The notes beneath the pieces were generated by a model, which did no database searches, was not told the origin of the DNA, and worked only from the letters and a program-made list of their open reading frames with translations. DNA of 64,000 nt, from the NCBI GenBank assembly GCA_017471045.1, contig JAFUWZ010000017.1, forward strand, positions 1-64,000, given 5' to 3'. Positions 1 through 64,000 of the stretch are shown here, piece by piece (the first letter of the stretch is position 1; every line of letters starts with the position of its first letter). A program made the position numbers and the translations under genes. This DNA is from Bacteroidales bacterium (GTDB taxonomy: Bacteria; Bacteroidota; Bacteroidia; Bacteroidales; UBA932).

Positions 1-1212
1 AATGCAGAAGCGTCCGTCGTTCACGTAGCGACTTAACCTTGGCATCAGAGGCAGCGTATACTTGATGGCTCTCCCAATGCGGTTCTGTTCCGTTGTCTTC
101 CGCGCAGTCTCATACATCCACTTTTCGAACTGGAGTATATAGGGGTAGGCTTCTTTCTGACGTTTATCTCTCAACTCGTCAAAAGAGAGACCGGCTTCCT
201 TGCCCTCGCTCTCTACATGATAGAACCGGTTGATGTAGGCCAAGCCCTCACTGGCTGTATGCTTGTCTTCTTCCAGCGCATCCACCCATTTCCTCCTGGC
301 GTGTGCCCAGCAGCCCAGCACTTGGATACGAGGATCGTTTTCAAACTGGTCGTAAGCATCATAACCGTCAGTCTGGATGGTACCGCGATAACCGCGAAGG
401 AGTTTGCGGGCCGTTTCGTAGGAGCGGGAGCCCATATCGTAGTAGAACGCCACCAACTTCTCGATTACAGCGCGCGTACACCACATGTAACCCTTCACCG
501 CACGGTGCTTCTCATTGTCTATGACAGGCAATGTACTTTTGTCTACTTGTATGTAGTTACTGGACAACACTTTTCGTAGCAGGATGTCGTACGACAGTTT
601 GAGTTTTTCGCAAGCAGCCGCGTACCAGTCGTTCATCGTGGAGTCGCTTATCTTGACTCCCAGTTCCTTGTACTTCTGGATTACCCGGTAGAACGGCATG
701 TGGTAGAAGAACTTCTGCAGGATGATATCCGTCAGCAGACTCTCCGAAGCCATGCACTTTGGCAGTGGCATCACCGGCAGCGGGGCAAGTTCAAACGGCT
801 TTCTGTCTGGATCCTTTATCTAAAGGTTTGACTTCAGAACCAGTTTGTGCCGGACGATACGGCGCACGTAGATTTGTGCGGGAACCAGGACCAGCGTGTC
901 AGTCACTTCCGGCTCAAGTTCCGTATAGTCTTCACGGTTCTCTACTTCGGGGTATATATGTTCCTCGTGGACTTCCAGGCTTGCAGTATCAATGGCCTTA
1001 CGAGGTTTACGTTCAAAGCCTTTTACCTGTATGAGTTTTGCGGTATCCTCTTCTTCTTTCCTAATGGCGACATCCAGTTCTGCCCGTTCTTCGTCTGTGA
1101 GCGGTTTGTCAAAGAGTCCGGGCTCGCTGAGTACTGTAGGATCCAGAGGAAGGTTTTTCTCGCTCATCTTTCCGAACATCTTCTTGCGCAGCCAGTAGAG
1201 CTGGTCCTCCAA
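1..1212 (-). pseudogene. tnpC: IS66 TnpC transposase, interrupted and 3' truncated by the window
   Basis: Large DDE transposase of IS66 elements. The 5' part (820-1212) has the TnpC N-terminal zipper and motif WLRKKMFGKMSEKN. It is stopped by a TAG at 820-822. Translation resumes in the same frame with IKDPDRKPFELAPLP and MASESLLTDIILQKFF and stays open to position 1 through the catalytic-core region, which includes YIQVDKSTLPV and WAHARRKW. This pattern fits a CAG-to-TAG nonsense change in an otherwise well-kept gene. No good ATG is present: the first usable codon is a TTG at 1212, and upstream in-frame sequence is closed by a TGA. A non-functional transposase is likely unless the TAG is read through. 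Confidence 0.85.
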
Positions 1213-1312
1213 GCTGGCGACCTTGTTCCTGAGTCGCTCACTTTCAACAATATAAAGGTGCGAAAAAACGGCGCTACATGCAAGTCTACGCGCGATTCTC
1301 TTTCACTTTTTC

Positions 1313-1685
1313 TTACTTTTCCCACATATTTTTCAGTTCGTCCAGACGAGCCTGCAGGCTGTCCGGATCTGCCAGGATTCCCTCCACCATTTTGAGCAGA
1401 TCTTCCCATCTGATACTGCTTGTTGCTACGTTTTTTTTATCCGGGTAATGGCATTCCGAAGGTTCCCCCGTCCAGCATCTTGGCGTAGATCACCATCCCG
1501 CCTGTTTCATAATGGAGAAGCTTGATCCGATTCCGGCGCTTGTTCACGGAGATGTACACGTCTCCGTTCATCGGATCCCCACCAATCTTGTTCCGTACTA
1601 CACCTGAGAGCGTATGGAAGCTCTTCCGCATATCCGTTGGCTCGCTGTAGAGCCAGTCGCGCAATCCGCGTTCCAGACTAAACAT
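1313..1685 (-). pseudogene. tnpB: IS66 Orf2 (TnpB), frameshifted at an A8 run
   Basis: Small accessory protein of IS66. The first part (1437-1685, 82 residues) carries the family signature SEPTDMRKSFHTLSGVVRN and DVYISVNKRRNRIKLLHYE. It ends early at GTFGMPLPG. The missing C-terminal part continues in the next frame as SIRWEDLLKMVEGILADPD and stops at 1313-1315. The switch falls at an eight-A run near 1430-1437, a classic slippage site. The full product would be about 120 residues, the normal TnpB size. It could be a mutation or a programmed frameshift; the damage to both neighbours favours mutation. Confidence 0.75.
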
Positions 1686-2045
1686 GGGTGGATGACGCTA
1701 TAATGATATCCTTTAACTCATTTCCGGTCAGGTCGCCAATGATCCGCATCATCGTTCCGGTGGGTGTCCTGAGTTCGATGCATACAGATACCAGGCCTTT
1801 TCCGGTTCCCTTCTGCTTACTGCTTTTAGACCTTGACGGTTTGATGGGGTTGGGCAGGAACATTCCTCCGGGTATTAGCTGCAAGAACTCTCCAGCATTG
1901 TCACCTTCCTGTTTGGGTGCGTATTTGCGTTTGGCGTCATAGAAGCTCCACGGGCTGATCCCAAGCTCAGAAAGACGCTGTTTGTAACTGACTTTATTCT
2001 CATCGCAGTGGCAATCACCTGGGCGACCTCTTCCTTTGTCATCAT
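1678..2045 (-). pseudogene. tnpA: IS66 Orf1 (TnpA), frameshifted near the N terminus
   Basis: IS66 accessory protein with an N-terminal helix-turn-helix. The expected start MMTKEEVAQVIATA is at 2045, in a different frame from the body, which reads DENKVSYKQRLSELGISPWS and runs to the stop at 1678. The shift is near 2005. The gene overlaps tnpB by 8 bp, as is usual in IS66. Read without correction, the body has only an implausible start at 2082. Confidence 0.7.
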
Positions 2046-2118
2046 GGCTAATAGTCTTTTGATGCAAAGGTAGACACTGCACGCCAGACCTAATAGACGT
2101 GGTTTATCGGGTGCTTAC

Positions 2119-2235
2119 CAAGCTCTTATTGCTCAGCGTGTAATACTCTCCAAACGTATATTCCGACGTATCCAGTTCCGGAGCAATATTACTCGTTGCA
2201 AAGATCAACTGATAGTCGGGCTCGGAGGAACTGGT
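2119..2235 (-). pseudogene. Gene remnant abutting the IS66 end, function not recognised
   Basis: One minus-strand frame is open from a stop at 2236-2238 to the inferred IS66 terminus and reads as convincing protein, including the stretches EPDYQLIFATSNIAPEL and YTFGEYYTLSNKSL. It has no start and is cut by the IS66 end. It resembles the C-terminal tail of large P-loop ATPases in my memory, but I cannot name the family. It is best read as the leftover of a gene destroyed by the insertion and by a deletion on its other side. Confidence 0.4.
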
Positions 2236-2270
2236 TTAAGGATTCAGGTTTCAAGTCACACAGAAAACAC

Positions 2271-2300
2271 AAAAAGAATCGAAGTTCTTCGATGCTTCTT
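2271..2300 (-). terminator. Probable intrinsic terminator of the minus-strand defence operon
   Basis: On the minus strand the arms ATCGAAG and CTTCGAT (2278-2284 and 2287-2293) form a stem and are followed by TTCTTTTTGTG, a U-rich tract. It lies about 75 bp beyond the stop of the nuclease-like gene and would end transcription of the genes at 2374-6752. Confidence 0.55.
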
Positions 2301-2373
2301 TATTTCAGAAAGCCAATACTGTGAGTATTATCAGGTATTTGAGAATTAAACAGTTTAGTGTCCTCACAGATTG

Positions 2374-2897
2374 CTATTTAAGAAATTCCGGCAATTGAAA
2401 GGAATAACCTTCAAAAGTACAGAATGAATCCTTGTAGTCAACTGGTTTCATGGAGGTTCCTTTTCTTGCTATGTAAATATCTCTGATGGCTATCATTCGC
2501 ATTTCTGGAATAAAGTTGGTATTCTCAACTCTGTTTAACGTATTAACGATATATTGAGCAAAATTTCTTCCAGCATCTAACTGAGTGGTCACCTTTTCTG
2601 TTCCATGCTTAAGTTCTATCAAGAGTACGAATAGTTTCCCACTATCCCAACAAACAAGAAATAATCACACATTGATTTCACGCCCTCGTTTGCTTTGAAA
2701 TAAGGCTGCAAGTCGATAGCCTTTCCTCCTTTTGCAGGCTTAACTATTTTGTCAAACTGGTATAGGAGATACTGCTTACCATGATCTACAATGTCCAAAG
2801 ACATCTTTGCTTGAGGTTCCTTTAACTTACCTTCTCTCTCTCGATAAGAATCAGAAATCAAACTTTCCACTTTATTCAAATTATTCCTTGTCGTCAT
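2374..2897 (-). pseudogene. PD-(D/E)XK-like nuclease partner of the AAA ATPase, frameshifted
   Basis: Two consecutive frames (2619-2897 and 2374-2622) make one protein of about 174 residues if a single base is restored near 2650. The junction reads KSMCDYFLFV in the first frame, then CWDSGKLFVLLIELKHG in the second. An acidic residue on one strand followed by E-x-K on the next (CDY ... LIELK) is the pattern of the PD-(D/E)XK nuclease fold, so a nuclease role is inferred. The start ATG overlaps the ATPase gene by 17 bp, so the two were translated as a pair. As read, the product stops just before the catalytic E-x-K. Either the effector is dead or the read carries an error. Confidence 0.55.
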
Positions 2898-4266
2898 ACT
2901 TTATTCCATAATAAAGTTCTTCTGCTATTTTATTTTGACTCTCTATGGTGGTGTCTATGGATTTAACAGAAAAGCCACTCATACCGACCTTCACCTTTTC
3001 CACCTTCACTTGTTTACTGCGAGAAGAAGAGTAATTAAAATAATAAACCCCCAAATCCTCAGGATTTATATAGTCGTTTTCAGTATAGGTTTCACTAGCC
3101 AAAAGACCTTTTACCACTTTTGAACCTCTATGGCTCATCATAACCATATTGTTGATTTCACGGACAATATAATCGCTGTGAGTACTTAATAAAACCCTGA
3201 AACCACTATTCATTAAACGTACCAGCATTCGAGCCACCATAATCTGATTGTCTGGATGCAGGTTAATCTCCGGCTCGTCTATGATAATCAGATCGTTAAT
3301 AGCGGCAATGTGTTTCAAATATAAATCAAGGCTAGAAAGCGTCTTTACAACTGAAGCCGTCATCTGAATGGGTAGCGTTGTTCGCAGTGACTGGGAGGGC
3401 CTGAATTGTATTTCACCTTCATTAGATACCTGCACCCTTCCGTGTAATAACTTCTCCTCAACGAAAGAAGAAAATGGCAAGAATTGACATTCTTTTTTCT
3501 TAAGGTTTACGAGATTGTCTGCCGTTTCTAGTCCTATTCTTATCGGCAATGGATACTTATAATTATTTCGGAAATATAAGTCAAATCTGTCAACCTTCTT
3601 TTCCTTATCCATCAAAAGAAGCACATTATCAAGAGCCTCTTGTTTACGCACAGATAGTTCCTTACTGAATGTATAGATGGAATTTCTTTCTACAGGAAAA
3701 ATTTCCACATTCCCAATGGGATGGGTCGCTAAATAATTATAAATGTAGGAGTCAAGGAGAAATTTCAGACCGCGAATAGAATCATTGGGAATTGCGTCAT
3801 TCAAAATCGATACTCGGAGTTGGGTACTTCCAGATTCCTTACTAATCTTCACCTGAACACCTTGAAGTTTACTTCCATCTTCAAACGCAGTATCTACTAT
3901 ATAGTGCTTGAAATCTTCATTCCCAATAGTGAACTCACAATGGAAGTCTCCAAATAATTTCTTAATATCAGAATCGCCTATGCCAAACAGTTCATCCAAA
4001 CTTGACTCCACTGTACTTATCATATTGTTTCTATACTGAAATAACTTCTCAAAGTCAATTTCAAGAACTGCCTCTTTCTCGTTTATAAGTTTTTCAGCAA
4101 AAACTTCGCTGCCCTGAATATGCAACCTTCTCTTTAGTAGACCATATATTACGTATGAAAGGTAGGTTTTCCCAGTTCCATTTGGTCCACAAAAGACAAT
4201 AAACTTCTGAGAAAGATCAATTTCTCCCTCTTTTATCGCACCCAAGTTGTTAACCTTCAGTTTCAT
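2881..4266 (-). CDS. AAA/ABC-class P-loop ATPase (AAA_15/AAA_21 type), probable defence ATPase
   Basis: The protein has 461 residues. Walker A is GPNGTGKT at residues 27-34. The Walker B/signature region IIIDEPEINLHPDNQ is near residues 326-340, and the switch histidine LLSTHSDYIVREI near 358-370. This layout is that of OLD-like and related SMC/ABC-fold ATPases, but there is no TOPRIM domain at the C terminus. Such ATPases usually pair with a separate nuclease, and the next gene, overlapping by 17 bp, looks like one. A phage-sensing or DNA-sensing role is inferred from family and context. Codon use is AT-rich compared with the capsule genes, in keeping with acquisition. It is intact. Confidence 0.8.
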   Translation of the reverse strand: MKLKVNNLGAIKEGEIDLSQKFIVFCGPNGTGKTYLSYVIYGLLKRRLHIQGSEVFAEKLINEKEAVLEIDFEKLFQYRNNMISTVESSLDELFGIGDSDIKKLFGDFHCEFTIGNEDFKHYIVDTAFEDGSKLQGVQVKISKESGSTQLRVSILNDAIPNDSIRGLKFLLDSYIYNYLATHPIGNVEIFPVERNSIYTFSKELSVRKQEALDNVLLLMDKEKKVDRFDLYFRNNYKYPLPIRIGLETADNLVNLKKKECQFLPFSSFVEEKLLHGRVQVSNEGEIQFRPSQSLRTTLPIQMTASVVKTLSSLDLYLKHIAAINDLIIIDEPEINLHPDNQIMVARMLVRLMNSGFRVLLSTHSDYIVREINNMVMMSHRGSKVVKGLLASETYTENDYINPEDLGVYYFNYSSSRSKQVKVEKVKVGMSGFSVKSIDTTIESQNKIAEELYYGIKYDDKE

Positions 4267-4371
4267 ATCTTCATGATTATTTAGTTATAAAAAACTGAAA
4301 ACACTATTTCTCTTAATTTATTCATTGCTGTCCACTAAAAGTTGTGGACAGCAATGATACTTTTCCATTTC

Positions 4372-4998
4372 TTAACTCTCCCCTTTATAATTGAACAACG
4401 CATTGACCATATCCATCTTACCATTCTCATAGACGGACTTAATCTTGTCGTTGAAGTATTTCAATACCCAAAGATTAACTCCCTCATCGGCCATATTTGA
4501 CAGAAGCGAGTCTCGCATGGTGTCGCTAATCTCTTCCACTTTCTTGCCTAGAGATGGAGTAGTAGCATTGAGAGCAATAATAAAGTCTGATCGAAACAAG
4601 GCGAACAAGGCTTGTATCTTAGGCTCAATACCTTTTTTAACTGCTTCCTCCTTATCTGCGTTCTTGTCCACATCGTTTTCAAGTTTTAGCTTTTCCAATT
4701 CTGTCCAAAGCTTATCCAAAAACCTGTACATCTTCTTGAGGTTAGGTATAAGTACTATGGTTTTCAGCAAATCCATTCTACGTTCTGACTCTCGCTGTTC
4801 TTCTTTGTCCAGGTTCTGCGCTTTGTTTAACTTAATAACATATAGAATGTTGAATGCAGCAATTGCTACCATAGACAACTTATATGCAATATCAACAACA
4901 CTGCCAAATGTAGCAGGAGATACGTCTTGAACTGTCCTCACCACTTGGGTGGTGTCCGCGACTGTGACCGCTTGTAATAGAATCATTAAATTAGACAT
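4372..4998 (-). CDS. Single-pass membrane protein with cytoplasmic helical domain, unknown
   Basis: The protein has 208 residues. A short N-terminal segment precedes one clear transmembrane helix (about residues 36-55, IAYKLSMVAIAAFNILYVIK). A long charged, helix-rich domain with coiled-coil character follows. I recognise no catalytic motif. The gene starts 12 bp after the STAS-like gene and is probably in the same operon as the GHKL ATPase, so a membrane-anchored effector or sensor controlled by that pair is a reasonable inference. About 105 bp separate it from the AAA ATPase downstream. Confidence 0.6.
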   Translation of the reverse strand: MSNLMILLQAVTVADTTQVVRTVQDVSPATFGSVVDIAYKLSMVAIAAFNILYVIKLNKAQNLDKEEQRESERRMDLLKTIVLIPNLKKMYRFLDKLWTELEKLKLENDVDKNADKEEAVKKGIEPKIQALFALFRSDFIIALNATTPSLGKKVEEISDTMRDSLLSNMADEGVNLWVLKYFNDKIKSVYENGKMDMVNALFNYKGES

Positions 4999-5010
4999 AA
5001 CCGGCCTCCC

Positions 5011-5346
5011 CTACTTCTGCAAAGCATTTTTATCTTGAAGAATCCTATCAAGTGCTTCCTCCAACGGGACTTCTATATTGTAACCGTTAGGCTCAATATG
5101 AACAGTTTCACGAAACTTCTCAATCCCATATTTTTTTACGATATTTGTAAAGAGTTCTTCAAGAAAAGAAGGCGTAATAGAGAATGTTCCGATTGGGATG
5201 ATTACCTTGATTTCTCCCCCTTCACGATACAATTCGTCTATCTTCGACTCGTTTCTAACGGTCTCACCTCTGTCTCGACCGGTAAACACCTTGGCAACCT
5301 TGCCTCCAATCCGAGTGCAATGGTCTTTCAGATCAATTGTATTCAT
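5011..5346 (-). CDS. STAS-like domain protein (DUF4325)
   Basis: The protein has 111 residues. The core GEIKVIIPIGTFSITPSFLE and the following ELFTNIVKKYGIEKF match the STAS-like DUF4325 family, whose hallmark is a beta strand leading into an S-F-L-[DE]-E-L-F helix. STAS domains are anti-anti-sigma-like switch proteins that bind GHKL kinases. The partner ATPase is directly upstream, with a 4-bp ATGA overlap (5343-5346) that implies coupled translation. Biochemical role unknown; regulation of the GHKL protein or of the membrane protein next to it is inferred. Confidence 0.75.
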   Translation of the reverse strand: MNTIDLKDHCTRIGGKVAKVFTGRDRGETVRNESKIDELYREGGEIKVIIPIGTFSITPSFLEELFTNIVKKYGIEKFRETVHIEPNGYNIEVPLEEALDRILQDKNALQK

Positions 5347-6752
5347 ATTTTTTGAACGTCATCATCATTGATTAATAACTGGGCACTAATAAGCGTGCCC
5401 GGGAAATAATGCTTGGTATTATATACATATTTCGAATCCGGTTTGTCTTCCAAAGAGTTCGACTTATTGAAAGTCATTCGCTCTATTTTACGTCCATCTG
5501 TTCCAAAACTCTCTGATATCTGATATGTACCATCAAAATCTATGCGTGTATTCCCTGACAATATGGTCATCCGTGAGATATTGTCGACTTCTGTTGATCC
5601 CTTCAAACTGAAGAAACTCTTGATAAGCCCAATGGTTCCATTACCTCTGTTCCGAACTTCTCTTGGAACAATTGAGACACCTCCTTGTAAAGAATAGAGC
5701 GTCCAAAGGTTTTCTTCTGTAAACTTATTAAAATCGAAAAAACCTTTGTTGATGAACATCTCGGAAAGAGCCTGCATTTGATTCACGCATTCCATATTGA
5801 TTTTCTCGTTCACATCAGGATACTTGAAGCGCTCATAAATAGTACTGCCAGTGTTCATTATCACCACATTGAGTAACCCATAATGCGACTGCTTATCATT
5901 GGTTTCTTCCATATACCCTATCAGATATCGGTTGTGAAGAGTGGAATGTTCTTCAGCATTTGCAAGAGTTTCACCAAGAACAATACCCAATGCCTGACGA
6001 GCATCTTGGGTTAGCGTTTTGTTAAATCTTGACAAACACTTCTCCACGTATTCTATCAGATCGGTAGCATCTATCTCTTTCTGTCCAGCAAATCTTATCC
6101 TTGTAACATCTCTTGAATCAACTAGTCGTAAGCGGAATGGTTCCACATCTTTATACTGCATACTGCGATTTATCAGTTCAACGGGCGAACCGACTGAATT
6201 GATCATTTTCTGTAAAGAGGTGTTATGTATATTATCACCGCCAACCTTCCCAATTCTTATAAAACGAGTAATACCAGCTGCCTTGCATAACTGGATGTAC
6301 TTATCAAAACTCTTTAAGATAGAATCAAGAAATACCTGCGTTGCGAGGTCGCAATTAGTGCATTTCTGATAGTCCAGACAGAGTTCATCACAATTCTGGA
6401 ATGTTATAGCCTCAACCAACTGCTTGAGTACCTTGTAAGAGGGCTCTGGATTGGACAATATAGAGAAGCTCTCCGGTATGCGTATGACGTTTCGCTTTAG
6501 GATACCTGCATTATCTAATTTGCCTTGATAGAAAGGCGATTTCTCTGTTGTTATCAGATGGAGGAAGTGGCGATTCATAAAGTAAGCTAATGCCTCGCTA
6601 CTATTATGTATTAACCTTCCTTGATGGCGTATGACCTTGTCGCGAAGCAACTCTTTCAGTTTTGCCTTGCGTTGCTCTGTCTGCTTCTTCTTGCTTTTAA
6701 GACGGCGCCTGAACCGCTTCTGCTGCAAAAAGAGGGATGCTTCTTTCTTCAT
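5343..6752 (-). CDS. GHKL (HATPase_c) ATP-binding protein, partner of the STAS-like protein
   Basis: The protein has 469 residues. It starts with a very basic helical region (residues 1-50). A middle domain carries spaced cysteines (NCDELCLDYQKCTNCD) and looks STAS-like itself. A GHKL ATPase domain follows: N box GIVLGETLANAEEHS near residues 257-271, a degenerate G1 region MNTGSTI, and glycine lid NRGNGTIGL. Histidine-kinase phosphoacceptor motifs are not visible, so a two-component kinase is unlikely. The pairing with DUF4325 suggests a partner-switching module, and GHKL ATPases also occur in conflict systems. It is the first gene of the AT-rich minus-strand operon. Confidence 0.75.
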   Translation of the reverse strand: MKKEASLFLQQKRFRRRLKSKKKQTEQRKAKLKELLRDKVIRHQGRLIHNSSEALAYFMNRHFLHLITTEKSPFYQGKLDNAGILKRNVIRIPESFSILSNPEPSYKVLKQLVEAITFQNCDELCLDYQKCTNCDLATQVFLDSILKSFDKYIQLCKAAGITRFIRIGKVGGDNIHNTSLQKMINSVGSPVELINRSMQYKDVEPFRLRLVDSRDVTRIRFAGQKEIDATDLIEYVEKCLSRFNKTLTQDARQALGIVLGETLANAEEHSTLHNRYLIGYMEETNDKQSHYGLLNVVIMNTGSTIYERFKYPDVNEKINMECVNQMQALSEMFINKGFFDFNKFTEENLWTLYSLQGGVSIVPREVRNRGNGTIGLIKSFFSLKGSTEVDNISRMTILSGNTRIDFDGTYQISESFGTDGRKIERMTFNKSNSLEDKPDSKYVYNTKHYFPGTLISAQLLINDDDVQKI

Positions 6753-7191
6753 CTTTAGCCTATTCAGGATTTGAAATTCGTCTTATCCGATCTCCCATCG
6801 TAAACGAAGATGCTGCTGTCCCACAGCGGTGTCTTGTCGTTCTCTTCGAGATACGACCGCAGACATGCCGTGGTATCGGCAAAGTCGCGCACGGCATTCA
6901 TTGCATTCCATTCTTTCATCGCTGTGGTGGACAATACGTTATTTTTTTTAGTTTCAGAGCGCTCAGATAGCATCGATGCGAAAGCTCCCGTTAGAGAGCC
7001 TTCCGCAAACAGAGTTTATGGGTTATTGCTAAAACAATTGCTGCACATAGTATGGCAAAAAGCCATTTCATTAGAGTCATCGATGAGAGGTTATTGGTTC
7101 TAGATCCGTCCGTCGCTGCGGGAAGTGCGTGTGCAGTCGGTAATCTGCACCAGCTTGGGGTGTCGCCATGCGGGTCTGGATGTTGGCGCCT
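6753..7191 (-). other. Gene-poor decayed stretch
   Basis: No complete gene is supported. Two short minus-strand frames may be debris. One is about 29 codons starting near 7086 (MTLMKWLFAILCAAIVLA...), which looks like a signal peptide or membrane leader. The other is about 50 codons starting at 6919 (MKEWNAMNAVRDFADTTACL...) and ends at 6764. They could be the two ends of one broken exported protein. No promoter or terminator is clear. Confidence 0.35.
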
Positions 7192-7266
7192 CTAAAACTC
7201 CTTCACCAGCGGGCACATCTTGATGGCCTCCGGTCGGGTGCCGAAGGCTAGCAGTATTCTTTTCAT
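7192..7266 (-). pseudogene. wecB: Remnant of UDP-GlcNAc 2-epimerase (WecB) N terminus
   Basis: A 24-codon minus-strand frame reads MKRILLAFGTRPEAIKMCPL followed by VKEF and a stop. FGTRPEAIKM is the diagnostic start of the non-hydrolysing UDP-N-acetylglucosamine 2-epimerase, an enzyme that makes UDP-ManNAc for capsule and enterobacterial-common-antigen-type sugars. Everything after residue 24 is lost. Such genes normally sit inside capsule loci, so this stub suggests that the capsule locus now ending at 8730 once extended through here. Confidence 0.75.
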
Positions 7267-7365
7267 AAAGCTCATGTCCGGTTGAAAAAAGAGTTTTATG
7301 CGCCTCGGCCTTTTTACACTCTGAAAGCCAACCCGTCATCGCCGAGAAATCAATCTTGTCACAAA

Positions 7366-8229
7366 TTATTTGTTCGCCGCTGTCTTCTTTGTTTTGACGT
7401 AGTTAACTAAAGCGCTGCAAGTAATAAGCATATATAAGGACTCGGCAGAGGTCGGAACATAGTTGGAATCTGTTTCCATCAGCGGATGCCGTATGCCGGT
7501 ATCTGGCTGGTTTGTATAGGCATAGAGTTTTATCAAAGCTTCTTCCATCCTGGGCTGGAGTTGGATGCTTTTTTTCTTCAATGCCTTGACGGCATCTTTG
7601 AAATTGAGTTCTCCTGTATCCAGCCGCACCATTGCTTCCACGGCCGAAATGGATTCCTTGATGCTGTTGACATAATCACCTTTGGGGCGTTTTGTATGTA
7701 GTTCGAGAGCTTTGGCCAAATGGTTTGAAATGGCTTTTCTGCTCTTGAGGATGGCGTCATCGATCGCTTTCAGTTCGGGCTCGGAAACCGTATCAACGAC
7801 GCAGCCGTTCAGGATGCGGTAGCCAAACCCCAGTGATTCAAAACGCTCGGTGAGTTCGCTGATGAACCGCTCCCGGAGCGTGGCGGACTCAACTCTTGCG
7901 AGAACAAACTCTATCAAGTCAAGCTTTCGGAACCATTCGGTATCCATGGATTGAATCCATCCGGCAATGGCTTCGCGTCCATCGTGGAACGCTGTCTTGT
8001 AATCGATCAGACTCTTCCCCATCAAGTGGGTCCATATATACTGGCCCAGTTCATCCGCTTGCGATGTGTAACCGCCAATTATACTGTTGTCCATCGTTTG
8101 CATCAGGCGAGTCAGGGCAGAGCTGATGGCATTGGCAACATCCTGTGGCACGTCCCCAACAATCAGGACTTCACTCGGCTTGGCATAGCCGTTCCTTTCT
8201 GAAAACAGGATCTGGTGATGGGAGGTCAT
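7366..8229 (-). CDS. AbiJ-like (AbiJ-NTD4) abortive infection protein
   Basis: The protein has 287 residues. The N-terminal FSERNGYAKPSEV pattern is typical of the AbiJ N-terminal domain 4. The middle and C-terminal helical region contains GDYVNSIKESISAVEAMV, a signature seen in HEPN-like C-terminal domains of abortive-infection proteins. These families act as toxins, often RNases, that stop the growth of phage-infected cells. The clear R-x4-6-H of many HEPN RNases is not obvious, so catalysis is uncertain. The gene stands alone between decayed capsule and phage-type fragments. Confidence 0.65.
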   Translation of the reverse strand: MTSHHQILFSERNGYAKPSEVLIVGDVPQDVANAISSALTRLMQTMDNSIIGGYTSQADELGQYIWTHLMGKSLIDYKTAFHDGREAIAGWIQSMDTEWFRKLDLIEFVLARVESATLRERFISELTERFESLGFGYRILNGCVVDTVSEPELKAIDDAILKSRKAISNHLAKALELHTKRPKGDYVNSIKESISAVEAMVRLDTGELNFKDAVKALKKKSIQLQPRMEEALIKLYAYTNQPDTGIRHPLMETDSNYVPTSAESLYMLITCSALVNYVKTKKTAANK

Positions 8230-8283
8230 AGCTTGGCTATATTGAAGATTGTAGTTCTAAGTGAGTTGAGGGACAGGCTTGAC

Positions 8284-8547
8284 TTACATTGCGGAGGACG
8301 GGGCATTGAGCTGTCGCTGATTGATCCACTTGTCGGAGTATCCCAGGCGACGGTAGTCAGCGTATGCCTGCTCGAAGTTAAGCTCCGGGTCTTGCATCTG
8401 GTCGATGCGCTGCGCAGCCACTTCGGCCATCCACAGCTTGAAGGGCTCTGCCTTGGGCGACGGAATGCTCTGGATGAGGCGAAAAAGCTGCGCGGTGTCA
8501 GCGACATCGGTTAAGCGCATCTTACCGTCGGCAGCCTGCATCTTCAA
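8284..8547 (-). pseudogene. Bro-N family (phage antirepressor-like) protein fragment
   Basis: This is the internal part of a Bro-N/BRO family protein, recognisable by DGKMRLTDVADTAQLFRLIQ and SIPSPKAEPFKLWMAEVAAQ, then YRRLGYSDKWINQR. After INQR the frame leaves the family sequence and stops. The first half of the Bro-N domain is missing and the start is only a TTG. Bro-N proteins are common on phages and integrative elements. Directly upstream is a second fragment of DinD type, so the two may be the fused ends left by a deletion. Confidence 0.75.
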
Positions 8548-8551
8548 GGCG

Positions 8552-8721
8552 TTACAATTCGGCAGCGAAGTCCTTGACCTTGTCTATCACGTTATTGAAG
8601 TTACGCCACTGGGATACCCAGCAATGGGTACAAATCACGTGCGCTCCAGCACTCAGTATCGTCTATCATGCAAACGATGCCTTCAAAGTTCTCAAACAGA
8701 GCTTGTATGTCCTCATGAATA
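8552..8721 (-). pseudogene. DinD-like DNA-damage-inducible protein fragment
   Basis: The minus-strand reading HEDIQALFENFEGIVCM and TECWSARDLYPLLG, then in the next frame SQWRNFNNVIDKVKDFAAEL, is the N terminus of a DinD/Bro-type protein (conserved CWSARDLxPLLGYxxWRNF). A small deletion near 8612 breaks the frame, and a TAA at 8552-8554 ends it. Only about 55 codons remain. Confidence 0.65.
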
Positions 8722-8729
8722 GGAAACGC

Positions 8730-11171
8730 CTAATCTCCTCCTTTGCCAGAGGACCCGTCGGAACCATAGCTGCCATAAGAGGACCCGTACTTGCCGTAGG
8801 CGTAGCCGTACTTGTAGCCGTACTTGTAGCCGTAGCGGCCGGCGGACTCGGTGCCGTTGAGCAGCAGGGCCATGTTGTTGTATTTCTTGGAGGTGTAGTA
8901 TTTGTCGATCTGCGGGAGCATGGAGCGTTCGAGCAGGCCGGCGCGCACGACGAAGAGGGTGATGTCGGCGAGCGGGGCGATCAGGTCGGCGTCGGTGACG
9001 ATCTCGATCGGCGGGCAGTCGAGGAAGACGTATTCGTATTCGGCGCGCAGCTGCCCGATCAGGGCCCCCAGGCGCGGCTCGGCCAGCAGCTCGGCCGGGT
9101 TCGGAGGCATCGTGCCGACGGGCAGCACGTCGAGGGGACTGCCGTCGATCCCGTGGACCACGAGCGAAGCCCAGTCGTCGGTGTGGCCGTTGAGGTAGTC
9201 GGCGATGCCCCGCTTGGGCTGGCCGGCCAGGGCGCTGAGCGAGCGCTTGCGCAGGTCGAGGTCCAGGATGAGGACTTTCTTCTTCTTGATCGCGAGCGCC
9301 GTGGCCAGGTTCGAAGAGACGAAGGTCTTGCCGGATCCGATGTTGAACGAGGTGACCATCAGGACCTTGCTCGCGGTGTCCTTGCCGCGCATGAACTCGA
9401 GGTTGGTGCGCACGACGCGGAACGCCTCGTTGATGACGTCGCGGCTGTGCGGCTTGACGACGATCTTGCGGTCCTCGGGATTGTCGGTGATCTTGATGCG
9501 GTCAAACATGTTCTTGCGCTGGTAGGTCGACGGCAGTTCGCCCAGGAACGGGGCGGAGAGGTTCTCCAGGTCCTTGCGTCCGCGCACGGCCGTGTTGAGC
9601 ACCTCCTTGAGGTAGAACCAGGCGAAGGGGACGGCCAGGCCCAGGAGCAGCGCGACCAGGTAGATCATCTTCTTGTTGGGGGTGACGGGGCGGTTGGATC
9701 CGCCGGGGGTCGCCACGACGCGGGTGTTGTAGGCGGTGAAGGCCTGCGAGAGTTCGTTCTCCTCGCGCTTCTGGAGCAGGTACAGGTAGAGCGACTCCTT
9801 GACCTTCTGCTGGCGTTCGTCGCTCAGCAGGCGCCCGGCCTGGAGGGGAATGTCGCTGACGCGCGCCTGGCTGGAGCGCTGGGCCTGCTGGGAGGAGCGG
9901 ATCTGGATGTTGATGGACTTGATGTAGTTGTCCAGCGAATTGAGGATCGTCGAGCGCAGGGCGGCGAGCTGCTGGTCGAGGTCCTTGACCAGCAGGTTCT
10001 CTTCCGAGGAATTCTCCACCAGGCGGTTGCGCTGGAGCATTGTCGTGTTGAACTGGTTGATCTGGGACTGGGTGCTGGCGTCGTTCAGGCCCACGTTGCC
10101 GGGCAGCAGGGCGTCGCGCGAGGAGCCGGTGATGTCGGACTGGAGGAAGCGCGCGATCGAGAGCTGGTTGTTGAGCTCCATCAGGTGCTTGCCGGCTTCG
10201 GCCGACAGCTCCATGTCCATCCGGGCGGCGGAGGTGTAGTCGGGCAGCCGGTGCTCGGAGCGGTAGGAGGTGATCGTCTTGTCGACGCTGCCGAGCTCCT
10301 GCTCGATGATGCGGAGGCGGTCGGCGATAAACTCGTTGGTCGAGGTCGTGATCTGGTTCTTGTCCTTGATCCAGTTCTCGTTATAGACGTTGATCACCAT
10401 CCTCAGCACATCCTCGGCCCGCTGGGTGTTGACGTCCTTGAAGCCGAGGTTGATCACGGTCGTGTTCTTGTCGCTGAGCGTGGCGGAGAGCCTCGAACGG
10501 TAGCGGCGCGCGGCGCCCTGGAAGCCGGAGCGATAGACCTGGATGGGGAAGCGCAGTTCGGGCGCATCCAGCCCCGCCTGTTCGACTACGATCGGGCCGG
10601 CGGCCGTCTCCACGGTGTCACCGTACGCGACGTTGAGGCTCTTGCCCTTGACCTTTTCTCCACGGAACGTGAAGTCGGAGAGCTTGACGCTGCCCGAATC
10701 GGCGGGGCTGACGACCAGGCTGGCGCCCTGGTTGCGCCCGATGCCCAGGAACCGGACCCGGATCGGCAGCGAGTTGCCGTAGAGGGTGTGGTCGTGGAAA
10801 AATCCGTTCTTGCGGTAGTCCACGTCCAGGTCGAGGTTCTGGACGACCTGCAGCATCAAGTCTGGCGAAAGGAAGTTGACGATCTCGTTGTTGACGTTGA
10901 CGCGGGTCTGCCCGAATCCGAGGTCGGAGAAGGCCGCGGAGATGTCGGACGACACCGTGCCGGAACGGCGGTCTTCCTTGATCAGGACCGAAGCGCTGCG
11001 GGTATAGACGGGCGTGGTCTTGAGGATGTAGAGGGTCGCGGCAAAGAGGCAGACGGCCAGCGATATGGCGAACCATTTCCATTGGTTGATGCAAAGGGCC
11101 CAGATGTCTTTGAGGGAGAGGTTGCTGTCTTCCTGCTGGGGGTTGACGTCGGTTTTGTAGTTGTTGTCCAT
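8730..11171 (-). CDS. wzc: Wzc-type polysaccharide co-polymerase / BY-family tyrosine autokinase
   Basis: Inner-membrane protein of 813 residues that controls capsule chain length and export. It has a Wzz domain with the first membrane helix near residues 33-51, a long periplasmic coiled-coil part, and a second helix near 500-520. A cytoplasmic BY-kinase follows: Walker A SFNIGSGKTF near 613, A' motif VLILDLDLRKRSL, Walker B VFLDCPP. The C-terminal tail is a tyrosine and glycine-rich cluster (YGYKYGYKYGYAYGKYG), the usual autophosphorylation site. It works with Wza next door and is probably dephosphorylated by the PHP phosphatase at 14846-15619. It is the last surviving gene of the capsule operon. 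Confidence 0.93.
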   Translation of the reverse strand: MDNNYKTDVNPQQEDSNLSLKDIWALCINQWKWFAISLAVCLFAATLYILKTTPVYTRSASVLIKEDRRSGTVSSDISAAFSDLGFGQTRVNVNNEIVNFLSPDLMLQVVQNLDLDVDYRKNGFFHDHTLYGNSLPIRVRFLGIGRNQGASLVVSPADSGSVKLSDFTFRGEKVKGKSLNVAYGDTVETAAGPIVVEQAGLDAPELRFPIQVYRSGFQGAARRYRSRLSATLSDKNTTVINLGFKDVNTQRAEDVLRMVINVYNENWIKDKNQITTSTNEFIADRLRIIEQELGSVDKTITSYRSEHRLPDYTSAARMDMELSAEAGKHLMELNNQLSIARFLQSDITGSSRDALLPGNVGLNDASTQSQINQFNTTMLQRNRLVENSSEENLLVKDLDQQLAALRSTILNSLDNYIKSINIQIRSSQQAQRSSQARVSDIPLQAGRLLSDERQQKVKESLYLYLLQKREENELSQAFTAYNTRVVATPGGSNRPVTPNKKMIYLVALLLGLAVPFAWFYLKEVLNTAVRGRKDLENLSAPFLGELPSTYQRKNMFDRIKITDNPEDRKIVVKPHSRDVINEAFRVVRTNLEFMRGKDTASKVLMVTSFNIGSGKTFVSSNLATALAIKKKKVLILDLDLRKRSLSALAGQPKRGIADYLNGHTDDWASLVVHGIDGSPLDVLPVGTMPPNPAELLAEPRLGALIGQLRAEYEYVFLDCPPIEIVTDADLIAPLADITLFVVRAGLLERSMLPQIDKYYTSKKYNNMALLLNGTESAGRYGYKYGYKYGYAYGKYGSSYGSYGSDGSSGKGGD

Positions 11172-11182
11172 TCTTTTTTCGG

Positions 11183-12019
11183 CTACTTGAAGATGAGTAC
11201 TGCGATAGAGGTGGCCAGCGAAGCGATCGACACCCAGAAGGAGGTGGACCGGACGTTGTTGCCGTTGATGGTGGACTCGCGGCGGCGCTTGTCGTTGGGC
11301 GTGACATAGATGATGTCGCCCTGCTGGACATAGAAGGCCGGCGAATCATACAGCTGCCGGGTCTTCAGCAGGTCGAGTTTGTAGATATGGTCCTTCTTGC
11401 CGTCGTGGCGGATCAGGGTGACGTTTTCCCGCTCGCCGTTGATCGTCAGGTCACCGGCGAGGCCGATGGCGTCCAGCACCGTGAAGCGGTCGCGGTCGAT
11501 CTTGAAGCGGCCGGGGCGGTTGACTTCACCCAGCACCGAGAAGCCCAGGTTCATGAACTCCACCGTGACGACCGGGTCCTTGATCTGCTTGCTCTCGATG
11601 AGCAGCCCCTTGATGTGCTCGGCCGTCTGCTCCCGGGTGCGGTCCGCGACCCGGATTTTCCCGAGGACCGGGAAGTCGATGTAGCCGTCGTTGTCCACCG
11701 TGTAGCCGGAGATGCTGTTGGACGCCGTCAGGGACGAGCCGGTCCCGGCCGTCGAGGTGAGCGTCTGGCTTTCCCCGATGCGGGTGGTGTAGTAGGGGAG
11801 GTTGAACATGGCGGTGACCTGCGGATCGCGGCTGTTGACGATCACCGAGATCTGGTCCATCGGCTTGAGCCGGATGGGCTGCACCTTGGTGGCGACCAGG
11901 GTCGTGTCGTTGGGGGCGTCCTGGAAGTAGGCGATGTCGGCCGGAGTGGCGCAGGAGAAGAGCGCCGCGAGCGCGAGCGCAAGGACAGAAGCCCGGAGCG
12001 GGCTGAATAGATGTTTCAT
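11183..12019 (-). CDS. wza: Wza-like polysaccharide export outer-membrane lipoprotein
   Basis: Outer-membrane export channel for capsule. I choose the ATG at 12019 because it gives a normal lipoprotein signal (MKHLFSPLRASVLALALAALFSC, shown here only as the signal ending in ALFSC, lipid-attached Cys23). A start 30 bp upstream would add a charged leader. A Poly_export domain follows (PIRLKPMDQISVIV), then a SLBB domain (SVLGEVNRPGRFKI), and a C-terminal hydrophobic helix ends the protein. About 278 residues, shorter than E. coli Wza and normal for Bacteroidales. It lies 11 bp from wzc. Confidence 0.92.
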   Translation of the reverse strand: MKHLFSPLRASVLALALAALFSCATPADIAYFQDAPNDTTLVATKVQPIRLKPMDQISVIVNSRDPQVTAMFNLPYYTTRIGESQTLTSTAGTGSSLTASNSISGYTVDNDGYIDFPVLGKIRVADRTREQTAEHIKGLLIESKQIKDPVVTVEFMNLGFSVLGEVNRPGRFKIDRDRFTVLDAIGLAGDLTINGERENVTLIRHDGKKDHIYKLDLLKTRQLYDSPAFYVQQGDIIYVTPNDKRRRESTINGNNVRSTSFWVSIASLATSIAVLIFK

Positions 12020-12050
12020 CGTTATGATTGTGTTTTTGTTTGTATTCACT

Positions 12051-14021
12051 TTAGGAGCGGCGCCCGAAATCGGTGGTGCAGTTGTATTCGGGCACGGTCT
12101 CTTTCATCAGTTCGACCATCGCGGGGATATCGACGTCGCGCGCCAGCTGGATCATGCGGTGCAGCATGTCCTCGACGTCGGCGAACGCATAGGAACGCAC
12201 CTTGGCGACGCGGATGCGGGGGTGGAAGGAGGGGAGGGTGTTCTCCTCGTTGGCAAGGACCTCCTCGTAGAGTTTCTCCCCGGGCCGCAGGCCGGTGTAT
12301 TCGATCCGGATGTCCTGGTCGGGCTCGAACCCGGCGAGGCGGATCATGCGGCGCGCCAGGTCGTCGATCTTGACGGGCGTGCCCATGTCGAAGACGAAGA
12401 TCTGGTTGCCTTCGCCCATGGTGGCGGCTTCCATCACGAGGCGGCACGCCTCGGGAATGGTCATGAAGAAGCGGTTGATCTCCGGATGCGTGACGGTGAC
12501 GGGCCCGCCCTTGGCGATCTGCTCCTTGAAGCGCGGGATGACCGACCCGTTGCTGCCGAGCACATTGCCGAAGCGCGTCGTCACGAACCGCGTCGCCGGC
12601 TGCAGAGGCTGCGGGTGCAGGGAAGCATTCCCCGAAGGGATGCTATCCTGCTTCCCGTCGCCCGCAGCCTCTGCAGCCGCTGTCGCGAGGCCGAGCGACT
12701 GCACGTAGATCTCGGCGAGCCGCTTCGTGCACCCCATGATGTTCGTCGGATTCACCGCCTTGTCGGTCGAAATCATCACCATGCTCTCCGCCCCATACTC
12801 CAGACACTTGCTCGCCACATTCTGCGTCCCATATACATTGACCAGCACCGCCTCGCACGGATTCTCCTCCATCAGCGGCACATGCTTGTACGCCGCCGCA
12901 TGGAATACGATCTGCGGCCGGTGCGTCCGGAACGCGAAATCCAGCCGCTCCGGATGCCGCACGTCGCCGATGATCGGCACGAACCGCAGCTGCGGGAAAC
13001 GTTCCTCCAGCTCGAGCCGCAGATTGTGCATCGGCGTCTCGGCATTGTCGAAAAGGATCAGCTTGCCCACGCCGAAACCGGCGATCTGCCGACACAGCTC
13101 CGAGCCGATCGACCCCGCCGCCCCCGTGACCAGGACCGTCTTGCCCTGCAGGTGGCTGCTGATCGCATCCAGCGAAACATGGATCTCGTCCCGTCCGAGC
13201 AGGTCCTCGACCTTGATCTCCCGCGGGCGCAGGATCGCTTCCCCTTCGACCACCTCATCCACCATCGGGATGATCAGGCACTTGATGCCCTTGAGGCTGC
13301 AGAAATGGATCAGGCGGTCTTCTTCGTCCTGGGCCTCTTTCTCCGTCGGGAACAGGATCGCGTCGATCCGGTTGTCGATCAGGGTCTTTTCGACGGCCCC
13401 TTCGTCCTTGGGGCAGAAGACCGGCAGGCCCTCGATCTTGCGCCCTTCGGCCTGGCTGTCCAGGAAGCCGATGACCTTGTAATGCGGCGAGTTCTGCAGG
13501 CGCATGATCGTGGCGACGCTCTTGTCGGAAGTGCCGTAGACGATGACGCGCTTGTGCTCGTATTTTTCCTGGATGCGGCTGTTGAAGTGTTCCCAGACGC
13601 GGATCATCAGGATGCGGACAAAGACCAGGGCGGCGGCGGTGACAAACACGTCGAAGCTGGTCAGCAGCAGGGCCGTGCCAGAATACTGCTGAGCGGCCAG
13701 GATCACGCCAAACAGGAGCACTCCCTTGAGGAGGGAGGCCGAGGCAAAGACGGTCAGATCCTTGGCGGACAGCCGCCGGATGATGATACGGTAGGGCCGG
13801 AACACAAGGAACGCGATCGCCGAGGCAACTGCGGCCAGCAGGACGTAGGCAAACTTCTGCCGGGGCTCACCTACCGGGGATATCTGGTAGTGGCCGAAGA
13901 TGATGTCCGCAGCGAAGAGGACCAGGATGGAGGCCAGGACGGACAGGATCAGGTCCATCGTGACGATGAGGGTCCGGCTGAGGTAGCTTTTGTTGAGACG
14001 TTGGACGAGAGAACGAAGCAT
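12051..14021 (-). CDS. Membrane nucleotide-sugar 4,6-dehydratase (PglF/WbpM/CapD family)
   Basis: The protein has 656 residues. Four N-terminal membrane helices lead into a CoA-binding-like domain, then an extended SDR dehydratase domain with LVTGAAGSIGSELCRQI (NAD-binding glycine motif) and STDKAVNPTNIMGCTKR. The latter has Met in place of the usual catalytic Tyr, as in WbpM. It would convert UDP-GlcNAc to the 4-keto-6-deoxy sugar that starts acetamido-deoxyhexose synthesis. Residues about 447-475 (ATAAAEAAGDGKQD...) are an insertion absent from typical family members and correspond to a palindromic DNA element. The reading frame stays open across it. Confidence 0.9.
   Translation of the reverse strand: MLRSLVQRLNKSYLSRTLIVTMDLILSVLASILVLFAADIIFGHYQISPVGEPRQKFAYVLLAAVASAIAFLVFRPYRIIIRRLSAKDLTVFASASLLKGVLLFGVILAAQQYSGTALLLTSFDVFVTAAALVFVRILMIRVWEHFNSRIQEKYEHKRVIVYGTSDKSVATIMRLQNSPHYKVIGFLDSQAEGRKIEGLPVFCPKDEGAVEKTLIDNRIDAILFPTEKEAQDEEDRLIHFCSLKGIKCLIIPMVDEVVEGEAILRPREIKVEDLLGRDEIHVSLDAISSHLQGKTVLVTGAAGSIGSELCRQIAGFGVGKLILFDNAETPMHNLRLELEERFPQLRFVPIIGDVRHPERLDFAFRTHRPQIVFHAAAYKHVPLMEENPCEAVLVNVYGTQNVASKCLEYGAESMVMISTDKAVNPTNIMGCTKRLAEIYVQSLGLATAAAEAAGDGKQDSIPSGNASLHPQPLQPATRFVTTRFGNVLGSNGSVIPRFKEQIAKGGPVTVTHPEINRFFMTIPEACRLVMEAATMGEGNQIFVFDMGTPVKIDDLARRMIRLAGFEPDQDIRIEYTGLRPGEKLYEEVLANEENTLPSFHPRIRVAKVRSYAFADVEDMLHRMIQLARDVDIPAMVELMKETVPEYNCTTDFGRRS
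12597..12679 (-). repeat. In-frame palindromic element inside the dehydratase gene
   Basis: Two perfectly complementary 19-bp arms (12597-12615 and 12661-12679) enclose a second 8-bp stem (GGGAAGCA/TGCTTCCC on the minus strand). Its loop ends in CCCTTCGGGGAA. The core CCCTTCGGGGAATGCT is shared exactly with the palindrome at 39079-39153, while the outer arms differ. The element encodes about 28 residues between conserved dehydratase motifs, much like Rickettsia palindromic elements. Confidence 0.85.
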
Positions 14022-14041
14022 GTTACAGTCAGGCAGTTAGG

Positions 14042-14611
14042 TCATTTTTTCGAAGTAGTTGGGCCCGGGTCCGGGATCCTTTCCAGGAACGCTCCGGGTA
14101 TGTGGGAGACCGCGACGACGACGACGCCCTGGATGGCGACCAGCAGTTTGCGGTCCTTTTTGATGCGCTTGATGATGCCTTCCGCGCCTTTGAAGGGTCC
14201 TTCGGTGACGCGGACCCGTTCGCCGGTCTTGAAGTCGAAGCGGTCCCCGACGTATTCGAGGGCGGCGCCCTCTCCGGCGGAGGTGACCAGGATGAAGATC
14301 TCCATCTCCCGGTCGTCGATCGGGGCGGGTTCCATGCGGTCCGCCTGGCGGTAGAGCATCAGGTCGGAGAAGTGGTCCTGCTTGAAGCGGAGGAGCTCTT
14401 CGCGCGTGCAGCGGACAAACAGCAGCGACGGTGCCAGCTGGATCTGCCGGGTGACGAGGCGGCCGTTGACGCTTTCGTGGAGGGTCTTGACGGCCATATA
14501 GGTCCGGATGCCGCTGGCTTCGAGTTCCTCCTTGATACGCAGGATGCGGTTGTTGAAGACGCGCATCGCATACCAGCGGGGCCCGGCGTGTCGGGAAGAT
14601 CGTTCGGCCAT
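14042..14611 (-). CDS. upxY: UpxY-type NusG-like transcription antiterminator of the capsule locus
   Basis: NusG paralog that loads on RNA polymerase at a capsule promoter and prevents early termination in the long operon. The N-terminal NGN domain starts PRWYAMRVFNNRILRIKEEL. A C-terminal KOW domain is visible as TGERVRVTEGPFKGAEGIIK. I choose the ATG at 14611 (MAERSSRHAG, about 189 residues); the only longer start is a GTG at 14638. It is the first gene after the capsule promoter and leader, its usual position. No UpxZ inhibitor gene follows. Confidence 0.9.
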   Translation of the reverse strand: MAERSSRHAGPRWYAMRVFNNRILRIKEELEASGIRTYMAVKTLHESVNGRLVTRQIQLAPSLLFVRCTREELLRFKQDHFSDLMLYRQADRMEPAPIDDREMEIFILVTSAGEGAALEYVGDRFDFKTGERVRVTEGPFKGAEGIIKRIKKDRKLLVAIQGVVVVAVSHIPGAFLERIPDPGPTTSKK

Positions 14612-14638
14612 TTTCTCTGTGTTGTCAAAAGGGCACAC

Positions 14639-14786
14639 TTGGAGTGTCGGAGCCTCGCAAGTGTTTGCGCCCGACGCCCAGGGTCCATCTGCCTATGGCG
14701 GCGAAAAACGGCCGGCTTCCTTACCAGGAACCGGGACGTGGACCCTACGAGACTACGCGCGTGCAAAAAATAATAGTCCCGTAATG
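14639..14786 (-). promoter_or_regulatory. Capsule operon leader with inverted repeat, probable UpxY target region
   Basis: About 150-175 nt of untranslated leader separates the promoter from upxY. It holds an inverted repeat GGGTCCA/TGGACCC (14681-14687 and 14739-14745) with a GC-rich interior that can form a long hairpin. In Bacteroides the 5' leader of each capsule operon is needed for antitermination by its own UpxY. That this one acts the same way is inferred. Confidence 0.5.
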
Positions 14787-14815
14787 CAAAGATAACTAAA
14801 AAATGGGTTTGGCAA
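14787..14815 (-). promoter_or_regulatory. Capsule operon promoter (Bacteroidota sigma-ABfr type)
   Basis: On the minus strand, TATCTTTG (14787-14794) matches the -7 consensus TAnnTTTG and is preceded 18 nt upstream by TTG (14813-14815). No inverted repeats of the invertible-promoter type flank it inside the visible region, so phase variation by inversion is not supported. Confidence 0.7.
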
Positions 14816-14845
14816 GAGGGTCAGAAGCAGATTTCCCCCAAAATG

Positions 14846-15619
14846 CTAACGTTCTCCGTCCATGCGCTCACGCAACGCCTGCAGGGCGGCGGTCTCTTTT
14901 TTTGTCAGGACGGGGTCGGAGATGGCCCGCTGCCAGGGGGAGAGGCGGTGCAGGTCGGAGCCGAAACAGTCGTACAGGCCGTCCAGCAGCAGGTCGGAAG
15001 CCTTGTCGGCGGCGGTTTTGCCGTACATGCCGACAAGCGACATCAGGTTGAGCTGGAAACGGACGCCGGAATCCTTGAGGCGGGCGTAGTCCCGACGGCC
15101 CATGTAAACATAGCGTTCCGGGTGGGCCAGCAGGGGATGGAACCCTTTCTGCCGGATCTCGTCCAGGGTGTCCTCGAAGGCCATCGGAGGGCTGAAATAG
15201 GAAGTCTCGACGAGAAGGATTTCCCCGTCGGGGCCGGGGATGTCTTCGGGGCCTCCGATGGTGAGCAGGTCTCCCGCTTCGAAACGGTGGTCGAAGAGGG
15301 TGTCGATCATGTTCTCCGCCGCCAGGTGGAGGTGGATGGGGGACCCGGCCTGCGGGTCGCGGGCGGCTTCGTAGGCGGCCCGGAGCTCGGCGTAGCGCTG
15401 CCGCAGGGCGGCGGTCTCGTTGGGGACGTCTTCCATGATATGGGGCGTCAGCCAGACCTCCCGGATACCGGTCTGCTCGTAGAAGGCGAGGACTTCGAGG
15501 GAGGACTCCATCGTGCGGATGCCGTCATCGACGCCGGGAAGGATGTGGCAGTGCCAGTCGGTGGCGCCGCCGAGGACGCCGCTGTCGAGGATGGAATAAT
15601 GTTTGGTGAAGGGCCACAT
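14846..15619 (-). CDS. PHP-family tyrosine-protein phosphatase (CpsB/YwqE type)
   Basis: Manganese-dependent phosphatase that removes phosphate from the tyrosine tail of BY-kinases. The 257 residues carry the PHP metal motifs: DWHCHILPGVDDG near residues 22-34, LTPH, a later HPERY and GSDLHR. It sits upstream of the capsule operon, in the same direction but with its own promoter, and would regulate the Wzc-type kinase five kilobases away. Confidence 0.88.
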   Translation of the reverse strand: MWPFTKHYSILDSGVLGGATDWHCHILPGVDDGIRTMESSLEVLAFYEQTGIREVWLTPHIMEDVPNETAALRQRYAELRAAYEAARDPQAGSPIHLHLAAENMIDTLFDHRFEAGDLLTIGGPEDIPGPDGEILLVETSYFSPPMAFEDTLDEIRQKGFHPLLAHPERYVYMGRRDYARLKDSGVRFQLNLMSLVGMYGKTAADKASDLLLDGLYDCFGSDLHRLSPWQRAISDPVLTKKETAALQALRERMDGER

Positions 15620-15644
15620 CGCTACGCTGCCGTTTTTTGCCGTG

Positions 15645-15671
15645 CAAAGATAAGCATTTTTGTTATCTTTG
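15645..15671. promoter_or_regulatory. Divergent promoter pair for the phosphatase and hydrolase genes
   Basis: CAAAGATA at 15645-15652 is a minus-strand TATCTTTG box for the phosphatase gene. TATCTTTG at 15664-15671 is a plus-strand box for the hydrolase. The plus-strand box ends only 5 bp before the hydrolase ATG, so that transcript is predicted to be nearly leaderless. Confidence 0.65.
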
Positions 15672-15676
15672 TCACT

Positions 15677-16729
15677 ATGATGTTACGGGCTATATGCGCA
15701 GTGCTTCTCTCGCTGCAGGTCGGTATGCTCCCGCCGGCGCGGGTGGTCCGGCTGTATCCGGAAGGACAGGCGGCCGGCGGCGGGATCGTCGAGAACGGCT
15801 TGGAAATTTCGCGTGGGCCGGGCGAGATCACGCGGCCAGACACGACCGAATTCTACTGGCAGCGGGACGGGAGCCTCAATGCGGTCTCGGACAGCGCCCG
15901 GGTGGTGCTCTACTTGCCGCAGGGGTGCAACGGTCAGCTGATCCTGGTCTGCCCGGGCGGCGGGTACAATGAACTGATGTTCCGCAGCGAAGGAACCTAT
16001 GCGGCGCAGTGCCTGACGGAACGCGGCTACGCGGTCGGGATCGTCTGCTACCGGATGCCCGTGGGGCATGCGTCCGCCCCGCTGACGGACGTGCAGAACG
16101 CTTTCCGGTACTGCAGGCACCATGCCGGCGAATGGGGTATCACCCAGATCGGCGTGATGGGCATGTCGGCCGGGGGACATCTCGCAGCTTGCGCCTCGAC
16201 CCTGTACACAGACGAAGTGACGCGGCCGGACTTCACGATACTGTTCTACCCGGTCGTCTCGTGTGACACCGGCCTGATCCACCGCGGCTCTTTCCGCAAG
16301 CTGACCGGCCTTCCGGCCGACCTGATCACGGCTGCGGCGGCGCTGGGGGGAGAGGTTGGGAGTGGCTTCGGCGCTGGCCCGGATGCCGATTTCGCTGCCG
16401 CCGTTCCGACGGGCTATACGGTCGAAGACGTACGGGCGGCCCGCATGGTGCTGGAGCACTATTCTCCTGTACACAATATCACGGCTGACACCCCGCCGGC
16501 CCTCCTGTTCCACAGCGCCGACGACCGCGGCGTCCCCTACGCCAACAGTGTGTCATATTTTGACCGTCTCCGTACCGCCGGCGTTCCCGCCGAACTCCAC
16601 ATCTTCCCCTCCGGCGGCCACGGCTGGGGATTCAACACCCTGGAGACCGCCGGCCGCGACAAACTCGAGCCCTACCGCGCCACCTTCTTCTCCGCCCTCG
16701 ATGCCTTCCTGAGTTCCCTCCGGCCCTAA
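15677..16729 (+). CDS. Secreted alpha/beta hydrolase, acetyl-esterase-like
   Basis: The ATG at 15677 gives a signal peptide (MMLRAICAVLLSLQVGML) and about 350 residues. The fold shows CPGGGYNELM (oxyanion region), nucleophile GMSAGGH with Ser near 163, an acid in HSADDRGVP near 281, and His in SGGHGWGF near 315. This is the BD-FAE / acetyl-xylan-esterase-like family, which deacetylates glycans in gut Bacteroidota. The same frame stays open far upstream, but that is spurious because it crosses the phosphatase gene. Substrate is unknown, and no polysaccharide utilisation genes lie nearby. Confidence 0.8.
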   Translation: MMLRAICAVLLSLQVGMLPPARVVRLYPEGQAAGGGIVENGLEISRGPGEITRPDTTEFYWQRDGSLNAVSDSARVVLYLPQGCNGQLILVCPGGGYNELMFRSEGTYAAQCLTERGYAVGIVCYRMPVGHASAPLTDVQNAFRYCRHHAGEWGITQIGVMGMSAGGHLAACASTLYTDEVTRPDFTILFYPVVSCDTGLIHRGSFRKLTGLPADLITAAAALGGEVGSGFGAGPDADFAAAVPTGYTVEDVRAARMVLEHYSPVHNITADTPPALLFHSADDRGVPYANSVSYFDRLRTAGVPAELHIFPSGGHGWGFNTLETAGRDKLEPYRATFFSALDAFLSSLRP

Positions 16730-16774
16730 CGGACCGGCCAGGTTCATCTCAGAGTCGGGGGTAGGGAAAGGATG

Positions 16775-18562
16775 TCAGTCGAGCTTGAGGACGGCCATGA
16801 AGGCGGACTGGGGGACCTGGACGGTGCCGATCTGGCGCATGCGTTTTTTGCCTTCCTTCTGTTTCTCCAGGAGCTTCCGTTTGCGGGTGATATCGCCGCC
16901 GTAGCACTTGGCGGTGACGTCCTTGCGGACTTGCTTGACGGTCTCGCGGGCGATGATCTTGGCGCCGATCGCGGCCTGGATGGGGATGTCGAACTGCTGC
17001 CGGGGGATCAGGTCCTTGAGTTTGACGCACATCTTGCGGCCGAAGTCGTAGGCGTTGTCTTCGTGGATCAGGGACGAGAGGGCGTCGGCGGGTTCGCCGT
17101 TCAGCAGGATGTCCAGCCGGACCAGCCGGGCGGGCCGGTAGCCGGTGATGTGGTAGTCGAAGGAGGCGTAGCCGCGGGAGACGGTCTTCAAATTGTCATA
17201 AAAGCCAAAGACAATCTCGGAGAGGGGCATGTCATAGTTGAGCTCCACGCGGTCGGCCGTGATGAAGTGCTGGCCCACCAGGGTGCCGCGCCGGTCGAGG
17301 CACAGCTTCATGATCGCGCCGAAATAATCGGCCTTGGAGATGATCTGGGCGCGGATATAGGGCTCTTCGATATGATCAATCAGGGTCGGGGCGGGCATGC
17401 CCGAAGGGTTGTGTACATCCATGACTTCGCCCTGGGTCGTGTAGACTTTGTACGACACATTTGGTACGGTCGTGATCACGTCCATGTTGAATTCCCGGAA
17501 CAGGCGTTCCTGCACGATCTCGAGGTGCAGCAGCCCGAGGAAGCCGCAGCGGAAGCCCGACCCGAGGGCCAGCGAGGACTCGGGCTCATAGACAAAGGAG
17601 GCGTCGTTGAGCTGGAACTTCTCCAGCACGGCGCGCAGCTCTTCGAACTTGGAGGCATCGACGGGATACATGCCCGCGAAGACCATGGGCTTGACTTCCT
17701 CGAAGCCCGCGATCGCCTGGAGGCAGGCCGGGTCGGTGTGGGTGATGGTGTCGCCGACCTTGACTTCGGTCGCGCTCTTGATCCCGGAGATGATGTAGCC
17801 CACGTCGCCGCAGCCGATTTCGTCGCGCGGCTGGAGCCGCAGCTTGAGCACGCCGATCTCGTCGGCCTCGTAGTCCATGCCGGTGTTGAAGAACTTGACT
17901 TTGTCGCCTTTTTTCAAAGTGCCGTTGAAGATCTTGAAGTAGGCGATCACCCCGCGGAAGGGGTTGAATACCGAGTCGAAGATCAGTGCCTGCAGGGGCG
18001 CGGTCGGGTCTCCGCTCGGGGCCGGAATCTTTTCTACAATAGCGTCCAGGATGGGTGGAACCCCTTCGCCCGTACGGGCGGAAACTTTATGGACGTCTTC
18101 GGGATCGCAGCCGATGAGGTCGCAGATCTGGTCGGTGACGACATCGACTTGGGCGGCCTCCATGTCGATCTTATTCAAAATCGGGATGATCTCCAGGTTG
18201 TGGTCGATGGCAAGGTAAAGGTTGGAGATCGTCTGGGCCTGGATGCCCTGGGTGGCGTCCACGACGAGCAGGGCTCCTTCGCAGGAAGCGATGGAGCGGG
18301 AGACTTCGTAGGAAAAGTCCACGTGCCCGGGAGTGTCGATCAGGTTGAGCAGATACCGCTCCCCGTGGTAGAGGTATTCCATCTGGATCGCGTGGCTCTT
18401 GATCGTGATGCCTTTTTCGCGTTCGAGGTCCATGTCGTCAAGGACCTGGTTTTCCATATCACGGTCGCTCAAGGTGCTGGTCAGCTCGAGCAGGCGGTCC
18501 GCCAAGGTGCTCTTGCCGTGGTCGATGTGCGCGATGATGCAGAAATTGCGGATGTGTTTCAT
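16775..18562 (-). CDS. lepA: Elongation factor 4 (LepA)
   Basis: Ribosome-associated GTPase of 595 residues that back-translocates or remodels stalled ribosomes. GTPase motifs are [13 protein letters not shown] (residues 11-23), [12 protein letters not shown] and NKIDM. The LepA-specific C-terminal domain ends in KGKKRM-type basic sequence and [14 protein letters not shown]. Standard length and an unambiguous start. It is convergent with the hydrolase and divergent from the transketolase genes. Confidence 0.97.
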
Positions 18563-18582
18563 ATAGTTTTACCTTGTCATCT

Positions 18583-18613
18583 GCAAATATAATCGTTTTT
18601 TTTCGTAGCTTTG
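18583..18613. promoter_or_regulatory. Divergent promoters for lepA and transketolase
   Basis: CAAATATA (18583-18590) reads TATATTTG on the minus strand for lepA. TAGCTTTG (18606-18613) is the plus-strand -7 box for the transketolase operon. The two boxes are 15 bp apart, so the promoters overlap. Confidence 0.6.
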
Positions 18614-18616
18614 TAT

Positions 18617-18646
18617 GATGCGGCGCGAAAAGCGTCGCGCCGCATC
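18617..18646 (+). promoter_or_regulatory. Perfect 12-bp hairpin in the transketolase 5' leader
   Basis: GATGCGGCGCGA and TCGCGCCGCATC (18617-18628, 18635-18646) flank a 6-nt loop directly after the predicted transcription start. There is no U tract, so it is not a simple terminator. It could stabilise the message or act as an operator. Confidence 0.6.
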
Positions 18647-18678
18647 CGATTACATTCAAACACAACTTACATTTAAAT

Positions 18679-19524
18679 ATGGCAAACATCGAAAAATTGA
18701 CTGAAATCGCTTCGCAGGTGCGCAGGGATATCGTCAGGATGGTCGGTGCGGCCGGTTCCGGTCATCCGGGCGGCTCCGTCGGCAGCGCTGACATCATGAC
18801 TGCCCTCTTCTTCGAGGTGATGAAACAGGACCCCAGGACCTGGACGCGCAGCGCCAAGGGTCAGGATGCGTTCATTCTTTCCGCGGGCCATCTCGCCCCC
18901 GTGTATTATTCGGTTCTCGCAAGGGCGGGTTACTTCCCGAAGGAGGAGCTCGGCACGCTGCGCAAGTTCGGCAGCCGGATGCAGGGCCATCCCTCGACGG
19001 AGGCCGGCCTGCCCGGTATCTTCCAGCCTTCGGGCTCGCTGGGCCAGGGCCTTTCCGCCGCGGCGGGCATCGCGCTGGGCAAGAAGCTGGACGGCACTTC
19101 CGAGCGCGCGTATGTGCTCTGCGGCGACGGTGAGAGCGAGGAGGGCCAGATCTGGGAGGCCGCGATGTTTGCGGTCCACCACAAGCTCGGCAACCTCGTC
19201 GCGATGACGGACTGGAACGGGCAGCAGATCGACGGCCCGACCACGACGATCACCGCCATCGAGGCGCTGGACGCCAAGTGGACCGCCTTCGGCTGGAACG
19301 TGATCATCGCGGACGGGCATGATTTCACCTCGATCCTGAGCGCTTTCGACCAGGCAAAGACCAACATCGCCACGGAGCGCCCGACGATGATCCTCTTCAA
19401 GACGGAGATGGGCCACGGGATCGACTTTATGGCCGGTACGCACAAGTGGCACGGCAAGGCGCCGAAGCCGGAAGAGGTCGAGGCTGCGCTCGCACAACTG
19501 AAAGAGACTTTGGGGGACTATTAA
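18679..19524 (+). CDS. Transketolase, N-terminal (TPP-binding) subunit
   Basis: Pentose-phosphate pathway enzyme that moves two-carbon units between sugar phosphates. This 281-residue half holds GHPGGSVGSADIMTALF and the thiamine-diphosphate motif GDGESEEGQIWEAA...N. It is made as a separate subunit and completed by the next gene, 12 bp away, a split known in archaea and many anaerobic bacteria. The ATG at 18679 follows an A/T-rich leader. Confidence 0.95.
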   Translation: MANIEKLTEIASQVRRDIVRMVGAAGSGHPGGSVGSADIMTALFFEVMKQDPRTWTRSAKGQDAFILSAGHLAPVYYSVLARAGYFPKEELGTLRKFGSRMQGHPSTEAGLPGIFQPSGSLGQGLSAAAGIALGKKLDGTSERAYVLCGDGESEEGQIWEAAMFAVHHKLGNLVAMTDWNGQQIDGPTTTITAIEALDAKWTAFGWNVIIADGHDFTSILSAFDQAKTNIATERPTMILFKTEMGHGIDFMAGTHKWHGKAPKPEEVEAALAQLKETLGDY

Positions 19525-19536
19525 ATCTTGCGCATT

Positions 19537-20490
19537 ATGAAGAAATATATCGATACAGGCAAAATCGACACCCGCAGCGGTTTCGGCGCGGGTCTCCTCG
19601 AAGCCGGCAAGCAGGACAGCCGGGTGCTGGCGCTGACGGCGGACCTCAAGGGTTCGCTCAAGATGGACGCCTTCGCCAAGGAGTTCCCGGAGCGTTTCAT
19701 CCAGTGCGGCATCGCCGAGGCCAACATGGTCGGCGTGGCGGCCGGACTGGCCCTGACGGGCAAGATCCCGTTCTGCGGCAGCTTTGCGGAGTTTGTCTCC
19801 GGGCGCGTCTATGACCAGATCCGCCAGGAGGTGGGATACGGCCACACCAACGTCAAGCTGGCTTCTTCCCACGCGGGCGTGACCCTCGGTGAAGACGGTG
19901 CGACGCACCAGACGATGGAGGACGTCGCCCTGATGCGGGCGATCCCCGGCATGGTGGTGATCAACCCTTGCGACTACAACCAGACCAAGAACGCCACCAT
20001 CGCGGCGGCGAAATATGAGGGCCCCGTGTACCTGCGTTTCGGCCGTCCTTCCTGGCCCAACTTCACGGGTGCGGACGAGCCCTTCGAGATCGGCAAGGCC
20101 TATGTGATGAATGAGGGCACGGACGTGACGGTCGTCGCTTCGGGCCACATGGTCTGGGAGTCCCTGCAGGCGGCCGAGGCCCTGGAGGCCGAAGGGATCA
20201 GCGCGGAGGTGATCAATCTCGCGACGATCAAGCCGCTGGACGAGGCGACGCTCACGGCCTCAGCCGCCAAGACCCGTTGCGTCGTGGTGGCGGAGGAGCA
20301 CAACAGCGCCGGCGGCATCGGCGAACTGGTAGCCGGCGTGCTGGCCGCTTCCTGCCCCGTCCCGATGGAATTCATCAACGGCCGCGACCGTTGGGGGCAG
20401 TCCGGCACACCGAAGGAGCTGCTGGCCGCGTACGGTCTGGATGCGGCGCATATCGCCGAAGCCGTGCGCAAGGCGGTCGGCCGGAAATAA
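19537..20490 (+). CDS. Transketolase, C-terminal (pyrimidine-binding) subunit
   Basis: Second half of the split transketolase, about 317 residues. The Pyr domain reads KIDTRSGFGAGLLEAG and QCGIAEANMVGVAAGLAL, with the conserved catalytic Glu. A transketolase C-terminal domain follows. I choose the ATG at 19537 (MKKYIDTGKI); an upstream in-frame codon at 19528 would add MRI. A strong terminator follows. Confidence 0.94.
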   Translation: MKKYIDTGKIDTRSGFGAGLLEAGKQDSRVLALTADLKGSLKMDAFAKEFPERFIQCGIAEANMVGVAAGLALTGKIPFCGSFAEFVSGRVYDQIRQEVGYGHTNVKLASSHAGVTLGEDGATHQTMEDVALMRAIPGMVVINPCDYNQTKNATIAAAKYEGPVYLRFGRPSWPNFTGADEPFEIGKAYVMNEGTDVTVVASGHMVWESLQAAEALEAEGISAEVINLATIKPLDEATLTASAAKTRCVVVAEEHNSAGGIGELVAGVLAASCPVPMEFINGRDRWGQSGTPKELLAAYGLDAAHIAEAVRKAVGRK

Positions 20491-20527
20491 GGCTGTAATT
20501 TGCAAGCGTCTGTAAATCAATGATTTG

Positions 20528-20566
20528 AAAAAAGTCCTCTCCGCCAATCCGGGAGAGGACTTTTTG
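20528..20566 (+). terminator. Intrinsic terminator of the transketolase operon
   Basis: AAAGTCCTCTCC (20531-20542) and GGAGAGGACTTT (20552-20563) form a 12-bp stem followed by TTTTTG, with a matching A run upstream. It may work in both directions. Confidence 0.85.
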
Positions 20567-20654
20567 TTCTGAATTGAAAATGAATGGTTTAGCCAAAACG
20601 GCTAAACTTTGGGGCGGGGCGTGTGTCTAACCATACGGCGCATCCCTGACGGAA

Positions 20655-21260
20655 ATGATGTCTGACGAAGAGATACTGGGACTGTATCGCGCAGGTGAGC
20701 GGGAGCGGGCCTTCGGCGAATTGGTAGGGTCGTACAGCGAACGGCTCTACTGGCACGTGCGTGGGCTCGTGGGAAGCCATGAGGATACGGACGACCTGCT
20801 CCAGGATATCTTCGTCAAGGTATGGACCGGCCTGGACGGCTTCCGGGGAGACGCCCGCCTGTTTACCTGGCTGTTCCGGATCGCGACCAACGAGTCGCTC
20901 AATTTCCTGCGGAAACGGAACCTGCGGCAGGCGTTGGGGCTGGAGTCCCGGGGCGCCGGCGGCGGGACCGGGGCCGCAGAGACGCAGGACGGGGATGCCG
21001 CTGGCGTCCCGGCCGAACGGATCGCCGACCGGGACCCCTGGTTCAACGGGGATGAAGCGCAGCGCCTGCTCGCCCGGGCCATGGCCCAACTGCCCCCCAA
21101 GCAGCGCGCCGTCTTCCAGATGCGGTATTTCGAGGAGATGCCCTATGAGCAGATGGCGCAGGTCCTGGGGACGAGCACGGGCGCGCTGAAGGCGTCGTAT
21201 CATTTTGCTTACGAGAAGGTTAAGGATTATTTATTGAAAAACATGACGGGCGGATTTTAA
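20655..21260 (+). CDS. ECF-type RNA polymerase sigma factor
   Basis: Sigma-70 family, extracytoplasmic-function group, 201 residues. Region 2 reads DDLLQDIFVKVWTGLDGFRG and FTWLFRIATNESLNFLRKR. Region 4 reads LPPKQRAVFQMRYFEEMPYE and later TSTGALKASYHFAYEKV. A 45-residue low-complexity linker lies between them. ATGs at 20655 and 20658 are equivalent. Two exported or membrane genes follow, the usual ECF / anti-sigma / envelope-protein arrangement. A small inverted repeat TTAGCC/GGCTAA at 20587-20603 lies upstream and could be an operator. Confidence 0.9.
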   Translation: MMSDEEILGLYRAGERERAFGELVGSYSERLYWHVRGLVGSHEDTDDLLQDIFVKVWTGLDGFRGDARLFTWLFRIATNESLNFLRKRNLRQALGLESRGAGGGTGAAETQDGDAAGVPAERIADRDPWFNGDEAQRLLARAMAQLPPKQRAVFQMRYFEEMPYEQMAQVLGTSTGALKASYHFAYEKVKDYLLKNMTGGF

Positions 21261-21295
21261 ACCTTTCCGGACCGGCCCTGTCTAAAAAAGTACTT

Positions 21296-21739
21296 ATGGA
21301 TAAGAAACAAGACATACTGGATCGTGAGGATCTCCGTCGGAGTCCTTATTCCGTCCCGGAGGGGTATTTCGCCCAGTTGCAGGAGCGGCTGCGCGCGATC
21401 CCATCGCAGCAGGCGGAAGTCACCTGCAGGAGTGTCTCCTTGAAGCAGCAGCACCCGGAGCAGTCCGGCAGCAGCCGGAGTCGGATCCGTTCGGCGATGA
21501 GTTGGGCTGTCGGAGTGGCCGCTGCACTCGCCCTGGGCGTATTTGCCTTCCGCGGCGGGGATAGGGGAGATGCCATGCCCGGTGTGTCGGAAGTCCCTTC
21601 CTATGAGCAATATGCCTACGCCGATCTGATCCCGTACACGGAGCCATATCTTTATTATTCAGAGGAAGAGGCCCCGGCGGCGGCCGACCCGGCCGAAGAG
21701 GAGATGATCGACTATTTGATGCAGTACCAGAATTATTGA
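21296..21739 (+). CDS. Small membrane protein, probable anti-sigma factor
   Basis: The protein has 147 residues: a soluble N-terminal part (about 65 residues with YSVPEGYFAQLQERL), one transmembrane helix (SAMSWAVGVAAALALGVFAF), and an acidic periplasmic tail. The position just after an ECF sigma gene and the single-pass topology suggest the membrane anti-sigma partner. No ZAS zinc motif is present, so this is inference from context. The PYxVPxGYF motif is common in proteins at this locus in Bacteroidales. Confidence 0.6.
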   Translation: MDKKQDILDREDLRRSPYSVPEGYFAQLQERLRAIPSQQAEVTCRSVSLKQQHPEQSGSSRSRIRSAMSWAVGVAAALALGVFAFRGGDRGDAMPGVSEVPSYEQYAYADLIPYTEPYLYYSEEEAPAAADPAEEEMIDYLMQYQNY

Positions 21740-21758
21740 CCCTAAACAATTAAGAAAA

Positions 21759-22367
21759 ATGAAACGAATGATGATGTTGCTCGCGGCTGTGACGGCGTTT
21801 GCCTTTTCCGCGAATGTGTTTGCCCAGGACCAGCAGAAGCAAGGCCGTGAGGACCGCGGCGCCGGCTGGCTGGAGAAAGTGAAGGCGGCCCGCGTGGCGT
21901 TCCTGACCACGGAGCTGGACCTTTCTGCCGAGGAAGCGCAGGCTTTCTGGCCGGTGTACAACCAGGCCCAGGAGGAGAAGGATGCGGCTTTCAAGGAGAC
22001 CCGCACGGCTTTCAAGGCGATGAATGCGGCGATCAAGGACGGCAAGTCCGACAAGGAAGTGGCCGCCCTGCTCAAGGCCTATCTCAAGGCGGCGAAAGTG
22101 CCGGCCGAACTTGACGAGGAGTACGCGCCCGAGTTCCTGAAGGTGCTGCCGGCCGCAAAGGTGGCCAAGCTCTATGCCAGCGAGGAGAAGTTCCGCAAGA
22201 TGCAGTTCCAGAACATGCAGGGCGGCCGCGGCCAGGGTGGTCCCGGCATGCGTGAAGGACAGGGCGGTCCCGGCGGCAACCGCGGCCAGTTCCAGGGCCA
22301 GCGCGGCCCGGTCATCCGGGGCAACCGGAGCGGCCAGGCCGAAGGTGCCCGGAACGCCGAACTCTAA
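21759..22367 (+). CDS. Periplasmic Spy/CpxP-like protein with Gly/Arg-rich tail
   Basis: The protein has 202 residues. The signal peptide is MKRMMMLLAAVTAFAFSANVFA. A helical domain with LDLSAEEAQAFWPVYNQAQ (an LTxxQ-like pattern of Spy/CpxP-type sensors) follows, then a low-complexity tail rich in Gly, Arg and Gln from about residue 150. It probably buffers or senses envelope stress under the sigma factor. Third gene of the ECF operon. Confidence 0.65.
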   Translation: MKRMMMLLAAVTAFAFSANVFAQDQQKQGREDRGAGWLEKVKAARVAFLTTELDLSAEEAQAFWPVYNQAQEEKDAAFKETRTAFKAMNAAIKDGKSDKEVAALLKAYLKAAKVPAELDEEYAPEFLKVLPAAKVAKLYASEEKFRKMQFQNMQGGRGQGGPGMREGQGGPGGNRGQFQGQRGPVIRGNRSGQAEGARNAEL

Positions 22368-22402
22368 ACGTTGAAGCTTTTCGCTTAACAACTGAATGGA
22401 TT

Positions 22403-22437
22403 GCGCCCGGTGGGACATCTCTCGTCCCATCGGGCGC
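22403..22437. terminator. GC-rich hairpin between the ECF operon and tRNA-Pro
   Basis: GCGCCCGGTGGGAC and GTCCCATCGGGCGC (22403-22416, 22424-22437) pair with one G-T mismatch. No long U tract follows on either strand, but it sits where the convergent ECF operon and tRNA gene should both end. Confidence 0.5.
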
Positions 22438-22443
22438 ACTGCG

Positions 22444-22516
22444 TCGGGAGTAAGTGACTCGAACACTCGACCCCCTGGTCCCAAACCAGGTGCGCTACCA
22501 ACTGCGCCAACTCCCG
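22444..22516 (-). tRNA. tRNA-Pro, anticodon TGG
   Basis: On the minus strand a full cloverleaf of 73 nt can be drawn. The acceptor stem CGGGAGT pairs with ACTCCCG. The D-arm is GCGC...GCGC. The anticodon stem CCTGG/CCAGG carries loop TTTGGGA (anticodon TGG), and the T-arm has TTCGAGT. The discriminator base is A. CCA is not encoded. This tRNA reads proline CCN codons. Confidence 0.95.
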
Positions 22517-22577
22517 CGAAAGGGGTATAAATGTACGGCCGTTTCGCAAATCCGCCAAATTTTCAAAGAATTTTTTC

Positions 22578-22585
22578 TAACTTTG
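22578..22585 (+). promoter_or_regulatory. Promoter -7 box of the LolD-like gene
   Basis: TAACTTTG matches TAnnTTTG and ends 7 bp before the ATG at 22593, so the message should have almost no leader. Confidence 0.55.
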
Positions 22586-22592
22586 GCCTGCT

Positions 22593-23246
22593 ATGATCAT
22601 CGAAGCGAAAAACATCGAAAAGTCCTTCGGCAGTCTGAAGGTGCTCAAGGGGATCGACTTCAGCGCCGGGAAGGGGGAAGTGGTCTCCATCATGGGCGCC
22701 TCGGGCGCCGGCAAGTCCACGCTGCTCCAGATCCTGGGTACGCTCTCGACCCCGGATGCGGGCTCGCTGGAGATCGACGGGACGGATGTCCTGCATTTGG
22801 GCAGCAAGGAATTGTCGGCCTTCCGCAACCGCAAGGTGGGTTTTGTCTTCCAGTTCCACCACCTGCTGCCGGAATTCACCTCCCTGGAGAACGTGATGAT
22901 CCCGGCGTATATTGCGGGACGTCCGGATAAGGAGGCCCGGGAAGCGGCCGCCGCGCTGTTGGAAGAATTGGGCCTGAAGGATCGTCTGACGCACAAGCCG
23001 TCCGAGCTCTCGGGCGGAGAGCAGCAGCGGGTTGCGATCGCGCGGGCGCTCGTCAACCGGCCGGCGATCCTCTTTGCCGACGAGCCGTCGGGCAACCTGG
23101 ACTCGGTGACCAAGGCGGACCTGCATCAGTTGTTTTTCCGCTTGCGGGATAAGTTCGGCCAGACGATCATCATCGTGACGCACGATCCGGAGCTGGCCGC
23201 GATGTGTGACCGGAGCCTGTTTATGCGCGACGGTCTGTTTGTCTGA
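22593..23246 (+). CDS. ABC transporter ATP-binding protein, LolD/MacB-like
   Basis: The protein has 217 residues: Walker [10 protein letters not shown] near 36-44, Q-loop [17 protein letters not shown], signature [15 protein letters not shown], Walker [13 protein letters not shown], and switch THD. Size and the GNLD motif place it in the LolD/MacB ATPase group, which drives lipoprotein release or mechanotransmission. The permease partner is not adjacent, so exact assignment is uncertain. Confidence 0.85.
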
Positions 23247-23272
23247 CCAGGTCTGCCGGGAGCATCGCTTGT

Positions 23273-23557
23273 ATGGAATCGAACCGAATACCGGACGGAG
23301 AAGACCGCGGCGTACGCCGCGGCTGGCTCCCCGTGCTCAAGCGCATCCTGGCGTTTCCGTTCATCCTGCTGATCAAGTTCTATCAGCTCTGCATCTCTCC
23401 CTTGAAGCCGCCCAGCTGCCGCTTCACCCCGACTTGCTCGCAGTACGCCCTGGAGGCTTTCCGCAAGTACGGTCCCGTCAAAGGCTTCTATCTGTCGCTG
23501 AGGCGGATCCTGCGCTGCCATCCCTGGGGCGGTTCCGGCTACGATCCGGTGCCTTAA
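23273..23557 (+). CDS. yidD: Membrane protein insertion efficiency factor YidD
   Basis: Small 94-residue protein that helps YidC-dependent membrane insertion. Family hallmarks are [30 protein letters not shown], and [19 protein letters not shown] at the C terminus. It lies next to rnpA, as in most bacteria, here in convergent orientation. Confidence 0.93.
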
Positions 23558-23579
23558 CCTGTCTGCCGGAGCTTTTTCG

Positions 23580-23945
23580 TTACCGGGAGCGGATTTCGTC
23601 GAGGATGTACGCCACATCGGCGCGGATCTGTGCGGAGCTGCGGATCTCGGAGCTGTTGTAGCTGAATAAAATATCACACCCCGCCAGGTCGGGCTCCAGG
23701 CGCCAGGCCTCGCGGATGCGGCGTTTGAGCAGATTGCGCTTGACTGCGCGCTTGAAGAACTTCTTCGGGACGGAAACGAGGAGGCGGCTGTGGTCCAGCC
23801 CGTTGGGAGACAGGCAGCAGAAACGCAAGCATCCGTGACCGCCCCAGCGGCCACCGGCTATCAGGCGGCCGATGTCTCGCTTGCCGCAAAGCTTTTCCGC
23901 CTTGGGGAAAGGATGGCGCTGTGCTGCAGGTTCCATGGTCTGCAT
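23580..23945 (-). CDS. rnpA: Ribonuclease P protein component
   Basis: Protein cofactor of RNase P, which matures tRNA 5' ends. About 121 residues. The RNR motif is clear (FKRAVKRNLLKRRIREAWR). The N-terminal FPKAEKLCGKRDIGRL contains the usual L-x-x-x-x-I/F leader-binding region. A second ATG at 23936 (MEPAAQ) is an equally possible start. The rnpA-hemD-DUF4271 order is common in Bacteroidales. Confidence 0.92.
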   Translation of the reverse strand: MQTMEPAAQRHPFPKAEKLCGKRDIGRLIAGGRWGGHGCLRFCCLSPNGLDHSRLLVSVPKKFFKRAVKRNLLKRRIREAWRLEPDLAGCDILFSYNSSEIRSSAQIRADVAYILDEIRSR

Positions 23946-24003
23946 CCGGTCAGGCGGTGTCCGGGACCGGAAACGGAGGCCCGTCGGTCCCGCGCCTGGA
24001 ATT

Positions 24004-24747
24004 CTACTGGGTACTCAGGTATAACTCGATGGCTTTGGCCGCGGAAGGCACTTCCGGGGTCGGGGCCTTGATGGCGATGTTCAGGCCGGCTTCTTCCATC
24101 GCCTTGACGATGGTCTTGCCGTAGGAGATGAATTTCAGGTCACCCTGCCGGAAGTCGGGGAAGTTCTCATACAGGGACTTGACGTCGGCGGGATTGTAGA
24201 GGACGGCGAGTTCGTAGGCGCTGAAATCGACGCCTTTGAGATCCTGGGAAACGCTCTTGACGAAGACGGCGGTCTTGTAGTTGAGTTTTTTCTCGTCGAA
24301 AAGACGGGTGATATTCTCGCTGTTGGAGGAGTCGGAGGTCACGATCAGGAAGGTCTCCCCGGCATGCTTGGTGCCGATCAGGGAGAGGATCGAGGCGGGG
24401 GTGCCGTCTCCGAAGAAAATCTTGCGTTTGCGGTACACGATGTGCTTCTGCAGGTACATCGCAACGGCTTCGGTAGTGCAGAAATACTTCATCGTCTCGG
24501 GCACTTTGACCCGCAGCTCCTCGCAGAGCTGGAAGTAGGCGTTGATCGCATGGCGGGAAGAAAAGACGACCGCCGTGTAGTCCAGGATATTGATCCGCTG
24601 GGTCCGGAATTCACGGGAAGTGAGAGGCTCGACGATGAAGAACGGTTTGAAATCAAACCGGACGCCGAATTTCTCGGTCAAGGCCTCGTAGGGGGCCATG
24701 TTGTGGGGCGCATTCTGCGAAATGAGTATCTTCCTGACAATTGCCAT
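24004..24747 (-). CDS. hemD: Uroporphyrinogen-III synthase
   Basis: Cyclises hydroxymethylbilane to uroporphyrinogen III in tetrapyrrole synthesis. The 247 residues follow the HemD two-domain pattern: ILISQNAPHNMAPYEALTEK, DYTAVVFSSRHAINAYF, FLIVTSDSSNSENI, and the C-terminal SYGKTIVKAMEEAGLNIAIK and PTPEVPSAAKAIE. HemD is poorly conserved, but the C-terminal pattern and gene neighbourhood fit well. Confidence 0.88.
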   Translation of the reverse strand: MAIVRKILISQNAPHNMAPYEALTEKFGVRFDFKPFFIVEPLTSREFRTQRINILDYTAVVFSSRHAINAYFQLCEELRVKVPETMKYFCTTEAVAMYLQKHIVYRKRKIFFGDGTPASILSLIGTKHAGETFLIVTSDSSNSENITRLFDEKKLNYKTAVFVKSVSQDLKGVDFSAYELAVLYNPADVKSLYENFPDFRQGDLKFISYGKTIVKAMEEAGLNIAIKAPTPEVPSAAKAIELYLSTQ

Positions 24748-24785
24748 ATTTCTCTCTTTTTCAGTCCGGACCGCGCTCCTGTACC

Positions 24786-25529
24786 CTACAGGCAGAGGCA
24801 GGCGGTGATCAGGATTCCTGCCGGAATCAATTCAAGGCCGCAAAGATACAAAAATGTTGTCAATGGATTGCAAACTGAACCTAAAATTTCTCCTTTGATG
24901 ACAAGAAACACCGTGTAAACCACTCCGATAACGATGTAGAGCACACGGCGGGCGGTCTCGTCCGGCGAGCCGAAGGCGTAGAGGATGCCGACCGTGGCCA
25001 GGAGGACAAAAGTGAGGATGATGAAGAAGTTGCGCTCGGAGCGCCGGGCGACCTGGAAGGTGCCCGGATTGACGAAACGGGTCTCCAGCAGCATGTAGAC
25101 CAGGCTGCGGACCAGGTACCAGGCCAGCAGCAGGCCCAGTACGGCGAGGGTCCGCCAGGCCTCGCCCACATGGCGGAAGAGGTCCATGTCCACGATGCGG
25201 TAGCGGCTCAGGACCAGGCAGCATGGCGCGATGCACAGGATGGCGATCCAGTCGCGTGTCCGGGCCAGCTGGAGACTCGCCTCGATGGTGAAATGCCATC
25301 TCCAGCGGCTGAAACTCTTGGCCAGGTGCGGGAAGATCCGGTAGAGGTTGGGGAGATTGAAGGCAAAGAAAAGCGCCGACGCGATGATGAGCCCCCAGTT
25401 GAGCGGATCGTCGCCCCAGGCGCCGCCGAGGGCCTGTCCGGCCCGCACCGCCTCGTCCGACATCGCCAGGGTGCCGGAGCGGAACGCTTCCTCCATCGGA
25501 CGGAACAGCTCGCTTTGCAGGAAAACCAT
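24786..25529 (-). CDS. DUF4271 multi-pass membrane protein
   Basis: About 247 residues with five to six hydrophobic helices. The ATG at 25529 is chosen because it overlaps the stop of the upstream gene in the sequence TGATG. The position between hemD and a SUI1 gene, plus the terminal VIKGEILGSVCNPLTTFLYL and CGLELIPAGIL, are typical of DUF4271 proteins found beside hemD in Bacteroidota. Function unknown; it may act in haem or envelope metabolism. Confidence 0.75.
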   Translation of the reverse strand: MVFLQSELFRPMEEAFRSGTLAMSDEAVRAGQALGGAWGDDPLNWGLIIASALFFAFNLPNLYRIFPHLAKSFSRWRWHFTIEASLQLARTRDWIAILCIAPCCLVLSRYRIVDMDLFRHVGEAWRTLAVLGLLLAWYLVRSLVYMLLETRFVNPGTFQVARRSERNFFIILTFVLLATVGILYAFGSPDETARRVLYIVIGVVYTVFLVIKGEILGSVCNPLTTFLYLCGLELIPAGILITACLCL

Positions 25530-25873
25530 CAGTTGCCTCTTTTCGCGGGGTAGCCCATCGACTGCAGGAGGGCGGTCACCTTGTCGCGGAGGTCGCCCTG
25601 GATCGTGATCTCCCCGTCCTTGGCGGTCCCGCCGACGCCGCACTTGACTTTCAGCTCCTTGCCGAGGGCCTTGAGATCCTCGTCGCTGCCGGTGAATCCC
25701 TTGACGAGCGTGACCTGCTTGCCGGCCCGCTGCCGGCGGTCCAGCGTGACGACAAGGCGCTGCCGCCCGGGTGCGAGGGTCTCGACGGCGGGCTGCCGCT
25801 CCGTTTCGAAAACGAAGTCCGGGTTGGTCGAATAGACCATGCCGAGGCGCTTCTTCCAGTCGTTATCTGCCAT
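25529..25873 (-). CDS. SUI1/eIF1-type translation initiation factor (YciH family)
   Basis: The protein has 114 residues with a C-terminal SUI1 domain: KQVTLVKGFTGSDEDLKALG and LKVKCGVGGTAKDGEITIQG. Homologs affect start-codon fidelity. The gene ends in TGATG, coupled to the DUF4271 gene. Its own promoter box is at 25893-25900. Confidence 0.9.
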   Translation of the reverse strand: MADNDWKKRLGMVYSTNPDFVFETERQPAVETLAPGRQRLVVTLDRRQRAGKQVTLVKGFTGSDEDLKALGKELKVKCGVGGTAKDGEITIQGDLRDKVTALLQSMGYPAKRGN

Positions 25874-25892
25874 AGATGAGCATCTTTTTTTG

Positions 25893-25922
25893 CAAAGATA
25901 AAGAAATCCTTTCGTATCTTTG
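25893..25922. promoter_or_regulatory. Divergent promoters for the SUI1 gene and the DUF2723 gene
   Basis: CAAAGATA (25893-25900) is TATCTTTG on the minus strand. TATCTTTG at 25915-25922 is the plus-strand box. Both match the Bacteroidota -7 consensus and lie about 20 bp from the respective starts. Confidence 0.65.
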
Positions 25923-25943
25923 CTTGGTTATAATCAGAATTCA

Positions 25944-28900
25944 ATGGATAAAAAGAAGTTCAATCTTTGGAACAGGCTGACCGCCGCCCTCGTTTTTGTC
26001 ATCTCGGCGTTCACCTATCTGTCCACCATAGAGCCGACGGCATCCTTCTGGGACTGCGGTGAGTTTATCGCTTCTTCCTACAAACTGGAAGTGGGTCACC
26101 CGCCGGGAAACCCGGTCTTCCAGCTCTTTGCCCGCTTCTTCACGATGTTCGGGGACAAGATGCATGCGGCCGTCCTGGTCAATGCGATGAGCGCCTTGTG
26201 CTCGGCCCTGACGATCTTCTTCCTCTACCTGACCATCGTTTTCCTGGTGAAGCGGGTCGTGCCGAAGGGCAAGGACGGCAGCTGGACGACGGCCGGCGCG
26301 GTCGCCATCTTCGGCAGCGCCGCGGTCGGGGCGCTGGCTTACTGCTTCTCCGACACCTTCTGGTTCAGCGCCGTGGAGGGCGAGGTCTATGCGATGTCGT
26401 CCCTTTTCACCGCCTTGGTTTTCTGGGCGATGACGCGTTGGTACGAAGTGGCGGACGAGCCCTATGCCAACCGCTGGATCGTGCTGATCTCCTTCCTGAT
26501 GGGCCTGTCGATCGGCATCCACCTGCTGAACTTGCTGGCAGTGCCCGCCCTGGTCTTCATGTACTACTACCGCAAGCGGGAGGAGGGTACTTACACCTTC
26601 TGGGAATGTATCAAGATCATGCTGGTCTCCGTCGTGATCCTGGCCTTCCTGGTCTTCATCCTGATCCCGTACCTGCCGAAGCTGGCGGCTTATGTGGACC
26701 TCTTCTTCGTCAACGTGCTCGGCCTGCCCTACAACAGCGGCGCGGCTTTCTTCATGATCGCCCTGCTCGCCCTGTGTTTCTGGGGCCTGTTCGTCACGCT
26801 CAAAAAGGAAAAGGTGTTCTGGAACACGGCCCTGCTCTGCCTGACGACCATCGTGGTCGGCTTCTCGCTGTTCAGCATCGTGATCATCCGCTCTGCGGTC
26901 AAGACGCCGACCAACGAGTACCAGCCGGACAATGCCTTTACCCTCGTCCGCTATCTTTCGCGTGAACAATACGGCAGCACGCCGCTGCTGTACGGCCAGT
27001 ATTTCGATGCGCCCTACGATCTCAAGGAAGGCAAGTATTGGGCACCGCTGGACGGCAAGTACAAGAAGGTGGACAGCCCCGTGGACGCGCATTACCGGGC
27101 CTCGGGCAAGATGCTCTTCCCGCGGATGTGGAATTCCGATCCGCGTTCCATCGAGTTCTACGAGGGTTATATGAACGGCAAGGGACGCCGCGTCGCCGGC
27201 TCCGATCATAAGAAGCCGACGATGGGCGCCAATCTGGCGTTCTTCTTCGATTACCAGATGAACTGGATGTACTGGCGTTATTTCATGTGGAATTTCGTCG
27301 GCCGCCAGAACGAAATCCACGGGCAGACGCCCGGCGACCTCGACTACGGCAACTGGGAGAGCGGCATCAAGCCGCTCGACGAGATCCGCCTGGGCGACCA
27401 GTCCCTGGCGCCGGAGGCCCTGCGTCACAACAAGGGCAAGAACCACTATTACTTCCTGCCGCTGCTGCTGGGCCTGCTGGGCCTTTTCTTCCAGTTTGCC
27501 CGCGACAAGCGGGGCTGCTGGCTGGTCTTCCTGCTGTTCTTCATGACTGGCATCGCGGTGGTGGTGTACCTCAACCAGCCGCCCTATCAGGTCCGTGAGC
27601 GGGACTACGCCTATGCGGGCTCGTTCTATGCATTCAGCATCTGGATCGGGTTTGCGGTAGCCGCGATCTACACCTGGATCCGGGATGCGATGAAGAAAGA
27701 AAACAGCGTGGCGCTCGCGGCTGCGACGACGGCCGTCTGCCTCTGCGTGCCGGCCTTGATGGCTGCCCAGAACTGGGACGACCATGACCGCAGCCATCGC
27801 TACACGGCGGTCGAGATGGCGCGCAATTATCTCAATTCCGTCGGTCCGGACGGCATCCTGATCACCCACGGCGACAATGATACCTTCCCGCTCTGGTATG
27901 CGCAGGAAGTCGAAGAGGTGCGCCCCGACGTGCGCATCTGCAATACCTCCCTGCTCGGTACGGACTGGCACATCGACCAGATGACCTGGGCGGTCAACCG
28001 GTCCGCTCCGCTCGACCTGAGCATCCCGCACCGCATGTACCTGTACGGGACCAACGAATATGTCTATATCAATGACGCCAAGGAGCAGCCGATGCTGCTT
28101 TCTGACGTGATCAAGATCTTCAAGCATCCGGACATCAAGGTCCAGCTGTCGAGCGGCCGGAAGGCAGATTACATCATTGCCCGCAAGCTGATCATCCCGG
28201 TCAACCGGGAGAACGCCCTCCGGTCGGGCATCGTGCCGGCTGGCATGGCGGACCGGATCCAGGATACGATCACCTTGGAAATCCCCGCCGGCAAGAATTA
28301 CCTGACCAAGCCGGAGCTTTTCATGCTCGATCTGCTGTCCAATTATCAGTGGGACCGTCCGATCCATGTCCTCAGCCAGGGCGGAGACCTGGACATCGGG
28401 CTGAAAGAGTATCTGATGTATGACGGATTCTCCTGCCACCTCATCCCGTTCAAGAACAAGATCGGTTCTACGTATCCGGGGCTGGTCGATCCGGACCGGC
28501 TGTACAAGCAGATGACCGAAAGCTTCAGTTGGGAAGCCCTGCGGCGGGATGATTATTTCGTCGACTACCAGAACCTGATCACGCACTTGGGCGTGCTTTC
28601 CGAGCGGAGCATCTTCGTCCAGGCGGCCAACGGATTCCTGGACAACAGGCAGTATGACCGGGCGCTGGAGATGCTGGACCTGTGCCAGAAGTGTGTGCCG
28701 GACAGCCTGTATCCGCTGGAGTCCGTCTGCCTCGGCTTCACGGGCAACGACTACATGGTCATCACGATGGTGGACCAGTACCTCCTGCTGGGCCAGCGCG
28801 AGAAGGGCCTGACCCTGGCCGCCAAGCTGGGAGACGGACTGCTCACCGACATCCGATACTACATGCAGAGCTATCCCTATACGAAGGGCAATATCGAGAC

Positions 28901-29075
28901 GTGTTCGAATTATATTTCCTATCTGGCGGAGACGTTGCGGGACCGTCACGAACTGGAGATGTCCGGTATGCTGCTGGACAACCTGAAGGCGCTGCTCAGC
29001 GGGGAACCGTTGCCGGGCCGCGGCGATCCGGCCCCGGCCGCAGCGCCTGCCGGGGAGGCCGGCGGGGCGAGTTAG
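25944..29075 (+). CDS. DUF2723 membrane protein (protein O-mannosyltransferase-like)
   Basis: Large integral membrane protein of about 1043 residues from the ATG at 25944 (MDKKKFNLWN). The N-terminal DUF2723 domain carries TASFWDCGEFIASSYKLEVG and HPPGNPVFQL, features of GT-C fold glycosyltransferases. About a dozen membrane helices follow to residue 590. A soluble C-terminal half then includes PDGILITHGDNDTFPLWYAQ. Bacteroidota homologs are linked to protein O-glycosylation by fold only. The stop overlaps the convergent methyltransferase gene by 4 bp. Confidence 0.85.
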   Translation: MDKKKFNLWNRLTAALVFVISAFTYLSTIEPTASFWDCGEFIASSYKLEVGHPPGNPVFQLFARFFTMFGDKMHAAVLVNAMSALCSALTIFFLYLTIVFLVKRVVPKGKDGSWTTAGAVAIFGSAAVGALAYCFSDTFWFSAVEGEVYAMSSLFTALVFWAMTRWYEVADEPYANRWIVLISFLMGLSIGIHLLNLLAVPALVFMYYYRKREEGTYTFWECIKIMLVSVVILAFLVFILIPYLPKLAAYVDLFFVNVLGLPYNSGAAFFMIALLALCFWGLFVTLKKEKVFWNTALLCLTTIVVGFSLFSIVIIRSAVKTPTNEYQPDNAFTLVRYLSREQYGSTPLLYGQYFDAPYDLKEGKYWAPLDGKYKKVDSPVDAHYRASGKMLFPRMWNSDPRSIEFYEGYMNGKGRRVAGSDHKKPTMGANLAFFFDYQMNWMYWRYFMWNFVGRQNEIHGQTPGDLDYGNWESGIKPLDEIRLGDQSLAPEALRHNKGKNHYYFLPLLLGLLGLFFQFARDKRGCWLVFLLFFMTGIAVVVYLNQPPYQVRERDYAYAGSFYAFSIWIGFAVAAIYTWIRDAMKKENSVALAAATTAVCLCVPALMAAQNWDDHDRSHRYTAVEMARNYLNSVGPDGILITHGDNDTFPLWYAQEVEEVRPDVRICNTSLLGTDWHIDQMTWAVNRSAPLDLSIPHRMYLYGTNEYVYINDAKEQPMLLSDVIKIFKHPDIKVQLSSGRKADYIIARKLIIPVNRENALRSGIVPAGMADRIQDTITLEIPAGKNYLTKPELFMLDLLSNYQWDRPIHVLSQGGDLDIGLKEYLMYDGFSCHLIPFKNKIGSTYPGLVDPDRLYKQMTESFSWEALRRDDYFVDYQNLITHLGVLSERSIFVQAANGFLDNRQYDRALEMLDLCQKCVPDSLYPLESVCLGFTGNDYMVITMVDQYLLLGQREKGLTLAAKLGDGLLTDIRYYMQSYPYTKGNIETCSNYISYLAETLRDRHELEMSGMLLDNLKALLSGEPLPGRGDPAPAAAPAGEAGGAS

Positions 29076-30001
29076 CGCTTCAGGCGCACGAAGATGGAGA
29101 GCGGGAGGGCTTTGCCGAAGCGGTCACGCAAGGCGAGCTCCCCGCTTTCCATTTGGCATCCGTCCTTCAGGCGGAAGGCTTCGCGGAGCGTGGTCTCGCC
29201 GAGCAGGGGAGAGTAGCCGTTGGAGTAGAGGTTGAGGACCAGGAAGCTGTCCTTCGGCGCCAGGATCTGCGCGACGGTCCGGAGCATCTCGAAGAGACAC
29301 TCGTCGAGTTTCCATTTCTCGCCGTCAGGGCCGTGCCCATAGGCGGGCGGGTCCAGGATGATCCCTTGGTAGATATTGCCGCGCTTGGCTTCGCGGCGGG
29401 CAAATTTCATCGCGTCCTCGACGACCCAGCGGATGTCCTGCAGGCCGCTGCGCTCCATGTTGCCGTTGGCCCAGGTGACGACCTGGCGCACGGAGTCGAG
29501 ATGGGTGACGTCGGCCCCGGCGGCGCGGGCGGCCAGGGAGGCGGCGCCGGTGTAGGCGAAGAGGTTGAGGACCCGCGGCCTGGGGGCGCCGGACTGCCGG
29601 GAAGACACGACGAGCGTGGAGGTTTCCCGGTAGATATATTCCCAGTTGGCGGCCTGCTCGGGAAAGACGCCCACATGCTTGAAGGAGGTCAGGCCGAGGC
29701 GCAGGCTGAAATCCAGCCCTTCCTGGGCGCCCCGGTAGCGGATGTACCACTGGTCGTCCATCTTGCGCAGGCGCTCCCAGGTGCCGCTGTCTTCCTTGCC
29801 GGCCTTGGCAAATCCGGCGCCGGGCTTGAAGCGCGTGTGGGTGGCCCTGGCCCATTCCTGGGCGCTGAGGGTCTTGTTCCAGAGCGCCTTGGGCTCCGGG
29901 CGGGCCAGGACGTAGCTGCCGAAGCGTTCGAGCTTCTCGCCGTCGCCGCTGTCGAGCAGTTCGTAGTCTTTCCAATAGGTGCCGGGATACTCGATGGTCA
30001 T
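29072..30001 (-). CDS. SAM-dependent RNA methyltransferase (RlmI-like)
   Basis: The protein has 309 residues with a class I methyltransferase fold: motif I VLNLFAYTGAASLAARAAGA, acidic motif II VTHLDSVRQVV, and catalytic IILDPPAYGHG. FAYTG plus DPPxYG is the pattern of the RlmI/RlmK 23S rRNA methyltransferase group. The N-terminal PUA-like domain of RlmI is shortened. The target nucleotide cannot be told. Confidence 0.8.
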   Translation of the reverse strand: MTIEYPGTYWKDYELLDSGDGEKLERFGSYVLARPEPKALWNKTLSAQEWARATHTRFKPGAGFAKAGKEDSGTWERLRKMDDQWYIRYRGAQEGLDFSLRLGLTSFKHVGVFPEQAANWEYIYRETSTLVVSSRQSGAPRPRVLNLFAYTGAASLAARAAGADVTHLDSVRQVVTWANGNMERSGLQDIRWVVEDAMKFARREAKRGNIYQGIILDPPAYGHGPDGEKWKLDECLFEMLRTVAQILAPKDSFLVLNLYSNGYSPLLGETTLREAFRLKDGCQMESGELALRDRFGKALPLSIFVRLKR

Positions 30002-30004
30002 GGC

Positions 30005-30733
30005 TCAGAAGCTGAGTTTGCAGATGAAAACCTGGTTGTCGCCGACGCGGCCTTCCACATAGTGGACCGGACCGTCGCAGGCGTGCAGGAGCCCGACCGT
30101 TTCGCCGGGACGGGCTTCCCGGTTGAAATTGATCTCGATCTCCTTGAGCGAGTGGTTGAATGTCAGTTCGTCCGGCAGGCAATCCATCGCCCAGGAGGTG
30201 TATCGGGTGTTGTTGACGTGGTGGTTGGAGTCCACGTCGGAGTATCGGACGGGATGGTCGGCGACTTTTCGGAGGGGCAGTGCGCGGGGGATGACGATCT
30301 TGCCGGCCGGGCTTTCGATCGCATGTCCGGGATGCTCGGGATCCGCGGGGATGATCTCGGCGAGGCCGTCGGGACGCAGCATCCGGCGCTGGTCGATCTC
30401 CATGATGACCCAGGAACTGGTCGCGCTGACGAGGACCTGGCCTTCCGGGTCCAGGACCTGATAGTCACGCAGGAAAAAGACCGAATGGACCCCCTTGTGC
30501 CAGGTCTTGAGGGTGATGGGCTGGTATCGCACGGGCATCCGGTCGAAGCGCACGTGCATCCGCGCCAGGACCCAGACCGCATGGGCGGCCTCCAGGGTGA
30601 CCGTGTCGTCGAAATGGCGCTCCTTGGCGCCGATGGTGGCGATCTCCTGGGCGATTTCCATGAAGGCGGCCGGGCGCAGGCAGTCGCGCACATCGGTCAT
30701 ATAGGTCGTAACGTTGAGTTGCTGTTGGGGCAT
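30005..30733 (-). CDS. Acyl-ACP thioesterase
   Basis: Double hotdog enzyme that releases fatty acids from acyl carrier protein. About 242 residues from the ATG at 30733 (MPQQQLNVTTYM). The longer open frame upstream overlaps the divergent pgk promoter and is unlikely to be translated. Motifs are FFLRDYQVLDPEGQVLVSAT and SDVDSNHHVNNTRYTSWAMD. The second is the conserved N-x-H-x-N-N-x-x-Y active-site signature of FatA/FatB-type thioesterases. Confidence 0.88.
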   Translation of the reverse strand: MPQQQLNVTTYMTDVRDCLRPAAFMEIAQEIATIGAKERHFDDTVTLEAAHAVWVLARMHVRFDRMPVRYQPITLKTWHKGVHSVFFLRDYQVLDPEGQVLVSATSSWVIMEIDQRRMLRPDGLAEIIPADPEHPGHAIESPAGKIVIPRALPLRKVADHPVRYSDVDSNHHVNNTRYTSWAMDCLPDELTFNHSLKEIEINFNREARPGETVGLLHACDGPVHYVEGRVGDNQVFICKLSF

Positions 30734-30753
30734 AATCACTTGGGTTGAGGTGA

Positions 30754-30821
30754 CAAAGTTAGCAACTTTGCCGCAAACGGCACCAATATATTTTGTGTTC
30801 GTGGAATAATTCTTAAATTTG
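30754..30821. promoter_or_regulatory. Divergent promoters for the thioesterase and pgk genes
   Basis: CAAAGTTA (30754-30761) is TAACTTTG on the minus strand, upstream of the thioesterase ATG. TAAATTTG (30814-30821) with TTG 18 nt upstream (30793-30795) is the plus-strand promoter for pgk. Confidence 0.65.
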
Positions 30822-30860
30822 TAGGCTTTGTGAAAATAATTGTAAATAGCAGTATATTTT

Positions 30861-32114
30861 ATGCAACAGTACATTGATTCCTACGATTTCGCCGGCAAGA
30901 AGGCGATCGTCCGCGTGGATTTCAACGTCCCGCTCAACGAAAACTTTGAGATCACTGATGATACCCGCATCCGGGCGGCCATCCCTACGCTCAAGAAAGT
31001 CCTCGAGAAGGGTGGAGCCTTGATCATCATGTCCCATCTCGGCCGTCCGAAAGGTGTGGATGCCAAGTTCTCCCTCAAGCACATCGTGGACCACGTCTCC
31101 GAGAAGCTCGGCGTACCCGTCCAGTTCGCGCCCGACTGCCAGAAGGCCGATGAGATGGCCGCTGCGCTGAAGCCGGGTCAGGCCCTGCTGCTGGAGAACC
31201 TGCGTTTCTACGCGGAAGAGGAAGGTAAGCCCCGCGGTCTCAAGGAAGATGCGACGGACGAGGAGAAGAAAGCGGCCAAGGCGGCCGTGAAGGAGAGCCA
31301 GAAGGCGTTCACCGCCAAGCTCGCTTCCTATGCCGACTGCTACATCAACGACGCGTTCGGCACGGCCCACCGCGCCCACGCCAGCACCGCCCTTATCGCC
31401 AAATATTTCCCGAATGACAAGATGTTCGGTTACCTGATGGAAGGCGAGATCAAGGCGATCGACAATGTCCTCAAAAATGCCGAGCGCCCGCTGACGGCCA
31501 TTATCGGCGGCTCCAAGGTGTCCTCCAAGCTCGCCGTCCTCAAGAACCTGGTCGGCAAGGTGGACAACCTGATCATTGGCGGCGGCATGGGATACACCTT
31601 CATCAAGGCCCAGGGCGGCCAGATCGGCCTGTCCCTGCACGAGGATGACCTCATCCCTGATGCCCTCGCGATCCTCGAGGCGGCCAGGGAAAAGGGTGTC
31701 AAGGTCTGCATCGCCCAGGATGCCGTCTGCACCCAGGAGTTCTCCAACGAGGCCCGGACGGAAGTCTTTCCTTCGACGGCCATCCCGGCCGACTGGGAGG
31801 GTGTGGATGCCGGTCCCGAGACGCTCAAGGGTTGGAAAGGCGTGATCGATTCTTCCAAGACCATCCTCTGGAACGGTCCCGTCGGCGTGTTTGAGATCCC
31901 GAAATTTGCCAACGGCACCCTGACGGTCGCGAAGGACCTCGCCGAAGTGACGGCCAAGGGCGCCTACACCCTGGTCGGCGGCGGTGACTCCGTCGCAGCC
32001 GTGACCAAGATGGGCTTCGCCCAGAAAGTAAGCTACGTCTCCACCGGCGGTGGTGCGATGCTCGAGGCGATCGAGGGCAAGGAACTGCCCGGCATCGCCG
32101 CCATCCGCGAATAA
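30861..32114 (+). CDS. pgk: Phosphoglycerate kinase
   Basis: Glycolytic enzyme making ATP from 1,3-bisphosphoglycerate, 417 residues. Signature [20 protein letters not shown] at residues 14-33, substrate loop SHLGRPKG, hinge and nucleotide motif [10 protein letters not shown], and C-terminal [19 protein letters not shown]. Full length; the start is set by ATG 30861 directly after the A/T-rich leader. Confidence 0.98.
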
Positions 32115-32130
32115 GCGATAAAGACAAGAT

Positions 32131-33015
32131 ATGAACCTGCTTCTCGTCCATTGGCACGTCGATCCCGTGCTCTTCCATATCGGGAGCCTGGAGATCCGCT
32201 GGTACTCGCTGCTCTTCGTGGCGGGATTCATCCTCGGCTGGTACATCTTCAAATGGTTCTTCAAGCGGGAGGGGATCCCGGAGAAACTGCTGGATCCGTT
32301 GCTGTACACCCTGCTGGGTGCGACCATCGTCGGTGCCCGCCTGGGTCACTGCTGCTTCTACCAGCCGGACTACTATTTCGGCAGCTGGCAGGGTTTCTGG
32401 GAGATCTTCATGCCGTGGAAAGGAGGTCTCGCGAGCCACGGCGGCGCCATCGCGCTGTTGCTGGCGATGTGGTGGTTTGCCCGTCACTATGGCAGGAAGC
32501 ACGATTTCGACTACCTCTGGATCATGGATCACCTGTGCATCGCCGTGGCGTTCGCAGGCTGTTTCATCCGCCTGGGCAATCTCTTCAATTCGGAGATCTA
32601 CGGCGATGTGACGAGCCTCCCGTGGGGCTTCATCTACGAACTGCGGGGTGAGACGGAGCCGAAGCATCCGACGCAGCTGTACGAGGCGTTGAGCTATCTG
32701 ATCCTCGGGCTGGTGATGGTCTGGATCTACTGGAAACGGCTGGACAAGGTCCACCGGGGCTTCTTCTTCGGTCTTTTCCTGGTGGGCTGCTTCGGGATGC
32801 GCTTCCTGATCGAGTTCATCAAGGAGCCCCAGGTCGGCTTCGAGGAGGGCATGGTGCTCAACATGGGTCAGCTCCTCTCGATCCCGTTCGTGATCGCCGG
32901 TATCGCACTGCTGGTCTATGCGGCGGTGACGAAGCGTCCGGCGCGGGCCGTTCACCCGGAGGAAACGCCAAGAAAGCAGGCGCCTACCCACTATGCAAAA
33001 AGTTTGCGTGGATAA
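32131..33015 (+). CDS. lgt: Prolipoprotein diacylglyceryl transferase
   Basis: First enzyme of lipoprotein maturation, moving a diacylglyceryl group onto the lipobox cysteine. 294 residues with seven predicted helices. Family sites are visible: GGLASHGGAIALLLAMWWFA (the H-G-G region) and RLGNLFNSEIYG (part of the Lgt signature). Many lipoproteins in this window depend on it. It lies 16 bp downstream of pgk, probably co-transcribed. Confidence 0.96.
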   Translation: MNLLLVHWHVDPVLFHIGSLEIRWYSLLFVAGFILGWYIFKWFFKREGIPEKLLDPLLYTLLGATIVGARLGHCCFYQPDYYFGSWQGFWEIFMPWKGGLASHGGAIALLLAMWWFARHYGRKHDFDYLWIMDHLCIAVAFAGCFIRLGNLFNSEIYGDVTSLPWGFIYELRGETEPKHPTQLYEALSYLILGLVMVWIYWKRLDKVHRGFFFGLFLVGCFGMRFLIEFIKEPQVGFEEGMVLNMGQLLSIPFVIAGIALLVYAAVTKRPARAVHPEETPRKQAPTHYAKSLRG

Positions 33016-33041
33016 TGAGTATGGTGTAATCTTTGTAGCAA

Positions 33042-33073
33042 ATCAGTGCCGCTTCTTCGGGAGCGGCACTGAT
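33042..33073 (+). terminator. 12-bp perfect hairpin between lgt and the efflux operon
   Basis: ATCAGTGCCGCT and AGCGGCACTGAT (33042-33053, 33062-33073) pair perfectly around a TCTTCGGG loop. It may end the pgk-lgt transcript, though the U tract is poor. A weak promoter-like TAATCTTTG at 33027-33035 lies upstream, so it could instead be a leader hairpin of the efflux operon. Confidence 0.55.
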
Positions 33074-33105
33074 GGTTAGTTATGTAGAAGGAAAGGTTGG
33101 TTTCT

Positions 33106-34584
33106 ATGAGGAAATATGTCCTGACGGCAGCATCCCTGCTGCTTCTGCTGCCCCTTGAGTCGGGGGCTCAATTCAAGGAAAAGGAGTTCGTGGATCCGGG
33201 CGGATCCAATCGGCTGGTGGACAAGACCGGCCTGTCGCAGGACCGGACGCTGGTTCTTACGCTCGAAGATGCGCTCAAGATCGCGCTCAGCGAGAACGTG
33301 TCTGTCAAGGTGGCAGACCGGGAGATCGAGCGCTCGCAATATGCCAAGCGGGGGACCTATGCGTCCCTGTTCCCGCAGATCGACGGTTCCGCGTCGTACC
33401 AGCGCACCATCAAGAAGCAGGTCATGTACATGGATTTCGACATGGGCGGCCTCTCCGGGATGGCGGCCGGCGGGGATGAGCAGACGGCGGCCGCCGAACT
33501 GCCCGGCGCCGGCAGCGGTTCCGCGATGAAGGACGGCTTCGAAGTCGGCCGGTGGAATACGTTCTCGGCCGGTGTTTCGGCCTCGATGCCGCTGATCAAC
33601 GCCCAGCTCTGGAAGAATCTCCAGATCGCGGGCCAGGATGTTGAGCTGGCTGTCGAGAAGGCGCGCTCCTCGCGCCTGTCGATGATCACCCAGGTCAAGC
33701 AGGCCTTCTACACGGTCCTGCTGGCCAAGGAGGCGGTCAACGTGTATCAGGAAGTCTATGACAATGCGCTCGAGAGTTTCACACAGACCGAGCGCCGCTT
33801 CAATGTCCAGAAGGCTTCCGAACTCGATTACAACCGGGCTAAGGCCACGGTCCAGAATGCGATCCCGCAGGTCTATGAGTCCGCCAATTCGGTGGCGCTG
33901 GGCCTGTGGCAGCTCAAGGCCGTGCTCGGGATGGACCTGGATACGGACATCGACGTCGCCGGGTCCTTGCAGGACTGGGCGGACCAGATGGTCTTCGATG
34001 TCGTGCCGGGAGATGAGGTCTCGCTGGACGACAACTCGACGATGCGCCAGCTCGCCATCCAGGCCGAGGAACTGGCCAATGCGGTCAAGATCCAGCAATA
34101 TGCCGCCCTGCCGAGCCTGGCGCTGAGCTTCAACTACAGCATCAATGCGATGACCAACGATTTCAATTTCAGCGAGTACCGCTGGTCGCCGTATTCGTTT
34201 GTGGGCCTGAGCCTGCAGATCCCGATCCTCGCCGGCGGGCGCCGCTACCACGCGGTCCGCCAGGCGCAGGTGCAGCGGGATGAACTGAACATGCAGCTGC
34301 GGGATACGGAGCGTCAGCTCCGGATCGCCATCCGGCAGTACCTCAGCCAGATGGAGACCAAGCTGAAGAGCTACCAGTCCGCGCAAGTGGCCGAGCAGAC
34401 GGCCCGCAAGGCCTACGAGATCGCACTCAAGTCCTACAACGTGGGCCGGAGTACGATCACGGACCTCAACAGCGCCCAACTCGCCCTGACCCAGGCGGAG
34501 CTTGGTATCTCGCAGGCGATCTACGACTTCGTGCTCGCCAAGGCCCACCTCGAAGAGACCCTGGGCCACGATTTTACGGAATAA
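33106..34584 (+). CDS. TolC-family outer-membrane efflux protein
   Basis: Outer-membrane channel of a tripartite RND pump. The ATG at 33106 (MRKYVLTAASLLLLLPLESG) gives a signal peptide and about 492 residues. Two OEP repeats are seen with typical helix-rich sequence, including LTLEDALKIALSENVSVKVA and LEVALKSYNVGRSTITDL-like C-terminal repeat ending. First gene of the four-gene efflux operon. Confidence 0.9.
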   Translation: MRKYVLTAASLLLLLPLESGAQFKEKEFVDPGGSNRLVDKTGLSQDRTLVLTLEDALKIALSENVSVKVADREIERSQYAKRGTYASLFPQIDGSASYQRTIKKQVMYMDFDMGGLSGMAAGGDEQTAAAELPGAGSGSAMKDGFEVGRWNTFSAGVSASMPLINAQLWKNLQIAGQDVELAVEKARSSRLSMITQVKQAFYTVLLAKEAVNVYQEVYDNALESFTQTERRFNVQKASELDYNRAKATVQNAIPQVYESANSVALGLWQLKAVLGMDLDTDIDVAGSLQDWADQMVFDVVPGDEVSLDDNSTMRQLAIQAEELANAVKIQQYAALPSLALSFNYSINAMTNDFNFSEYRWSPYSFVGLSLQIPILAGGRRYHAVRQAQVQRDELNMQLRDTERQLRIAIRQYLSQMETKLKSYQSAQVAEQTARKAYEIALKSYNVGRSTITDLNSAQLALTQAELGISQAIYDFVLAKAHLEETLGHDFTE

Positions 34585-34610
34585 TCCTCCCGATAATAAA
34601 GAAACGAAAT

Positions 34611-35654
34611 ATGAAACGGATTTTTCAATTTGGATGGATCGCAGTCGCGGCCGTGACGGTGGCTGCCTGCGCCGGTAAATCTTCGCAGAAAGCCTCCGAG
34701 CCCGCTTCGACGGCCTCCGCCGCTCCGGTCCAGGCAGGACCGGTCAAGGTCGAGACGGTCCTCGCTTCCGCGCGCGATGTCCCGCAGGACGAGACCTTCT
34801 CCTCCACGGTTCAGGCCTACGCGATCAACAACATCGTTCCGCAGACCGGCGGACGCATCAAGAAAATCAATGTTGAAGTGGGCGACTTCGTCCGTGCCGG
34901 CCAGGTGCTGGCCGAAATGGACGCGCTCAACCTCGACCAGGCCCGGCTCAAACTGGTCAACGACTCGACCGAGCTGTCCCGCCTGCGCACACTCTTCCAG
35001 GAGGGCGGCGTGTCCCAGTCCGACTTCGAACAGGTCGAGCTGGCCTATAAGGTCAGCAAGTCCCAGTATGACAATTTGTTAGAAAATACGGTCCTGCGTT
35101 CGCCCATCAGCGGCGTGGTCACGGCCCGCGGTTATGACAAGGGCGACATGTACGCCATGGCTTCTCCGATCTACGTGGTCCAGCAGATCACGCCGGTCAA
35201 GCTCCTGGTCGGCATCTCCGAGACGGACTACACCAAGCTGCACCGGGGCGACGCCGTGACCCTGACGGCCGATGCCCTGCCCGGCCGGGAATTCACCGGC
35301 AAGGTGGGCCGGATCTATCCCACGATCGACCCGGCTTCGCATACCTTCACCGCCGAGATCTTGGTGCCCAACAACGACCGGGCACTCCGTCCGGGCATGT
35401 ACGCCCGCGTGAAGGTGACCTTCGAAGTCAACCACAGCATCGTGATCCCGGATGCCGCCGTCGTGAAGCAGCAAGGCTCCGGCGTGCGCGTGGTCTATGT
35501 CGTCGGCCCGGACAATACGGTCGATCTCGTGGAGGTCAGGCCCGGTCGCCACATCGGCCGTGAGTATGAGATCCTGGAGGGCCTGTCCGAGGGTGACCGG
35601 GTGGTCGTCAAGGGCCATTCCACCCTGCGCAACGGGTCCCAGGTCACGTTTTAA
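34611..35654 (+). CDS. RND efflux periplasmic adaptor lipoprotein
   Basis: Membrane-fusion subunit linking the RND pump to TolC. 347 residues; lipoprotein signal with lipobox VAAC (Cys20). The barrel-sandwich hybrid is IVPQTGGRIKKINVEVGDFV and the second half is NTVLRSPISGVV-type; it ends with a membrane-proximal domain. 26 bp after the TolC gene. Confidence 0.92.
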   Translation: MKRIFQFGWIAVAAVTVAACAGKSSQKASEPASTASAAPVQAGPVKVETVLASARDVPQDETFSSTVQAYAINNIVPQTGGRIKKINVEVGDFVRAGQVLAEMDALNLDQARLKLVNDSTELSRLRTLFQEGGVSQSDFEQVELAYKVSKSQYDNLLENTVLRSPISGVVTARGYDKGDMYAMASPIYVVQQITPVKLLVGISETDYTKLHRGDAVTLTADALPGREFTGKVGRIYPTIDPASHTFTAEILVPNNDRALRPGMYARVKVTFEVNHSIVIPDAAVVKQQGSGVRVVYVVGPDNTVDLVEVRPGRHIGREYEILEGLSEGDRVVVKGHSTLRNGSQVTF

Positions 35655-35669
35655 GGGGGAGGCGCGCGT

Positions 35670-38600
35670 ATGAGTATCTATAGAAGTGCAGTCAACCATC
35701 CGGTCACGACGGCGCTGATCTTCATCGCTTTCATGATCTTCGGCATCTTCTCGCTGTCGAAGACCTCGATCGCGCAGTTCCCGGAGTTCGACGCCAACGT
35801 GATCATGGTGATGTCGTCCTATCCGGGTGCGAGTGCCGCGGATATCGAACAGAACCTGACCAAGACCCTGGAGAACTCGCTCAACGACGTGGCGAACCTC
35901 AAGAAGCTGAACTCCCGCTCCCGCGAGAACATCAGCCTGTTGACCCTGGAGTTCGAGTACGGCATTGACATCGAGGAGGCGACCAACGACGTCCGGGACA
36001 AGCTGGACATGGTCAATTCCCTGCTGCCCGACGGCGCTTCGGTGCCGGTCATCTTCAAGTTCAGCGCCGACGACATGCCGATCATGATCCTGTCGGCTAC
36101 GGCCGACGAGTCGCTGCCCGGACTGGACAAGATCCTGGACGACAAGGTGGCGACCCCGCTGGCCCGCGTCAACGGCGTGGGAACGGTCGGTATCAACGGT
36201 GCGCCGACGCGTGAGATCCAGGTCTATTGCGATCCCAACAAGCTGCAGGCCTACGGGCTGAGCGTCAGCACGATTTCCCAGGTCATCGCGGGGGAGAACC
36301 GCAACCTGCCTTCCGGCAACATCGACATCGGCTCCGAGACCTACAACCTGCGCGTGGAGAAGGAGTTCAAGGATCCTTCCGAGATCTTGGACATCGTCGT
36401 CGGCGCGGCCGGCGGACGCGCGGTCTATCTGCGCGACGTGGCCACCGTCCGGGACGGCAAGGAAGAGAAGGAGCAGGAATCCTATACCAACGGCGTCCGT
36501 TCCGCCGGCATCGTGATCCAGAAGCAGAGCGGCGCCAACACGGTCAACGTCATCCGGGGCGTCAAGGCGCAACTGGAGCGGATCAAGCCCACCCTCCCGT
36601 CCGACATCGAGATCGTGACGGTCGTGGACTCGTCCGACAACATCATCCATACGATCAACACCCTCAAGGAGACCATCCTGATCACCTTCCTGGTGGTCAT
36701 GCTGGTTGTTTTCCTCTTCCTCGGACGCTGGCGTGCGACCTTCATCATCGTCCTGTCGATCCCGATCGCGCTGCTCGCTTCGCTGGTCTATCTCTTCGCG
36801 ACGGGCAACACGCTCAACATCATCTCGATGTCGGCCCTGTCCATTGCCATCGGCATGGTCGTGGACGATGCCATTGTGGTGCTGGAGAATGTCTCGACCC
36901 ACTTGGAGCGGGGCGAGAAGCCCAAGGAGGCGGCTGTCCATGCGACGGGCGAGGTCGGCATTTCGGTCATCGCTTCTACCCTGACGATGCTCTGCGTCTT
37001 CCTGCCCCTGACGATGGTCAAGGGAATGGCGGGCCTGATGTTCAAGCAGCTCGGCTGGATCGTCAGCATCATCATGATCGTCTCCACGACGGCGGCGCTG
37101 ACCCTGGTCCCGATGCTGTGTTCGCGCATGCTGAAAGCCGGTCCCAAGACGGGCAAGCTGCACAATGCCATCTTCGGCCCCATCAATAAGGCGCTGGACG
37201 GCATCTCGCACGGCTACGCCCGCCTGATCGGATGGGCGACGTCGCACCGGACCCTCGTGATCCTGGTCTCGCTCGCGATCTTCCTGCTGACCGTCGCCAC
37301 GCTGGCTCCGGGCCTCAAGACGGAATTCTTCCCCTACAGCGACAACGGCCGGCTGCAAGTCTCCGTCGAGCTGCCGGTCGGCACGGCGCAGAGCGTGACC
37401 GCGGAGGTCGCGGAGCGCCTGTACGAGCGCATCACCGAAGCGATGCCGGAGATCGTGCGCCTGAGCTACACCTTCGGCCAGGCCGACTCTGACAATACCT
37501 TCGCTTCCATGCAGAACAACGGCACGCATGTGCTCTCGATGAACATCAACGTGGGCAGCATGGAGGACCGCAAACGGAGCACCGCCGAGCTGGCGGACGT
37601 GATCCGGGGGATCCTTGCCGACTTCCCGGAGATCCGGAAGGCCAATGTCACCGAGGGCGGGGGCGGCATGGGCGGCATGTCGAGCGTGGCCGTGGAGATC
37701 TATGGCTACGATTTCGAGACCACCGACCGGGTTGCGGCCGAGATCCGCGAGAAGATGGCCGCCGATCCTTCCTATACGCAGGCGATTGTCTCCCGGGACC
37801 AGTACACGCCTGAGTACCAGATGGATTTCGACCGTACCAAGCTGGCCATCAACGGACTCAACTCGAGCACGGCGGGCGCGGCTTTCAGCGCGGCGATGAG
37901 CGGATCGGTGACCTCCTTCTACCGGGAGGACGGCGAAGAGTACAACATCCGCGTGCGTTATGCGCCGGAATACCGCACCAGCATTGAGGACCTCGAAAAC
38001 ATCATCGTCTATAACCCGCAGGGGCGGGCGATCCGGATGAAAGAGCTCGGCTCCATCCGGGAGACCCGGGTCCCCCCGACCATCGAGCGCAAGGACCGTG
38101 AGCGCCTGATCACCGTGACCGGCATCGTGGCGCGGGGCAAAGCCCTGAGCGAGGCCGTCGAAGCGACGCAGCGCATCATTGATTCGTCGGATGTGCCGAC
38201 CGAGTTGTCGGTCGTGATCGCGGGCGACTATGAGGACCAGCAGGAGATGTTCTCCGACCTGATGCTGCTGATCCTCCTGATCATCATCCTGGTCTATATG
38301 GTGATGGCCTCACAGTTCGAGTCCTTCATGGCCCCGTTCGTCATCATGTTCTCCGTGCCGTTTGCCATCGTCGGCGTCCTGCTGGGCCTGCGGGCCACGG
38401 GCACGGCCCTCGGCATCATGGCGATGGTCGGCGTCATCATCCTGCTGGGCATCGTGGTGAAGAACGGCATCGTGCTGATCGACTATACGATCCTGTGCCG
38501 CGAGCGCGGGATGGGGATTGTGGAGTCTTCGGTCACGGCGGCCCGCAGCCGTCTGCGTCCGATCCTGATGACCACGCTCACCACCGTCCTCGGCATGCTT

Positions 38601-38783
38601 CCGATGGCGCTGGGCCGGGGCGAAGGATCGGAACTGTGGCGCGGCCTGGGCATGACGGTGGTGTGGGGCCTGTCGATCTCGACCTTGGTCACCCTGGTCC
38701 TGATCCCGACGGTGTACTGCACTTTTACGACCTGGCAGGAGCGGCGGAAAGCGAAAAAAACGGCTAAAGCGAATGTACGATGA
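35670..38783 (+). CDS. RND-family multidrug efflux transporter (AcrB-like)
   Basis: Inner-membrane proton-driven pump of 1037 residues with 12 helices and two large periplasmic loops. Proton-relay residues are present: GMVVDDAIVVLENV (Asp399/Asp400) and GIVVKNGIVLIDY (Lys931). The N terminus IYRSAVNHPVTTALIFIAFM is typical. Broad hydrophobe/efflux substrates are assumed from family. The stop overlaps the next gene in ATGA. Confidence 0.95.
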   Translation: MSIYRSAVNHPVTTALIFIAFMIFGIFSLSKTSIAQFPEFDANVIMVMSSYPGASAADIEQNLTKTLENSLNDVANLKKLNSRSRENISLLTLEFEYGIDIEEATNDVRDKLDMVNSLLPDGASVPVIFKFSADDMPIMILSATADESLPGLDKILDDKVATPLARVNGVGTVGINGAPTREIQVYCDPNKLQAYGLSVSTISQVIAGENRNLPSGNIDIGSETYNLRVEKEFKDPSEILDIVVGAAGGRAVYLRDVATVRDGKEEKEQESYTNGVRSAGIVIQKQSGANTVNVIRGVKAQLERIKPTLPSDIEIVTVVDSSDNIIHTINTLKETILITFLVVMLVVFLFLGRWRATFIIVLSIPIALLASLVYLFATGNTLNIISMSALSIAIGMVVDDAIVVLENVSTHLERGEKPKEAAVHATGEVGISVIASTLTMLCVFLPLTMVKGMAGLMFKQLGWIVSIIMIVSTTAALTLVPMLCSRMLKAGPKTGKLHNAIFGPINKALDGISHGYARLIGWATSHRTLVILVSLAIFLLTVATLAPGLKTEFFPYSDNGRLQVSVELPVGTAQSVTAEVAERLYERITEAMPEIVRLSYTFGQADSDNTFASMQNNGTHVLSMNINVGSMEDRKRSTAELADVIRGILADFPEIRKANVTEGGGGMGGMSSVAVEIYGYDFETTDRVAAEIREKMAADPSYTQAIVSRDQYTPEYQMDFDRTKLAINGLNSSTAGAAFSAAMSGSVTSFYREDGEEYNIRVRYAPEYRTSIEDLENIIVYNPQGRAIRMKELGSIRETRVPPTIERKDRERLITVTGIVARGKALSEAVEATQRIIDSSDVPTELSVVIAGDYEDQQEMFSDLMLLILLIIILVYMVMASQFESFMAPFVIMFSVPFAIVGVLLGLRATGTALGIMAMVGVIILLGIVVKNGIVLIDYTILCRERGMGIVESSVTAARSRLRPILMTTLTTVLGMLPMALGRGEGSELWRGLGMTVVWGLSISTLVTLVLIPTVYCTFTTWQERRKAKKTAKANVR

Positions 38784-39073
38784 AAGCGATCTTCATATCT
38801 TTCAACCAAGCTTATAACGACGAGATTGTCGAACTGTTGGAACGTCACGGCCAGCGTGGATACACCCGCTGGAACGACATCCTCGGCCGCGGCAGCGCTG
38901 ACGGTGAGCCACACTACGGCAGCCACGCCTGGCCGGTCCAGAACATGGCCATCCTCACGGTCGTCGAGGACGACCGGGTCGATCCCATCCTCGCGGACAT
39001 CGCCGAAACCGACCGCGCTTCCCTGGACCTGGGCCTCCGCGCCTTTGTCTGGGACATCACGGATCAGTATTGA
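38780..39073 (+). CDS. PII-like small protein coupled to the RND pump
   Basis: The protein has 97 residues, compact alpha/beta, beginning MKAIFISFNQAYNDEIVELL and carrying GEPHYGSHAWPVQNMAILTV. This is the PII-like fold family often found at the end of RND operons in Bacteroidota. The 4-bp ATGA overlap with the transporter gene implies coupled synthesis and a regulatory role on the pump, by analogy with GlnK-AmtB. Ligand unknown. Confidence 0.65.
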   Translation: MKAIFISFNQAYNDEIVELLERHGQRGYTRWNDILGRGSADGEPHYGSHAWPVQNMAILTVVEDDRVDPILADIAETDRASLDLGLRAFVWDITDQY

Positions 39074-39078
39074 AGCCT

Positions 39079-39153
39079 GGCCGCCGCACCACTCGGGGGG
39101 CAGCAGAAAGTTTTACCCCTTCGGGGAATGCTGCCCCAAGTGGTGCGGCGGCC
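39079..39153 (+). repeat. Intergenic palindromic element related to the one at 12597-12679
   Basis: The outer arms GGCCGCCGCACCACT and AGTGGTGCGGCGGCC (39079-39093, 39139-39153) are perfect 15-bp complements. The inner stem is GGGGCAGCA/TGCTGCCCC. The loop contains CCCCTTCGGGGAA. The core CCCTTCGGGGAATGCT is identical to the other copy. A direct repeat GCCTGGC (39075-39081, 39151-39157) borders the element and could be a target duplication or part of the arms. Confidence 0.85.
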
Positions 39154-39157
39154 TGGC

Positions 39158-39188
39158 TTGCAAAAACACACGAAATTAACTATATTTG
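39158..39188 (+). promoter_or_regulatory. trxA operon promoter
   Basis: TATATTTG at 39181-39188 fits TAnnTTTG, with TTG at 39158-39160 20 nt upstream. It starts 5 bp beyond the palindromic element, so that element could affect expression. Confidence 0.65.
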
Positions 39189-39213
39189 TCAAATACGATA
39201 AACAACTGTTATT

Positions 39214-39528
39214 ATGGCTAACGTTATTACCAATACGAATTTCCAGGAACTGCTCGCCGGTGACAAGCCGGTGCTGGTCGATTTCTGGGCCACCTGGTGC
39301 GGCCCCTGCCGCATCCTTTCTCCCACCGTGGATGAGATCGCGGAGGAGTATGCCGACCGGATCACGGTCGCGAAGTGCAATGTCGATGACGCGGAGGAGG
39401 TCGCGATGCAGTACCGCATCATGAGCATCCCTACGCTCCTGTTCTTCAAGAACGGGGAAGTCGTGGACAAGCGTGTCGGCGTCGTCTCCAAGGATGAAAT
39501 TGTGTCAATCATCAACTCGATCGCTTAA
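39214..39528 (+). CDS. trxA: Thioredoxin
   Basis: The protein has 104 residues with the classic active site WCGPC (Cys29, Cys32) and the cis-proline region MSIPTLLFFKNGEV. General cytoplasmic disulfide reductase. First of eight tightly packed genes running to 45203. Confidence 0.96.
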   Translation: MANVITNTNFQELLAGDKPVLVDFWATWCGPCRILSPTVDEIAEEYADRITVAKCNVDDAEEVAMQYRIMSIPTLLFFKNGEVVDKRVGVVSKDEIVSIINSIA

Positions 39529-39531
39529 GTC

Positions 39532-40128
39532 ATGAAGAGATTGTTCGTCGCTGCGCTGGCCCTGTTGCTGTCGGTTGGCGCGTTTGCCGAAGGTTTCGGA
39601 CTCGTGGGAGGATTTACCTCTTCCCAGATGGAGATGAAGGACGTCAATTTCAAGTCCAGCGCCGGCATCCATGCCGGTCTCGCGTACAACCTTCCCCTGG
39701 GCGCGGGCTTCGCGCTGCAGCCGGAGTTGCTGTACAATGTCAAAGGTTTCAACTGGGGAGCCGAAAGCAGCGATGTGCTCAAGGAAAAGGCCAAGTTCGG
39801 CTATGTCGAGCTTCCGGTCCAGCTCCAGTGGGGACTCGATCTGGTGATGCTGCGTCCCTATGTCCTGGCCGAGCCTTTCGTCGGCTATGCCGTGTCGGGC
39901 AAGAAAGTCCTGGGTGGCACAGAGGCCAAGGTGGACTGGGAGGGCATGAAGTCCCGTCTGGAATACGGCTTGGGGATCGGTGCCGGCATCGAAGTGTACA
40001 ACCGGATCCAGGTCGCCTTCAAGTATTACTGGAACTTCGAGGACGCTACCCAGTGGAACCAGGTGAGTGACAAGGTCAAAGCCAAGAGTTTCAGCGGCCT
40101 GGTCTTCACGGCCGGAATCTTCTTCTAG
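39532..40128 (+). CDS. Outer-membrane beta-barrel protein (porin-like, PF13568 type)
   Basis: The protein has 198 residues: signal peptide MKRLFVAALALLLSVGAFA, then alternating amphipathic strands with GLVGGFTSSQM, GFALQPELLYNVKGFNWG, and a C-terminal FSGLVFTAGIFF ending in aromatic Phe, as in barrel proteins. Role unknown. It sits 3 bp after trxA. Confidence 0.8.
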   Translation: MKRLFVAALALLLSVGAFAEGFGLVGGFTSSQMEMKDVNFKSSAGIHAGLAYNLPLGAGFALQPELLYNVKGFNWGAESSDVLKEKAKFGYVELPVQLQWGLDLVMLRPYVLAEPFVGYAVSGKKVLGGTEAKVDWEGMKSRLEYGLGIGAGIEVYNRIQVAFKYYWNFEDATQWNQVSDKVKAKSFSGLVFTAGIFF

Positions 40129-40131
40129 CCG

Positions 40132-40662
40132 ATGGAGGGGAAGGTAGCTGTCTTTTACTGCTCGGCGAGTTTCGATATCGACCCCAAATACAACCAGGCT
40201 GCCCGGGAGTATGTCCGTGCCGCTTGTCGTCACGGATACGCCATCTCGTCCGGCGGGACGACCAAAGGCACGATGAAGGTAGTGGTCGATACGGCCCGGG
40301 AATGTGGCGCCCCGACGAAGGGCGTCATTCCCCGTTTTATGAACGAAGTGGTCCACCCGGATCTGGACGAACTGATCTGGACGGATACCATGGCCGAGCG
40401 CAAGGAGCGGCTGCGGGACGATGCGACGCTGGTTGTCGCCCTGCCGGGCGGCATCGGGACGCTGGACGAGTGGTTCGAGACCCTGACGCTGGCCAAACTC
40501 GGCCGCTTTGCCGGCAAGGTCATCGCCGCCAACGTGGACGGTTTTTATGATCATTTGAAGGAATTGCTCGACACTTACGTGGAGCAGGGGATGCTGGATC
40601 GGAAGTCTCGCGGATTGGCCCTGTTCGTCGACTCGGTCGAGGAGTTCGAAGCTTTGCTGTAG
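40132..40662 (+). CDS. LOG-family (TIGR00730) protein
   Basis: The protein has 176 residues, Rossmann-like, with the LOG signature PGGIGTLDEWFETLTLAKLG. Some members are cytokinin-activating phosphoribohydrolases acting on nucleoside 5'-monophosphates; the bacterial role is often unclear. It lies 3 bp after the barrel gene and abuts the prenyl synthase gene. Confidence 0.88.
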   Translation: MEGKVAVFYCSASFDIDPKYNQAAREYVRAACRHGYAISSGGTTKGTMKVVVDTARECGAPTKGVIPRFMNEVVHPDLDELIWTDTMAERKERLRDDATLVVALPGGIGTLDEWFETLTLAKLGRFAGKVIAANVDGFYDHLKELLDTYVEQGMLDRKSRGLALFVDSVEEFEALL

Positions 40663-41646
40663 ATGGATTTCATTCGGGAGTACCAGGCGTTTCTCCAGCC
40701 GGACTGGAGCGAGGTGGCCGGCTTGATGCAGGAGGCCCTGCAGAGCGACATCCGCCTGCTGAACCAGGCCAACGCCCACATCCTGTCGCACAACGGCAAG
40801 ATGCTGCGGCCTGCGCTGTCGCTGCTCGTGGGGCGCGCCTGTGCTGGCTCCGTGGACGGGAACGGCCGCAAGATCGCCGCCGCCGCGGAGCTGATGCACA
40901 ACGCGACCCTGCTGCACGACGACGTGGCGGACCGCAGTGCCGAGCGCCGCGGCGTCCCGACGACCTCCTCCCTGATGGGCAATGACGCCGCCGTGTTGCT
41001 GGGCGACTACTGGCTGGTCAAGGCGATGGACCTGATCCTCTCCTGCGGCCCCCACAGCGAGCGCTGCATCCGGATCTTCTCGAAGACGCTCTCCGACCTG
41101 GCCGAAGGGGAGATGCTGCAGTTGCAAAAGGCGGTCCAGGGGGATACCTCCCGGGATGATTATTTCCGGATCATCTACTCCAAGACCGCTTCGCTTTTCG
41201 AGGCGGCGTGTGTCTCGGCGGCGGTCTGTGCGGGTGCGCCGGACGAGCTGCTCGAAGCGGCGCGCGAGTTCGGCATCCGGGTCGGCATCGCATTCCAGAT
41301 CCAGGACGACATCCTGGACTACACGGCGACCGATGCGCTGGGCAAGCCGACGGGGATGGACCTGAAGGAGAAGAAGATCACGCTGCCGCTGCTGGGCGCC
41401 CTGCTCGCCGTCAGCGACGAGCGCAACCGGCTGGTGCGGCGCATGGTCTGCGAGATCGATTCGCACCCGGAGCACCCTGCGCGCATCCGGGAATTTGTCC
41501 TGCAGGAGGGCGGCATCGCGTATGCGGCCTCCGTGCTGGAGGAGTATGTCGCCAAGGCGCAGGAAGCGCTCCGCGTTTTCCCGGCCGGGGAAGCGGTGGC
41601 GATGCTTTCTGCCCTGACGCGTTTTATCGGAACGAGAACGGTATGA
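40663..41646 (+). CDS. Polyprenyl diphosphate synthase
   Basis: Trans-prenyltransferase of 327 residues that makes long isoprenoid diphosphates, probably the menaquinone side chain. The first aspartate-rich motif is HDDVADRSAERRG near residues 85-97; the second is FQIQDDILDYTATD near 211-224. The start is directly at the end of the LOG gene. Confidence 0.92.
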   Translation: MDFIREYQAFLQPDWSEVAGLMQEALQSDIRLLNQANAHILSHNGKMLRPALSLLVGRACAGSVDGNGRKIAAAAELMHNATLLHDDVADRSAERRGVPTTSSLMGNDAAVLLGDYWLVKAMDLILSCGPHSERCIRIFSKTLSDLAEGEMLQLQKAVQGDTSRDDYFRIIYSKTASLFEAACVSAAVCAGAPDELLEAAREFGIRVGIAFQIQDDILDYTATDALGKPTGMDLKEKKITLPLLGALLAVSDERNRLVRRMVCEIDSHPEHPARIREFVLQEGGIAYAASVLEEYVAKAQEALRVFPAGEAVAMLSALTRFIGTRTV

Positions 41647-42671
41647 GGTTTTGTGAGATACAGGGGAACGACGACGTGAAGCGGGCGCTGGCCGGAATGG
41701 TGGACGCCGGCAAGGTGCCGCACGCCATCCTCTTCCACGAGGATGACGGCTGCGGTGCGGTGCCGATGTGCGTCGCCTTCCTGCAGTATCTTTTCTGCCC
41801 GGACCGGGCGGGAGGGGATTCGTGCGGACGCTGCCCGTCCTGCAACAAGGTTGCCAAGCTGATCCACCCGGACATCCATTTCGTCTATCCGGTGACGGGC
41901 GGATCGCTGATCCCGTCCAGTGCCAAGCCGACGGCGCTCTCCTATGTCAAGCAGTGGCGGGATCTGGTCCTGGGCAACCCTTATTTCACCGAGCGCGATC
42001 TGGGCGAGGCGCTCGGGATCGAAGGCAAGGCGTCCCTGATCTCTGTCGCCGAGGCGCGGGAGATCCTGGGCCGGCTGTCGTTCCATTCGCTGGAAGGCGG
42101 ATGGCGGGCGGTCGTGGTGTACTTGCCGGAGAAGATGAATGCCGATGCGGCCAACCGGCTGCTCAAGTCGATCGAGGAGCCGCCGGAGCGGACGCTGTTC
42201 CTGCTTGTGACCCATGCGCCCGAAAAGGTCCTGCCGACGATCTCATCCCGCTGCCAGCACATCCGGCTGATGCCGGTGCGGCGTCCCGGTGCGGCCGCGG
42301 GGGCCGAGGAGGCGGAAGAGCGCGAATTGATGACGGCCTTGCTGTCTGCCATTCTGGCGAGGGACCTGTCCGAAGCCCTGGAGACGGGGGAGGCCATTGC
42401 GGCCCTGCCGTCCCGCGAACGGATCAAATCCTTCCTGCACTATGCGTCCCGGATGCTGCGCAACGTGTTCCTGATCCAGCAGCATCTCCCAGCCCTGTCG
42501 GACGCGGAGGACGTGGAGGAGGAAGACCTGCACCGCTTCGCTTCCGGCTTGAAGCGTTCGTATCCCCGGTCGGTGCTGCCGCTGCTGGACCGCAGCGCGA
42601 TGTTGATCGACCGGAATGTCAATGCCAAGATCGTCCTGTGTGATCTGGTCAACAAAATGTTCGTGTTATGA
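41643..42671 (+). CDS. holB: DNA polymerase III delta' subunit
   Basis: Clamp-loader subunit of about 342 residues from the ATG at 41643, overlapping the upstream stop as ATGA. The four-cysteine zinc module is CPDRAGGDSCGRCPSCNK. MNADAANRLLKSIEEPPERT and the SSRC motif (TISSRCQHIRLMP) are typical. Walker A is degenerate (FHEDDGCGAVP), as usual for the non-ATPase delta' subunit. An open frame upstream inside the prenyl synthase is spurious. Confidence 0.92.
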   Translation: MRFCEIQGNDDVKRALAGMVDAGKVPHAILFHEDDGCGAVPMCVAFLQYLFCPDRAGGDSCGRCPSCNKVAKLIHPDIHFVYPVTGGSLIPSSAKPTALSYVKQWRDLVLGNPYFTERDLGEALGIEGKASLISVAEAREILGRLSFHSLEGGWRAVVVYLPEKMNADAANRLLKSIEEPPERTLFLLVTHAPEKVLPTISSRCQHIRLMPVRRPGAAAGAEEAEERELMTALLSAILARDLSEALETGEAIAALPSRERIKSFLHYASRMLRNVFLIQQHLPALSDAEDVEEEDLHRFASGLKRSYPRSVLPLLDRSAMLIDRNVNAKIVLCDLVNKMFVL

Positions 42672-43861
42672 ATAACGAGAAAGAATCCATACAGTACGAT
42701 TGCTACCGCGGCTGCACGGTGACGACCGATGCAGCAACCGGGGAGCAGACGTGTACCTACCGGCGGGGCTGCTGCAAGCTCCGGGATTACGATTATCTCA
42801 GGGGGGTGCCCCAGGAGCGCTACAAGGACCTCTATGAGGTGCGCTTCAAGAATACGCGCAAGGGCTTCTATATCAATGCGTCCGGCCAGAGTGTCGGGCA
42901 AGGTGACATGGTGGTCGTCGAGGCGATGAGCGGGCATGATCTGGGCATCGTGACGCTCGAGGGCGCGATGGTGGCCCGGCAGATGAAGTGCAAGGGCGTG
43001 GATCCCGCGACGGCCGAGTTCAAGAAGATCTACCGCAAGGCGCGTTCCTTCGACATTGCGAAGTGGCAGGAAGCGATCGCCCGTGAGCACGAGACCATGA
43101 TCAAGGCGCGCCGGATCGCGACGGAGATGGGTCTCGAGATGAAGATCGGGGACGTGGAGTTCCAGGGTGACGGGACCAAGGCCATCTTCTATTATATTGC
43201 GGACGGCCGTGTGGATTTTCGCCAGTTGATCAAGGTCTTCGCCGAGGAGTTCCGTATCCGGATCGAGATGAAGCAGATCGGCGCGCGCCAGGAGGCGGGG
43301 CTGATCGGCGGCCTGGGCGTGTGCGGCCGCGAATTGTGCTGCGCCAATTATATCACCAATTTCCAGTCGATTACGACCGGTGCGGCGCGGGTGCAGGACC
43401 TGTCCCTCAATCCGCAGAAGCTCGCCGGGCAGTGCGGCAAGCTCAAGTGCTGTCTCAATTACGAGGTGGCGACCTACCAGGATGCGCAGTCCCGGATCCC
43501 CCGGGTCAGCGAGCCGCTGGAGTTCGAGGACGGCCTGGCGTACCTGGTCAAGACCGACGTGCTGCGGGGCATGATGTTCTTCTCTTATGAGAAAGGATCG
43601 ATGGCTGACCTGTATGCGCTGACGGCCTCCGAGGTACAGGAAGTGATCAAGATGAACCGCAACGGGCTGAAGCCCGTATCCTTGAAGAGTGAGCCGGAGC
43701 TCTCGGCTCCGGATTTCGTCAGCGCCGTGGGTGATGACAGCATCACACGTTTCGACAAACCGAAGGGCCGGAAAGGCGGCAAGGGCCGCCGCAACCGTCC
43801 CAAAGGAAACGGGGGCAAGGAGAACGGCAAGGGAGGCCCCGGTCCGGGGGCTGCATCTTAA
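42668..43861 (+). CDS. ricT: PSP1-domain protein RicT (YaaT family)
   Basis: The protein has 397 residues. The PSP1 C-terminal core reads IADGRVDFRQLIKVFAEEFR and IGARQEAGLIGGLGVCGREL. Conserved cysteines (CGRELCC, CGKLKCC) bind an Fe-S cluster in Bacillus RicT, where the complex affects RNA processing by RNase Y. A basic Gly/Lys-rich tail of about 35 residues follows. ATGA overlap with holB. The ricT-gldH pair is common in Bacteroidota. Confidence 0.92.
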   Translation: MNNEKESIQYDCYRGCTVTTDAATGEQTCTYRRGCCKLRDYDYLRGVPQERYKDLYEVRFKNTRKGFYINASGQSVGQGDMVVVEAMSGHDLGIVTLEGAMVARQMKCKGVDPATAEFKKIYRKARSFDIAKWQEAIAREHETMIKARRIATEMGLEMKIGDVEFQGDGTKAIFYYIADGRVDFRQLIKVFAEEFRIRIEMKQIGARQEAGLIGGLGVCGRELCCANYITNFQSITTGAARVQDLSLNPQKLAGQCGKLKCCLNYEVATYQDAQSRIPRVSEPLEFEDGLAYLVKTDVLRGMMFFSYEKGSMADLYALTASEVQEVIKMNRNGLKPVSLKSEPELSAPDFVSAVGDDSITRFDKPKGRKGGKGRRNRPKGNGGKENGKGGPGPGAAS

Positions 43862-43873
43862 AATTTCCGGGCT

Positions 43874-44278
43874 ATGTGGTTCGACCGGTTGATCATCGCG
43901 TGCTTGGGGGTGCTGCTCCTGGGGGGGGCGGCGGCCTGTTCGCGGCCGGCGACCGATGAGCAATACGTCTTCGACGATGGCAGCGGGCAGTTCGACTTCG
44001 ATCTTGACCTGAGTGATTCGCTGTGCGTCTATGACCTGTTTTTCTATACACGGCTTGAGTCCCGGCTCGCACCGCCCGGATTCCCGGTCCGGGTCTATCT
44101 GACGTCCCCGTCGGGGGAACGTTACAGCGAGTCGCTGTTCTATGACGCATCAGCGTCGCTGGTCGTGCCCTACCGCACGGACTTGGAGCCGGTGGAATAT
44201 GGCCTGTGGCAGCTGTCGGTGCGGGCCCGGGCCGAGGGGCTGAAGGGCCTGGGACTGATCTGTACGCGAAAATATTGA
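43874..44278 (+). CDS. gldH: Gliding-motility-type lipoprotein GldH
   Basis: The protein has 134 residues: hydrophobic signal with lipobox AAAC near Cys22, then conserved FDLDLSDSLCVYDLFFYTRL and DLEPVEYGLWQLSVRARAEG. GldH is needed for gliding and type 9 secretion functions in Flavobacteria; in non-motile Bacteroidales its role is probably envelope related. Immediately downstream of ricT. Confidence 0.85.
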   Translation: MWFDRLIIACLGVLLLGGAAACSRPATDEQYVFDDGSGQFDFDLDLSDSLCVYDLFFYTRLESRLAPPGFPVRVYLTSPSGERYSESLFYDASASLVVPYRTDLEPVEYGLWQLSVRARAEGLKGLGLICTRKY

Positions 44279-44279
44279 T

Positions 44280-45203
44280 ATGGGACACGATAAACTGAGG
44301 AAGTTCGCGGAGAACGAGCAGTTCTCCTGTCTGCTCCAGCCGTCGGCGTCGGAGCTGCTTGCGGACGGTTTTTTCTCCCTGCGGGACCATGCCGTCAAGG
44401 GGCACTGGAACGAAACGATGTTCGATGCGGCGCGGCCGATCGTGCTGGAACTGGGCTGCGGCAAGGGCGAATATACGATCGACCTGTCGCAGCGGGATCC
44501 TTCCTGCAACTACATCGGCGTGGATATCAAGGGCGCGCGGCTGTGGAAGGGAGCGAAGTATGCCCACGAGCATCAGCTGGGCAATGTAGCGTTCCTGCGG
44601 ACGCGGATCGAATTCATCAGCGCTTTCTTTGCGCCCGGCGAGGTGTCGCAGATCTGGCTGACCTTTTCGGACCCCCAGCTCAAGAGCGAGAACAGCCGCC
44701 TTACGTCGCCGGTCTTCCTGGAGCGGTACCGCCGCTTCCTGCAGCCGGGCGGGGTCATCCATCTCAAGACGGACAGCCGCTTCCTGTACGAGTATTCCCG
44801 GGCCGTGGCGCGCTGCAACGGCCTTCCCGTCCTCGCTGCGACGCCGGACCTGTATGGCACGCCGCGCGAGGCGCTTTTTGACGCAGGCATGCGCCAGAAC
44901 GGCACCGGGCTGCAGCGTGCTGGGCTTTTTACCCCTTCGGGCGGATCGGTCGATGCCCTGTACGAAGTGCAGACCTTCTACGAGCGGATGTTCCGCGCCC
45001 AGGGCTACAAGATCTGCTACCTCGCCTTCACCCTCGACGACGCTCCTTCTGTCGGTTCGGCCGTTCCTTTCCGCCATCCTACCGTGGAGGAGTTCGACCC
45101 TGCCTGGTGGCGCAGTGTCGAAGGCCCCCGTCACTTCGCTACACCGCCAGACTCTGTTACCACCCCTTTCGCGGCTACGGATCCCGGCGGTGCAGGGCAA
45201 TGA
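44280..45203 (+). CDS. trmB: tRNA (guanine-N7)-methyltransferase TrmB, with C-terminal extension
   Basis: Methylates G46 of tRNA. 307 residues, longer than the usual 210-240. SAM site VLELGCGKGEYTIDLSQRDP, then IGVDIKGARLWKGAKYAHEH and the catalytic WLTFSDPQLKSENSRLTSP. The last 50 or so residues (after LAFTLDD) are low-complexity and probably non-essential. Last gene of the trxA operon. Confidence 0.92.
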   Translation: MGHDKLRKFAENEQFSCLLQPSASELLADGFFSLRDHAVKGHWNETMFDAARPIVLELGCGKGEYTIDLSQRDPSCNYIGVDIKGARLWKGAKYAHEHQLGNVAFLRTRIEFISAFFAPGEVSQIWLTFSDPQLKSENSRLTSPVFLERYRRFLQPGGVIHLKTDSRFLYEYSRAVARCNGLPVLAATPDLYGTPREALFDAGMRQNGTGLQRAGLFTPSGGSVDALYEVQTFYERMFRAQGYKICYLAFTLDDAPSVGSAVPFRHPTVEEFDPAWWRSVEGPRHFATPPDSVTTPFAATDPGGAGQ

Positions 45204-45358
45204 TGGCTCCGGATTCGGAGTGGTGGATCAGTGATCGCCCGATCGGCTTGGCAGAGAAGTAACGGGTAATTAATGAAAAAAGAGACTGTGCCCCTGCTGT
45301 TTTTAGAGGGGTCGTTAAGTAGTATCTCTCAGTGATTTATAGATAATTAAGCGCCACG
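45204..45358. other. Short intergenic region between trmB and miaA
   Basis: It contains a small hairpin CCCCT...AGGGG near 45291-45314 and an A/T-rich stretch before the miaA start. No TAnnTTTG box is clear and I see no gene in it. Confidence 0.4.
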
Positions 45359-46177
45359 ATGCCACACGTTAGAATGACCATGCCGGTGGAGCTGCCGGAG
45401 CCGGAAGTGATCGACGTACCGGCGCTGCTTGCATCATGCCTGTCCGGTGAGACCGAGATGATCTGCGTCCTTGGCCCCACCGCCTCCGGCAAAACCCGCT
45501 ATGCGGTCCGGCTGGCCCGCGAGATGAAGCGGCTGATGGCCTCGACCGTCATTCCCAGCTCTCTCGTCGAGATCATCTCCGCCGACTCGCGCCAGGTGTA
45601 CGTCGGCATGGACATCGGCAGCGGCAAGGACCAGGAAGAATACGGCGAGATCCCCGTTCACCTGATCGACATTGCCCCCGCAGGCAGCAAATACAACGTC
45701 TATCGCTACCAGCAGGACTTCGCCCGCGTGTATGCCGACATCCGGCGGCGTGGCGCCATTCCGCTGCTCTGCGGCGGCACCGGTTTGTATATTGAAGCGG
45801 CGGCGCGGGGCTATGATTTCGGCAAGGATCAGCCCACGGTCGACCCCGCCCTGCTGCCCTCCCGCACCTTCTTCATCGGTACCCTGGTCTCTCGCGAAGT
45901 GCGGAACGAGCGGATAGACGCACGGCTCCGGGACCGGTTGGGACACGGTCTGGTCGAGGAAGTCCGGGGCCTGCTGGACAGCGGCATCCCGGCCGAAGAC
46001 CTGATCTACTACGGCCTGGAATACAAATTCGTGACCCAATATGTGCTGGGGATCCTCAGCTACGACGAAATGTTCACCCTCCTCTCCCACGCCATCCATC
46101 AGTTCGCCAAACGCCAGATGACCTGGTTCCGCGGCATGGAGCGCGACGGCGTCACGATCCACTGGGTGACGGTTTAG
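45359..46177 (+). CDS. miaA: tRNA dimethylallyltransferase (MiaA), compact form
   Basis: Adds a dimethylallyl group to A37 of tRNAs reading U-starting codons. P-loop [20 protein letters not shown], then [31 protein letters not shown], and C-terminal [20 protein letters not shown]. 272 residues, about 30 fewer than typical, mainly from the insertion domain. Bacteroidota often encode two MiaA paralogs and this resembles the shorter one; activity is likely but not certain. Confidence 0.85.
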
Positions 46178-46240
46178 CTGCATTTGCACTTGTTCAGGCC
46201 GTCGGTTCCGCCTTTGTTCTGGCGGAAAGGAAATAATTAC

Positions 46241-46248
46241 TATCTTTG
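46241..46248 (+). promoter_or_regulatory. smpB promoter -7 box
   Basis: TATCTTTG followed by CA and only 8-10 bp to the ATG at 46257, matching TAnnTTTG. Confidence 0.65.
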
Positions 46249-46256
46249 CAGCCGTC

Positions 46257-46709
46257 ATGCCCAAAGCCAAGAGCAAAATACAGGTGACCAACCGCAGGGC
46301 CTCGTTCGACTACGAGTTCCTCGAGACTTATACGGCCGGGATCGTGCTGGTGGGGACGGAGATCAAGTCGATCCGCACCGGCAAAGCCTCTCTGCAGGAC
46401 GCCTATTGCTATTTCGACCTGTCGGGCCAGCTCTATGTCCGCGGCCTCAACATCGCGCAGTATTTCTGGGGATCCTGGGGGCAGCACGAGCCCACCCGCG
46501 ACCGCAAGCTCCTGCTGACCAAACGCGAACTGAAGCACCTCAGGAGCGCCTACAAACAGAAAGGCCTTACCATCGTGGCGGTCAAACTCTTCGTCGCCGA
46601 CAACGGCTACGCCAAACTGGTCATCGCCCTGGCCAAGGGCAAAAAGGAATACGACAAGCGCCAGTCCATCAAGGAGAAAGACATCCGTCGCGAGCTGGAC
46701 CGCGCCTGA
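46257..46709 (+). CDS. smpB: SsrA-binding protein SmpB
   Basis: tmRNA-binding protein for ribosome rescue, 150 residues. Signatures are [40 protein letters not shown] and [20 protein letters not shown] at the C terminus. Complete. Confidence 0.97.
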
Positions 46710-46727
46710 TCCGGACGGTTACCTGTA

Positions 46728-46940
46728 CTTTTCCGGCGGGCAGACATACTTTTCATGTCACTGACCGGCTTTTCCCGATGGGCCTATAGCACTTTTTGCC
46801 CCAAAAAGCCAAAAGTGCTGTTCGACCCCCTCTTCAAAGGGACCTCAAACAGCAAAAACCCTCATCAGTGGCCGAAACTGTCGTCCCCTTGCCGGAATAT
46901 CCTCTTTTAGCGGCCGAGATTGCCGTTCGCCTGTCGGCAG
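46728..46940 (+). repeat. Left repeat block flanking the transposase
   Basis: Gene-free stretch 46710-47119 filled with repeats. Two units of the type CTTTTCC-G-GGGC followed by a T run lie at 46728-46753 and 46768-46797. A perfect 9-bp hairpin AGCACTTTT/AAAAGTGCT spans 46788-46820. The motif AACAGCAAAAACC (about 46849-46861) is followed by two 27-nt units of the form GGCCGA-A-TG--GT-C (46870-46897, 46912-46938). All these modules reappear in the same order on the far side of the transposase (48005-48140). 46941-47119 is A/T-rich leader. Confidence 0.75.
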
Positions 46941-47119
46941 TTTTCCTGGTAGAGGTCGAAAAAAACGGTCGTCTGCTGGTATAATTCAGTATAATCCGCC
47001 CTTTCTGAGATGTCCGGGACCTGCCTGACGGGGTTGTGCGCCCTGTTTTTCAGATTATCCGTGTAATATTTTCATAAACGGATCGTTCTCCTGACCTTTG
47101 TAAAACTTAAACTGTGACT

Positions 47120-48001
47120 ATGGAATGGATAGAAGAAACCGTAGAAAACTACTGGCATATATATTCTGACGGGAAACGGGCGGACATTCCCTTTCTCACG
47201 GATGAAGATAAGGTTTATGCACGGAATTCCGTTGCGATTTGTGCTTTTCAATGCAGAGTGACCATCCTGGCGGTCACCATCAACGATACGCATCTCCATG
47301 CCGTCGCCCGGGCTCCGGAGGAAAGGGCCCTGAGATTCAAAGAGCGTCTTCGAAACCGCCTGTATAGTTATCACAAGAAAGGAGGACATCCGGAAAGGAT
47401 AGGGGGTGGGTTGTATTTCGCGTGTGACCCGATCCCGACCCGTACGAAGTTGAAACAAAAGATTATCTATGTCCTTCGTAACTGCTTGGATTTCTTTCCT
47501 TTTCTTCCCGGAGAGTATCCTTGGGGATCGGGGAATCTCTATTTCGCCCGTTCGGAGATAAGACTTGGCAAACCGCTGTGTGATTATTCCCGGAGGGAAC
47601 AAATCATGATCCTGCGCACCAATACCTTGTTGCCGCAGGATTGGCGCATCGACGGACAAGGGTCCGTCACGCCAGCCAGTTTTGTCGATTACCGCCAAGT
47701 GGAATCCATCTTTGTGACCGTCCGTGCATTTATCGCATTCTTGTATGTCCGGAAGGAGGACGAAGAGGCCATGAAAAGGGACGTCGGCCGGGCCTACCTG
47801 GAATACCGGAAACTGGATGACCTCCGACAAACCGGGAACCGGTTGTCACAAAACCTTTGTAAGCACAATCTCCGGATGGCGCCCTTCGAAGCTCGGCTCA
47901 AGGTTGCTTCCCGCATGATCCGTGAGCGGGTGGCCGTTAAATCGGAGAGCCTGGCGAAGGCCCTGTATCTGAAACTGGAGGACCTGGATCGTTTGATCTG
48001 A
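47120..48001 (+). CDS. Y1/HUH transposase, REP-associated (RAYT-like)
   Basis: The protein has 293 residues from the ATG at 47120. The HUH motif is NDTHLHAVARA (His58, His60). The probable catalytic tyrosine is Tyr117 in KQKIIYVLRNCLDFFP, followed by EYPWGSGNLYF, a layout like the Y1 transposases of IS200/IS605 and REP-associated elements. The C-terminal 130 residues are helical and family-specific. There is no accessory TnpB. Related repeats on both flanks suggest it acts on them. It may be domesticated rather than an active IS. Confidence 0.72.
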   Translation: MEWIEETVENYWHIYSDGKRADIPFLTDEDKVYARNSVAICAFQCRVTILAVTINDTHLHAVARAPEERALRFKERLRNRLYSYHKKGGHPERIGGGLYFACDPIPTRTKLKQKIIYVLRNCLDFFPFLPGEYPWGSGNLYFARSEIRLGKPLCDYSRREQIMILRTNTLLPQDWRIDGQGSVTPASFVDYRQVESIFVTVRAFIAFLYVRKEDEEAMKRDVGRAYLEYRKLDDLRQTGNRLSQNLCKHNLRMAPFEARLKVASRMIRERVAVKSESLAKALYLKLEDLDRLI

Positions 48002-48004
48002 TCA

Positions 48005-48140
48005 GGCGGCACTTTCCGACGGGCTGACAACAGTTTTTGCTTCTACAGGCAATTATTGTCGTTCGCCCCCCCTTTTAAGAGGCCCCCGAACAGCAAAAAC
48101 CTTCATCAGCGGCAGAAACTGCTGTTCGCCTACCGGAAAA
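48005..48140 (+). repeat. Right repeat block flanking the transposase
   Basis: CACTTTCCGACGGGC and a T run (48010-48038), then GTTCGCCCCCC with AAGAGGCCCCCGAACAGCAAAAACC, CTTCATCAGCGGCAGAAACT and GTTCGCCTACCGGAA. This mirrors in order the modules of the left block at roughly 65-75 percent identity by eye. The arms GTTCG/CGAAC can pair. No gene is present; the block ends about 30 bp before the metK stop. Confidence 0.75.
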
Positions 48141-48171
48141 GGCGGGGATCCTTTCTGAAGGAGGGTGTGGC

Positions 48172-49440
48172 TCAGAGTCCGAAGGCGGCGCGGATCTCAT
48201 CCACCCGGTCGAGCTTTTCCCAGGGGAAGAACTCCACTTCGCGCCGGACCCACTGCCCGTTGCGCAGCAGGCGCATCGGCTGCGTGTAGGGCTGCTTGCC
48301 GAAATGGCCGTAGGCGGCGGTGGGGGAGTAGATCGGATTCTTCAGGCCGAAACGGGAGATGATGGCGGCGGGGCGCAGGTCGTAGAGCCGGCGCACCTGG
48401 GCGGCGATCCGGGCGTCGCCCTGCTCGTCGAAGGCGCCGTAGCTGTCCACGAAGACGCTGACCGGCTCAGCGACGCCGATGGCGTAGGCGAGCTGGACCA
48501 GGCATTCGTCGCAGACGCCGGCTGCGACCAGGTTCTTGGCGATGTGCCGGGCGGCATAGGCGGCGCTGCGGTCCACCTTGGAGGGGTCCTTGCCGGAGAA
48601 AGCGCCGCCGCCGTGGGCACCGCGGCCACCGTAGGTGTCCACGATGATCTTGCGGCCGGTCAGGCCCGTATCGCCCGCCGGCCCGCCGATCACAAACTTG
48701 CCCGTCGGGTTGACGTGCAGGGTGTAACCTCCGTCGAAGAGGGCGGCTGTCTGCGGCGGGAGGGACGCGATGAGGCGGGGGAGCACGATCTCCCGCACGT
48801 CGGCCTCGATCCGCCGCTGCATCGCGGCGTCATCGTCGGAGAAGGGGTCGTGCTGGGTGCTCAGGACGATCGTATCGACCCGCATGGGCCGGTGCCGGGC
48901 GGTGAAATTGACGGTGAACTGGCTCTTGGCGTCGGGCCGCAGATAAGGCATCAGCTCCGGCTCGTTGTGGCGGATGTCGGAGAGGATCCGCAGCATCCGG
49001 TGCGAGAGCGAAACGGCCAGGGGCATGTACTCCTCGGTATCGCGGCAGGCGTAGCCGAACATCATCCCCTGGTCGCCGGCACCTTGCTCAAGGGCTTCGG
49101 CGGCGGAGCGGGTCACGCCGCGGGAAATGTCGGCGCTCTGCTCGTGCAGGCGCTGGATGATCTCGCAGCTGTCGGCGTCGAACCCCAGTTCGGGGCGGTC
49201 GTAGCCGATGCGGCGGATGGTGTCGCGGATGATGCGCTCGATGTCCAGGCCCGTGGCCGAGGAAGTAATCTCGCCCGCGACCATCACGCAGTCCGTGGTG
49301 CAGAAAGTCTCGCAAGCCACGCGCGCATCAGGGTCGAGCGTGAGGTAGGCGTCCAGGATGGCGTCCGAGATCTGGTCGGCGACTTTGTCGGGGTGTCCTT
49401 CGGAGACACTCTCCGAGGTGAAAAGATAACTCTGTTTCAT
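48172..49440 (-). CDS. metK: S-adenosylmethionine synthetase
   Basis: Makes SAM from methionine and ATP, 422 residues from the ATG at 49440 (MKQSYLFTSESVSEGHPDKV). Motifs GAGDQGMMFGYA and GGRGAHGGGAFSGKDPSKVD are complete. A longer upstream frame crosses the riboswitch and promoter and is not the start. The leader carries a SAM-II-like riboswitch. Confidence 0.97.
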   Translation of the reverse strand: MKQSYLFTSESVSEGHPDKVADQISDAILDAYLTLDPDARVACETFCTTDCVMVAGEITSSATGLDIERIIRDTIRRIGYDRPELGFDADSCEIIQRLHEQSADISRGVTRSAAEALEQGAGDQGMMFGYACRDTEEYMPLAVSLSHRMLRILSDIRHNEPELMPYLRPDAKSQFTVNFTARHRPMRVDTIVLSTQHDPFSDDDAAMQRRIEADVREIVLPRLIASLPPQTAALFDGGYTLHVNPTGKFVIGGPAGDTGLTGRKIIVDTYGGRGAHGGGAFSGKDPSKVDRSAAYAARHIAKNLVAAGVCDECLVQLAYAIGVAEPVSVFVDSYGAFDEQGDARIAAQVRRLYDLRPAAIISRFGLKNPIYSPTAAYGHFGKQPYTQPMRLLRNGQWVRREVEFFPWEKLDRVDEIRAAFGL

Positions 49441-49442
49441 CG

Positions 49443-49491
49443 TTTTAGCATTTTTTAGACGTGGTTGCAAGCAGTCAAATCTGTCCACGTA
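49443..49491 (-). promoter_or_regulatory. SAM-II-type riboswitch upstream of metK
   Basis: The leader reads, in pieces, ACGTGG, ACAGATTTGACTGCTTGCAA, CCACGT, CTAAAAAATGCTAAAAC. The P1 stem ACGTGG/CCACGT, the loop GATTTGAC...TTGCAA and the 3' segment ending GCTAAAA follow the order and conserved bases of SAM-II (RF00521), an H-type pseudoknot that binds SAM. It ends 2 nt before the ATG, so ligand binding should block initiation. Assignment is from memory of the consensus. Confidence 0.8.
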
Positions 49492-49504
49492 TGTCAAAGC
49501 GGGG

Positions 49505-49512
49505 CAAAGGTA
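49505..49512 (-). promoter_or_regulatory. metK promoter -7 box
   Basis: CAAAGGTA is TACCTTTG on the minus strand and matches TAnnTTTG. Transcription should start just before the riboswitch. Confidence 0.6.
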
Positions 49513-49579
49513 GTCATTATTGTTGAAAAAACAACTGAAAATATCTTCGCGCGCGATTGCAAGATAAGAGAAATTAGTG

Positions 49580-49587
49580 TAATTTTG
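49580..49587 (+). promoter_or_regulatory. Promoter -7 box of the first Oar-like receptor
   Basis: TAATTTTG matches TAnnTTTG and lies about 54 bp before the ATG at 49641. Confidence 0.5.
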
Positions 49588-49640
49588 CGCCGCGATTTTG
49601 GATGACAACTCAAAATCAATCATACTATTTCTATCATCTT

Positions 49641-52600
49641 ATGAGAAAAGCTTTTAAAAGCATGTTGCTCGCAGTCACGATGTTGATTGCGGGTACGGTT
49701 GCCTATGCGCAGGTGACCACCTCCTCCCTGGCCGGTAAGATTACCGACACCAAGGGTGAAGCTGTTCCTGGTGCTACGGTCATTGCCGTGCACATCCCCT
49801 CCGGTACCCAGTATTATGCCGTGGCGGGCAATGAAGGCCGTTACGCGATTCAGGGCATGCGCCCGGGTGGCCCCTATGAGGTCACCGTCAGCCTGCTGGG
49901 CTACGAAGAGGCCAAAGTCTCCAATGTCGCCCTCCAGTTGGGTGAGACCAAGACGCTTTCCCAGGTCCTCGCCGAGACTTCCATGGCGCTGGATGAGTCC
50001 GTAGTCGTGGCCAATGTCGATGCGGCCAAGACAGGCGCTTCCCAGGCGATCGGTCAGCGTACGATCCAGGAGATGCCGTCCATCACCCGCGGTATTGCGG
50101 ATGTGGCCCGTGTCAATCCTTTCGTCCGTACCGACCAGAACGGCGGTATGTCCTTTGCCGGTGCTTCCAACAAGTACAACAGTTTCCAAATCGACGGTGC
50201 GATGAACAACGACGTGTTCGGTCTGACCAACAGCGGTTCCAACGGCGGACAGGCCGGCACCCAGCCGGTTTCCATGGAAACCATCGAGCAGATCCAGGTG
50301 AGCATCGCTCCCTTCGATGTACGCCAGAGCGGTTTCACCGGCGGTTCCATCAACGCTATCACCAAATCCGGTACCAATGAGTTCCATGGCAGTGTCTATG
50401 GTTACGGTTACAACCACGACCTCGTCGGCCAGTACACGCTTGCTGACGGCAACAAGAGCAGCAAGTATTCCGATGAACTGACCTATCAGGCCGGTGTCAC
50501 GGTCAGCGGTCCGATCGTGAAGGACAAACTCTTCTTCTTCGCCAGCTACGAGAAGTCCGACAAGTCTAACCCGAACGCCTATGGCGTCGGTTCCACGCAA
50601 TCCAAGATCGACAAGGCCGTTGCCGAGGACGTTTACAAGTTCGTCAAGGATCAGTCCAAGGCCCAGGGTTACGAGTACACCGGTGAGCTCCCCAATGATC
50701 TGCAGGTCTATACCAAGTCCGACAAGATCACGGCCAAGCTCGACTGGAATATCAACAACCGCAACCATGCTTCCTTCCGTTACAGCCTCGTGAGCGCCAA
50801 ACAGCTCAACTCCGTCAGCAAAGCTTCTTCCCTCAGCGCCACGGATTACAGCTACGATTTCGTTTCTAATACCAACAGCTTCGTCGGTGAGCTCCAGAGC
50901 CGCCTGAGTGACAACCTCTCCAACGAGCTTCGTGCTTCCTACGTCCGCGTCCGCGACCAGCGCGATCCGCTCGGCGCCAAGTTCCCGATGATCCAGGTCA
51001 ACAATGCCGGCGGCGGCACCATTTACCTGGGCAACGAGCGTTCTTCCGAGGCCAACCACCTCTATCAGGACATCTATTCCCTGACCGACAACCTCAGCTG
51101 GTATCTCGACCGCCACACGCTGACTTTCGGTACCCACAATGAGCTGTACCGCTTCTCCAACCTCTTCCTTCAGGATATCTACGGCACCTATTATTTCAGC
51201 AGCCCCGAAGATCTGAAGGCCGGGATTGTCAACCAGTACCGTTATGCGCATCCGAATACCAACCTGCCCGGTGTGACCGAGAACTGGGAGCCTACCTTCC
51301 GTGCCGGTCAGTTCGGTTTCTATGCCCAGGACAAATGGGCTGTGACCGACAACTTTGACCTTACCTACGGTATCCGTATGGACATCCCTGTTTTCTTCGA
51401 CAAGCCGACGGAGAATCCTGACCTGACCACGCTCTCCAACGCGAAGGGCTGGGGCCTGAATACGGCCCAGACTGCCAAGTCCACTCCGCTGGTTTCCCCT
51501 CGCCTGGGCTTCCGTTATGACATCGCCGGCGACAGCCGTTATGTCCTCCGCGGCGGCTTCGGTCTCTTCACCGGCCGTATCCCGTTCGTCTGGTTCTCCA
51601 ACAACTACTCCAACACCGGTGTCCAGCTGACTTCCTTCAATGTTTACAGCCCGAAGATTTCCGTCATCTACGATCCGGCCAAGCAGAGCCAGAATGAGAA
51701 GGCCCTTTCCGCTGGCGGAAGCCAGACGGTCAACACCGTGGATCCCAAGTTCCAGATCGCCCAGACTGCCAAGGCCGACCTCGGCTTCGACTTCGAACTC
51801 CTCGGCATCAACTGGACCCTCGAGGGCATCTTCACCAAGACTCTCCACGACATCCAGTATACCAACCCGCTTCTGGAGAAGACCGGCCAGACGGTCGGTG
51901 ACACCTATGCTTCCCTCAGCTACGACACCCGTCCGATGTTCCAGAAGATCTCCGATGCCGGCAAGATCGGTTACCTGTACAACCTGACCAATACCGACAA
52001 GGGCTATGGCTACAACCTGATGGTCCAGGCCGCGAAGTCTTTCCCGTGGGGACTTGACCTCAATGCCTCCTATACGTTCACCCGGAGCAAGAGCGTGTTC
52101 AATGGAACCTCCAGTGTCGCCCAGTCCAACTTCAATTACAACTACCATCACTCGGATGTCAACGATCCGGAGCTTTCCTATTCGGCCTACAACATTCCTC
52201 ACCAGATCAAGGTCTCTGCTTCCTGGCACGCTGACTACGGTCACAACGACCGCTGGACCACCACCCTCGGCGCCGTCTATATCGGCACCTCCGGTGCGGC
52301 TTACAGCATCTACTATTATGGCGACCTCAACGGTGACGGCTCCAACGGTAACGACCTGATCTGGATCCCGACGGATGCGCAGATTGACGCTATGACCTTC
52401 ACGCCCGGTACCGGCGGCAATGCCAAGTACACCCCCGACGTCCAGAAGGCCAACATGAAGCAGTGGCTGGCCAACTCCAATTACATGAAGGATCATCGTG
52501 GCGAGTATTTCGACCGTTATGCTGCCAACATGCCTTTCGAGAACCATGTTGACCTGCACCTCGGCCAGAAGTTCAACTTCAACGTCGGCCGGCAGCGCCA

Positions 52601-52817
52601 CGGCATCGAGCTGGTTGTCGATATCATCAACTTCACCAACATGCTGAATCCCGCCTGGGGCCGCAGCTTCGGTATGGGTATCAACTCCTACTTCAGCCCG
52701 ATCAACTTCGATAAGGGTGCTTTCACCTTCTATCATCCCGGCGACTATCAGATGTTCGACTATGACGACTACTATTCCCGCTGGAAGATGCAGCTGGGCC
52801 TGAGGTATTCCTTCTAA
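49641..52817 (+). CDS. Oar-like TonB-dependent outer-membrane receptor 1
   Basis: About 1058 residues from the ATG at 49641 (MRKAFKSMLLAVTMLIAGTV), which gives a signal peptide. A carboxypeptidase-regulatory-like domain (VTTSSLAGKITDTKGEAVPG) precedes the plug (IQEMPSITRGIADVARVNPF, then IEQIQVSIAPFDVRQSGFTG) and a 22-strand-type barrel ending in WKMQLGLRYSF. This is the Oar/TonB family without a SusD partner, which imports or secretes unknown ligands. The adjacent terminator separates it from the phosphodiesterase gene. Confidence 0.88.
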   Translation: MRKAFKSMLLAVTMLIAGTVAYAQVTTSSLAGKITDTKGEAVPGATVIAVHIPSGTQYYAVAGNEGRYAIQGMRPGGPYEVTVSLLGYEEAKVSNVALQLGETKTLSQVLAETSMALDESVVVANVDAAKTGASQAIGQRTIQEMPSITRGIADVARVNPFVRTDQNGGMSFAGASNKYNSFQIDGAMNNDVFGLTNSGSNGGQAGTQPVSMETIEQIQVSIAPFDVRQSGFTGGSINAITKSGTNEFHGSVYGYGYNHDLVGQYTLADGNKSSKYSDELTYQAGVTVSGPIVKDKLFFFASYEKSDKSNPNAYGVGSTQSKIDKAVAEDVYKFVKDQSKAQGYEYTGELPNDLQVYTKSDKITAKLDWNINNRNHASFRYSLVSAKQLNSVSKASSLSATDYSYDFVSNTNSFVGELQSRLSDNLSNELRASYVRVRDQRDPLGAKFPMIQVNNAGGGTIYLGNERSSEANHLYQDIYSLTDNLSWYLDRHTLTFGTHNELYRFSNLFLQDIYGTYYFSSPEDLKAGIVNQYRYAHPNTNLPGVTENWEPTFRAGQFGFYAQDKWAVTDNFDLTYGIRMDIPVFFDKPTENPDLTTLSNAKGWGLNTAQTAKSTPLVSPRLGFRYDIAGDSRYVLRGGFGLFTGRIPFVWFSNNYSNTGVQLTSFNVYSPKISVIYDPAKQSQNEKALSAGGSQTVNTVDPKFQIAQTAKADLGFDFELLGINWTLEGIFTKTLHDIQYTNPLLEKTGQTVGDTYASLSYDTRPMFQKISDAGKIGYLYNLTNTDKGYGYNLMVQAAKSFPWGLDLNASYTFTRSKSVFNGTSSVAQSNFNYNYHHSDVNDPELSYSAYNIPHQIKVSASWHADYGHNDRWTTTLGAVYIGTSGAAYSIYYYGDLNGDGSNGNDLIWIPTDAQIDAMTFTPGTGGNAKYTPDVQKANMKQWLANSNYMKDHRGEYFDRYAANMPFENHVDLHLGQKFNFNVGRQRHGIELVVDIINFTNMLNPAWGRSFGMGINSYFSPINFDKGAFTFYHPGDYQMFDYDDYYSRWKMQLGLRYSF

Positions 52818-52837
52818 TCCGGCAATTCTCCGTTTAT

Positions 52838-52875
52838 AAATCAGGCACCTCTTGCACGGAGGTGCCTGATTTTTT
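52838..52875 (+). terminator. Intrinsic terminator after receptor 1
   Basis: AAATCAGGCACCTC (52838-52851) and GAGGTGCCTGATTT (52859-52872) form a perfect 14-bp stem followed by TTT. The next promoter box TAAATTTG overlaps its 3' side near 52875. Confidence 0.88.
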
Positions 52876-52902
52876 AAATTTGTCAGTCAAAACAAATTTC
52901 TT

Positions 52903-54099
52903 ATGAAACGCTTACTCCTTCTCCTTGTCTCGGTATTGGCCATCGTTCCCGCCTGTACGCAAAAGCGGGCCAATCTGACCGTCATTGTCTCCCTGGATGC
53001 ATTCCGCTGGGATTTTACACAGATTCATCAGGCTCCCTGGCTGGACAGTATCGGCCGGGCCGGCATCCAGGCCGTGATGCGACCGTCTTATCCTTCTTCG
53101 ACTTTCCCGAACCATTATACGATCGCTACGGGCCTGCGTCCTGACCACCATGGGATCGTCAACAGTGCTTTCTGGGACAGCGAGCGGGGTGTCCTGTATT
53201 CGATGGGTGACTCGGTAACTCGGAATCGTCCTTATTACTACGGCGGGGAGCCGATTTGGGTGACGGCCGAGAAGCAGGGCGTCCGTACGGCGAGCGTGTA
53301 TTGGGTCGGCTCGGATATCCCGATCGGAGGCGTGCTCCCGGCGGATTATAAGTATTGGTATGACGAGCCGCGCTTGACCTATCCGGAACGGGTGCAGGAG
53401 ACGCTTCGTCTCGCTTCACTGCCCTCGAAAGAGCGTCCAAGCCTGATCATGCTTTATTTCGACGATCCGGACTGGGCGGCCCATCAATTCGGACCCTCCG
53501 GGATCGGGACCGGGATGATGATCAGCCACCTGGACAGTCTGATGGGTGTGCTCTACACGGGCCTCCATGCCCTCCCGCACGGGGATAGGATCAACCTGAT
53601 CGTAACGGCAGACCACGGCATGACGGACATCAGCGATGAACGTTTCATCCCGATCCCGGAAGTGATCGATACGGCGCTATGCGAACACATCGTATCGACC
53701 AATCCGACTACGATTTTCTCGAAGCCGGGTTGCAGGGAACAGATCCTGGATCAGCTCTCTAAAGTCGGACATATCAATGCCTGGAAATCCGAAGACGTGC
53801 CGGAACATCTGCATTACGGGACCAGCCCGCACCTGGGAGATATCGTGGTGGCACCTGATCTGGGCTGGCAGTTTGCTTTCACGCCCCGGGGGCTGCTCGG
53901 TGCGCATGGGTATGATCCCCAGGAGCCGGACATGCAGGTACTCTTCCGCGCTGCGGGACCGGACTTCAAGAAAGGATATATCAAGCCGGAGAAGTTTGAC
54001 AACGTAGACATCTATCCGCTGCTGGCCCATTTACTGCACGTGAATCCTGCCCGGACGGACGGGACCTTGGTTGAGGTCCAGGACCTCCTGGCACGATAA
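52903..54099 (+). CDS. Nucleotide pyrophosphatase/phosphodiesterase lipoprotein
   Basis: The protein has 398 residues with a lipobox VPAC (Cys18), so it sits on the outer membrane. It belongs to the alkaline-phosphatase superfamily NPP group: metal ligand VIVSLDAFRWDF, nucleophile Thr67 in PSSTFPNHYTIATGLRPDHH, FDDPDWAAHQFG and TADHGMTD. It cleaves phosphodiester or pyrophosphate bonds of nucleotides. The location between two receptors fits breakdown of nucleotides at the cell surface or in the periplasm. Confidence 0.88.
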   Translation: MKRLLLLLVSVLAIVPACTQKRANLTVIVSLDAFRWDFTQIHQAPWLDSIGRAGIQAVMRPSYPSSTFPNHYTIATGLRPDHHGIVNSAFWDSERGVLYSMGDSVTRNRPYYYGGEPIWVTAEKQGVRTASVYWVGSDIPIGGVLPADYKYWYDEPRLTYPERVQETLRLASLPSKERPSLIMLYFDDPDWAAHQFGPSGIGTGMMISHLDSLMGVLYTGLHALPHGDRINLIVTADHGMTDISDERFIPIPEVIDTALCEHIVSTNPTTIFSKPGCREQILDQLSKVGHINAWKSEDVPEHLHYGTSPHLGDIVVAPDLGWQFAFTPRGLLGAHGYDPQEPDMQVLFRAAGPDFKKGYIKPEKFDNVDIYPLLAHLLHVNPARTDGTLVEVQDLLAR

Positions 54100-54102
54100 C
54101 AC

Positions 54103-54146
54103 TGACTTGAACTGAAAAAAGTGTCAACTTTTTTCAGTTCAAGTCA
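54103..54146. terminator. Perfect 19-bp bidirectional-type terminator
   Basis: TGACTTGAACTGAAAAAAG and CTTTTTTCAGTTCAAGTCA (54103-54121, 54128-54146) are exact complements around a 6-nt loop, with A and T runs on both inner edges. It ends the phosphodiesterase transcript. Confidence 0.85.
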
Positions 54147-54210
54147 TCTCGAATATGCTTTCGAAAACCAAGTGCCGCTCTGGATGTTTGGATTTCTGTA
54201 TTAGCTTTTT

Positions 54211-54239
54211 TTGTGGTTTTGACTTTATTTCTTAACTTG
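54211..54239 (+). promoter_or_regulatory. Possible promoter of the nucleic-acid locus
   Basis: TTG (54211-54213), 19 nt, then TAACTTG (54233-54239) resembles the Bacteroidota promoter but lacks the final TTTG match. It is the best candidate upstream of the receptor 2 operon. Confidence 0.35.
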
Positions 54240-54282
54240 CATTGTTATACCCGCAAAAAAACAGCAAAATTAATAAGCCATT

Positions 54283-57200
54283 ATGAATCAACAATTTAAA
54301 CTTAAACGATCCTTGATCTTCCTCCTGACGATGCTGCTGGGTATCTCCGCAGCAGCGCAGGTGACGACCTCCAGTATGGTCGGCCGCGTCGTGGACGAGG
54401 AGAGCGAACCCCTGGCCGGGACGGCCGTCGTCGCCGTCCACCAGCCCACCGGTACGCAATATTATGCCGTGACCAACGGCGACGGCCGCTTTTTCATCAA
54501 CGGCATGCACGTCGGCGGCCCCTACAAGGTGGAAGTCTCCTTCCTGGGCATGGCGACGGTCGTGTACAACGACGTGCAGCTCAAGCTGGGCGAGGCCTAC
54601 GAGATCAACCCGGTGATGAAATCGGTCAATGAGCTGAATGCCGTCACCGTCGTGGGCGAGAAGCCTTTCAACGCCAGCATCACGGGCGCCGGGTCGAGCT
54701 TCAACCTGGAGCAGGTCGAAGCGATGCCGACGATCAACCGCAGCGTCTATGACGTGGTGAAGTTTACGCCGCAGGCCTCGCTCAACAAGAACGGCGGCAT
54801 CTCCTTCTCCGGATCGAACAACCGCTACAACTCCTTCCTGATTGACGGTGCCGTCGCCAACGACTCCTTCGGCCTGGCGGCTTCCGGTACCAACGGCGGC
54901 CAGACGGGCGCCAATCCGATCTCCTTCGATGCCATCGAGGAGGTCCAGGTCGTGATCGCCCCCTTCGACGTGCGCCAGAGCGGTTTCACGGGCGGCGCGA
55001 TCAACACGATCACCAAGTCCGGTACCAACGAAATCAAGGGCTCCTTCTACTCCCACTTCTTCAACGAAGACTTGATCGGCACCACCCCCGGCAGCGCGGC
55101 GCAGATGCTGGACAACTGGAACCTGACCGAGCGGGCCAAGTACGAGAACGAACTGTACCAGACCTACGGCTTCACCCTGGGCGCCCCGCTCATCAAGAAC
55201 AAACTTTTCCTCTTCACCAGCGGCGAATACTTCTCCAAGACCTACCCCAACGCCTATTCTCCGGCCCTGGGCAGCTACGAGAACCGTCCGCTCAGCAAGC
55301 CGGTCGTGTACAAGGGCGAGCAGCTTGGCGACATCTTCAACGCTGCGATGGCTGATGCCGTGATAGAGAAATACAAGGCCACTTACGGGCCGGATACGGA
55401 TTTTGCTGAGTCTTATGGACAGCATCAGGTCAAGGACCGCTCCATCAACCTGATGGCCCGTCTCGACTGGAACATCGACGATGCCAACAAGTTGATGTTC
55501 CGCTATCAGTTCGCGGATGCCTATTCGGACAAATATGGCTCCGGCCGCTATACGTACTATTTCAACAACTCGTCTTATCTCCAGGCCAACCGGACCAATA
55601 CTTTCGTGGCCGAGCTTAATTCGCGCCTGTCCGACCGGATGTCCAACGAGCTGCGCGCCACGGCCGTCCTGGTCCGCGACCATCGCGACGTGCCTTACCA
55701 GGGCGCCACGATGTACATCCGCGACAAGATCACCTTCGACCTGGGCACGGAGTACTCCTCGGGGGCCAATTCGATGGCCAGCGACACCTACACGCTGACG
55801 GACAACCTGTCCATCTTCGCCGGCAAGCACAACATCACCCTCGGCACGCACAACGAGTTCTTCAAGTTCAACAACGTCTATCTCCAGTACGCCAACGGCG
55901 AATACACCTTCGCCTCGCTGGCAGACTTCTTCGAGGACAACTACAACAAATTCGACTACAAATACGCGGATCCCTTCTTCACGGGCGGCGAAACCCGCTG
56001 GGCCGCGACGACCTACGCCCTTGAGCTGGGCGCCTATGCGCAGGATGAGTGGAAGCCTACGCGCAACTTCACCCTCACCTACGGCTTGCGGGTCGATGTC
56101 CCGATGCTGCTCAACAAGCCGACGGAGAATGCTGATTTCAACGCGACCGCCTTCGCCCGGGACAACAATGAGTATGTCGGCGTCGTCCCGAAGGTCCAGC
56201 CGCTCTTCTCCCCGAGGCTCGGGTTCCGTCTCTTCATAGACGATGCGCACAAGTCCCTGCTGCGCGGCGGTGCGGGTCTCTTCACCGGCCGCGTGCCGTT
56301 CGTATGGTTGTCCAACGCCTACAACAACACCGGCATCGAGACCAAGTCTGTCACTTCGACGGTAACCGGCCTGCCGCTCACGAGCAATCCGTACACGGAT
56401 ATCATCAAGCCCGGCATCATCACCGGCACGACGGCGGGTGCCACGATCAACACGCTCAACGAGAACTTCAAGTATCCGCAGGTGTTCCGCGCCAACCTCG
56501 GTTTCGACCAGGATTTCGGCATGGGCTGGAAGCTGACCCTGGACGCGATCTTCTCCAAGACGATGAACAACGTCTTCTTCGAGAACCTGGCGATCCGCAG
56601 CGACCATTCGGTCTATGGCGTGAACGCCGCCGCCGGCGTGGCCAATCCCAACAGCGTCGCTCCCTACTATTCGATGGTCAGCAGCGCCTATTCGACGATC
56701 GTCGCCCTGATGACGACCAACAAGGGCTATAGCTACTCGCTGAGCGCCAAGCTGGACAAGCACTTCCCCTGGGGCCTCGACCTGATGGCTTCCTACACCT
56801 TCGGACATTCCTTCTCCGTCAACGACGGCACCTCCTCCGTCGCGTACTCCAACTGGAAGTACAACTACGCGGTGGATACCAACTCCCCGGACGAACTGTC
56901 CTACTCCTTCTTCGACCGCCCGCATCACGTCAACGCCGTGGCGTCCTACGTTTCCCCGATGTACGGCCGCTTCCGCACGCACGTGACCCTGACCTACCAG
57001 GGCGATTCGGGCACCCGCTTCGCCTATACGATGCGCGAGTCCAACGAGGATTTCAACGGCGACGGCCAGTTCGGCAACTCCCTGATGTACATCCCGACCC
57101 AGGCCGAACTGGTGCAGATGAACTGGACCGATGCCGAGAGTGCGGCGAAGTTCGAGAACTTCATCCGCCAGGACGAGTACCTGAGTTCGCACCGCGGCGA

Positions 57201-57525
57201 GTGGTCCCGCCGCTACGCCGGCATCGCTCCCTTCGAGCACCATTTCGACTTCCAGGTCACCGAGGACTTCTACTATGACAAGAAGCACGGCCGCAAGGTG
57301 CAGCTGATCGCCAACCTGATCAATGCTTCCAACCTACTCAACCGGGCTTGGGGCATGTATTACAGTTCCACCTACAACCGGACCATCCTGCAGCTGGACG
57401 CCCTGACCGCAGATGCCCAGGGCAACATGACTCCGACCTATTCGTTCTACGATGACAACCGGATCGGCCTGAACGACTTCAATTCCAGATGGAGATGCCA
57501 GCTCGGTGTCCGTGTCACATTCTAA
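54283..57525 (+). CDS. Oar-like TonB-dependent outer-membrane receptor 2
   Basis: The protein has 1080 residues: signal peptide (MNQQFKLKRSLIFLLTMLLG), regulatory-like domain (VTTSSMVGRVVDEESEPLAG), plug (AIEEVQVVIAPFDVRQSGFT) and barrel ending SRWRCQLGVRVTF. It is related to receptor 1 at 49641 but diverged. It starts an apparent operon with four exported nucleic-acid-related genes (gaps of 12-26 bp), so it probably imports or docks nucleic-acid breakdown products. Confidence 0.88.
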   Translation: MNQQFKLKRSLIFLLTMLLGISAAAQVTTSSMVGRVVDEESEPLAGTAVVAVHQPTGTQYYAVTNGDGRFFINGMHVGGPYKVEVSFLGMATVVYNDVQLKLGEAYEINPVMKSVNELNAVTVVGEKPFNASITGAGSSFNLEQVEAMPTINRSVYDVVKFTPQASLNKNGGISFSGSNNRYNSFLIDGAVANDSFGLAASGTNGGQTGANPISFDAIEEVQVVIAPFDVRQSGFTGGAINTITKSGTNEIKGSFYSHFFNEDLIGTTPGSAAQMLDNWNLTERAKYENELYQTYGFTLGAPLIKNKLFLFTSGEYFSKTYPNAYSPALGSYENRPLSKPVVYKGEQLGDIFNAAMADAVIEKYKATYGPDTDFAESYGQHQVKDRSINLMARLDWNIDDANKLMFRYQFADAYSDKYGSGRYTYYFNNSSYLQANRTNTFVAELNSRLSDRMSNELRATAVLVRDHRDVPYQGATMYIRDKITFDLGTEYSSGANSMASDTYTLTDNLSIFAGKHNITLGTHNEFFKFNNVYLQYANGEYTFASLADFFEDNYNKFDYKYADPFFTGGETRWAATTYALELGAYAQDEWKPTRNFTLTYGLRVDVPMLLNKPTENADFNATAFARDNNEYVGVVPKVQPLFSPRLGFRLFIDDAHKSLLRGGAGLFTGRVPFVWLSNAYNNTGIETKSVTSTVTGLPLTSNPYTDIIKPGIITGTTAGATINTLNENFKYPQVFRANLGFDQDFGMGWKLTLDAIFSKTMNNVFFENLAIRSDHSVYGVNAAAGVANPNSVAPYYSMVSSAYSTIVALMTTNKGYSYSLSAKLDKHFPWGLDLMASYTFGHSFSVNDGTSSVAYSNWKYNYAVDTNSPDELSYSFFDRPHHVNAVASYVSPMYGRFRTHVTLTYQGDSGTRFAYTMRESNEDFNGDGQFGNSLMYIPTQAELVQMNWTDAESAAKFENFIRQDEYLSSHRGEWSRRYAGIAPFEHHFDFQVTEDFYYDKKHGRKVQLIANLINASNLLNRAWGMYYSSTYNRTILQLDALTADAQGNMTPTYSFYDDNRIGLNDFNSRWRCQLGVRVTF

Positions 57526-57543
57526 TCAAAGGAGGAAAGCGTT

Positions 57544-59961
57544 ATGAAACATATTTTCAGATTTATCACGGCGGTTCTTTGCGGCGCACTGCTGCTGTCC
57601 TGCGATTTCGACCCGTACCGGATCAACCTGTTGAGCGAGGGGATCAGCGTCAGCACGCAGGAAATCACCTTGGAGAGCACGGGCTCCGTCCCGGCCACTT
57701 TCGATCTCCAGGCTGCGGGCGACTGGATCATCGTCGCCCCGGAGGGACTGACCGTCTCCCCGAAATATGGCAATGGTCCCGCCACCGTCACAGTGACGGC
57801 TCCGGACAACGTGGACGAAGTCTGGCATGAGGTCCAGGGCCCCCGTTCGTTCAAACTCTCCGTCTGCGGTACGGACACGACGGTCCCGGTCCTGGTCAAC
57901 CAGAAGGGCGAGGCCGGACTCGACGCCTCCCGCACTTATTCCAAGATCACGGCTGCGGATGCGTTCGAGAGCGGCATGGGCTACCTGATCGTGGCCCCCG
58001 ACAAGGACGGCGCCTACAAGGCCTGCGGCCAGGTCCCGGCTTCGCGCACCTACGGCTGGCCCTCGCTGGTCGCCCTCGAGGGCGACGGCGAGACCTTTAC
58101 CCTGCCCGATGCCAGCCGCGCGCTGACCTTTGTCGGTACGCCCGATTCTTTCCTGATCCGTCAGGCGGACGGCCGCTACTGGTACCAGACTGGCACCTAT
58201 ACGAGCTTCAATGTGACCAATGATCCCGAGACGGAGGGGTGCCTCTTCAAACTCAGTTTCGAGGACGACGGCACGGTGCGCATCGTCAACCTCGCGGTCA
58301 ACAAGACGCTCCAGGCTTCGATGAAGGTCAACGGCGCCTCCTATGACGAATATCTCTCAGACGCCGGCCTCGGCGACGGATGCGCCTGGCCCTTCCTGTA
58401 CAAGGACAGCAAGGTCGCGACGGACGAGGTCCTGCTGGTCGCCGATGCGACCGTGGATGCGATGGCCACCTCCGTTGACATCCCGGTCACTTCCAACGCC
58501 GCGACGGGCTGGCGCGTGCGCTGCCACGACGATTGGGTGAAGGACTTCACCCGGAGCGGCAGCGGCAACGGCGTGATCCACGTCGAGTTCGACGCCAATA
58601 CCCGTTACGATGCCGACCGCGTGGCCCAGATTATGGTGCTGGGCGAGACGACGGGTGCTACGATTACGCTGACCCAGGGCAAGTACGTCCCTTCGATCGC
58701 ACTCGAGCCCGAGACGCTGACTGTGGCCGCCGACGCAACCACTGCCAAGTTCGCCGTCAAGGCCAATACTCCCTGGACGGTCACCTGCCCGGCGGGCGTG
58801 AGTGCCGATCCGGCCTCCGGCGAAGGAGATGCGACGGTTACGCTCTCTTTCGCGGCCAATGGCGGCGCCGGCGACCTGACGCATGAGATCAAGGTCAGCG
58901 GCAGCGATCCGCACCTCTCGGTCAAGGAGTTGACGCTGACCCTGACGCAGCGCAGCGCGTCCAGCAAGACGCTGCCGTACAGCGAGAGTTTTGCCGATTC
59001 GTTCGGTGATTTCACCCTCAATGACGTGGCCCTGCCGTCCGGCTCCACCTATGTATGGAAGATCGACGCATCGAACCATTACGCGAAAGGCTCATCCTAT
59101 TTCGGCGGCGCCAACCACGCTTCCGAGAGCTGGCTCGTTTCCCCGACCCTTGACCTGTCCGAGGCGAAGAGCGCCCAGGTTGCCTTCCAGTTCGTCATGA
59201 ACTACGGCACACCGGCCCTTTATCCCGAGGCCTTCTACGGCTATGTCATCGAGGGCGAAAACAAGACCCGGATCGATTTCAAGGGCATCCCCGCCAAGGG
59301 CTCCTGGACCTGGATCGAAGAGGTCGTGGACCTGTCCGCCTGGGTGGGCAAGAGCATCAAGTTCGCCTTCGTCTATACCTCCACGGACGCTGCGGCCTGC
59401 ACGGTCGAGATCAAGAACGTCGCCTTCGACTTGAAGTCCTTCTCGGCCGCCGAGGTCCTCGCCGCCGCAAAAGACAAGGAGGTCCTGATGAAAGACGTCA
59501 TCGTGACGATGGTTTACGGCAAGGGCTTCATGGTGCAGGACAAGACCGGCGCCCATGTGCTTGTCTATCCGAATGCCGCCCCGTCCGTCCAGGTGGGAGA
59601 CCGGATTGACGTGAGCGGCAAGATTGCCGTGTATGGCAATCTCAACCAGATCGGAAAGCCCGTGGAGACGAAAGTCCTTTCTTCCGGCAATACCATCCCC
59701 TGGCCCACGCCCGCGACGCCCTCGGCTGCCGAGGTGGATGCCTTCACCAATGACGTCCCCGGTTATCTCTACGCCAAGGTGACGGTCCAACTCGACGCCG
59801 GCAAAAACTATGAGGGTAAGATGGACGGCGGTTCCACGACGGTCAACATCCAGTACGACAATGCCATCACGACACCCGAAAAGGGCGCGACCGTGACGGT
59901 GGCAGGCTATTTCTATGGCCATAACAACAAGGCTTATTTCTACGCGGTCTCCGCGGAGTAA
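57544..59961 (+). CDS. BACON/OB-fold surface lipoprotein
   Basis: The protein has 805 residues and lipobox LLSC (Cys20). In order: a BACON-like domain (to about 115), a lectin-like module with LEGDGETFTLPDASRALTFV, two BACON repeats (about 300-480, e.g. TPWTVTCPAGVSADPASGEG), a choice-of-anchor/adhesin-type domain (SYFGGANHASESWLVSPTLD), and an OB-fold (KDVIVTMVYGKGFMVQDKTG). BACON plus OB modules occur in Bacteroidota proteins that meet extracellular polymers; nucleic-acid binding by the OB domain is inferred. 18 bp after receptor 2. Confidence 0.72.
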   Translation: MKHIFRFITAVLCGALLLSCDFDPYRINLLSEGISVSTQEITLESTGSVPATFDLQAAGDWIIVAPEGLTVSPKYGNGPATVTVTAPDNVDEVWHEVQGPRSFKLSVCGTDTTVPVLVNQKGEAGLDASRTYSKITAADAFESGMGYLIVAPDKDGAYKACGQVPASRTYGWPSLVALEGDGETFTLPDASRALTFVGTPDSFLIRQADGRYWYQTGTYTSFNVTNDPETEGCLFKLSFEDDGTVRIVNLAVNKTLQASMKVNGASYDEYLSDAGLGDGCAWPFLYKDSKVATDEVLLVADATVDAMATSVDIPVTSNAATGWRVRCHDDWVKDFTRSGSGNGVIHVEFDANTRYDADRVAQIMVLGETTGATITLTQGKYVPSIALEPETLTVAADATTAKFAVKANTPWTVTCPAGVSADPASGEGDATVTLSFAANGGAGDLTHEIKVSGSDPHLSVKELTLTLTQRSASSKTLPYSESFADSFGDFTLNDVALPSGSTYVWKIDASNHYAKGSSYFGGANHASESWLVSPTLDLSEAKSAQVAFQFVMNYGTPALYPEAFYGYVIEGENKTRIDFKGIPAKGSWTWIEEVVDLSAWVGKSIKFAFVYTSTDAAACTVEIKNVAFDLKSFSAAEVLAAAKDKEVLMKDVIVTMVYGKGFMVQDKTGAHVLVYPNAAPSVQVGDRIDVSGKIAVYGNLNQIGKPVETKVLSSGNTIPWPTPATPSAAEVDAFTNDVPGYLYAKVTVQLDAGKNYEGKMDGGSTTVNIQYDNAITTPEKGATVTVAGYFYGHNNKAYFYAVSAE

Positions 59962-59987
59962 CCCGAAACTAATAATACGCGAACCAT

Positions 59988-62213
59988 ATGAAATGTAAAC
60001 ATTTGCTATTGGGCTTGATCGCCGCGTGTGCGGCGGTCTTCTCCTGTCAGCAGCCGGACCGGGACCTGTCGATGCCTTCCATCGAGATCAACCAGCGTTC
60101 CGCTTCCGTGGACATGCCGGCGTCGTCCTTTACGACGATGATCCTGACCAACCGGGCCTGGCGGGCTACGGCCGACGTGCCTTGGATCGCCATTGATCCG
60201 GAGAGCGGACAGGGCGATGCTTTCGGACAGACCGTCACGATTACGGTGCAGAAGAATATGGGCTACGACCGGACCGGCCACGTCACCTTCGACATCGTCT
60301 ATGACAGTGCTACACTGCCGGTCTCGCAGGCCGGCATCGGAAACCCGGACGATTTCCTCATCTTCTACAACGACTTCGACCTCGAGACCGCGACCCAGAC
60401 CTACGGATCCGGCGGATCGAGCTGGCCGTTCCTGGACCAGTTCGGCGGCTGGAAGAACGAGAAGGGCGTCGGCATCGCCAACCTCGAATATGCCTTCGGA
60501 GGTTTGTCCTGCCGCAACAACAGCAGTTCGAACGGCAGCTACTCGGATTACAGTGGGTCGGGCCTGAACAACCTCTTGTTCGGAACGGCCAATTACCTGG
60601 CCGTCAAGAACCTGGACCTGAAGGGAAACTCCACCTTCCGCCTTTCCTTCGGCTCGGAGAAGTATGACAACAACAACAAAGACTCCAATTTCAACACGAA
60701 CGAGTTCTTCGTCTATGCCAGTGACAACGCGGAGCGGTGGGTGCCCATCAGCTACAGTTTCAACGGGACGGCGGCCGGCCGCTGGAACCTGGCCGAAGCC
60801 ATCTTCTCCGTCCCTGCGGGCACGGAAAAGCTGAGCCTCTACCTGATGGCCAGCGTGTCGAGCGTGTACCGCGTGGACGACCTCAAGCTGGAAGTCGTGC
60901 AGACTTCCGGCACCCTGCTGGATTTCTCTTACGGGATCGAGCTGGGCAGCGGCTCCGGCACCGGTGGCGGCGGCACGACGCCTTCGGACGACTATGGGGA
61001 CGCACCGGTCAAGACGGTCAAGGAGTTCATCGACGCGGCCGACGGGAATACGTATTACAAACTCACCGGCAAGGTCAGCCGCTTCAGCTCCACGTACTGC
61101 AGTTTTGACCTGACGGATGACAGCGGCACCATCTATGTCTACAGCGTGGACAATAAGGACAGCTGGTCTTCCAAGATCAAGGACGGCGGCACAGTCACCC
61201 TCGCGGGTAAGTACTCCTACTATGAAAAGAACAGCCAGCACGAAGTGGTCAACGCCCAGATCCTCTCCTTCGACGGGGAGAGCGGCGGTAGCGGCGGGTC
61301 GGCCGGCGAGGTCCCGTTCAAGAAACTCGACCCTGCCTCCTTCCAGGAGGGTAAATACGTGATCGCATACCCCTCCGGCAGCAGCTTCGCCATCATGAAG
61401 AACGCCGTTCAGTCCAATTACTATGTGGCGGCTTCCACCTTCGACCTGTCGGCCGGAACGGCCCCTACCGAGGAGCATATCTTCACCGTGGCCAAGTCCG
61501 GCAGCGGTTACACGATCCGGAACCACGAAGGCGGCTATGTCGGCGTGGAGATCAGCGGGACGCATTACAACCTCAAGCCGGGTCTTGCGACGCCTTATGT
61601 CTGGACCTTCACGGCGCAGTCCGACGGATCCATCGAAGCCCGTGGCAGCGACAGCGGTGATTATGTCCTGTCGTTTGACGCCGGCCACAACGACTTCACC
61701 CTCTTCAACAAGACTCCTTCCTATCCGACGTTCTACTATGTAGAAGGCGCTCCCTCCGGCGGTGGCGGCGATACGCCCGGCGGTGGCGGCAGCACCGACG
61801 ACGGCTCGACGATCACCTGGGAAGTCGGCCTGTCCAATCAGAACTGGGCGGTGTCCAACAGCGCCGAATACGGCGCGGGCTTTGCCGCGACGGATGGCGG
61901 GATGACGGTCGCCTACTACAAGGCCGCTTCCACGACGACGCCCATCATCGCCTCGGACAACCATATCCGTGTCTATAAAGGAAGCCACTTGTCCATCAGC
62001 GTGCCCGGCAAGACCATTACGGGCGTGGAGCTGAGTTGCCTCAAGGCCGGATCCTCCGTCTATTGCTATGACTTGACGGTAGCGGGCGGATCGACCGCCA
62101 CGGCCGACAAGGATGCCCTGAAGGTGAGCTGGTCGGGCAGCATCTCGTCTTTCGAGGCGGATTCGCCCAACGGCCAGATCCGGATCTCAGAGATCAAAGT
62201 CACTTACAAATAA
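59988..62213 (+). CDS. BACON/OB-fold surface lipoprotein 2
   Basis: The protein has 741 residues. The lipid-attached Cys is near position 20 (VFSC). A BACON domain (AWRATADVPWIAIDPESGQG) is followed by a jelly-roll-like domain (to about 315), an OB-fold (YYKLTGKVSRFSSTYCSFDL, TVTLAGKYSYYEK), a ricin-like or lectin-like module similar to one in the upstream protein, and a last beta domain. Gly/Ser/Asp linkers (GGGGDTPGGGGSTDDG type) separate them. Possible nucleic-acid or glycan binding. Confidence 0.7.
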   Translation: MKCKHLLLGLIAACAAVFSCQQPDRDLSMPSIEINQRSASVDMPASSFTTMILTNRAWRATADVPWIAIDPESGQGDAFGQTVTITVQKNMGYDRTGHVTFDIVYDSATLPVSQAGIGNPDDFLIFYNDFDLETATQTYGSGGSSWPFLDQFGGWKNEKGVGIANLEYAFGGLSCRNNSSSNGSYSDYSGSGLNNLLFGTANYLAVKNLDLKGNSTFRLSFGSEKYDNNNKDSNFNTNEFFVYASDNAERWVPISYSFNGTAAGRWNLAEAIFSVPAGTEKLSLYLMASVSSVYRVDDLKLEVVQTSGTLLDFSYGIELGSGSGTGGGGTTPSDDYGDAPVKTVKEFIDAADGNTYYKLTGKVSRFSSTYCSFDLTDDSGTIYVYSVDNKDSWSSKIKDGGTVTLAGKYSYYEKNSQHEVVNAQILSFDGESGGSGGSAGEVPFKKLDPASFQEGKYVIAYPSGSSFAIMKNAVQSNYYVAASTFDLSAGTAPTEEHIFTVAKSGSGYTIRNHEGGYVGVEISGTHYNLKPGLATPYVWTFTAQSDGSIEARGSDSGDYVLSFDAGHNDFTLFNKTPSYPTFYYVEGAPSGGGGDTPGGGGSTDDGSTITWEVGLSNQNWAVSNSAEYGAGFAATDGGMTVAYYKAASTTTPIIASDNHIRVYKGSHLSISVPGKTITGVELSCLKAGSSVYCYDLTVAGGSTATADKDALKVSWSGSISSFEADSPNGQIRISEIKVTYK

Positions 62214-62225
62214 TCCAGACGCACC

Positions 62226-63461
62226 ATGAAACAGCATATCAGACTCTTTTCCATCCTTGCGGCCCTGGCCGGGCTGGCCGCTTGCGTGCAGACGCAGGAC
62301 AAGGCCCGGAAACTGGAAGTCTCCATCGTGGAGCCTGCCGTCACCTTCGATGCGGGTTCCGTTTTCGTGCGGGTCAGCTCCGATGTAGATTGGACCCTTG
62401 CCTTTGCCAACCCCGTCGATTGGGCAACGCTCAACACCACTTCCGGGACCGGCGACAAGAACAGTGTCATCATCGAGTACGACGCCAACGAAGAGCCCGA
62501 TGACCGCTCCGTGACCGTCGTCGCCCTGTCCTCGGACGGTGCGCTGGTCTCGGAAGCGACCCTGACGCAGGCCGGCTATTCGGTCGATGCGCCCGAAGTG
62601 CCGACCAACGCCAACGACGGCGTCCAGTCCACGGCTCCCTTCAACTGGTTGGAACTGCCCGCCACGGATGCGTCGGACGGGAAAGACTTCATCTGGCACT
62701 ACATCCGGGTCGGGGCCAACTCCATCCGCAATTTCTCCTATTATTGGGATTATTCCAACCTGGTTGCTTTCTGGGTCGCTTATCCGCTGACGGACAGCTA
62801 TATCAATAAGTACGCCGGCTCGATGCCCTATCGCTGGGGACTGGAGCCGCTTCTCCCGCGGGACAAGCAGTCCGTGCTGACGAGCGGTTTCCGGACCGGC
62901 AACCATACCGTGGACGGCGCGTTCTATGCCCGCGGCCACCAGATCGCGTTGGCGGATCGCAAGATCACCGCAGAAGCCAACATCCAGACCTGCTACGGGA
63001 CCAACATGACGCCCCAGCTCAACAAGTCCGACTACGGCTCCGGGGCGCAGGACTTCAACGGCGGCATCTGGGCCAGCCTGGAGAGCCGGGTCCGTGACTG
63101 GGCTTCGTCGAGCGACACGCTCTATGTCGTGACGGGCTGCACCGTCGCCGGCAGCACCTACTATGCCCTGGACAACGACGGCAAGAAGGTGACGGTCCCG
63201 AGCGGTTACTTCAAGGCTGTCCTGCGCTATGCTCCGTCCTCGACGGTGGGCCATGACGGCTACATGGGATGTGCGGTCTATCTGGACCACAAGCTATACT
63301 CCTCCTCCGCCAAGGTGGACAAGAGCTACGCGATGTCCATCGACGAATTGGAGAAGAAACTCGGCATCGACCTCTTCGTCAACCTCCCCTCGGTGGTCGG
63401 AGACAGCCTGGCCGCGACGATCGAGGCCGAGGATCCCAAGTCTGTCAACTGGTGGTGGTGA
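62226..63461 (+). CDS. Secreted DNA/RNA non-specific endonuclease (NUC) lipoprotein
   Basis: The protein has 411 residues. Lipobox LAAC near Cys20; one BACON domain (SDVDWTLAFANPVDWATLNT); then the beta-beta-alpha-metal NUC domain with active-site ARGHQIALADR (His near 238 in the R-G-H form of D-R-G-H) and the metal Asn region CYGTNMTPQLNKSDYG plus FNGGIWASLESRV. Such enzymes cut single- and double-stranded DNA or RNA outside the cell. 12 bp after the second BACON gene. Confidence 0.85.
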   Translation: MKQHIRLFSILAALAGLAACVQTQDKARKLEVSIVEPAVTFDAGSVFVRVSSDVDWTLAFANPVDWATLNTTSGTGDKNSVIIEYDANEEPDDRSVTVVALSSDGALVSEATLTQAGYSVDAPEVPTNANDGVQSTAPFNWLELPATDASDGKDFIWHYIRVGANSIRNFSYYWDYSNLVAFWVAYPLTDSYINKYAGSMPYRWGLEPLLPRDKQSVLTSGFRTGNHTVDGAFYARGHQIALADRKITAEANIQTCYGTNMTPQLNKSDYGSGAQDFNGGIWASLESRVRDWASSSDTLYVVTGCTVAGSTYYALDNDGKKVTVPSGYFKAVLRYAPSSTVGHDGYMGCAVYLDHKLYSSSAKVDKSYAMSIDELEKKLGIDLFVNLPSVVGDSLAATIEAEDPKSVNWWW

Positions 63462-63476
63462 TAAAGCGGACGGGTT

Positions 63477-64000
63477 ATGATGCGTAAGACAATACTGGTA
63501 TGGCTGCTGAGTTGCGCGGCCGTCTTCGGCGCCTTTGCGCAGAAGATCGGGCCGGGCTACATCATCGGCTTCTACAACCTGGAGAACCTCTTCGACACCT
63601 ATCATGACGAAGGGAAGAACGACTATCAGTTCCTTCCGGACGGCTCCAACAACTGGACGGAAGTGAAGTACGAGAAGAAACTCCACAACATGGCCACGGT
63701 CATCCGCACGATGGCCGAGGACAACGGCCGCTTCCATACGATCCTGGGAGTCAGCGAGATCGAAAACCGGCACGTCCTCGAGGACCTGGTGAGCCAGCCT
63801 GAGATCGCCCCGGCCAACTTCCAGATCGTCCATTATGACGGTCCGGACCGTCGCGGCGTCGACGTGGCCCTGCTCTACCGGCCGGATCAGTTCACCGTGC
63901 TGGAGAGTCGCTCCATCCCGTTCACCTTCGACAGCGAGATCCCCTTCGCGTATACGAAAGAAGAGCAGGAGCAGTTCCGTACCCGTGACATCCTGATGGT
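63477..64000 (+). CDS. Secreted endonuclease/exonuclease/phosphatase family protein (5' part)
   Basis: The first 174 residues of a DNase I-like protein, cut by the window end. Signal peptide MMRKTILVWLLSCAAVFGAF, then IIGFYNLENLFDTYHDEG (first metal motif NLENLFD) and ILGVSEIENRHVLEDLVSQ (catalytic E-I-E-N). Bacteroidota members are extracellular nucleases or phosphodiesterases. It starts 15 bp after the NUC gene, so the two act together. Confidence 0.85.
   Translation, partial: MMRKTILVWLLSCAAVFGAFAQKIGPGYIIGFYNLENLFDTYHDEGKNDYQFLPDGSNNWTEVKYEKKLHNMATVIRTMAEDNGRFHTILGVSEIENRHVLEDLVSQPEIAPANFQIVHYDGPDRRGVDVALLYRPDQFTVLESRSIPFTFDSEIPFAYTKEEQEQFRTRDILM

Follow-up and report, generated by a model that had tools for sequence, protein, structure and literature searches.

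Small palindromes that insert into the coding sequences of bacterial genes have been described, as far as the open-licence literature consulted here goes, from Rickettsia and Wolbachia. In the sections of those reports that we draw on, the elements lie in-frame in unrelated genes and leave the frames intact (PMC10969869, PMC4224334). The Rickettsia palindromic elements (RPE) are ~150 bp long and form a sequence-conserved family with a conserved peptide (PMC10969869), and their arms reportedly lose identity with time (PMC6649704). REP sequences carry a GTAG or CGTC tag on a conserved stem (PMC3733652). Inverted repeats whose arms are kept identical are known from nematomorph mitochondria, and the relevant parts of that study discuss repeat conversion and template switching (PMC6649704). 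Template switching in RNA genes, according to the portion of the work cited here, gives multi-base compensatory changes by strand copying (PMC8794818). The family reported below belongs to a lineage of Bacteroidales, and a search of the open-licence literature returned no recognised report of such elements in that order.

The window, that is, the whole stretch of 64,000 nucleotides that was analysed, contained two copies of the element. Their features and those of the neighbouring genes were as follows:

12051..14021, minus strand: host gene of copy 1 (656 aa), with an intact frame for a nucleotide-sugar dehydratase of polysaccharide biosynthesis (Pfam Polysacc_synt_2)
12597..12679, minus strand: copy 1 of the palindromic element, inserted in-frame in the dehydratase
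12650..12679, minus strand: 5' arm of copy 1 (element orientation), CGGCTGCAGAGGCTGCGGGCGACGGGAAGC
12627..12649, minus strand: loop of copy 1, AGGATAGCATCCCTTCGGGGAAT, which holds the shared core
12597..12626, minus strand: 3' arm of copy 1, GCTTCCCTGCACCCGCAGCCTCTGCAGCCG
12624..12639, minus strand: shared 16-base core in copy 1
38780..39073, plus strand: 97-aa gene that precedes copy 2, its TGA touching the arm
39073..39159, plus strand: copy 2 of the palindromic element, whose first base is also the final base of the preceding stop codon (TGA)
39073..39104 and 39130..39159, plus strand: arms of copy 2, with the loop at 39105..39129
39117..39132, plus strand: shared 16-base core in copy 2, CCCTTCGGGGAATGCT
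39214..39528, plus strand: 104-aa gene that follows copy 2, presumably a thioredoxin by its WCGPC motif

Both copies were real and had the 16-mer in common, and both folded far better than their dinucleotide shuffles (z of -9.4 for 12597-12679 and -8.3 for 39070-39165). The initial annotation had given them perfectly paired outer arms of 19 and 15 bp that differed in sequence. The arms did pair, but they were longer and imperfect: 30 bp with 3 mismatches in copy 1, and 27 matched positions with 2 mismatches and 1 gap in copy 2 (about 39073-39159). Arm sequences did mostly differ between copies, but 34 aligned copies still showed a weak consensus, namely GC at the inner end and, numbering from 0, C at positions 4 and 5 and G at position 17 (27 of the 34).

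The 2.6-Mb assembly contained 7 exact matches to the 16-mer and 29 matches when up to 2 mismatches were allowed, against 4 for its reversed control, and about 20 of the 29 were convincing palindromes. In general plan, two matching arms of ~28-30 bp enclosed a loop of 20-27 nt, ~80 bp in total. We catalogued 60 copies, 21 in the own genome (G000), 17 in G095 and 22 in G188, from fetched loci with a pairing score of at least 12, so that the catalogue leans to well-paired copies and is partial for every genome. The loop ended in CGGGGAAT in 58 of the 60. The three genomes are close relatives, with ~78-92% nucleotide identity at most orthologous flanks. The own genome had 16 matches to the exact core CCYTTCGGGGAATGC, whereas none of 36 other genomes of the genus had more than one; exact core matches in G095 numbered 15. 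The multi-copy family that had been suspected from two copies was thus borne out, and a covariance model gave matches at E 1e-5 in 15 of the 400 genomes of the genus. As the model scored no more than 12 candidates in any genome, its counts are lower bounds for G000, G095 and G188. In the other twelve genomes, 16 of the 20 matched loci that were read had a CGGGAAA-type core and formed a sister subfamily. The arms of 19 sister copies were more alike between copies than those of the main family (76% vs 51% gapped identity), with about equal self-match of the arms (92% vs 93%).

In a one-genome-per-species set (genome_contigs), the pattern TTTTACCN{1,3}TTCGGGGAATGC matched 7 contigs, of which one held a true copy (L084) as judged by its fold. 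The carrier contig was named 'uncultured Bacteroidales bacterium isolate SRR873603_bin.55', and its genome (G424) was assumed to be G188 on the agreement of contig numbers and positions. In G424, TTCGGGGAATGC had 17 matches and its control had none. The same pattern, which would miss other loops, gave 0 matches among the viral contigs (viral_contigs). Six loci compared with Rfam 15 gave no match over the gathering score and only microRNA-hairpin matches below it. The palindromes are a dispersed family of small non-autonomous mobile elements.

In the dehydratase, the segment between LGL/LSL and TRFV comprised 31 residues in G000 vs 4 in the close relatives G095 (STNE) and G335 (AKKG). A comparison with the closest solved chain, WlaL (5bju), put the extra residues at the same place (443-481 of the query, 176-185 of the chain). 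The addition relative to G095 and G335 was therefore 27 residues, slightly below the about 28 first estimated, and the frame was intact as described. Compared with the commoner 10-residue form, e.g., AIERGQREGR, the segment was 21 residues longer. A dehydratase match was present in 97 of the 400 genomes, and the element was absent from the site in all 30 other genomes that were read (25 + 5). The first set of 30 loci consisted of the own copy, 25 that were read and 4 outside the search expression, and 5 of 6 loci fetched afterwards were read. At this site, G308 carried a different palindrome. The insertion is younger than the split of G000 and G095, unless it was precisely lost in G095. Within one genome, the arms of different copies were at most 82% identical (gapped, best of four arm comparisons), and shuffled arms reached a mean nearest identity of 69% and a maximum of 79%. 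Either the donor of the dehydratase copy is missing or uncatalogued, or its arms were remade.

Called genes held 14 of the 60 copies, 7 in sense and 7 in antisense orientation. Intact frames with a copy encoded phosphoglucomutase in G095, a Mur ligase with two copies in G000, and in G188 a 3-dehydroquinase/EPSP synthase fusion, an alpha-amylase-family enzyme and a GHMP kinase with two copies. In DnaX of G000 the copy lay behind domain III and the frame was intact. Orthologous frames in the three relatives had a copy ahead of a DUF4434 domain (Pfam was run on the G000 member). Two of the host frames were weak: one was GH65-like and ran up to the edge of the retrieved sequence, and the other had no Pfam match. 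The phosphoglucomutase copy of G095 was missing in G274, G248 and G082. In G000, the phosphoglucomutase contained a stop and a different short extra segment. For the first copy in the Mur ligase, match coordinates left 33 nt in G188 and 15 nt in G082 between the matched parts, vs 63-64 codons in G000. An alignment of the Mur ligases was poor, with only the G095 and G308 rows running through the first site and three others stopping early. At the second site, G188 had a coreless segment of similar length, and no empty site is claimed there. The peptides of the coding copies shared only short NPSGNA- or GEHSPKGS-like stretches. The elements were thus inserted whole, with both arms, where relatives lack them, also in-frame in loops and linkers of enzymes.

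Pairing was preserved while arm sequence changed. In the alignment of 34 copies, 94.3% of cells were paired vs 59.8% after shuffling. Among the cells of its long stem, which in related copies are not independent events, 305 had changed on both sides and 50 were broken, and 2 had changed on one side without loss of pairing. Identity was 94% between the arms of one copy, 44% to the arms of other copies, 26% in the flanks and 92% in the core. The 60 copies contained 1608 Watson-Crick pairs, 56 A.C, 14 G.T and 26 other mispairs, read on the core strand, and 16 of them were perfect over the inner 26 pairs. At one orthologous intergenic site of G000 and G095, 21 pairs were unchanged, 7 had changed on both sides and none was broken; by a simple count, the chance of this under independent changes is about 4e-10. 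G188 at the same site differed from G000 or G095 by 12 two-sided changes and 2 broken pairs (ungapped). Two other orthologous copy pairs kept 16-17 of 28 pairs. Further homologous positions kept 10-14 of 28 vs a mean of 10.8 for non-orthologous copies, and those with unlike arms look like independent insertions (re-insertion at hot spots) or deep divergence. Coding copies were more often mispaired (43 of 396 aligned positions vs 53 of 1308 in intergenic copies), and between G095 L293 and G188 L239 of the coding trio all six differing pairs were one-sided breaks, with no double change. The arms within a copy stay complementary while their sequence drifts, and most changes are paired.

We consider it probable that these are mobile palindromes in which one arm is recopied from the other by intrastrand template switching ('quasipalindrome correction'). 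A hairpin would fold on one strand during replication, DNA polymerase would copy one arm off the other, and a mutation in one arm would be either erased or written into both. The conserved core (a small hairpin plus GAATGC) would probably serve as a recognition part or as a hairpin-priming loop. This reading comes from end states, with no correction event seen in progress. Selection on structure, which the initial annotation had deduced from conserved pairing with variable arms, found weak support. Selection of an RNA from the core strand should pass through G-U, and G-U is rare there. Template copying predicts double changes outright, and it fits better because one-sided changes that keep pairing are nearly absent (the 2 against 305 two-sided and 50 broken cells above) and no transcribed strand is preferred. 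Of the pair-type asymmetries predicted in the consulted part of the RNA-gene study (PMC8794818), an excess of G-C over C-G was found (550 vs 396) and that of T-A over A-T was not (193 vs 297). Symmetric correction also does not predict the excess of A.C over G.T (p 4e-7; 30 elements vs 6). This excess held in genes and between convergent genes (26 vs 3). Since an A.C mispair on the core strand is a G.T on the opposite one, selection may still act on the hairpin of the opposite strand. The excess can be explained either by selection of that hairpin, as for a single-strand transposase, or by greater exposure of that strand to mutation.

The placement of the copies bears on what else could keep the arms paired. 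Both neighbours were called for 43 of the 46 intergenic copies, and 31 of these lay between convergent genes and 1 between divergent ones (-+), the others being codirectional (6 ++, 5 --), compared with 3 convergent pairs among the 43 adjacent gene pairs of the window (codon-based gene calls). Many copies began 6-20 nt after a stop codon, and G095 had a terminator-like 15-bp hairpin at the site of the G000 copy L009. All this would suit bidirectional terminators or 3'-end hairpins, whose pairing would be selected since the hairpin serves the transcripts from both sides, and would have to stay Watson-Crick since a G-U in one is an A-C in the other. However, a T run of at least 4 followed only 2 of the 46 intergenic copies and an A run preceded 4, 14 of the 60 copies lie inside called genes, and an excess of A.C over G.T is unexpected if both strands count alike. 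We regard a terminator function as unlikely. There was also no preference for the transcribed strand, either in genes (7 sense, 7 antisense) or in codirectional intergenic positions (6 ++, 5 --), and a selected RNA of the gene strand was rejected on this absence of orientation bias.

The A.C excess leads to a different proposal, in which the elements are REP/REPIN-type repeats moved by a RAYT (Y1 HUH) transposase and pairing is selected as its substrate on the strand opposite the core. The 56 A.C against 14 G.T are distributed as if that strand must fold, the excess was seen in both gene orientations (12 vs 3 and 13 vs 2), and a divergent context was found for a single intergenic copy. The own genome had one RAYT-like gene, whose best homologue among the 400 genomes was in the copy-rich G188 (72%). 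Yet the closest homologue in G095, with its 17 catalogued copies, was only 55% identical, and RAYT homologues occurred in 275 of the 400 genomes vs 15 for the elements by the covariance model. The repeats flanking the RAYT gene of G000 had ~14 bp arms of another sequence, and codirectional intergenic copies, which were few, showed no A.C excess (3 vs 5 G.T). A loop motif, GTTTTACCCC, was resembled in some copies only and in none of the 19 sister-subfamily copies. The case for a mobiliser linked through this motif was weakened by the AGAAC-type loops of the sister subfamily and of many other copies, and by the lack of a close RAYT in G095. A RAYT link to the element was not supported, and we judge this proposal a real but minor possibility. 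The arms might also have arisen during insertion, with the target flank duplicated in inverted orientation (snap-back synthesis), which would account for arms that are unique and often perfect in each copy. This origin was rejected and is highly improbable: the arms carry a weak family consensus over a fixed length of ~28 bp, the empty sites that were read lack both arms, and sister-subfamily arms are much alike between copies. On the first two grounds, the arms were brought along rather than copied from the target.

Template switching would also allow a further and rather doubtful step. The heritable unit may be the core plus the rule that arm 2 is the reverse complement of arm 1. New insertions would then bring arms unlike those of catalogued copies, and hairpin-primed self-copying would keep them near-perfect. 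A possible intermediate is a single-stranded hairpin, formed by the strand opposite the core, in which only half the element is the template. If so, arm sequence would be free and self-complementarity would be what is inherited. With 60 natural copies in three related genomes and some orthologous sites, the family makes the maintenance of hairpins by template switching measurable. It also gives a warning: where covariation is strong and wobble pairs are few, a functional RNA does not necessarily follow.

Compared with MITEs, the inverted repeats were not common to the copies, and no target-site duplication was evident at the phosphoglucomutase and dehydratase sites, although the divergence of the relatives at the junctions could hide a short one. 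The family resembled REP/REPIN in being dispersed palindromes at gene ends in a genome with a RAYT-like gene, but its arms were not conserved between copies, it had no firm tie to RAYT, and, unlike REP as characterised in the part of PMC3733652 used here, it had no conserved tetranucleotide at either outer end in 34 copies. With the nematomorph repeats it shared arms that are kept matched; however, both arms there encode conserved protein, and the shared core seen here has no counterpart in the part of that account we refer to (PMC6649704). The template-switched hairpins of PMC8794818, in the part cited, are similar in their multi-base compensatory changes, but they belong to RNA genes and not to mobile repeats. 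The likeness to RPE that had first been noted holds for in-frame insertion in unrelated genes and for relatives without copies. It does not extend to length, conserved sequence or arm decay, insofar as the cited portions of PMC10969869 and PMC6649704 characterise them: the elements here are roughly half as long, only their core is conserved, and their arms stay matched, with more mispairs in coding copies. They are also mostly intergenic, between convergent genes. Compared by described features, the family works like RPE but departs from them in several respects, and its arms are in concerted evolution.

A palindrome distinct from the element, TGTCATCCTGAGCGnAGCnAAGGATCT or a near variant, was found in the same-genus genome G308 at two sites occupied by the element in the source genome: the loop of the dehydratase (L049) and the linker of the Mur ligase (L332). 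The dnaX region of the close relative G188 (L109) also contains this palindrome or a near variant. The peptide encoded by TGTCATCCTGAGCGnAGCnAAGGATCT is CHPERSKGSP.

The source-genome phosphoglucomutase (L324) carried a short additional stretch at the site where the element is located in the relative G095, and its matched region contained one TGA. This stretch is possibly a scar left by a lost element copy.

A perfect, terminator-like hairpin of 15 bp was observed in G095 (L177) opposite the source-genome copy L009. The outer arms were common to both, whereas the core was absent from the hairpin, and a second, inverted element adjoined it. Two further arrangements were observed in G188 and in the window, respectively:

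G188 C40:10197-10319, two element copies in tandem (L103/L236), ~108 bp apart
Window 54103-54146, inverted repeat with perfect 20-bp arms separated by 4 nt, lying between a pair of codirectional genes

Arm sequences were unrelated between the two tandem copies, and a single copy occupied this position in G095. The inverted repeat in the window lacked the element core.

The source genome also encoded a transposase resembling those of REP/REPIN repeats:

C30, L030:1396-2259, RAYT-like Y1 transposase, 287 aa

Alternating ~14-bp GGGACGnnGGGAGC repeats were present on either side of this gene, and homologues of its product were found in 275 of 400 same-genus genomes.
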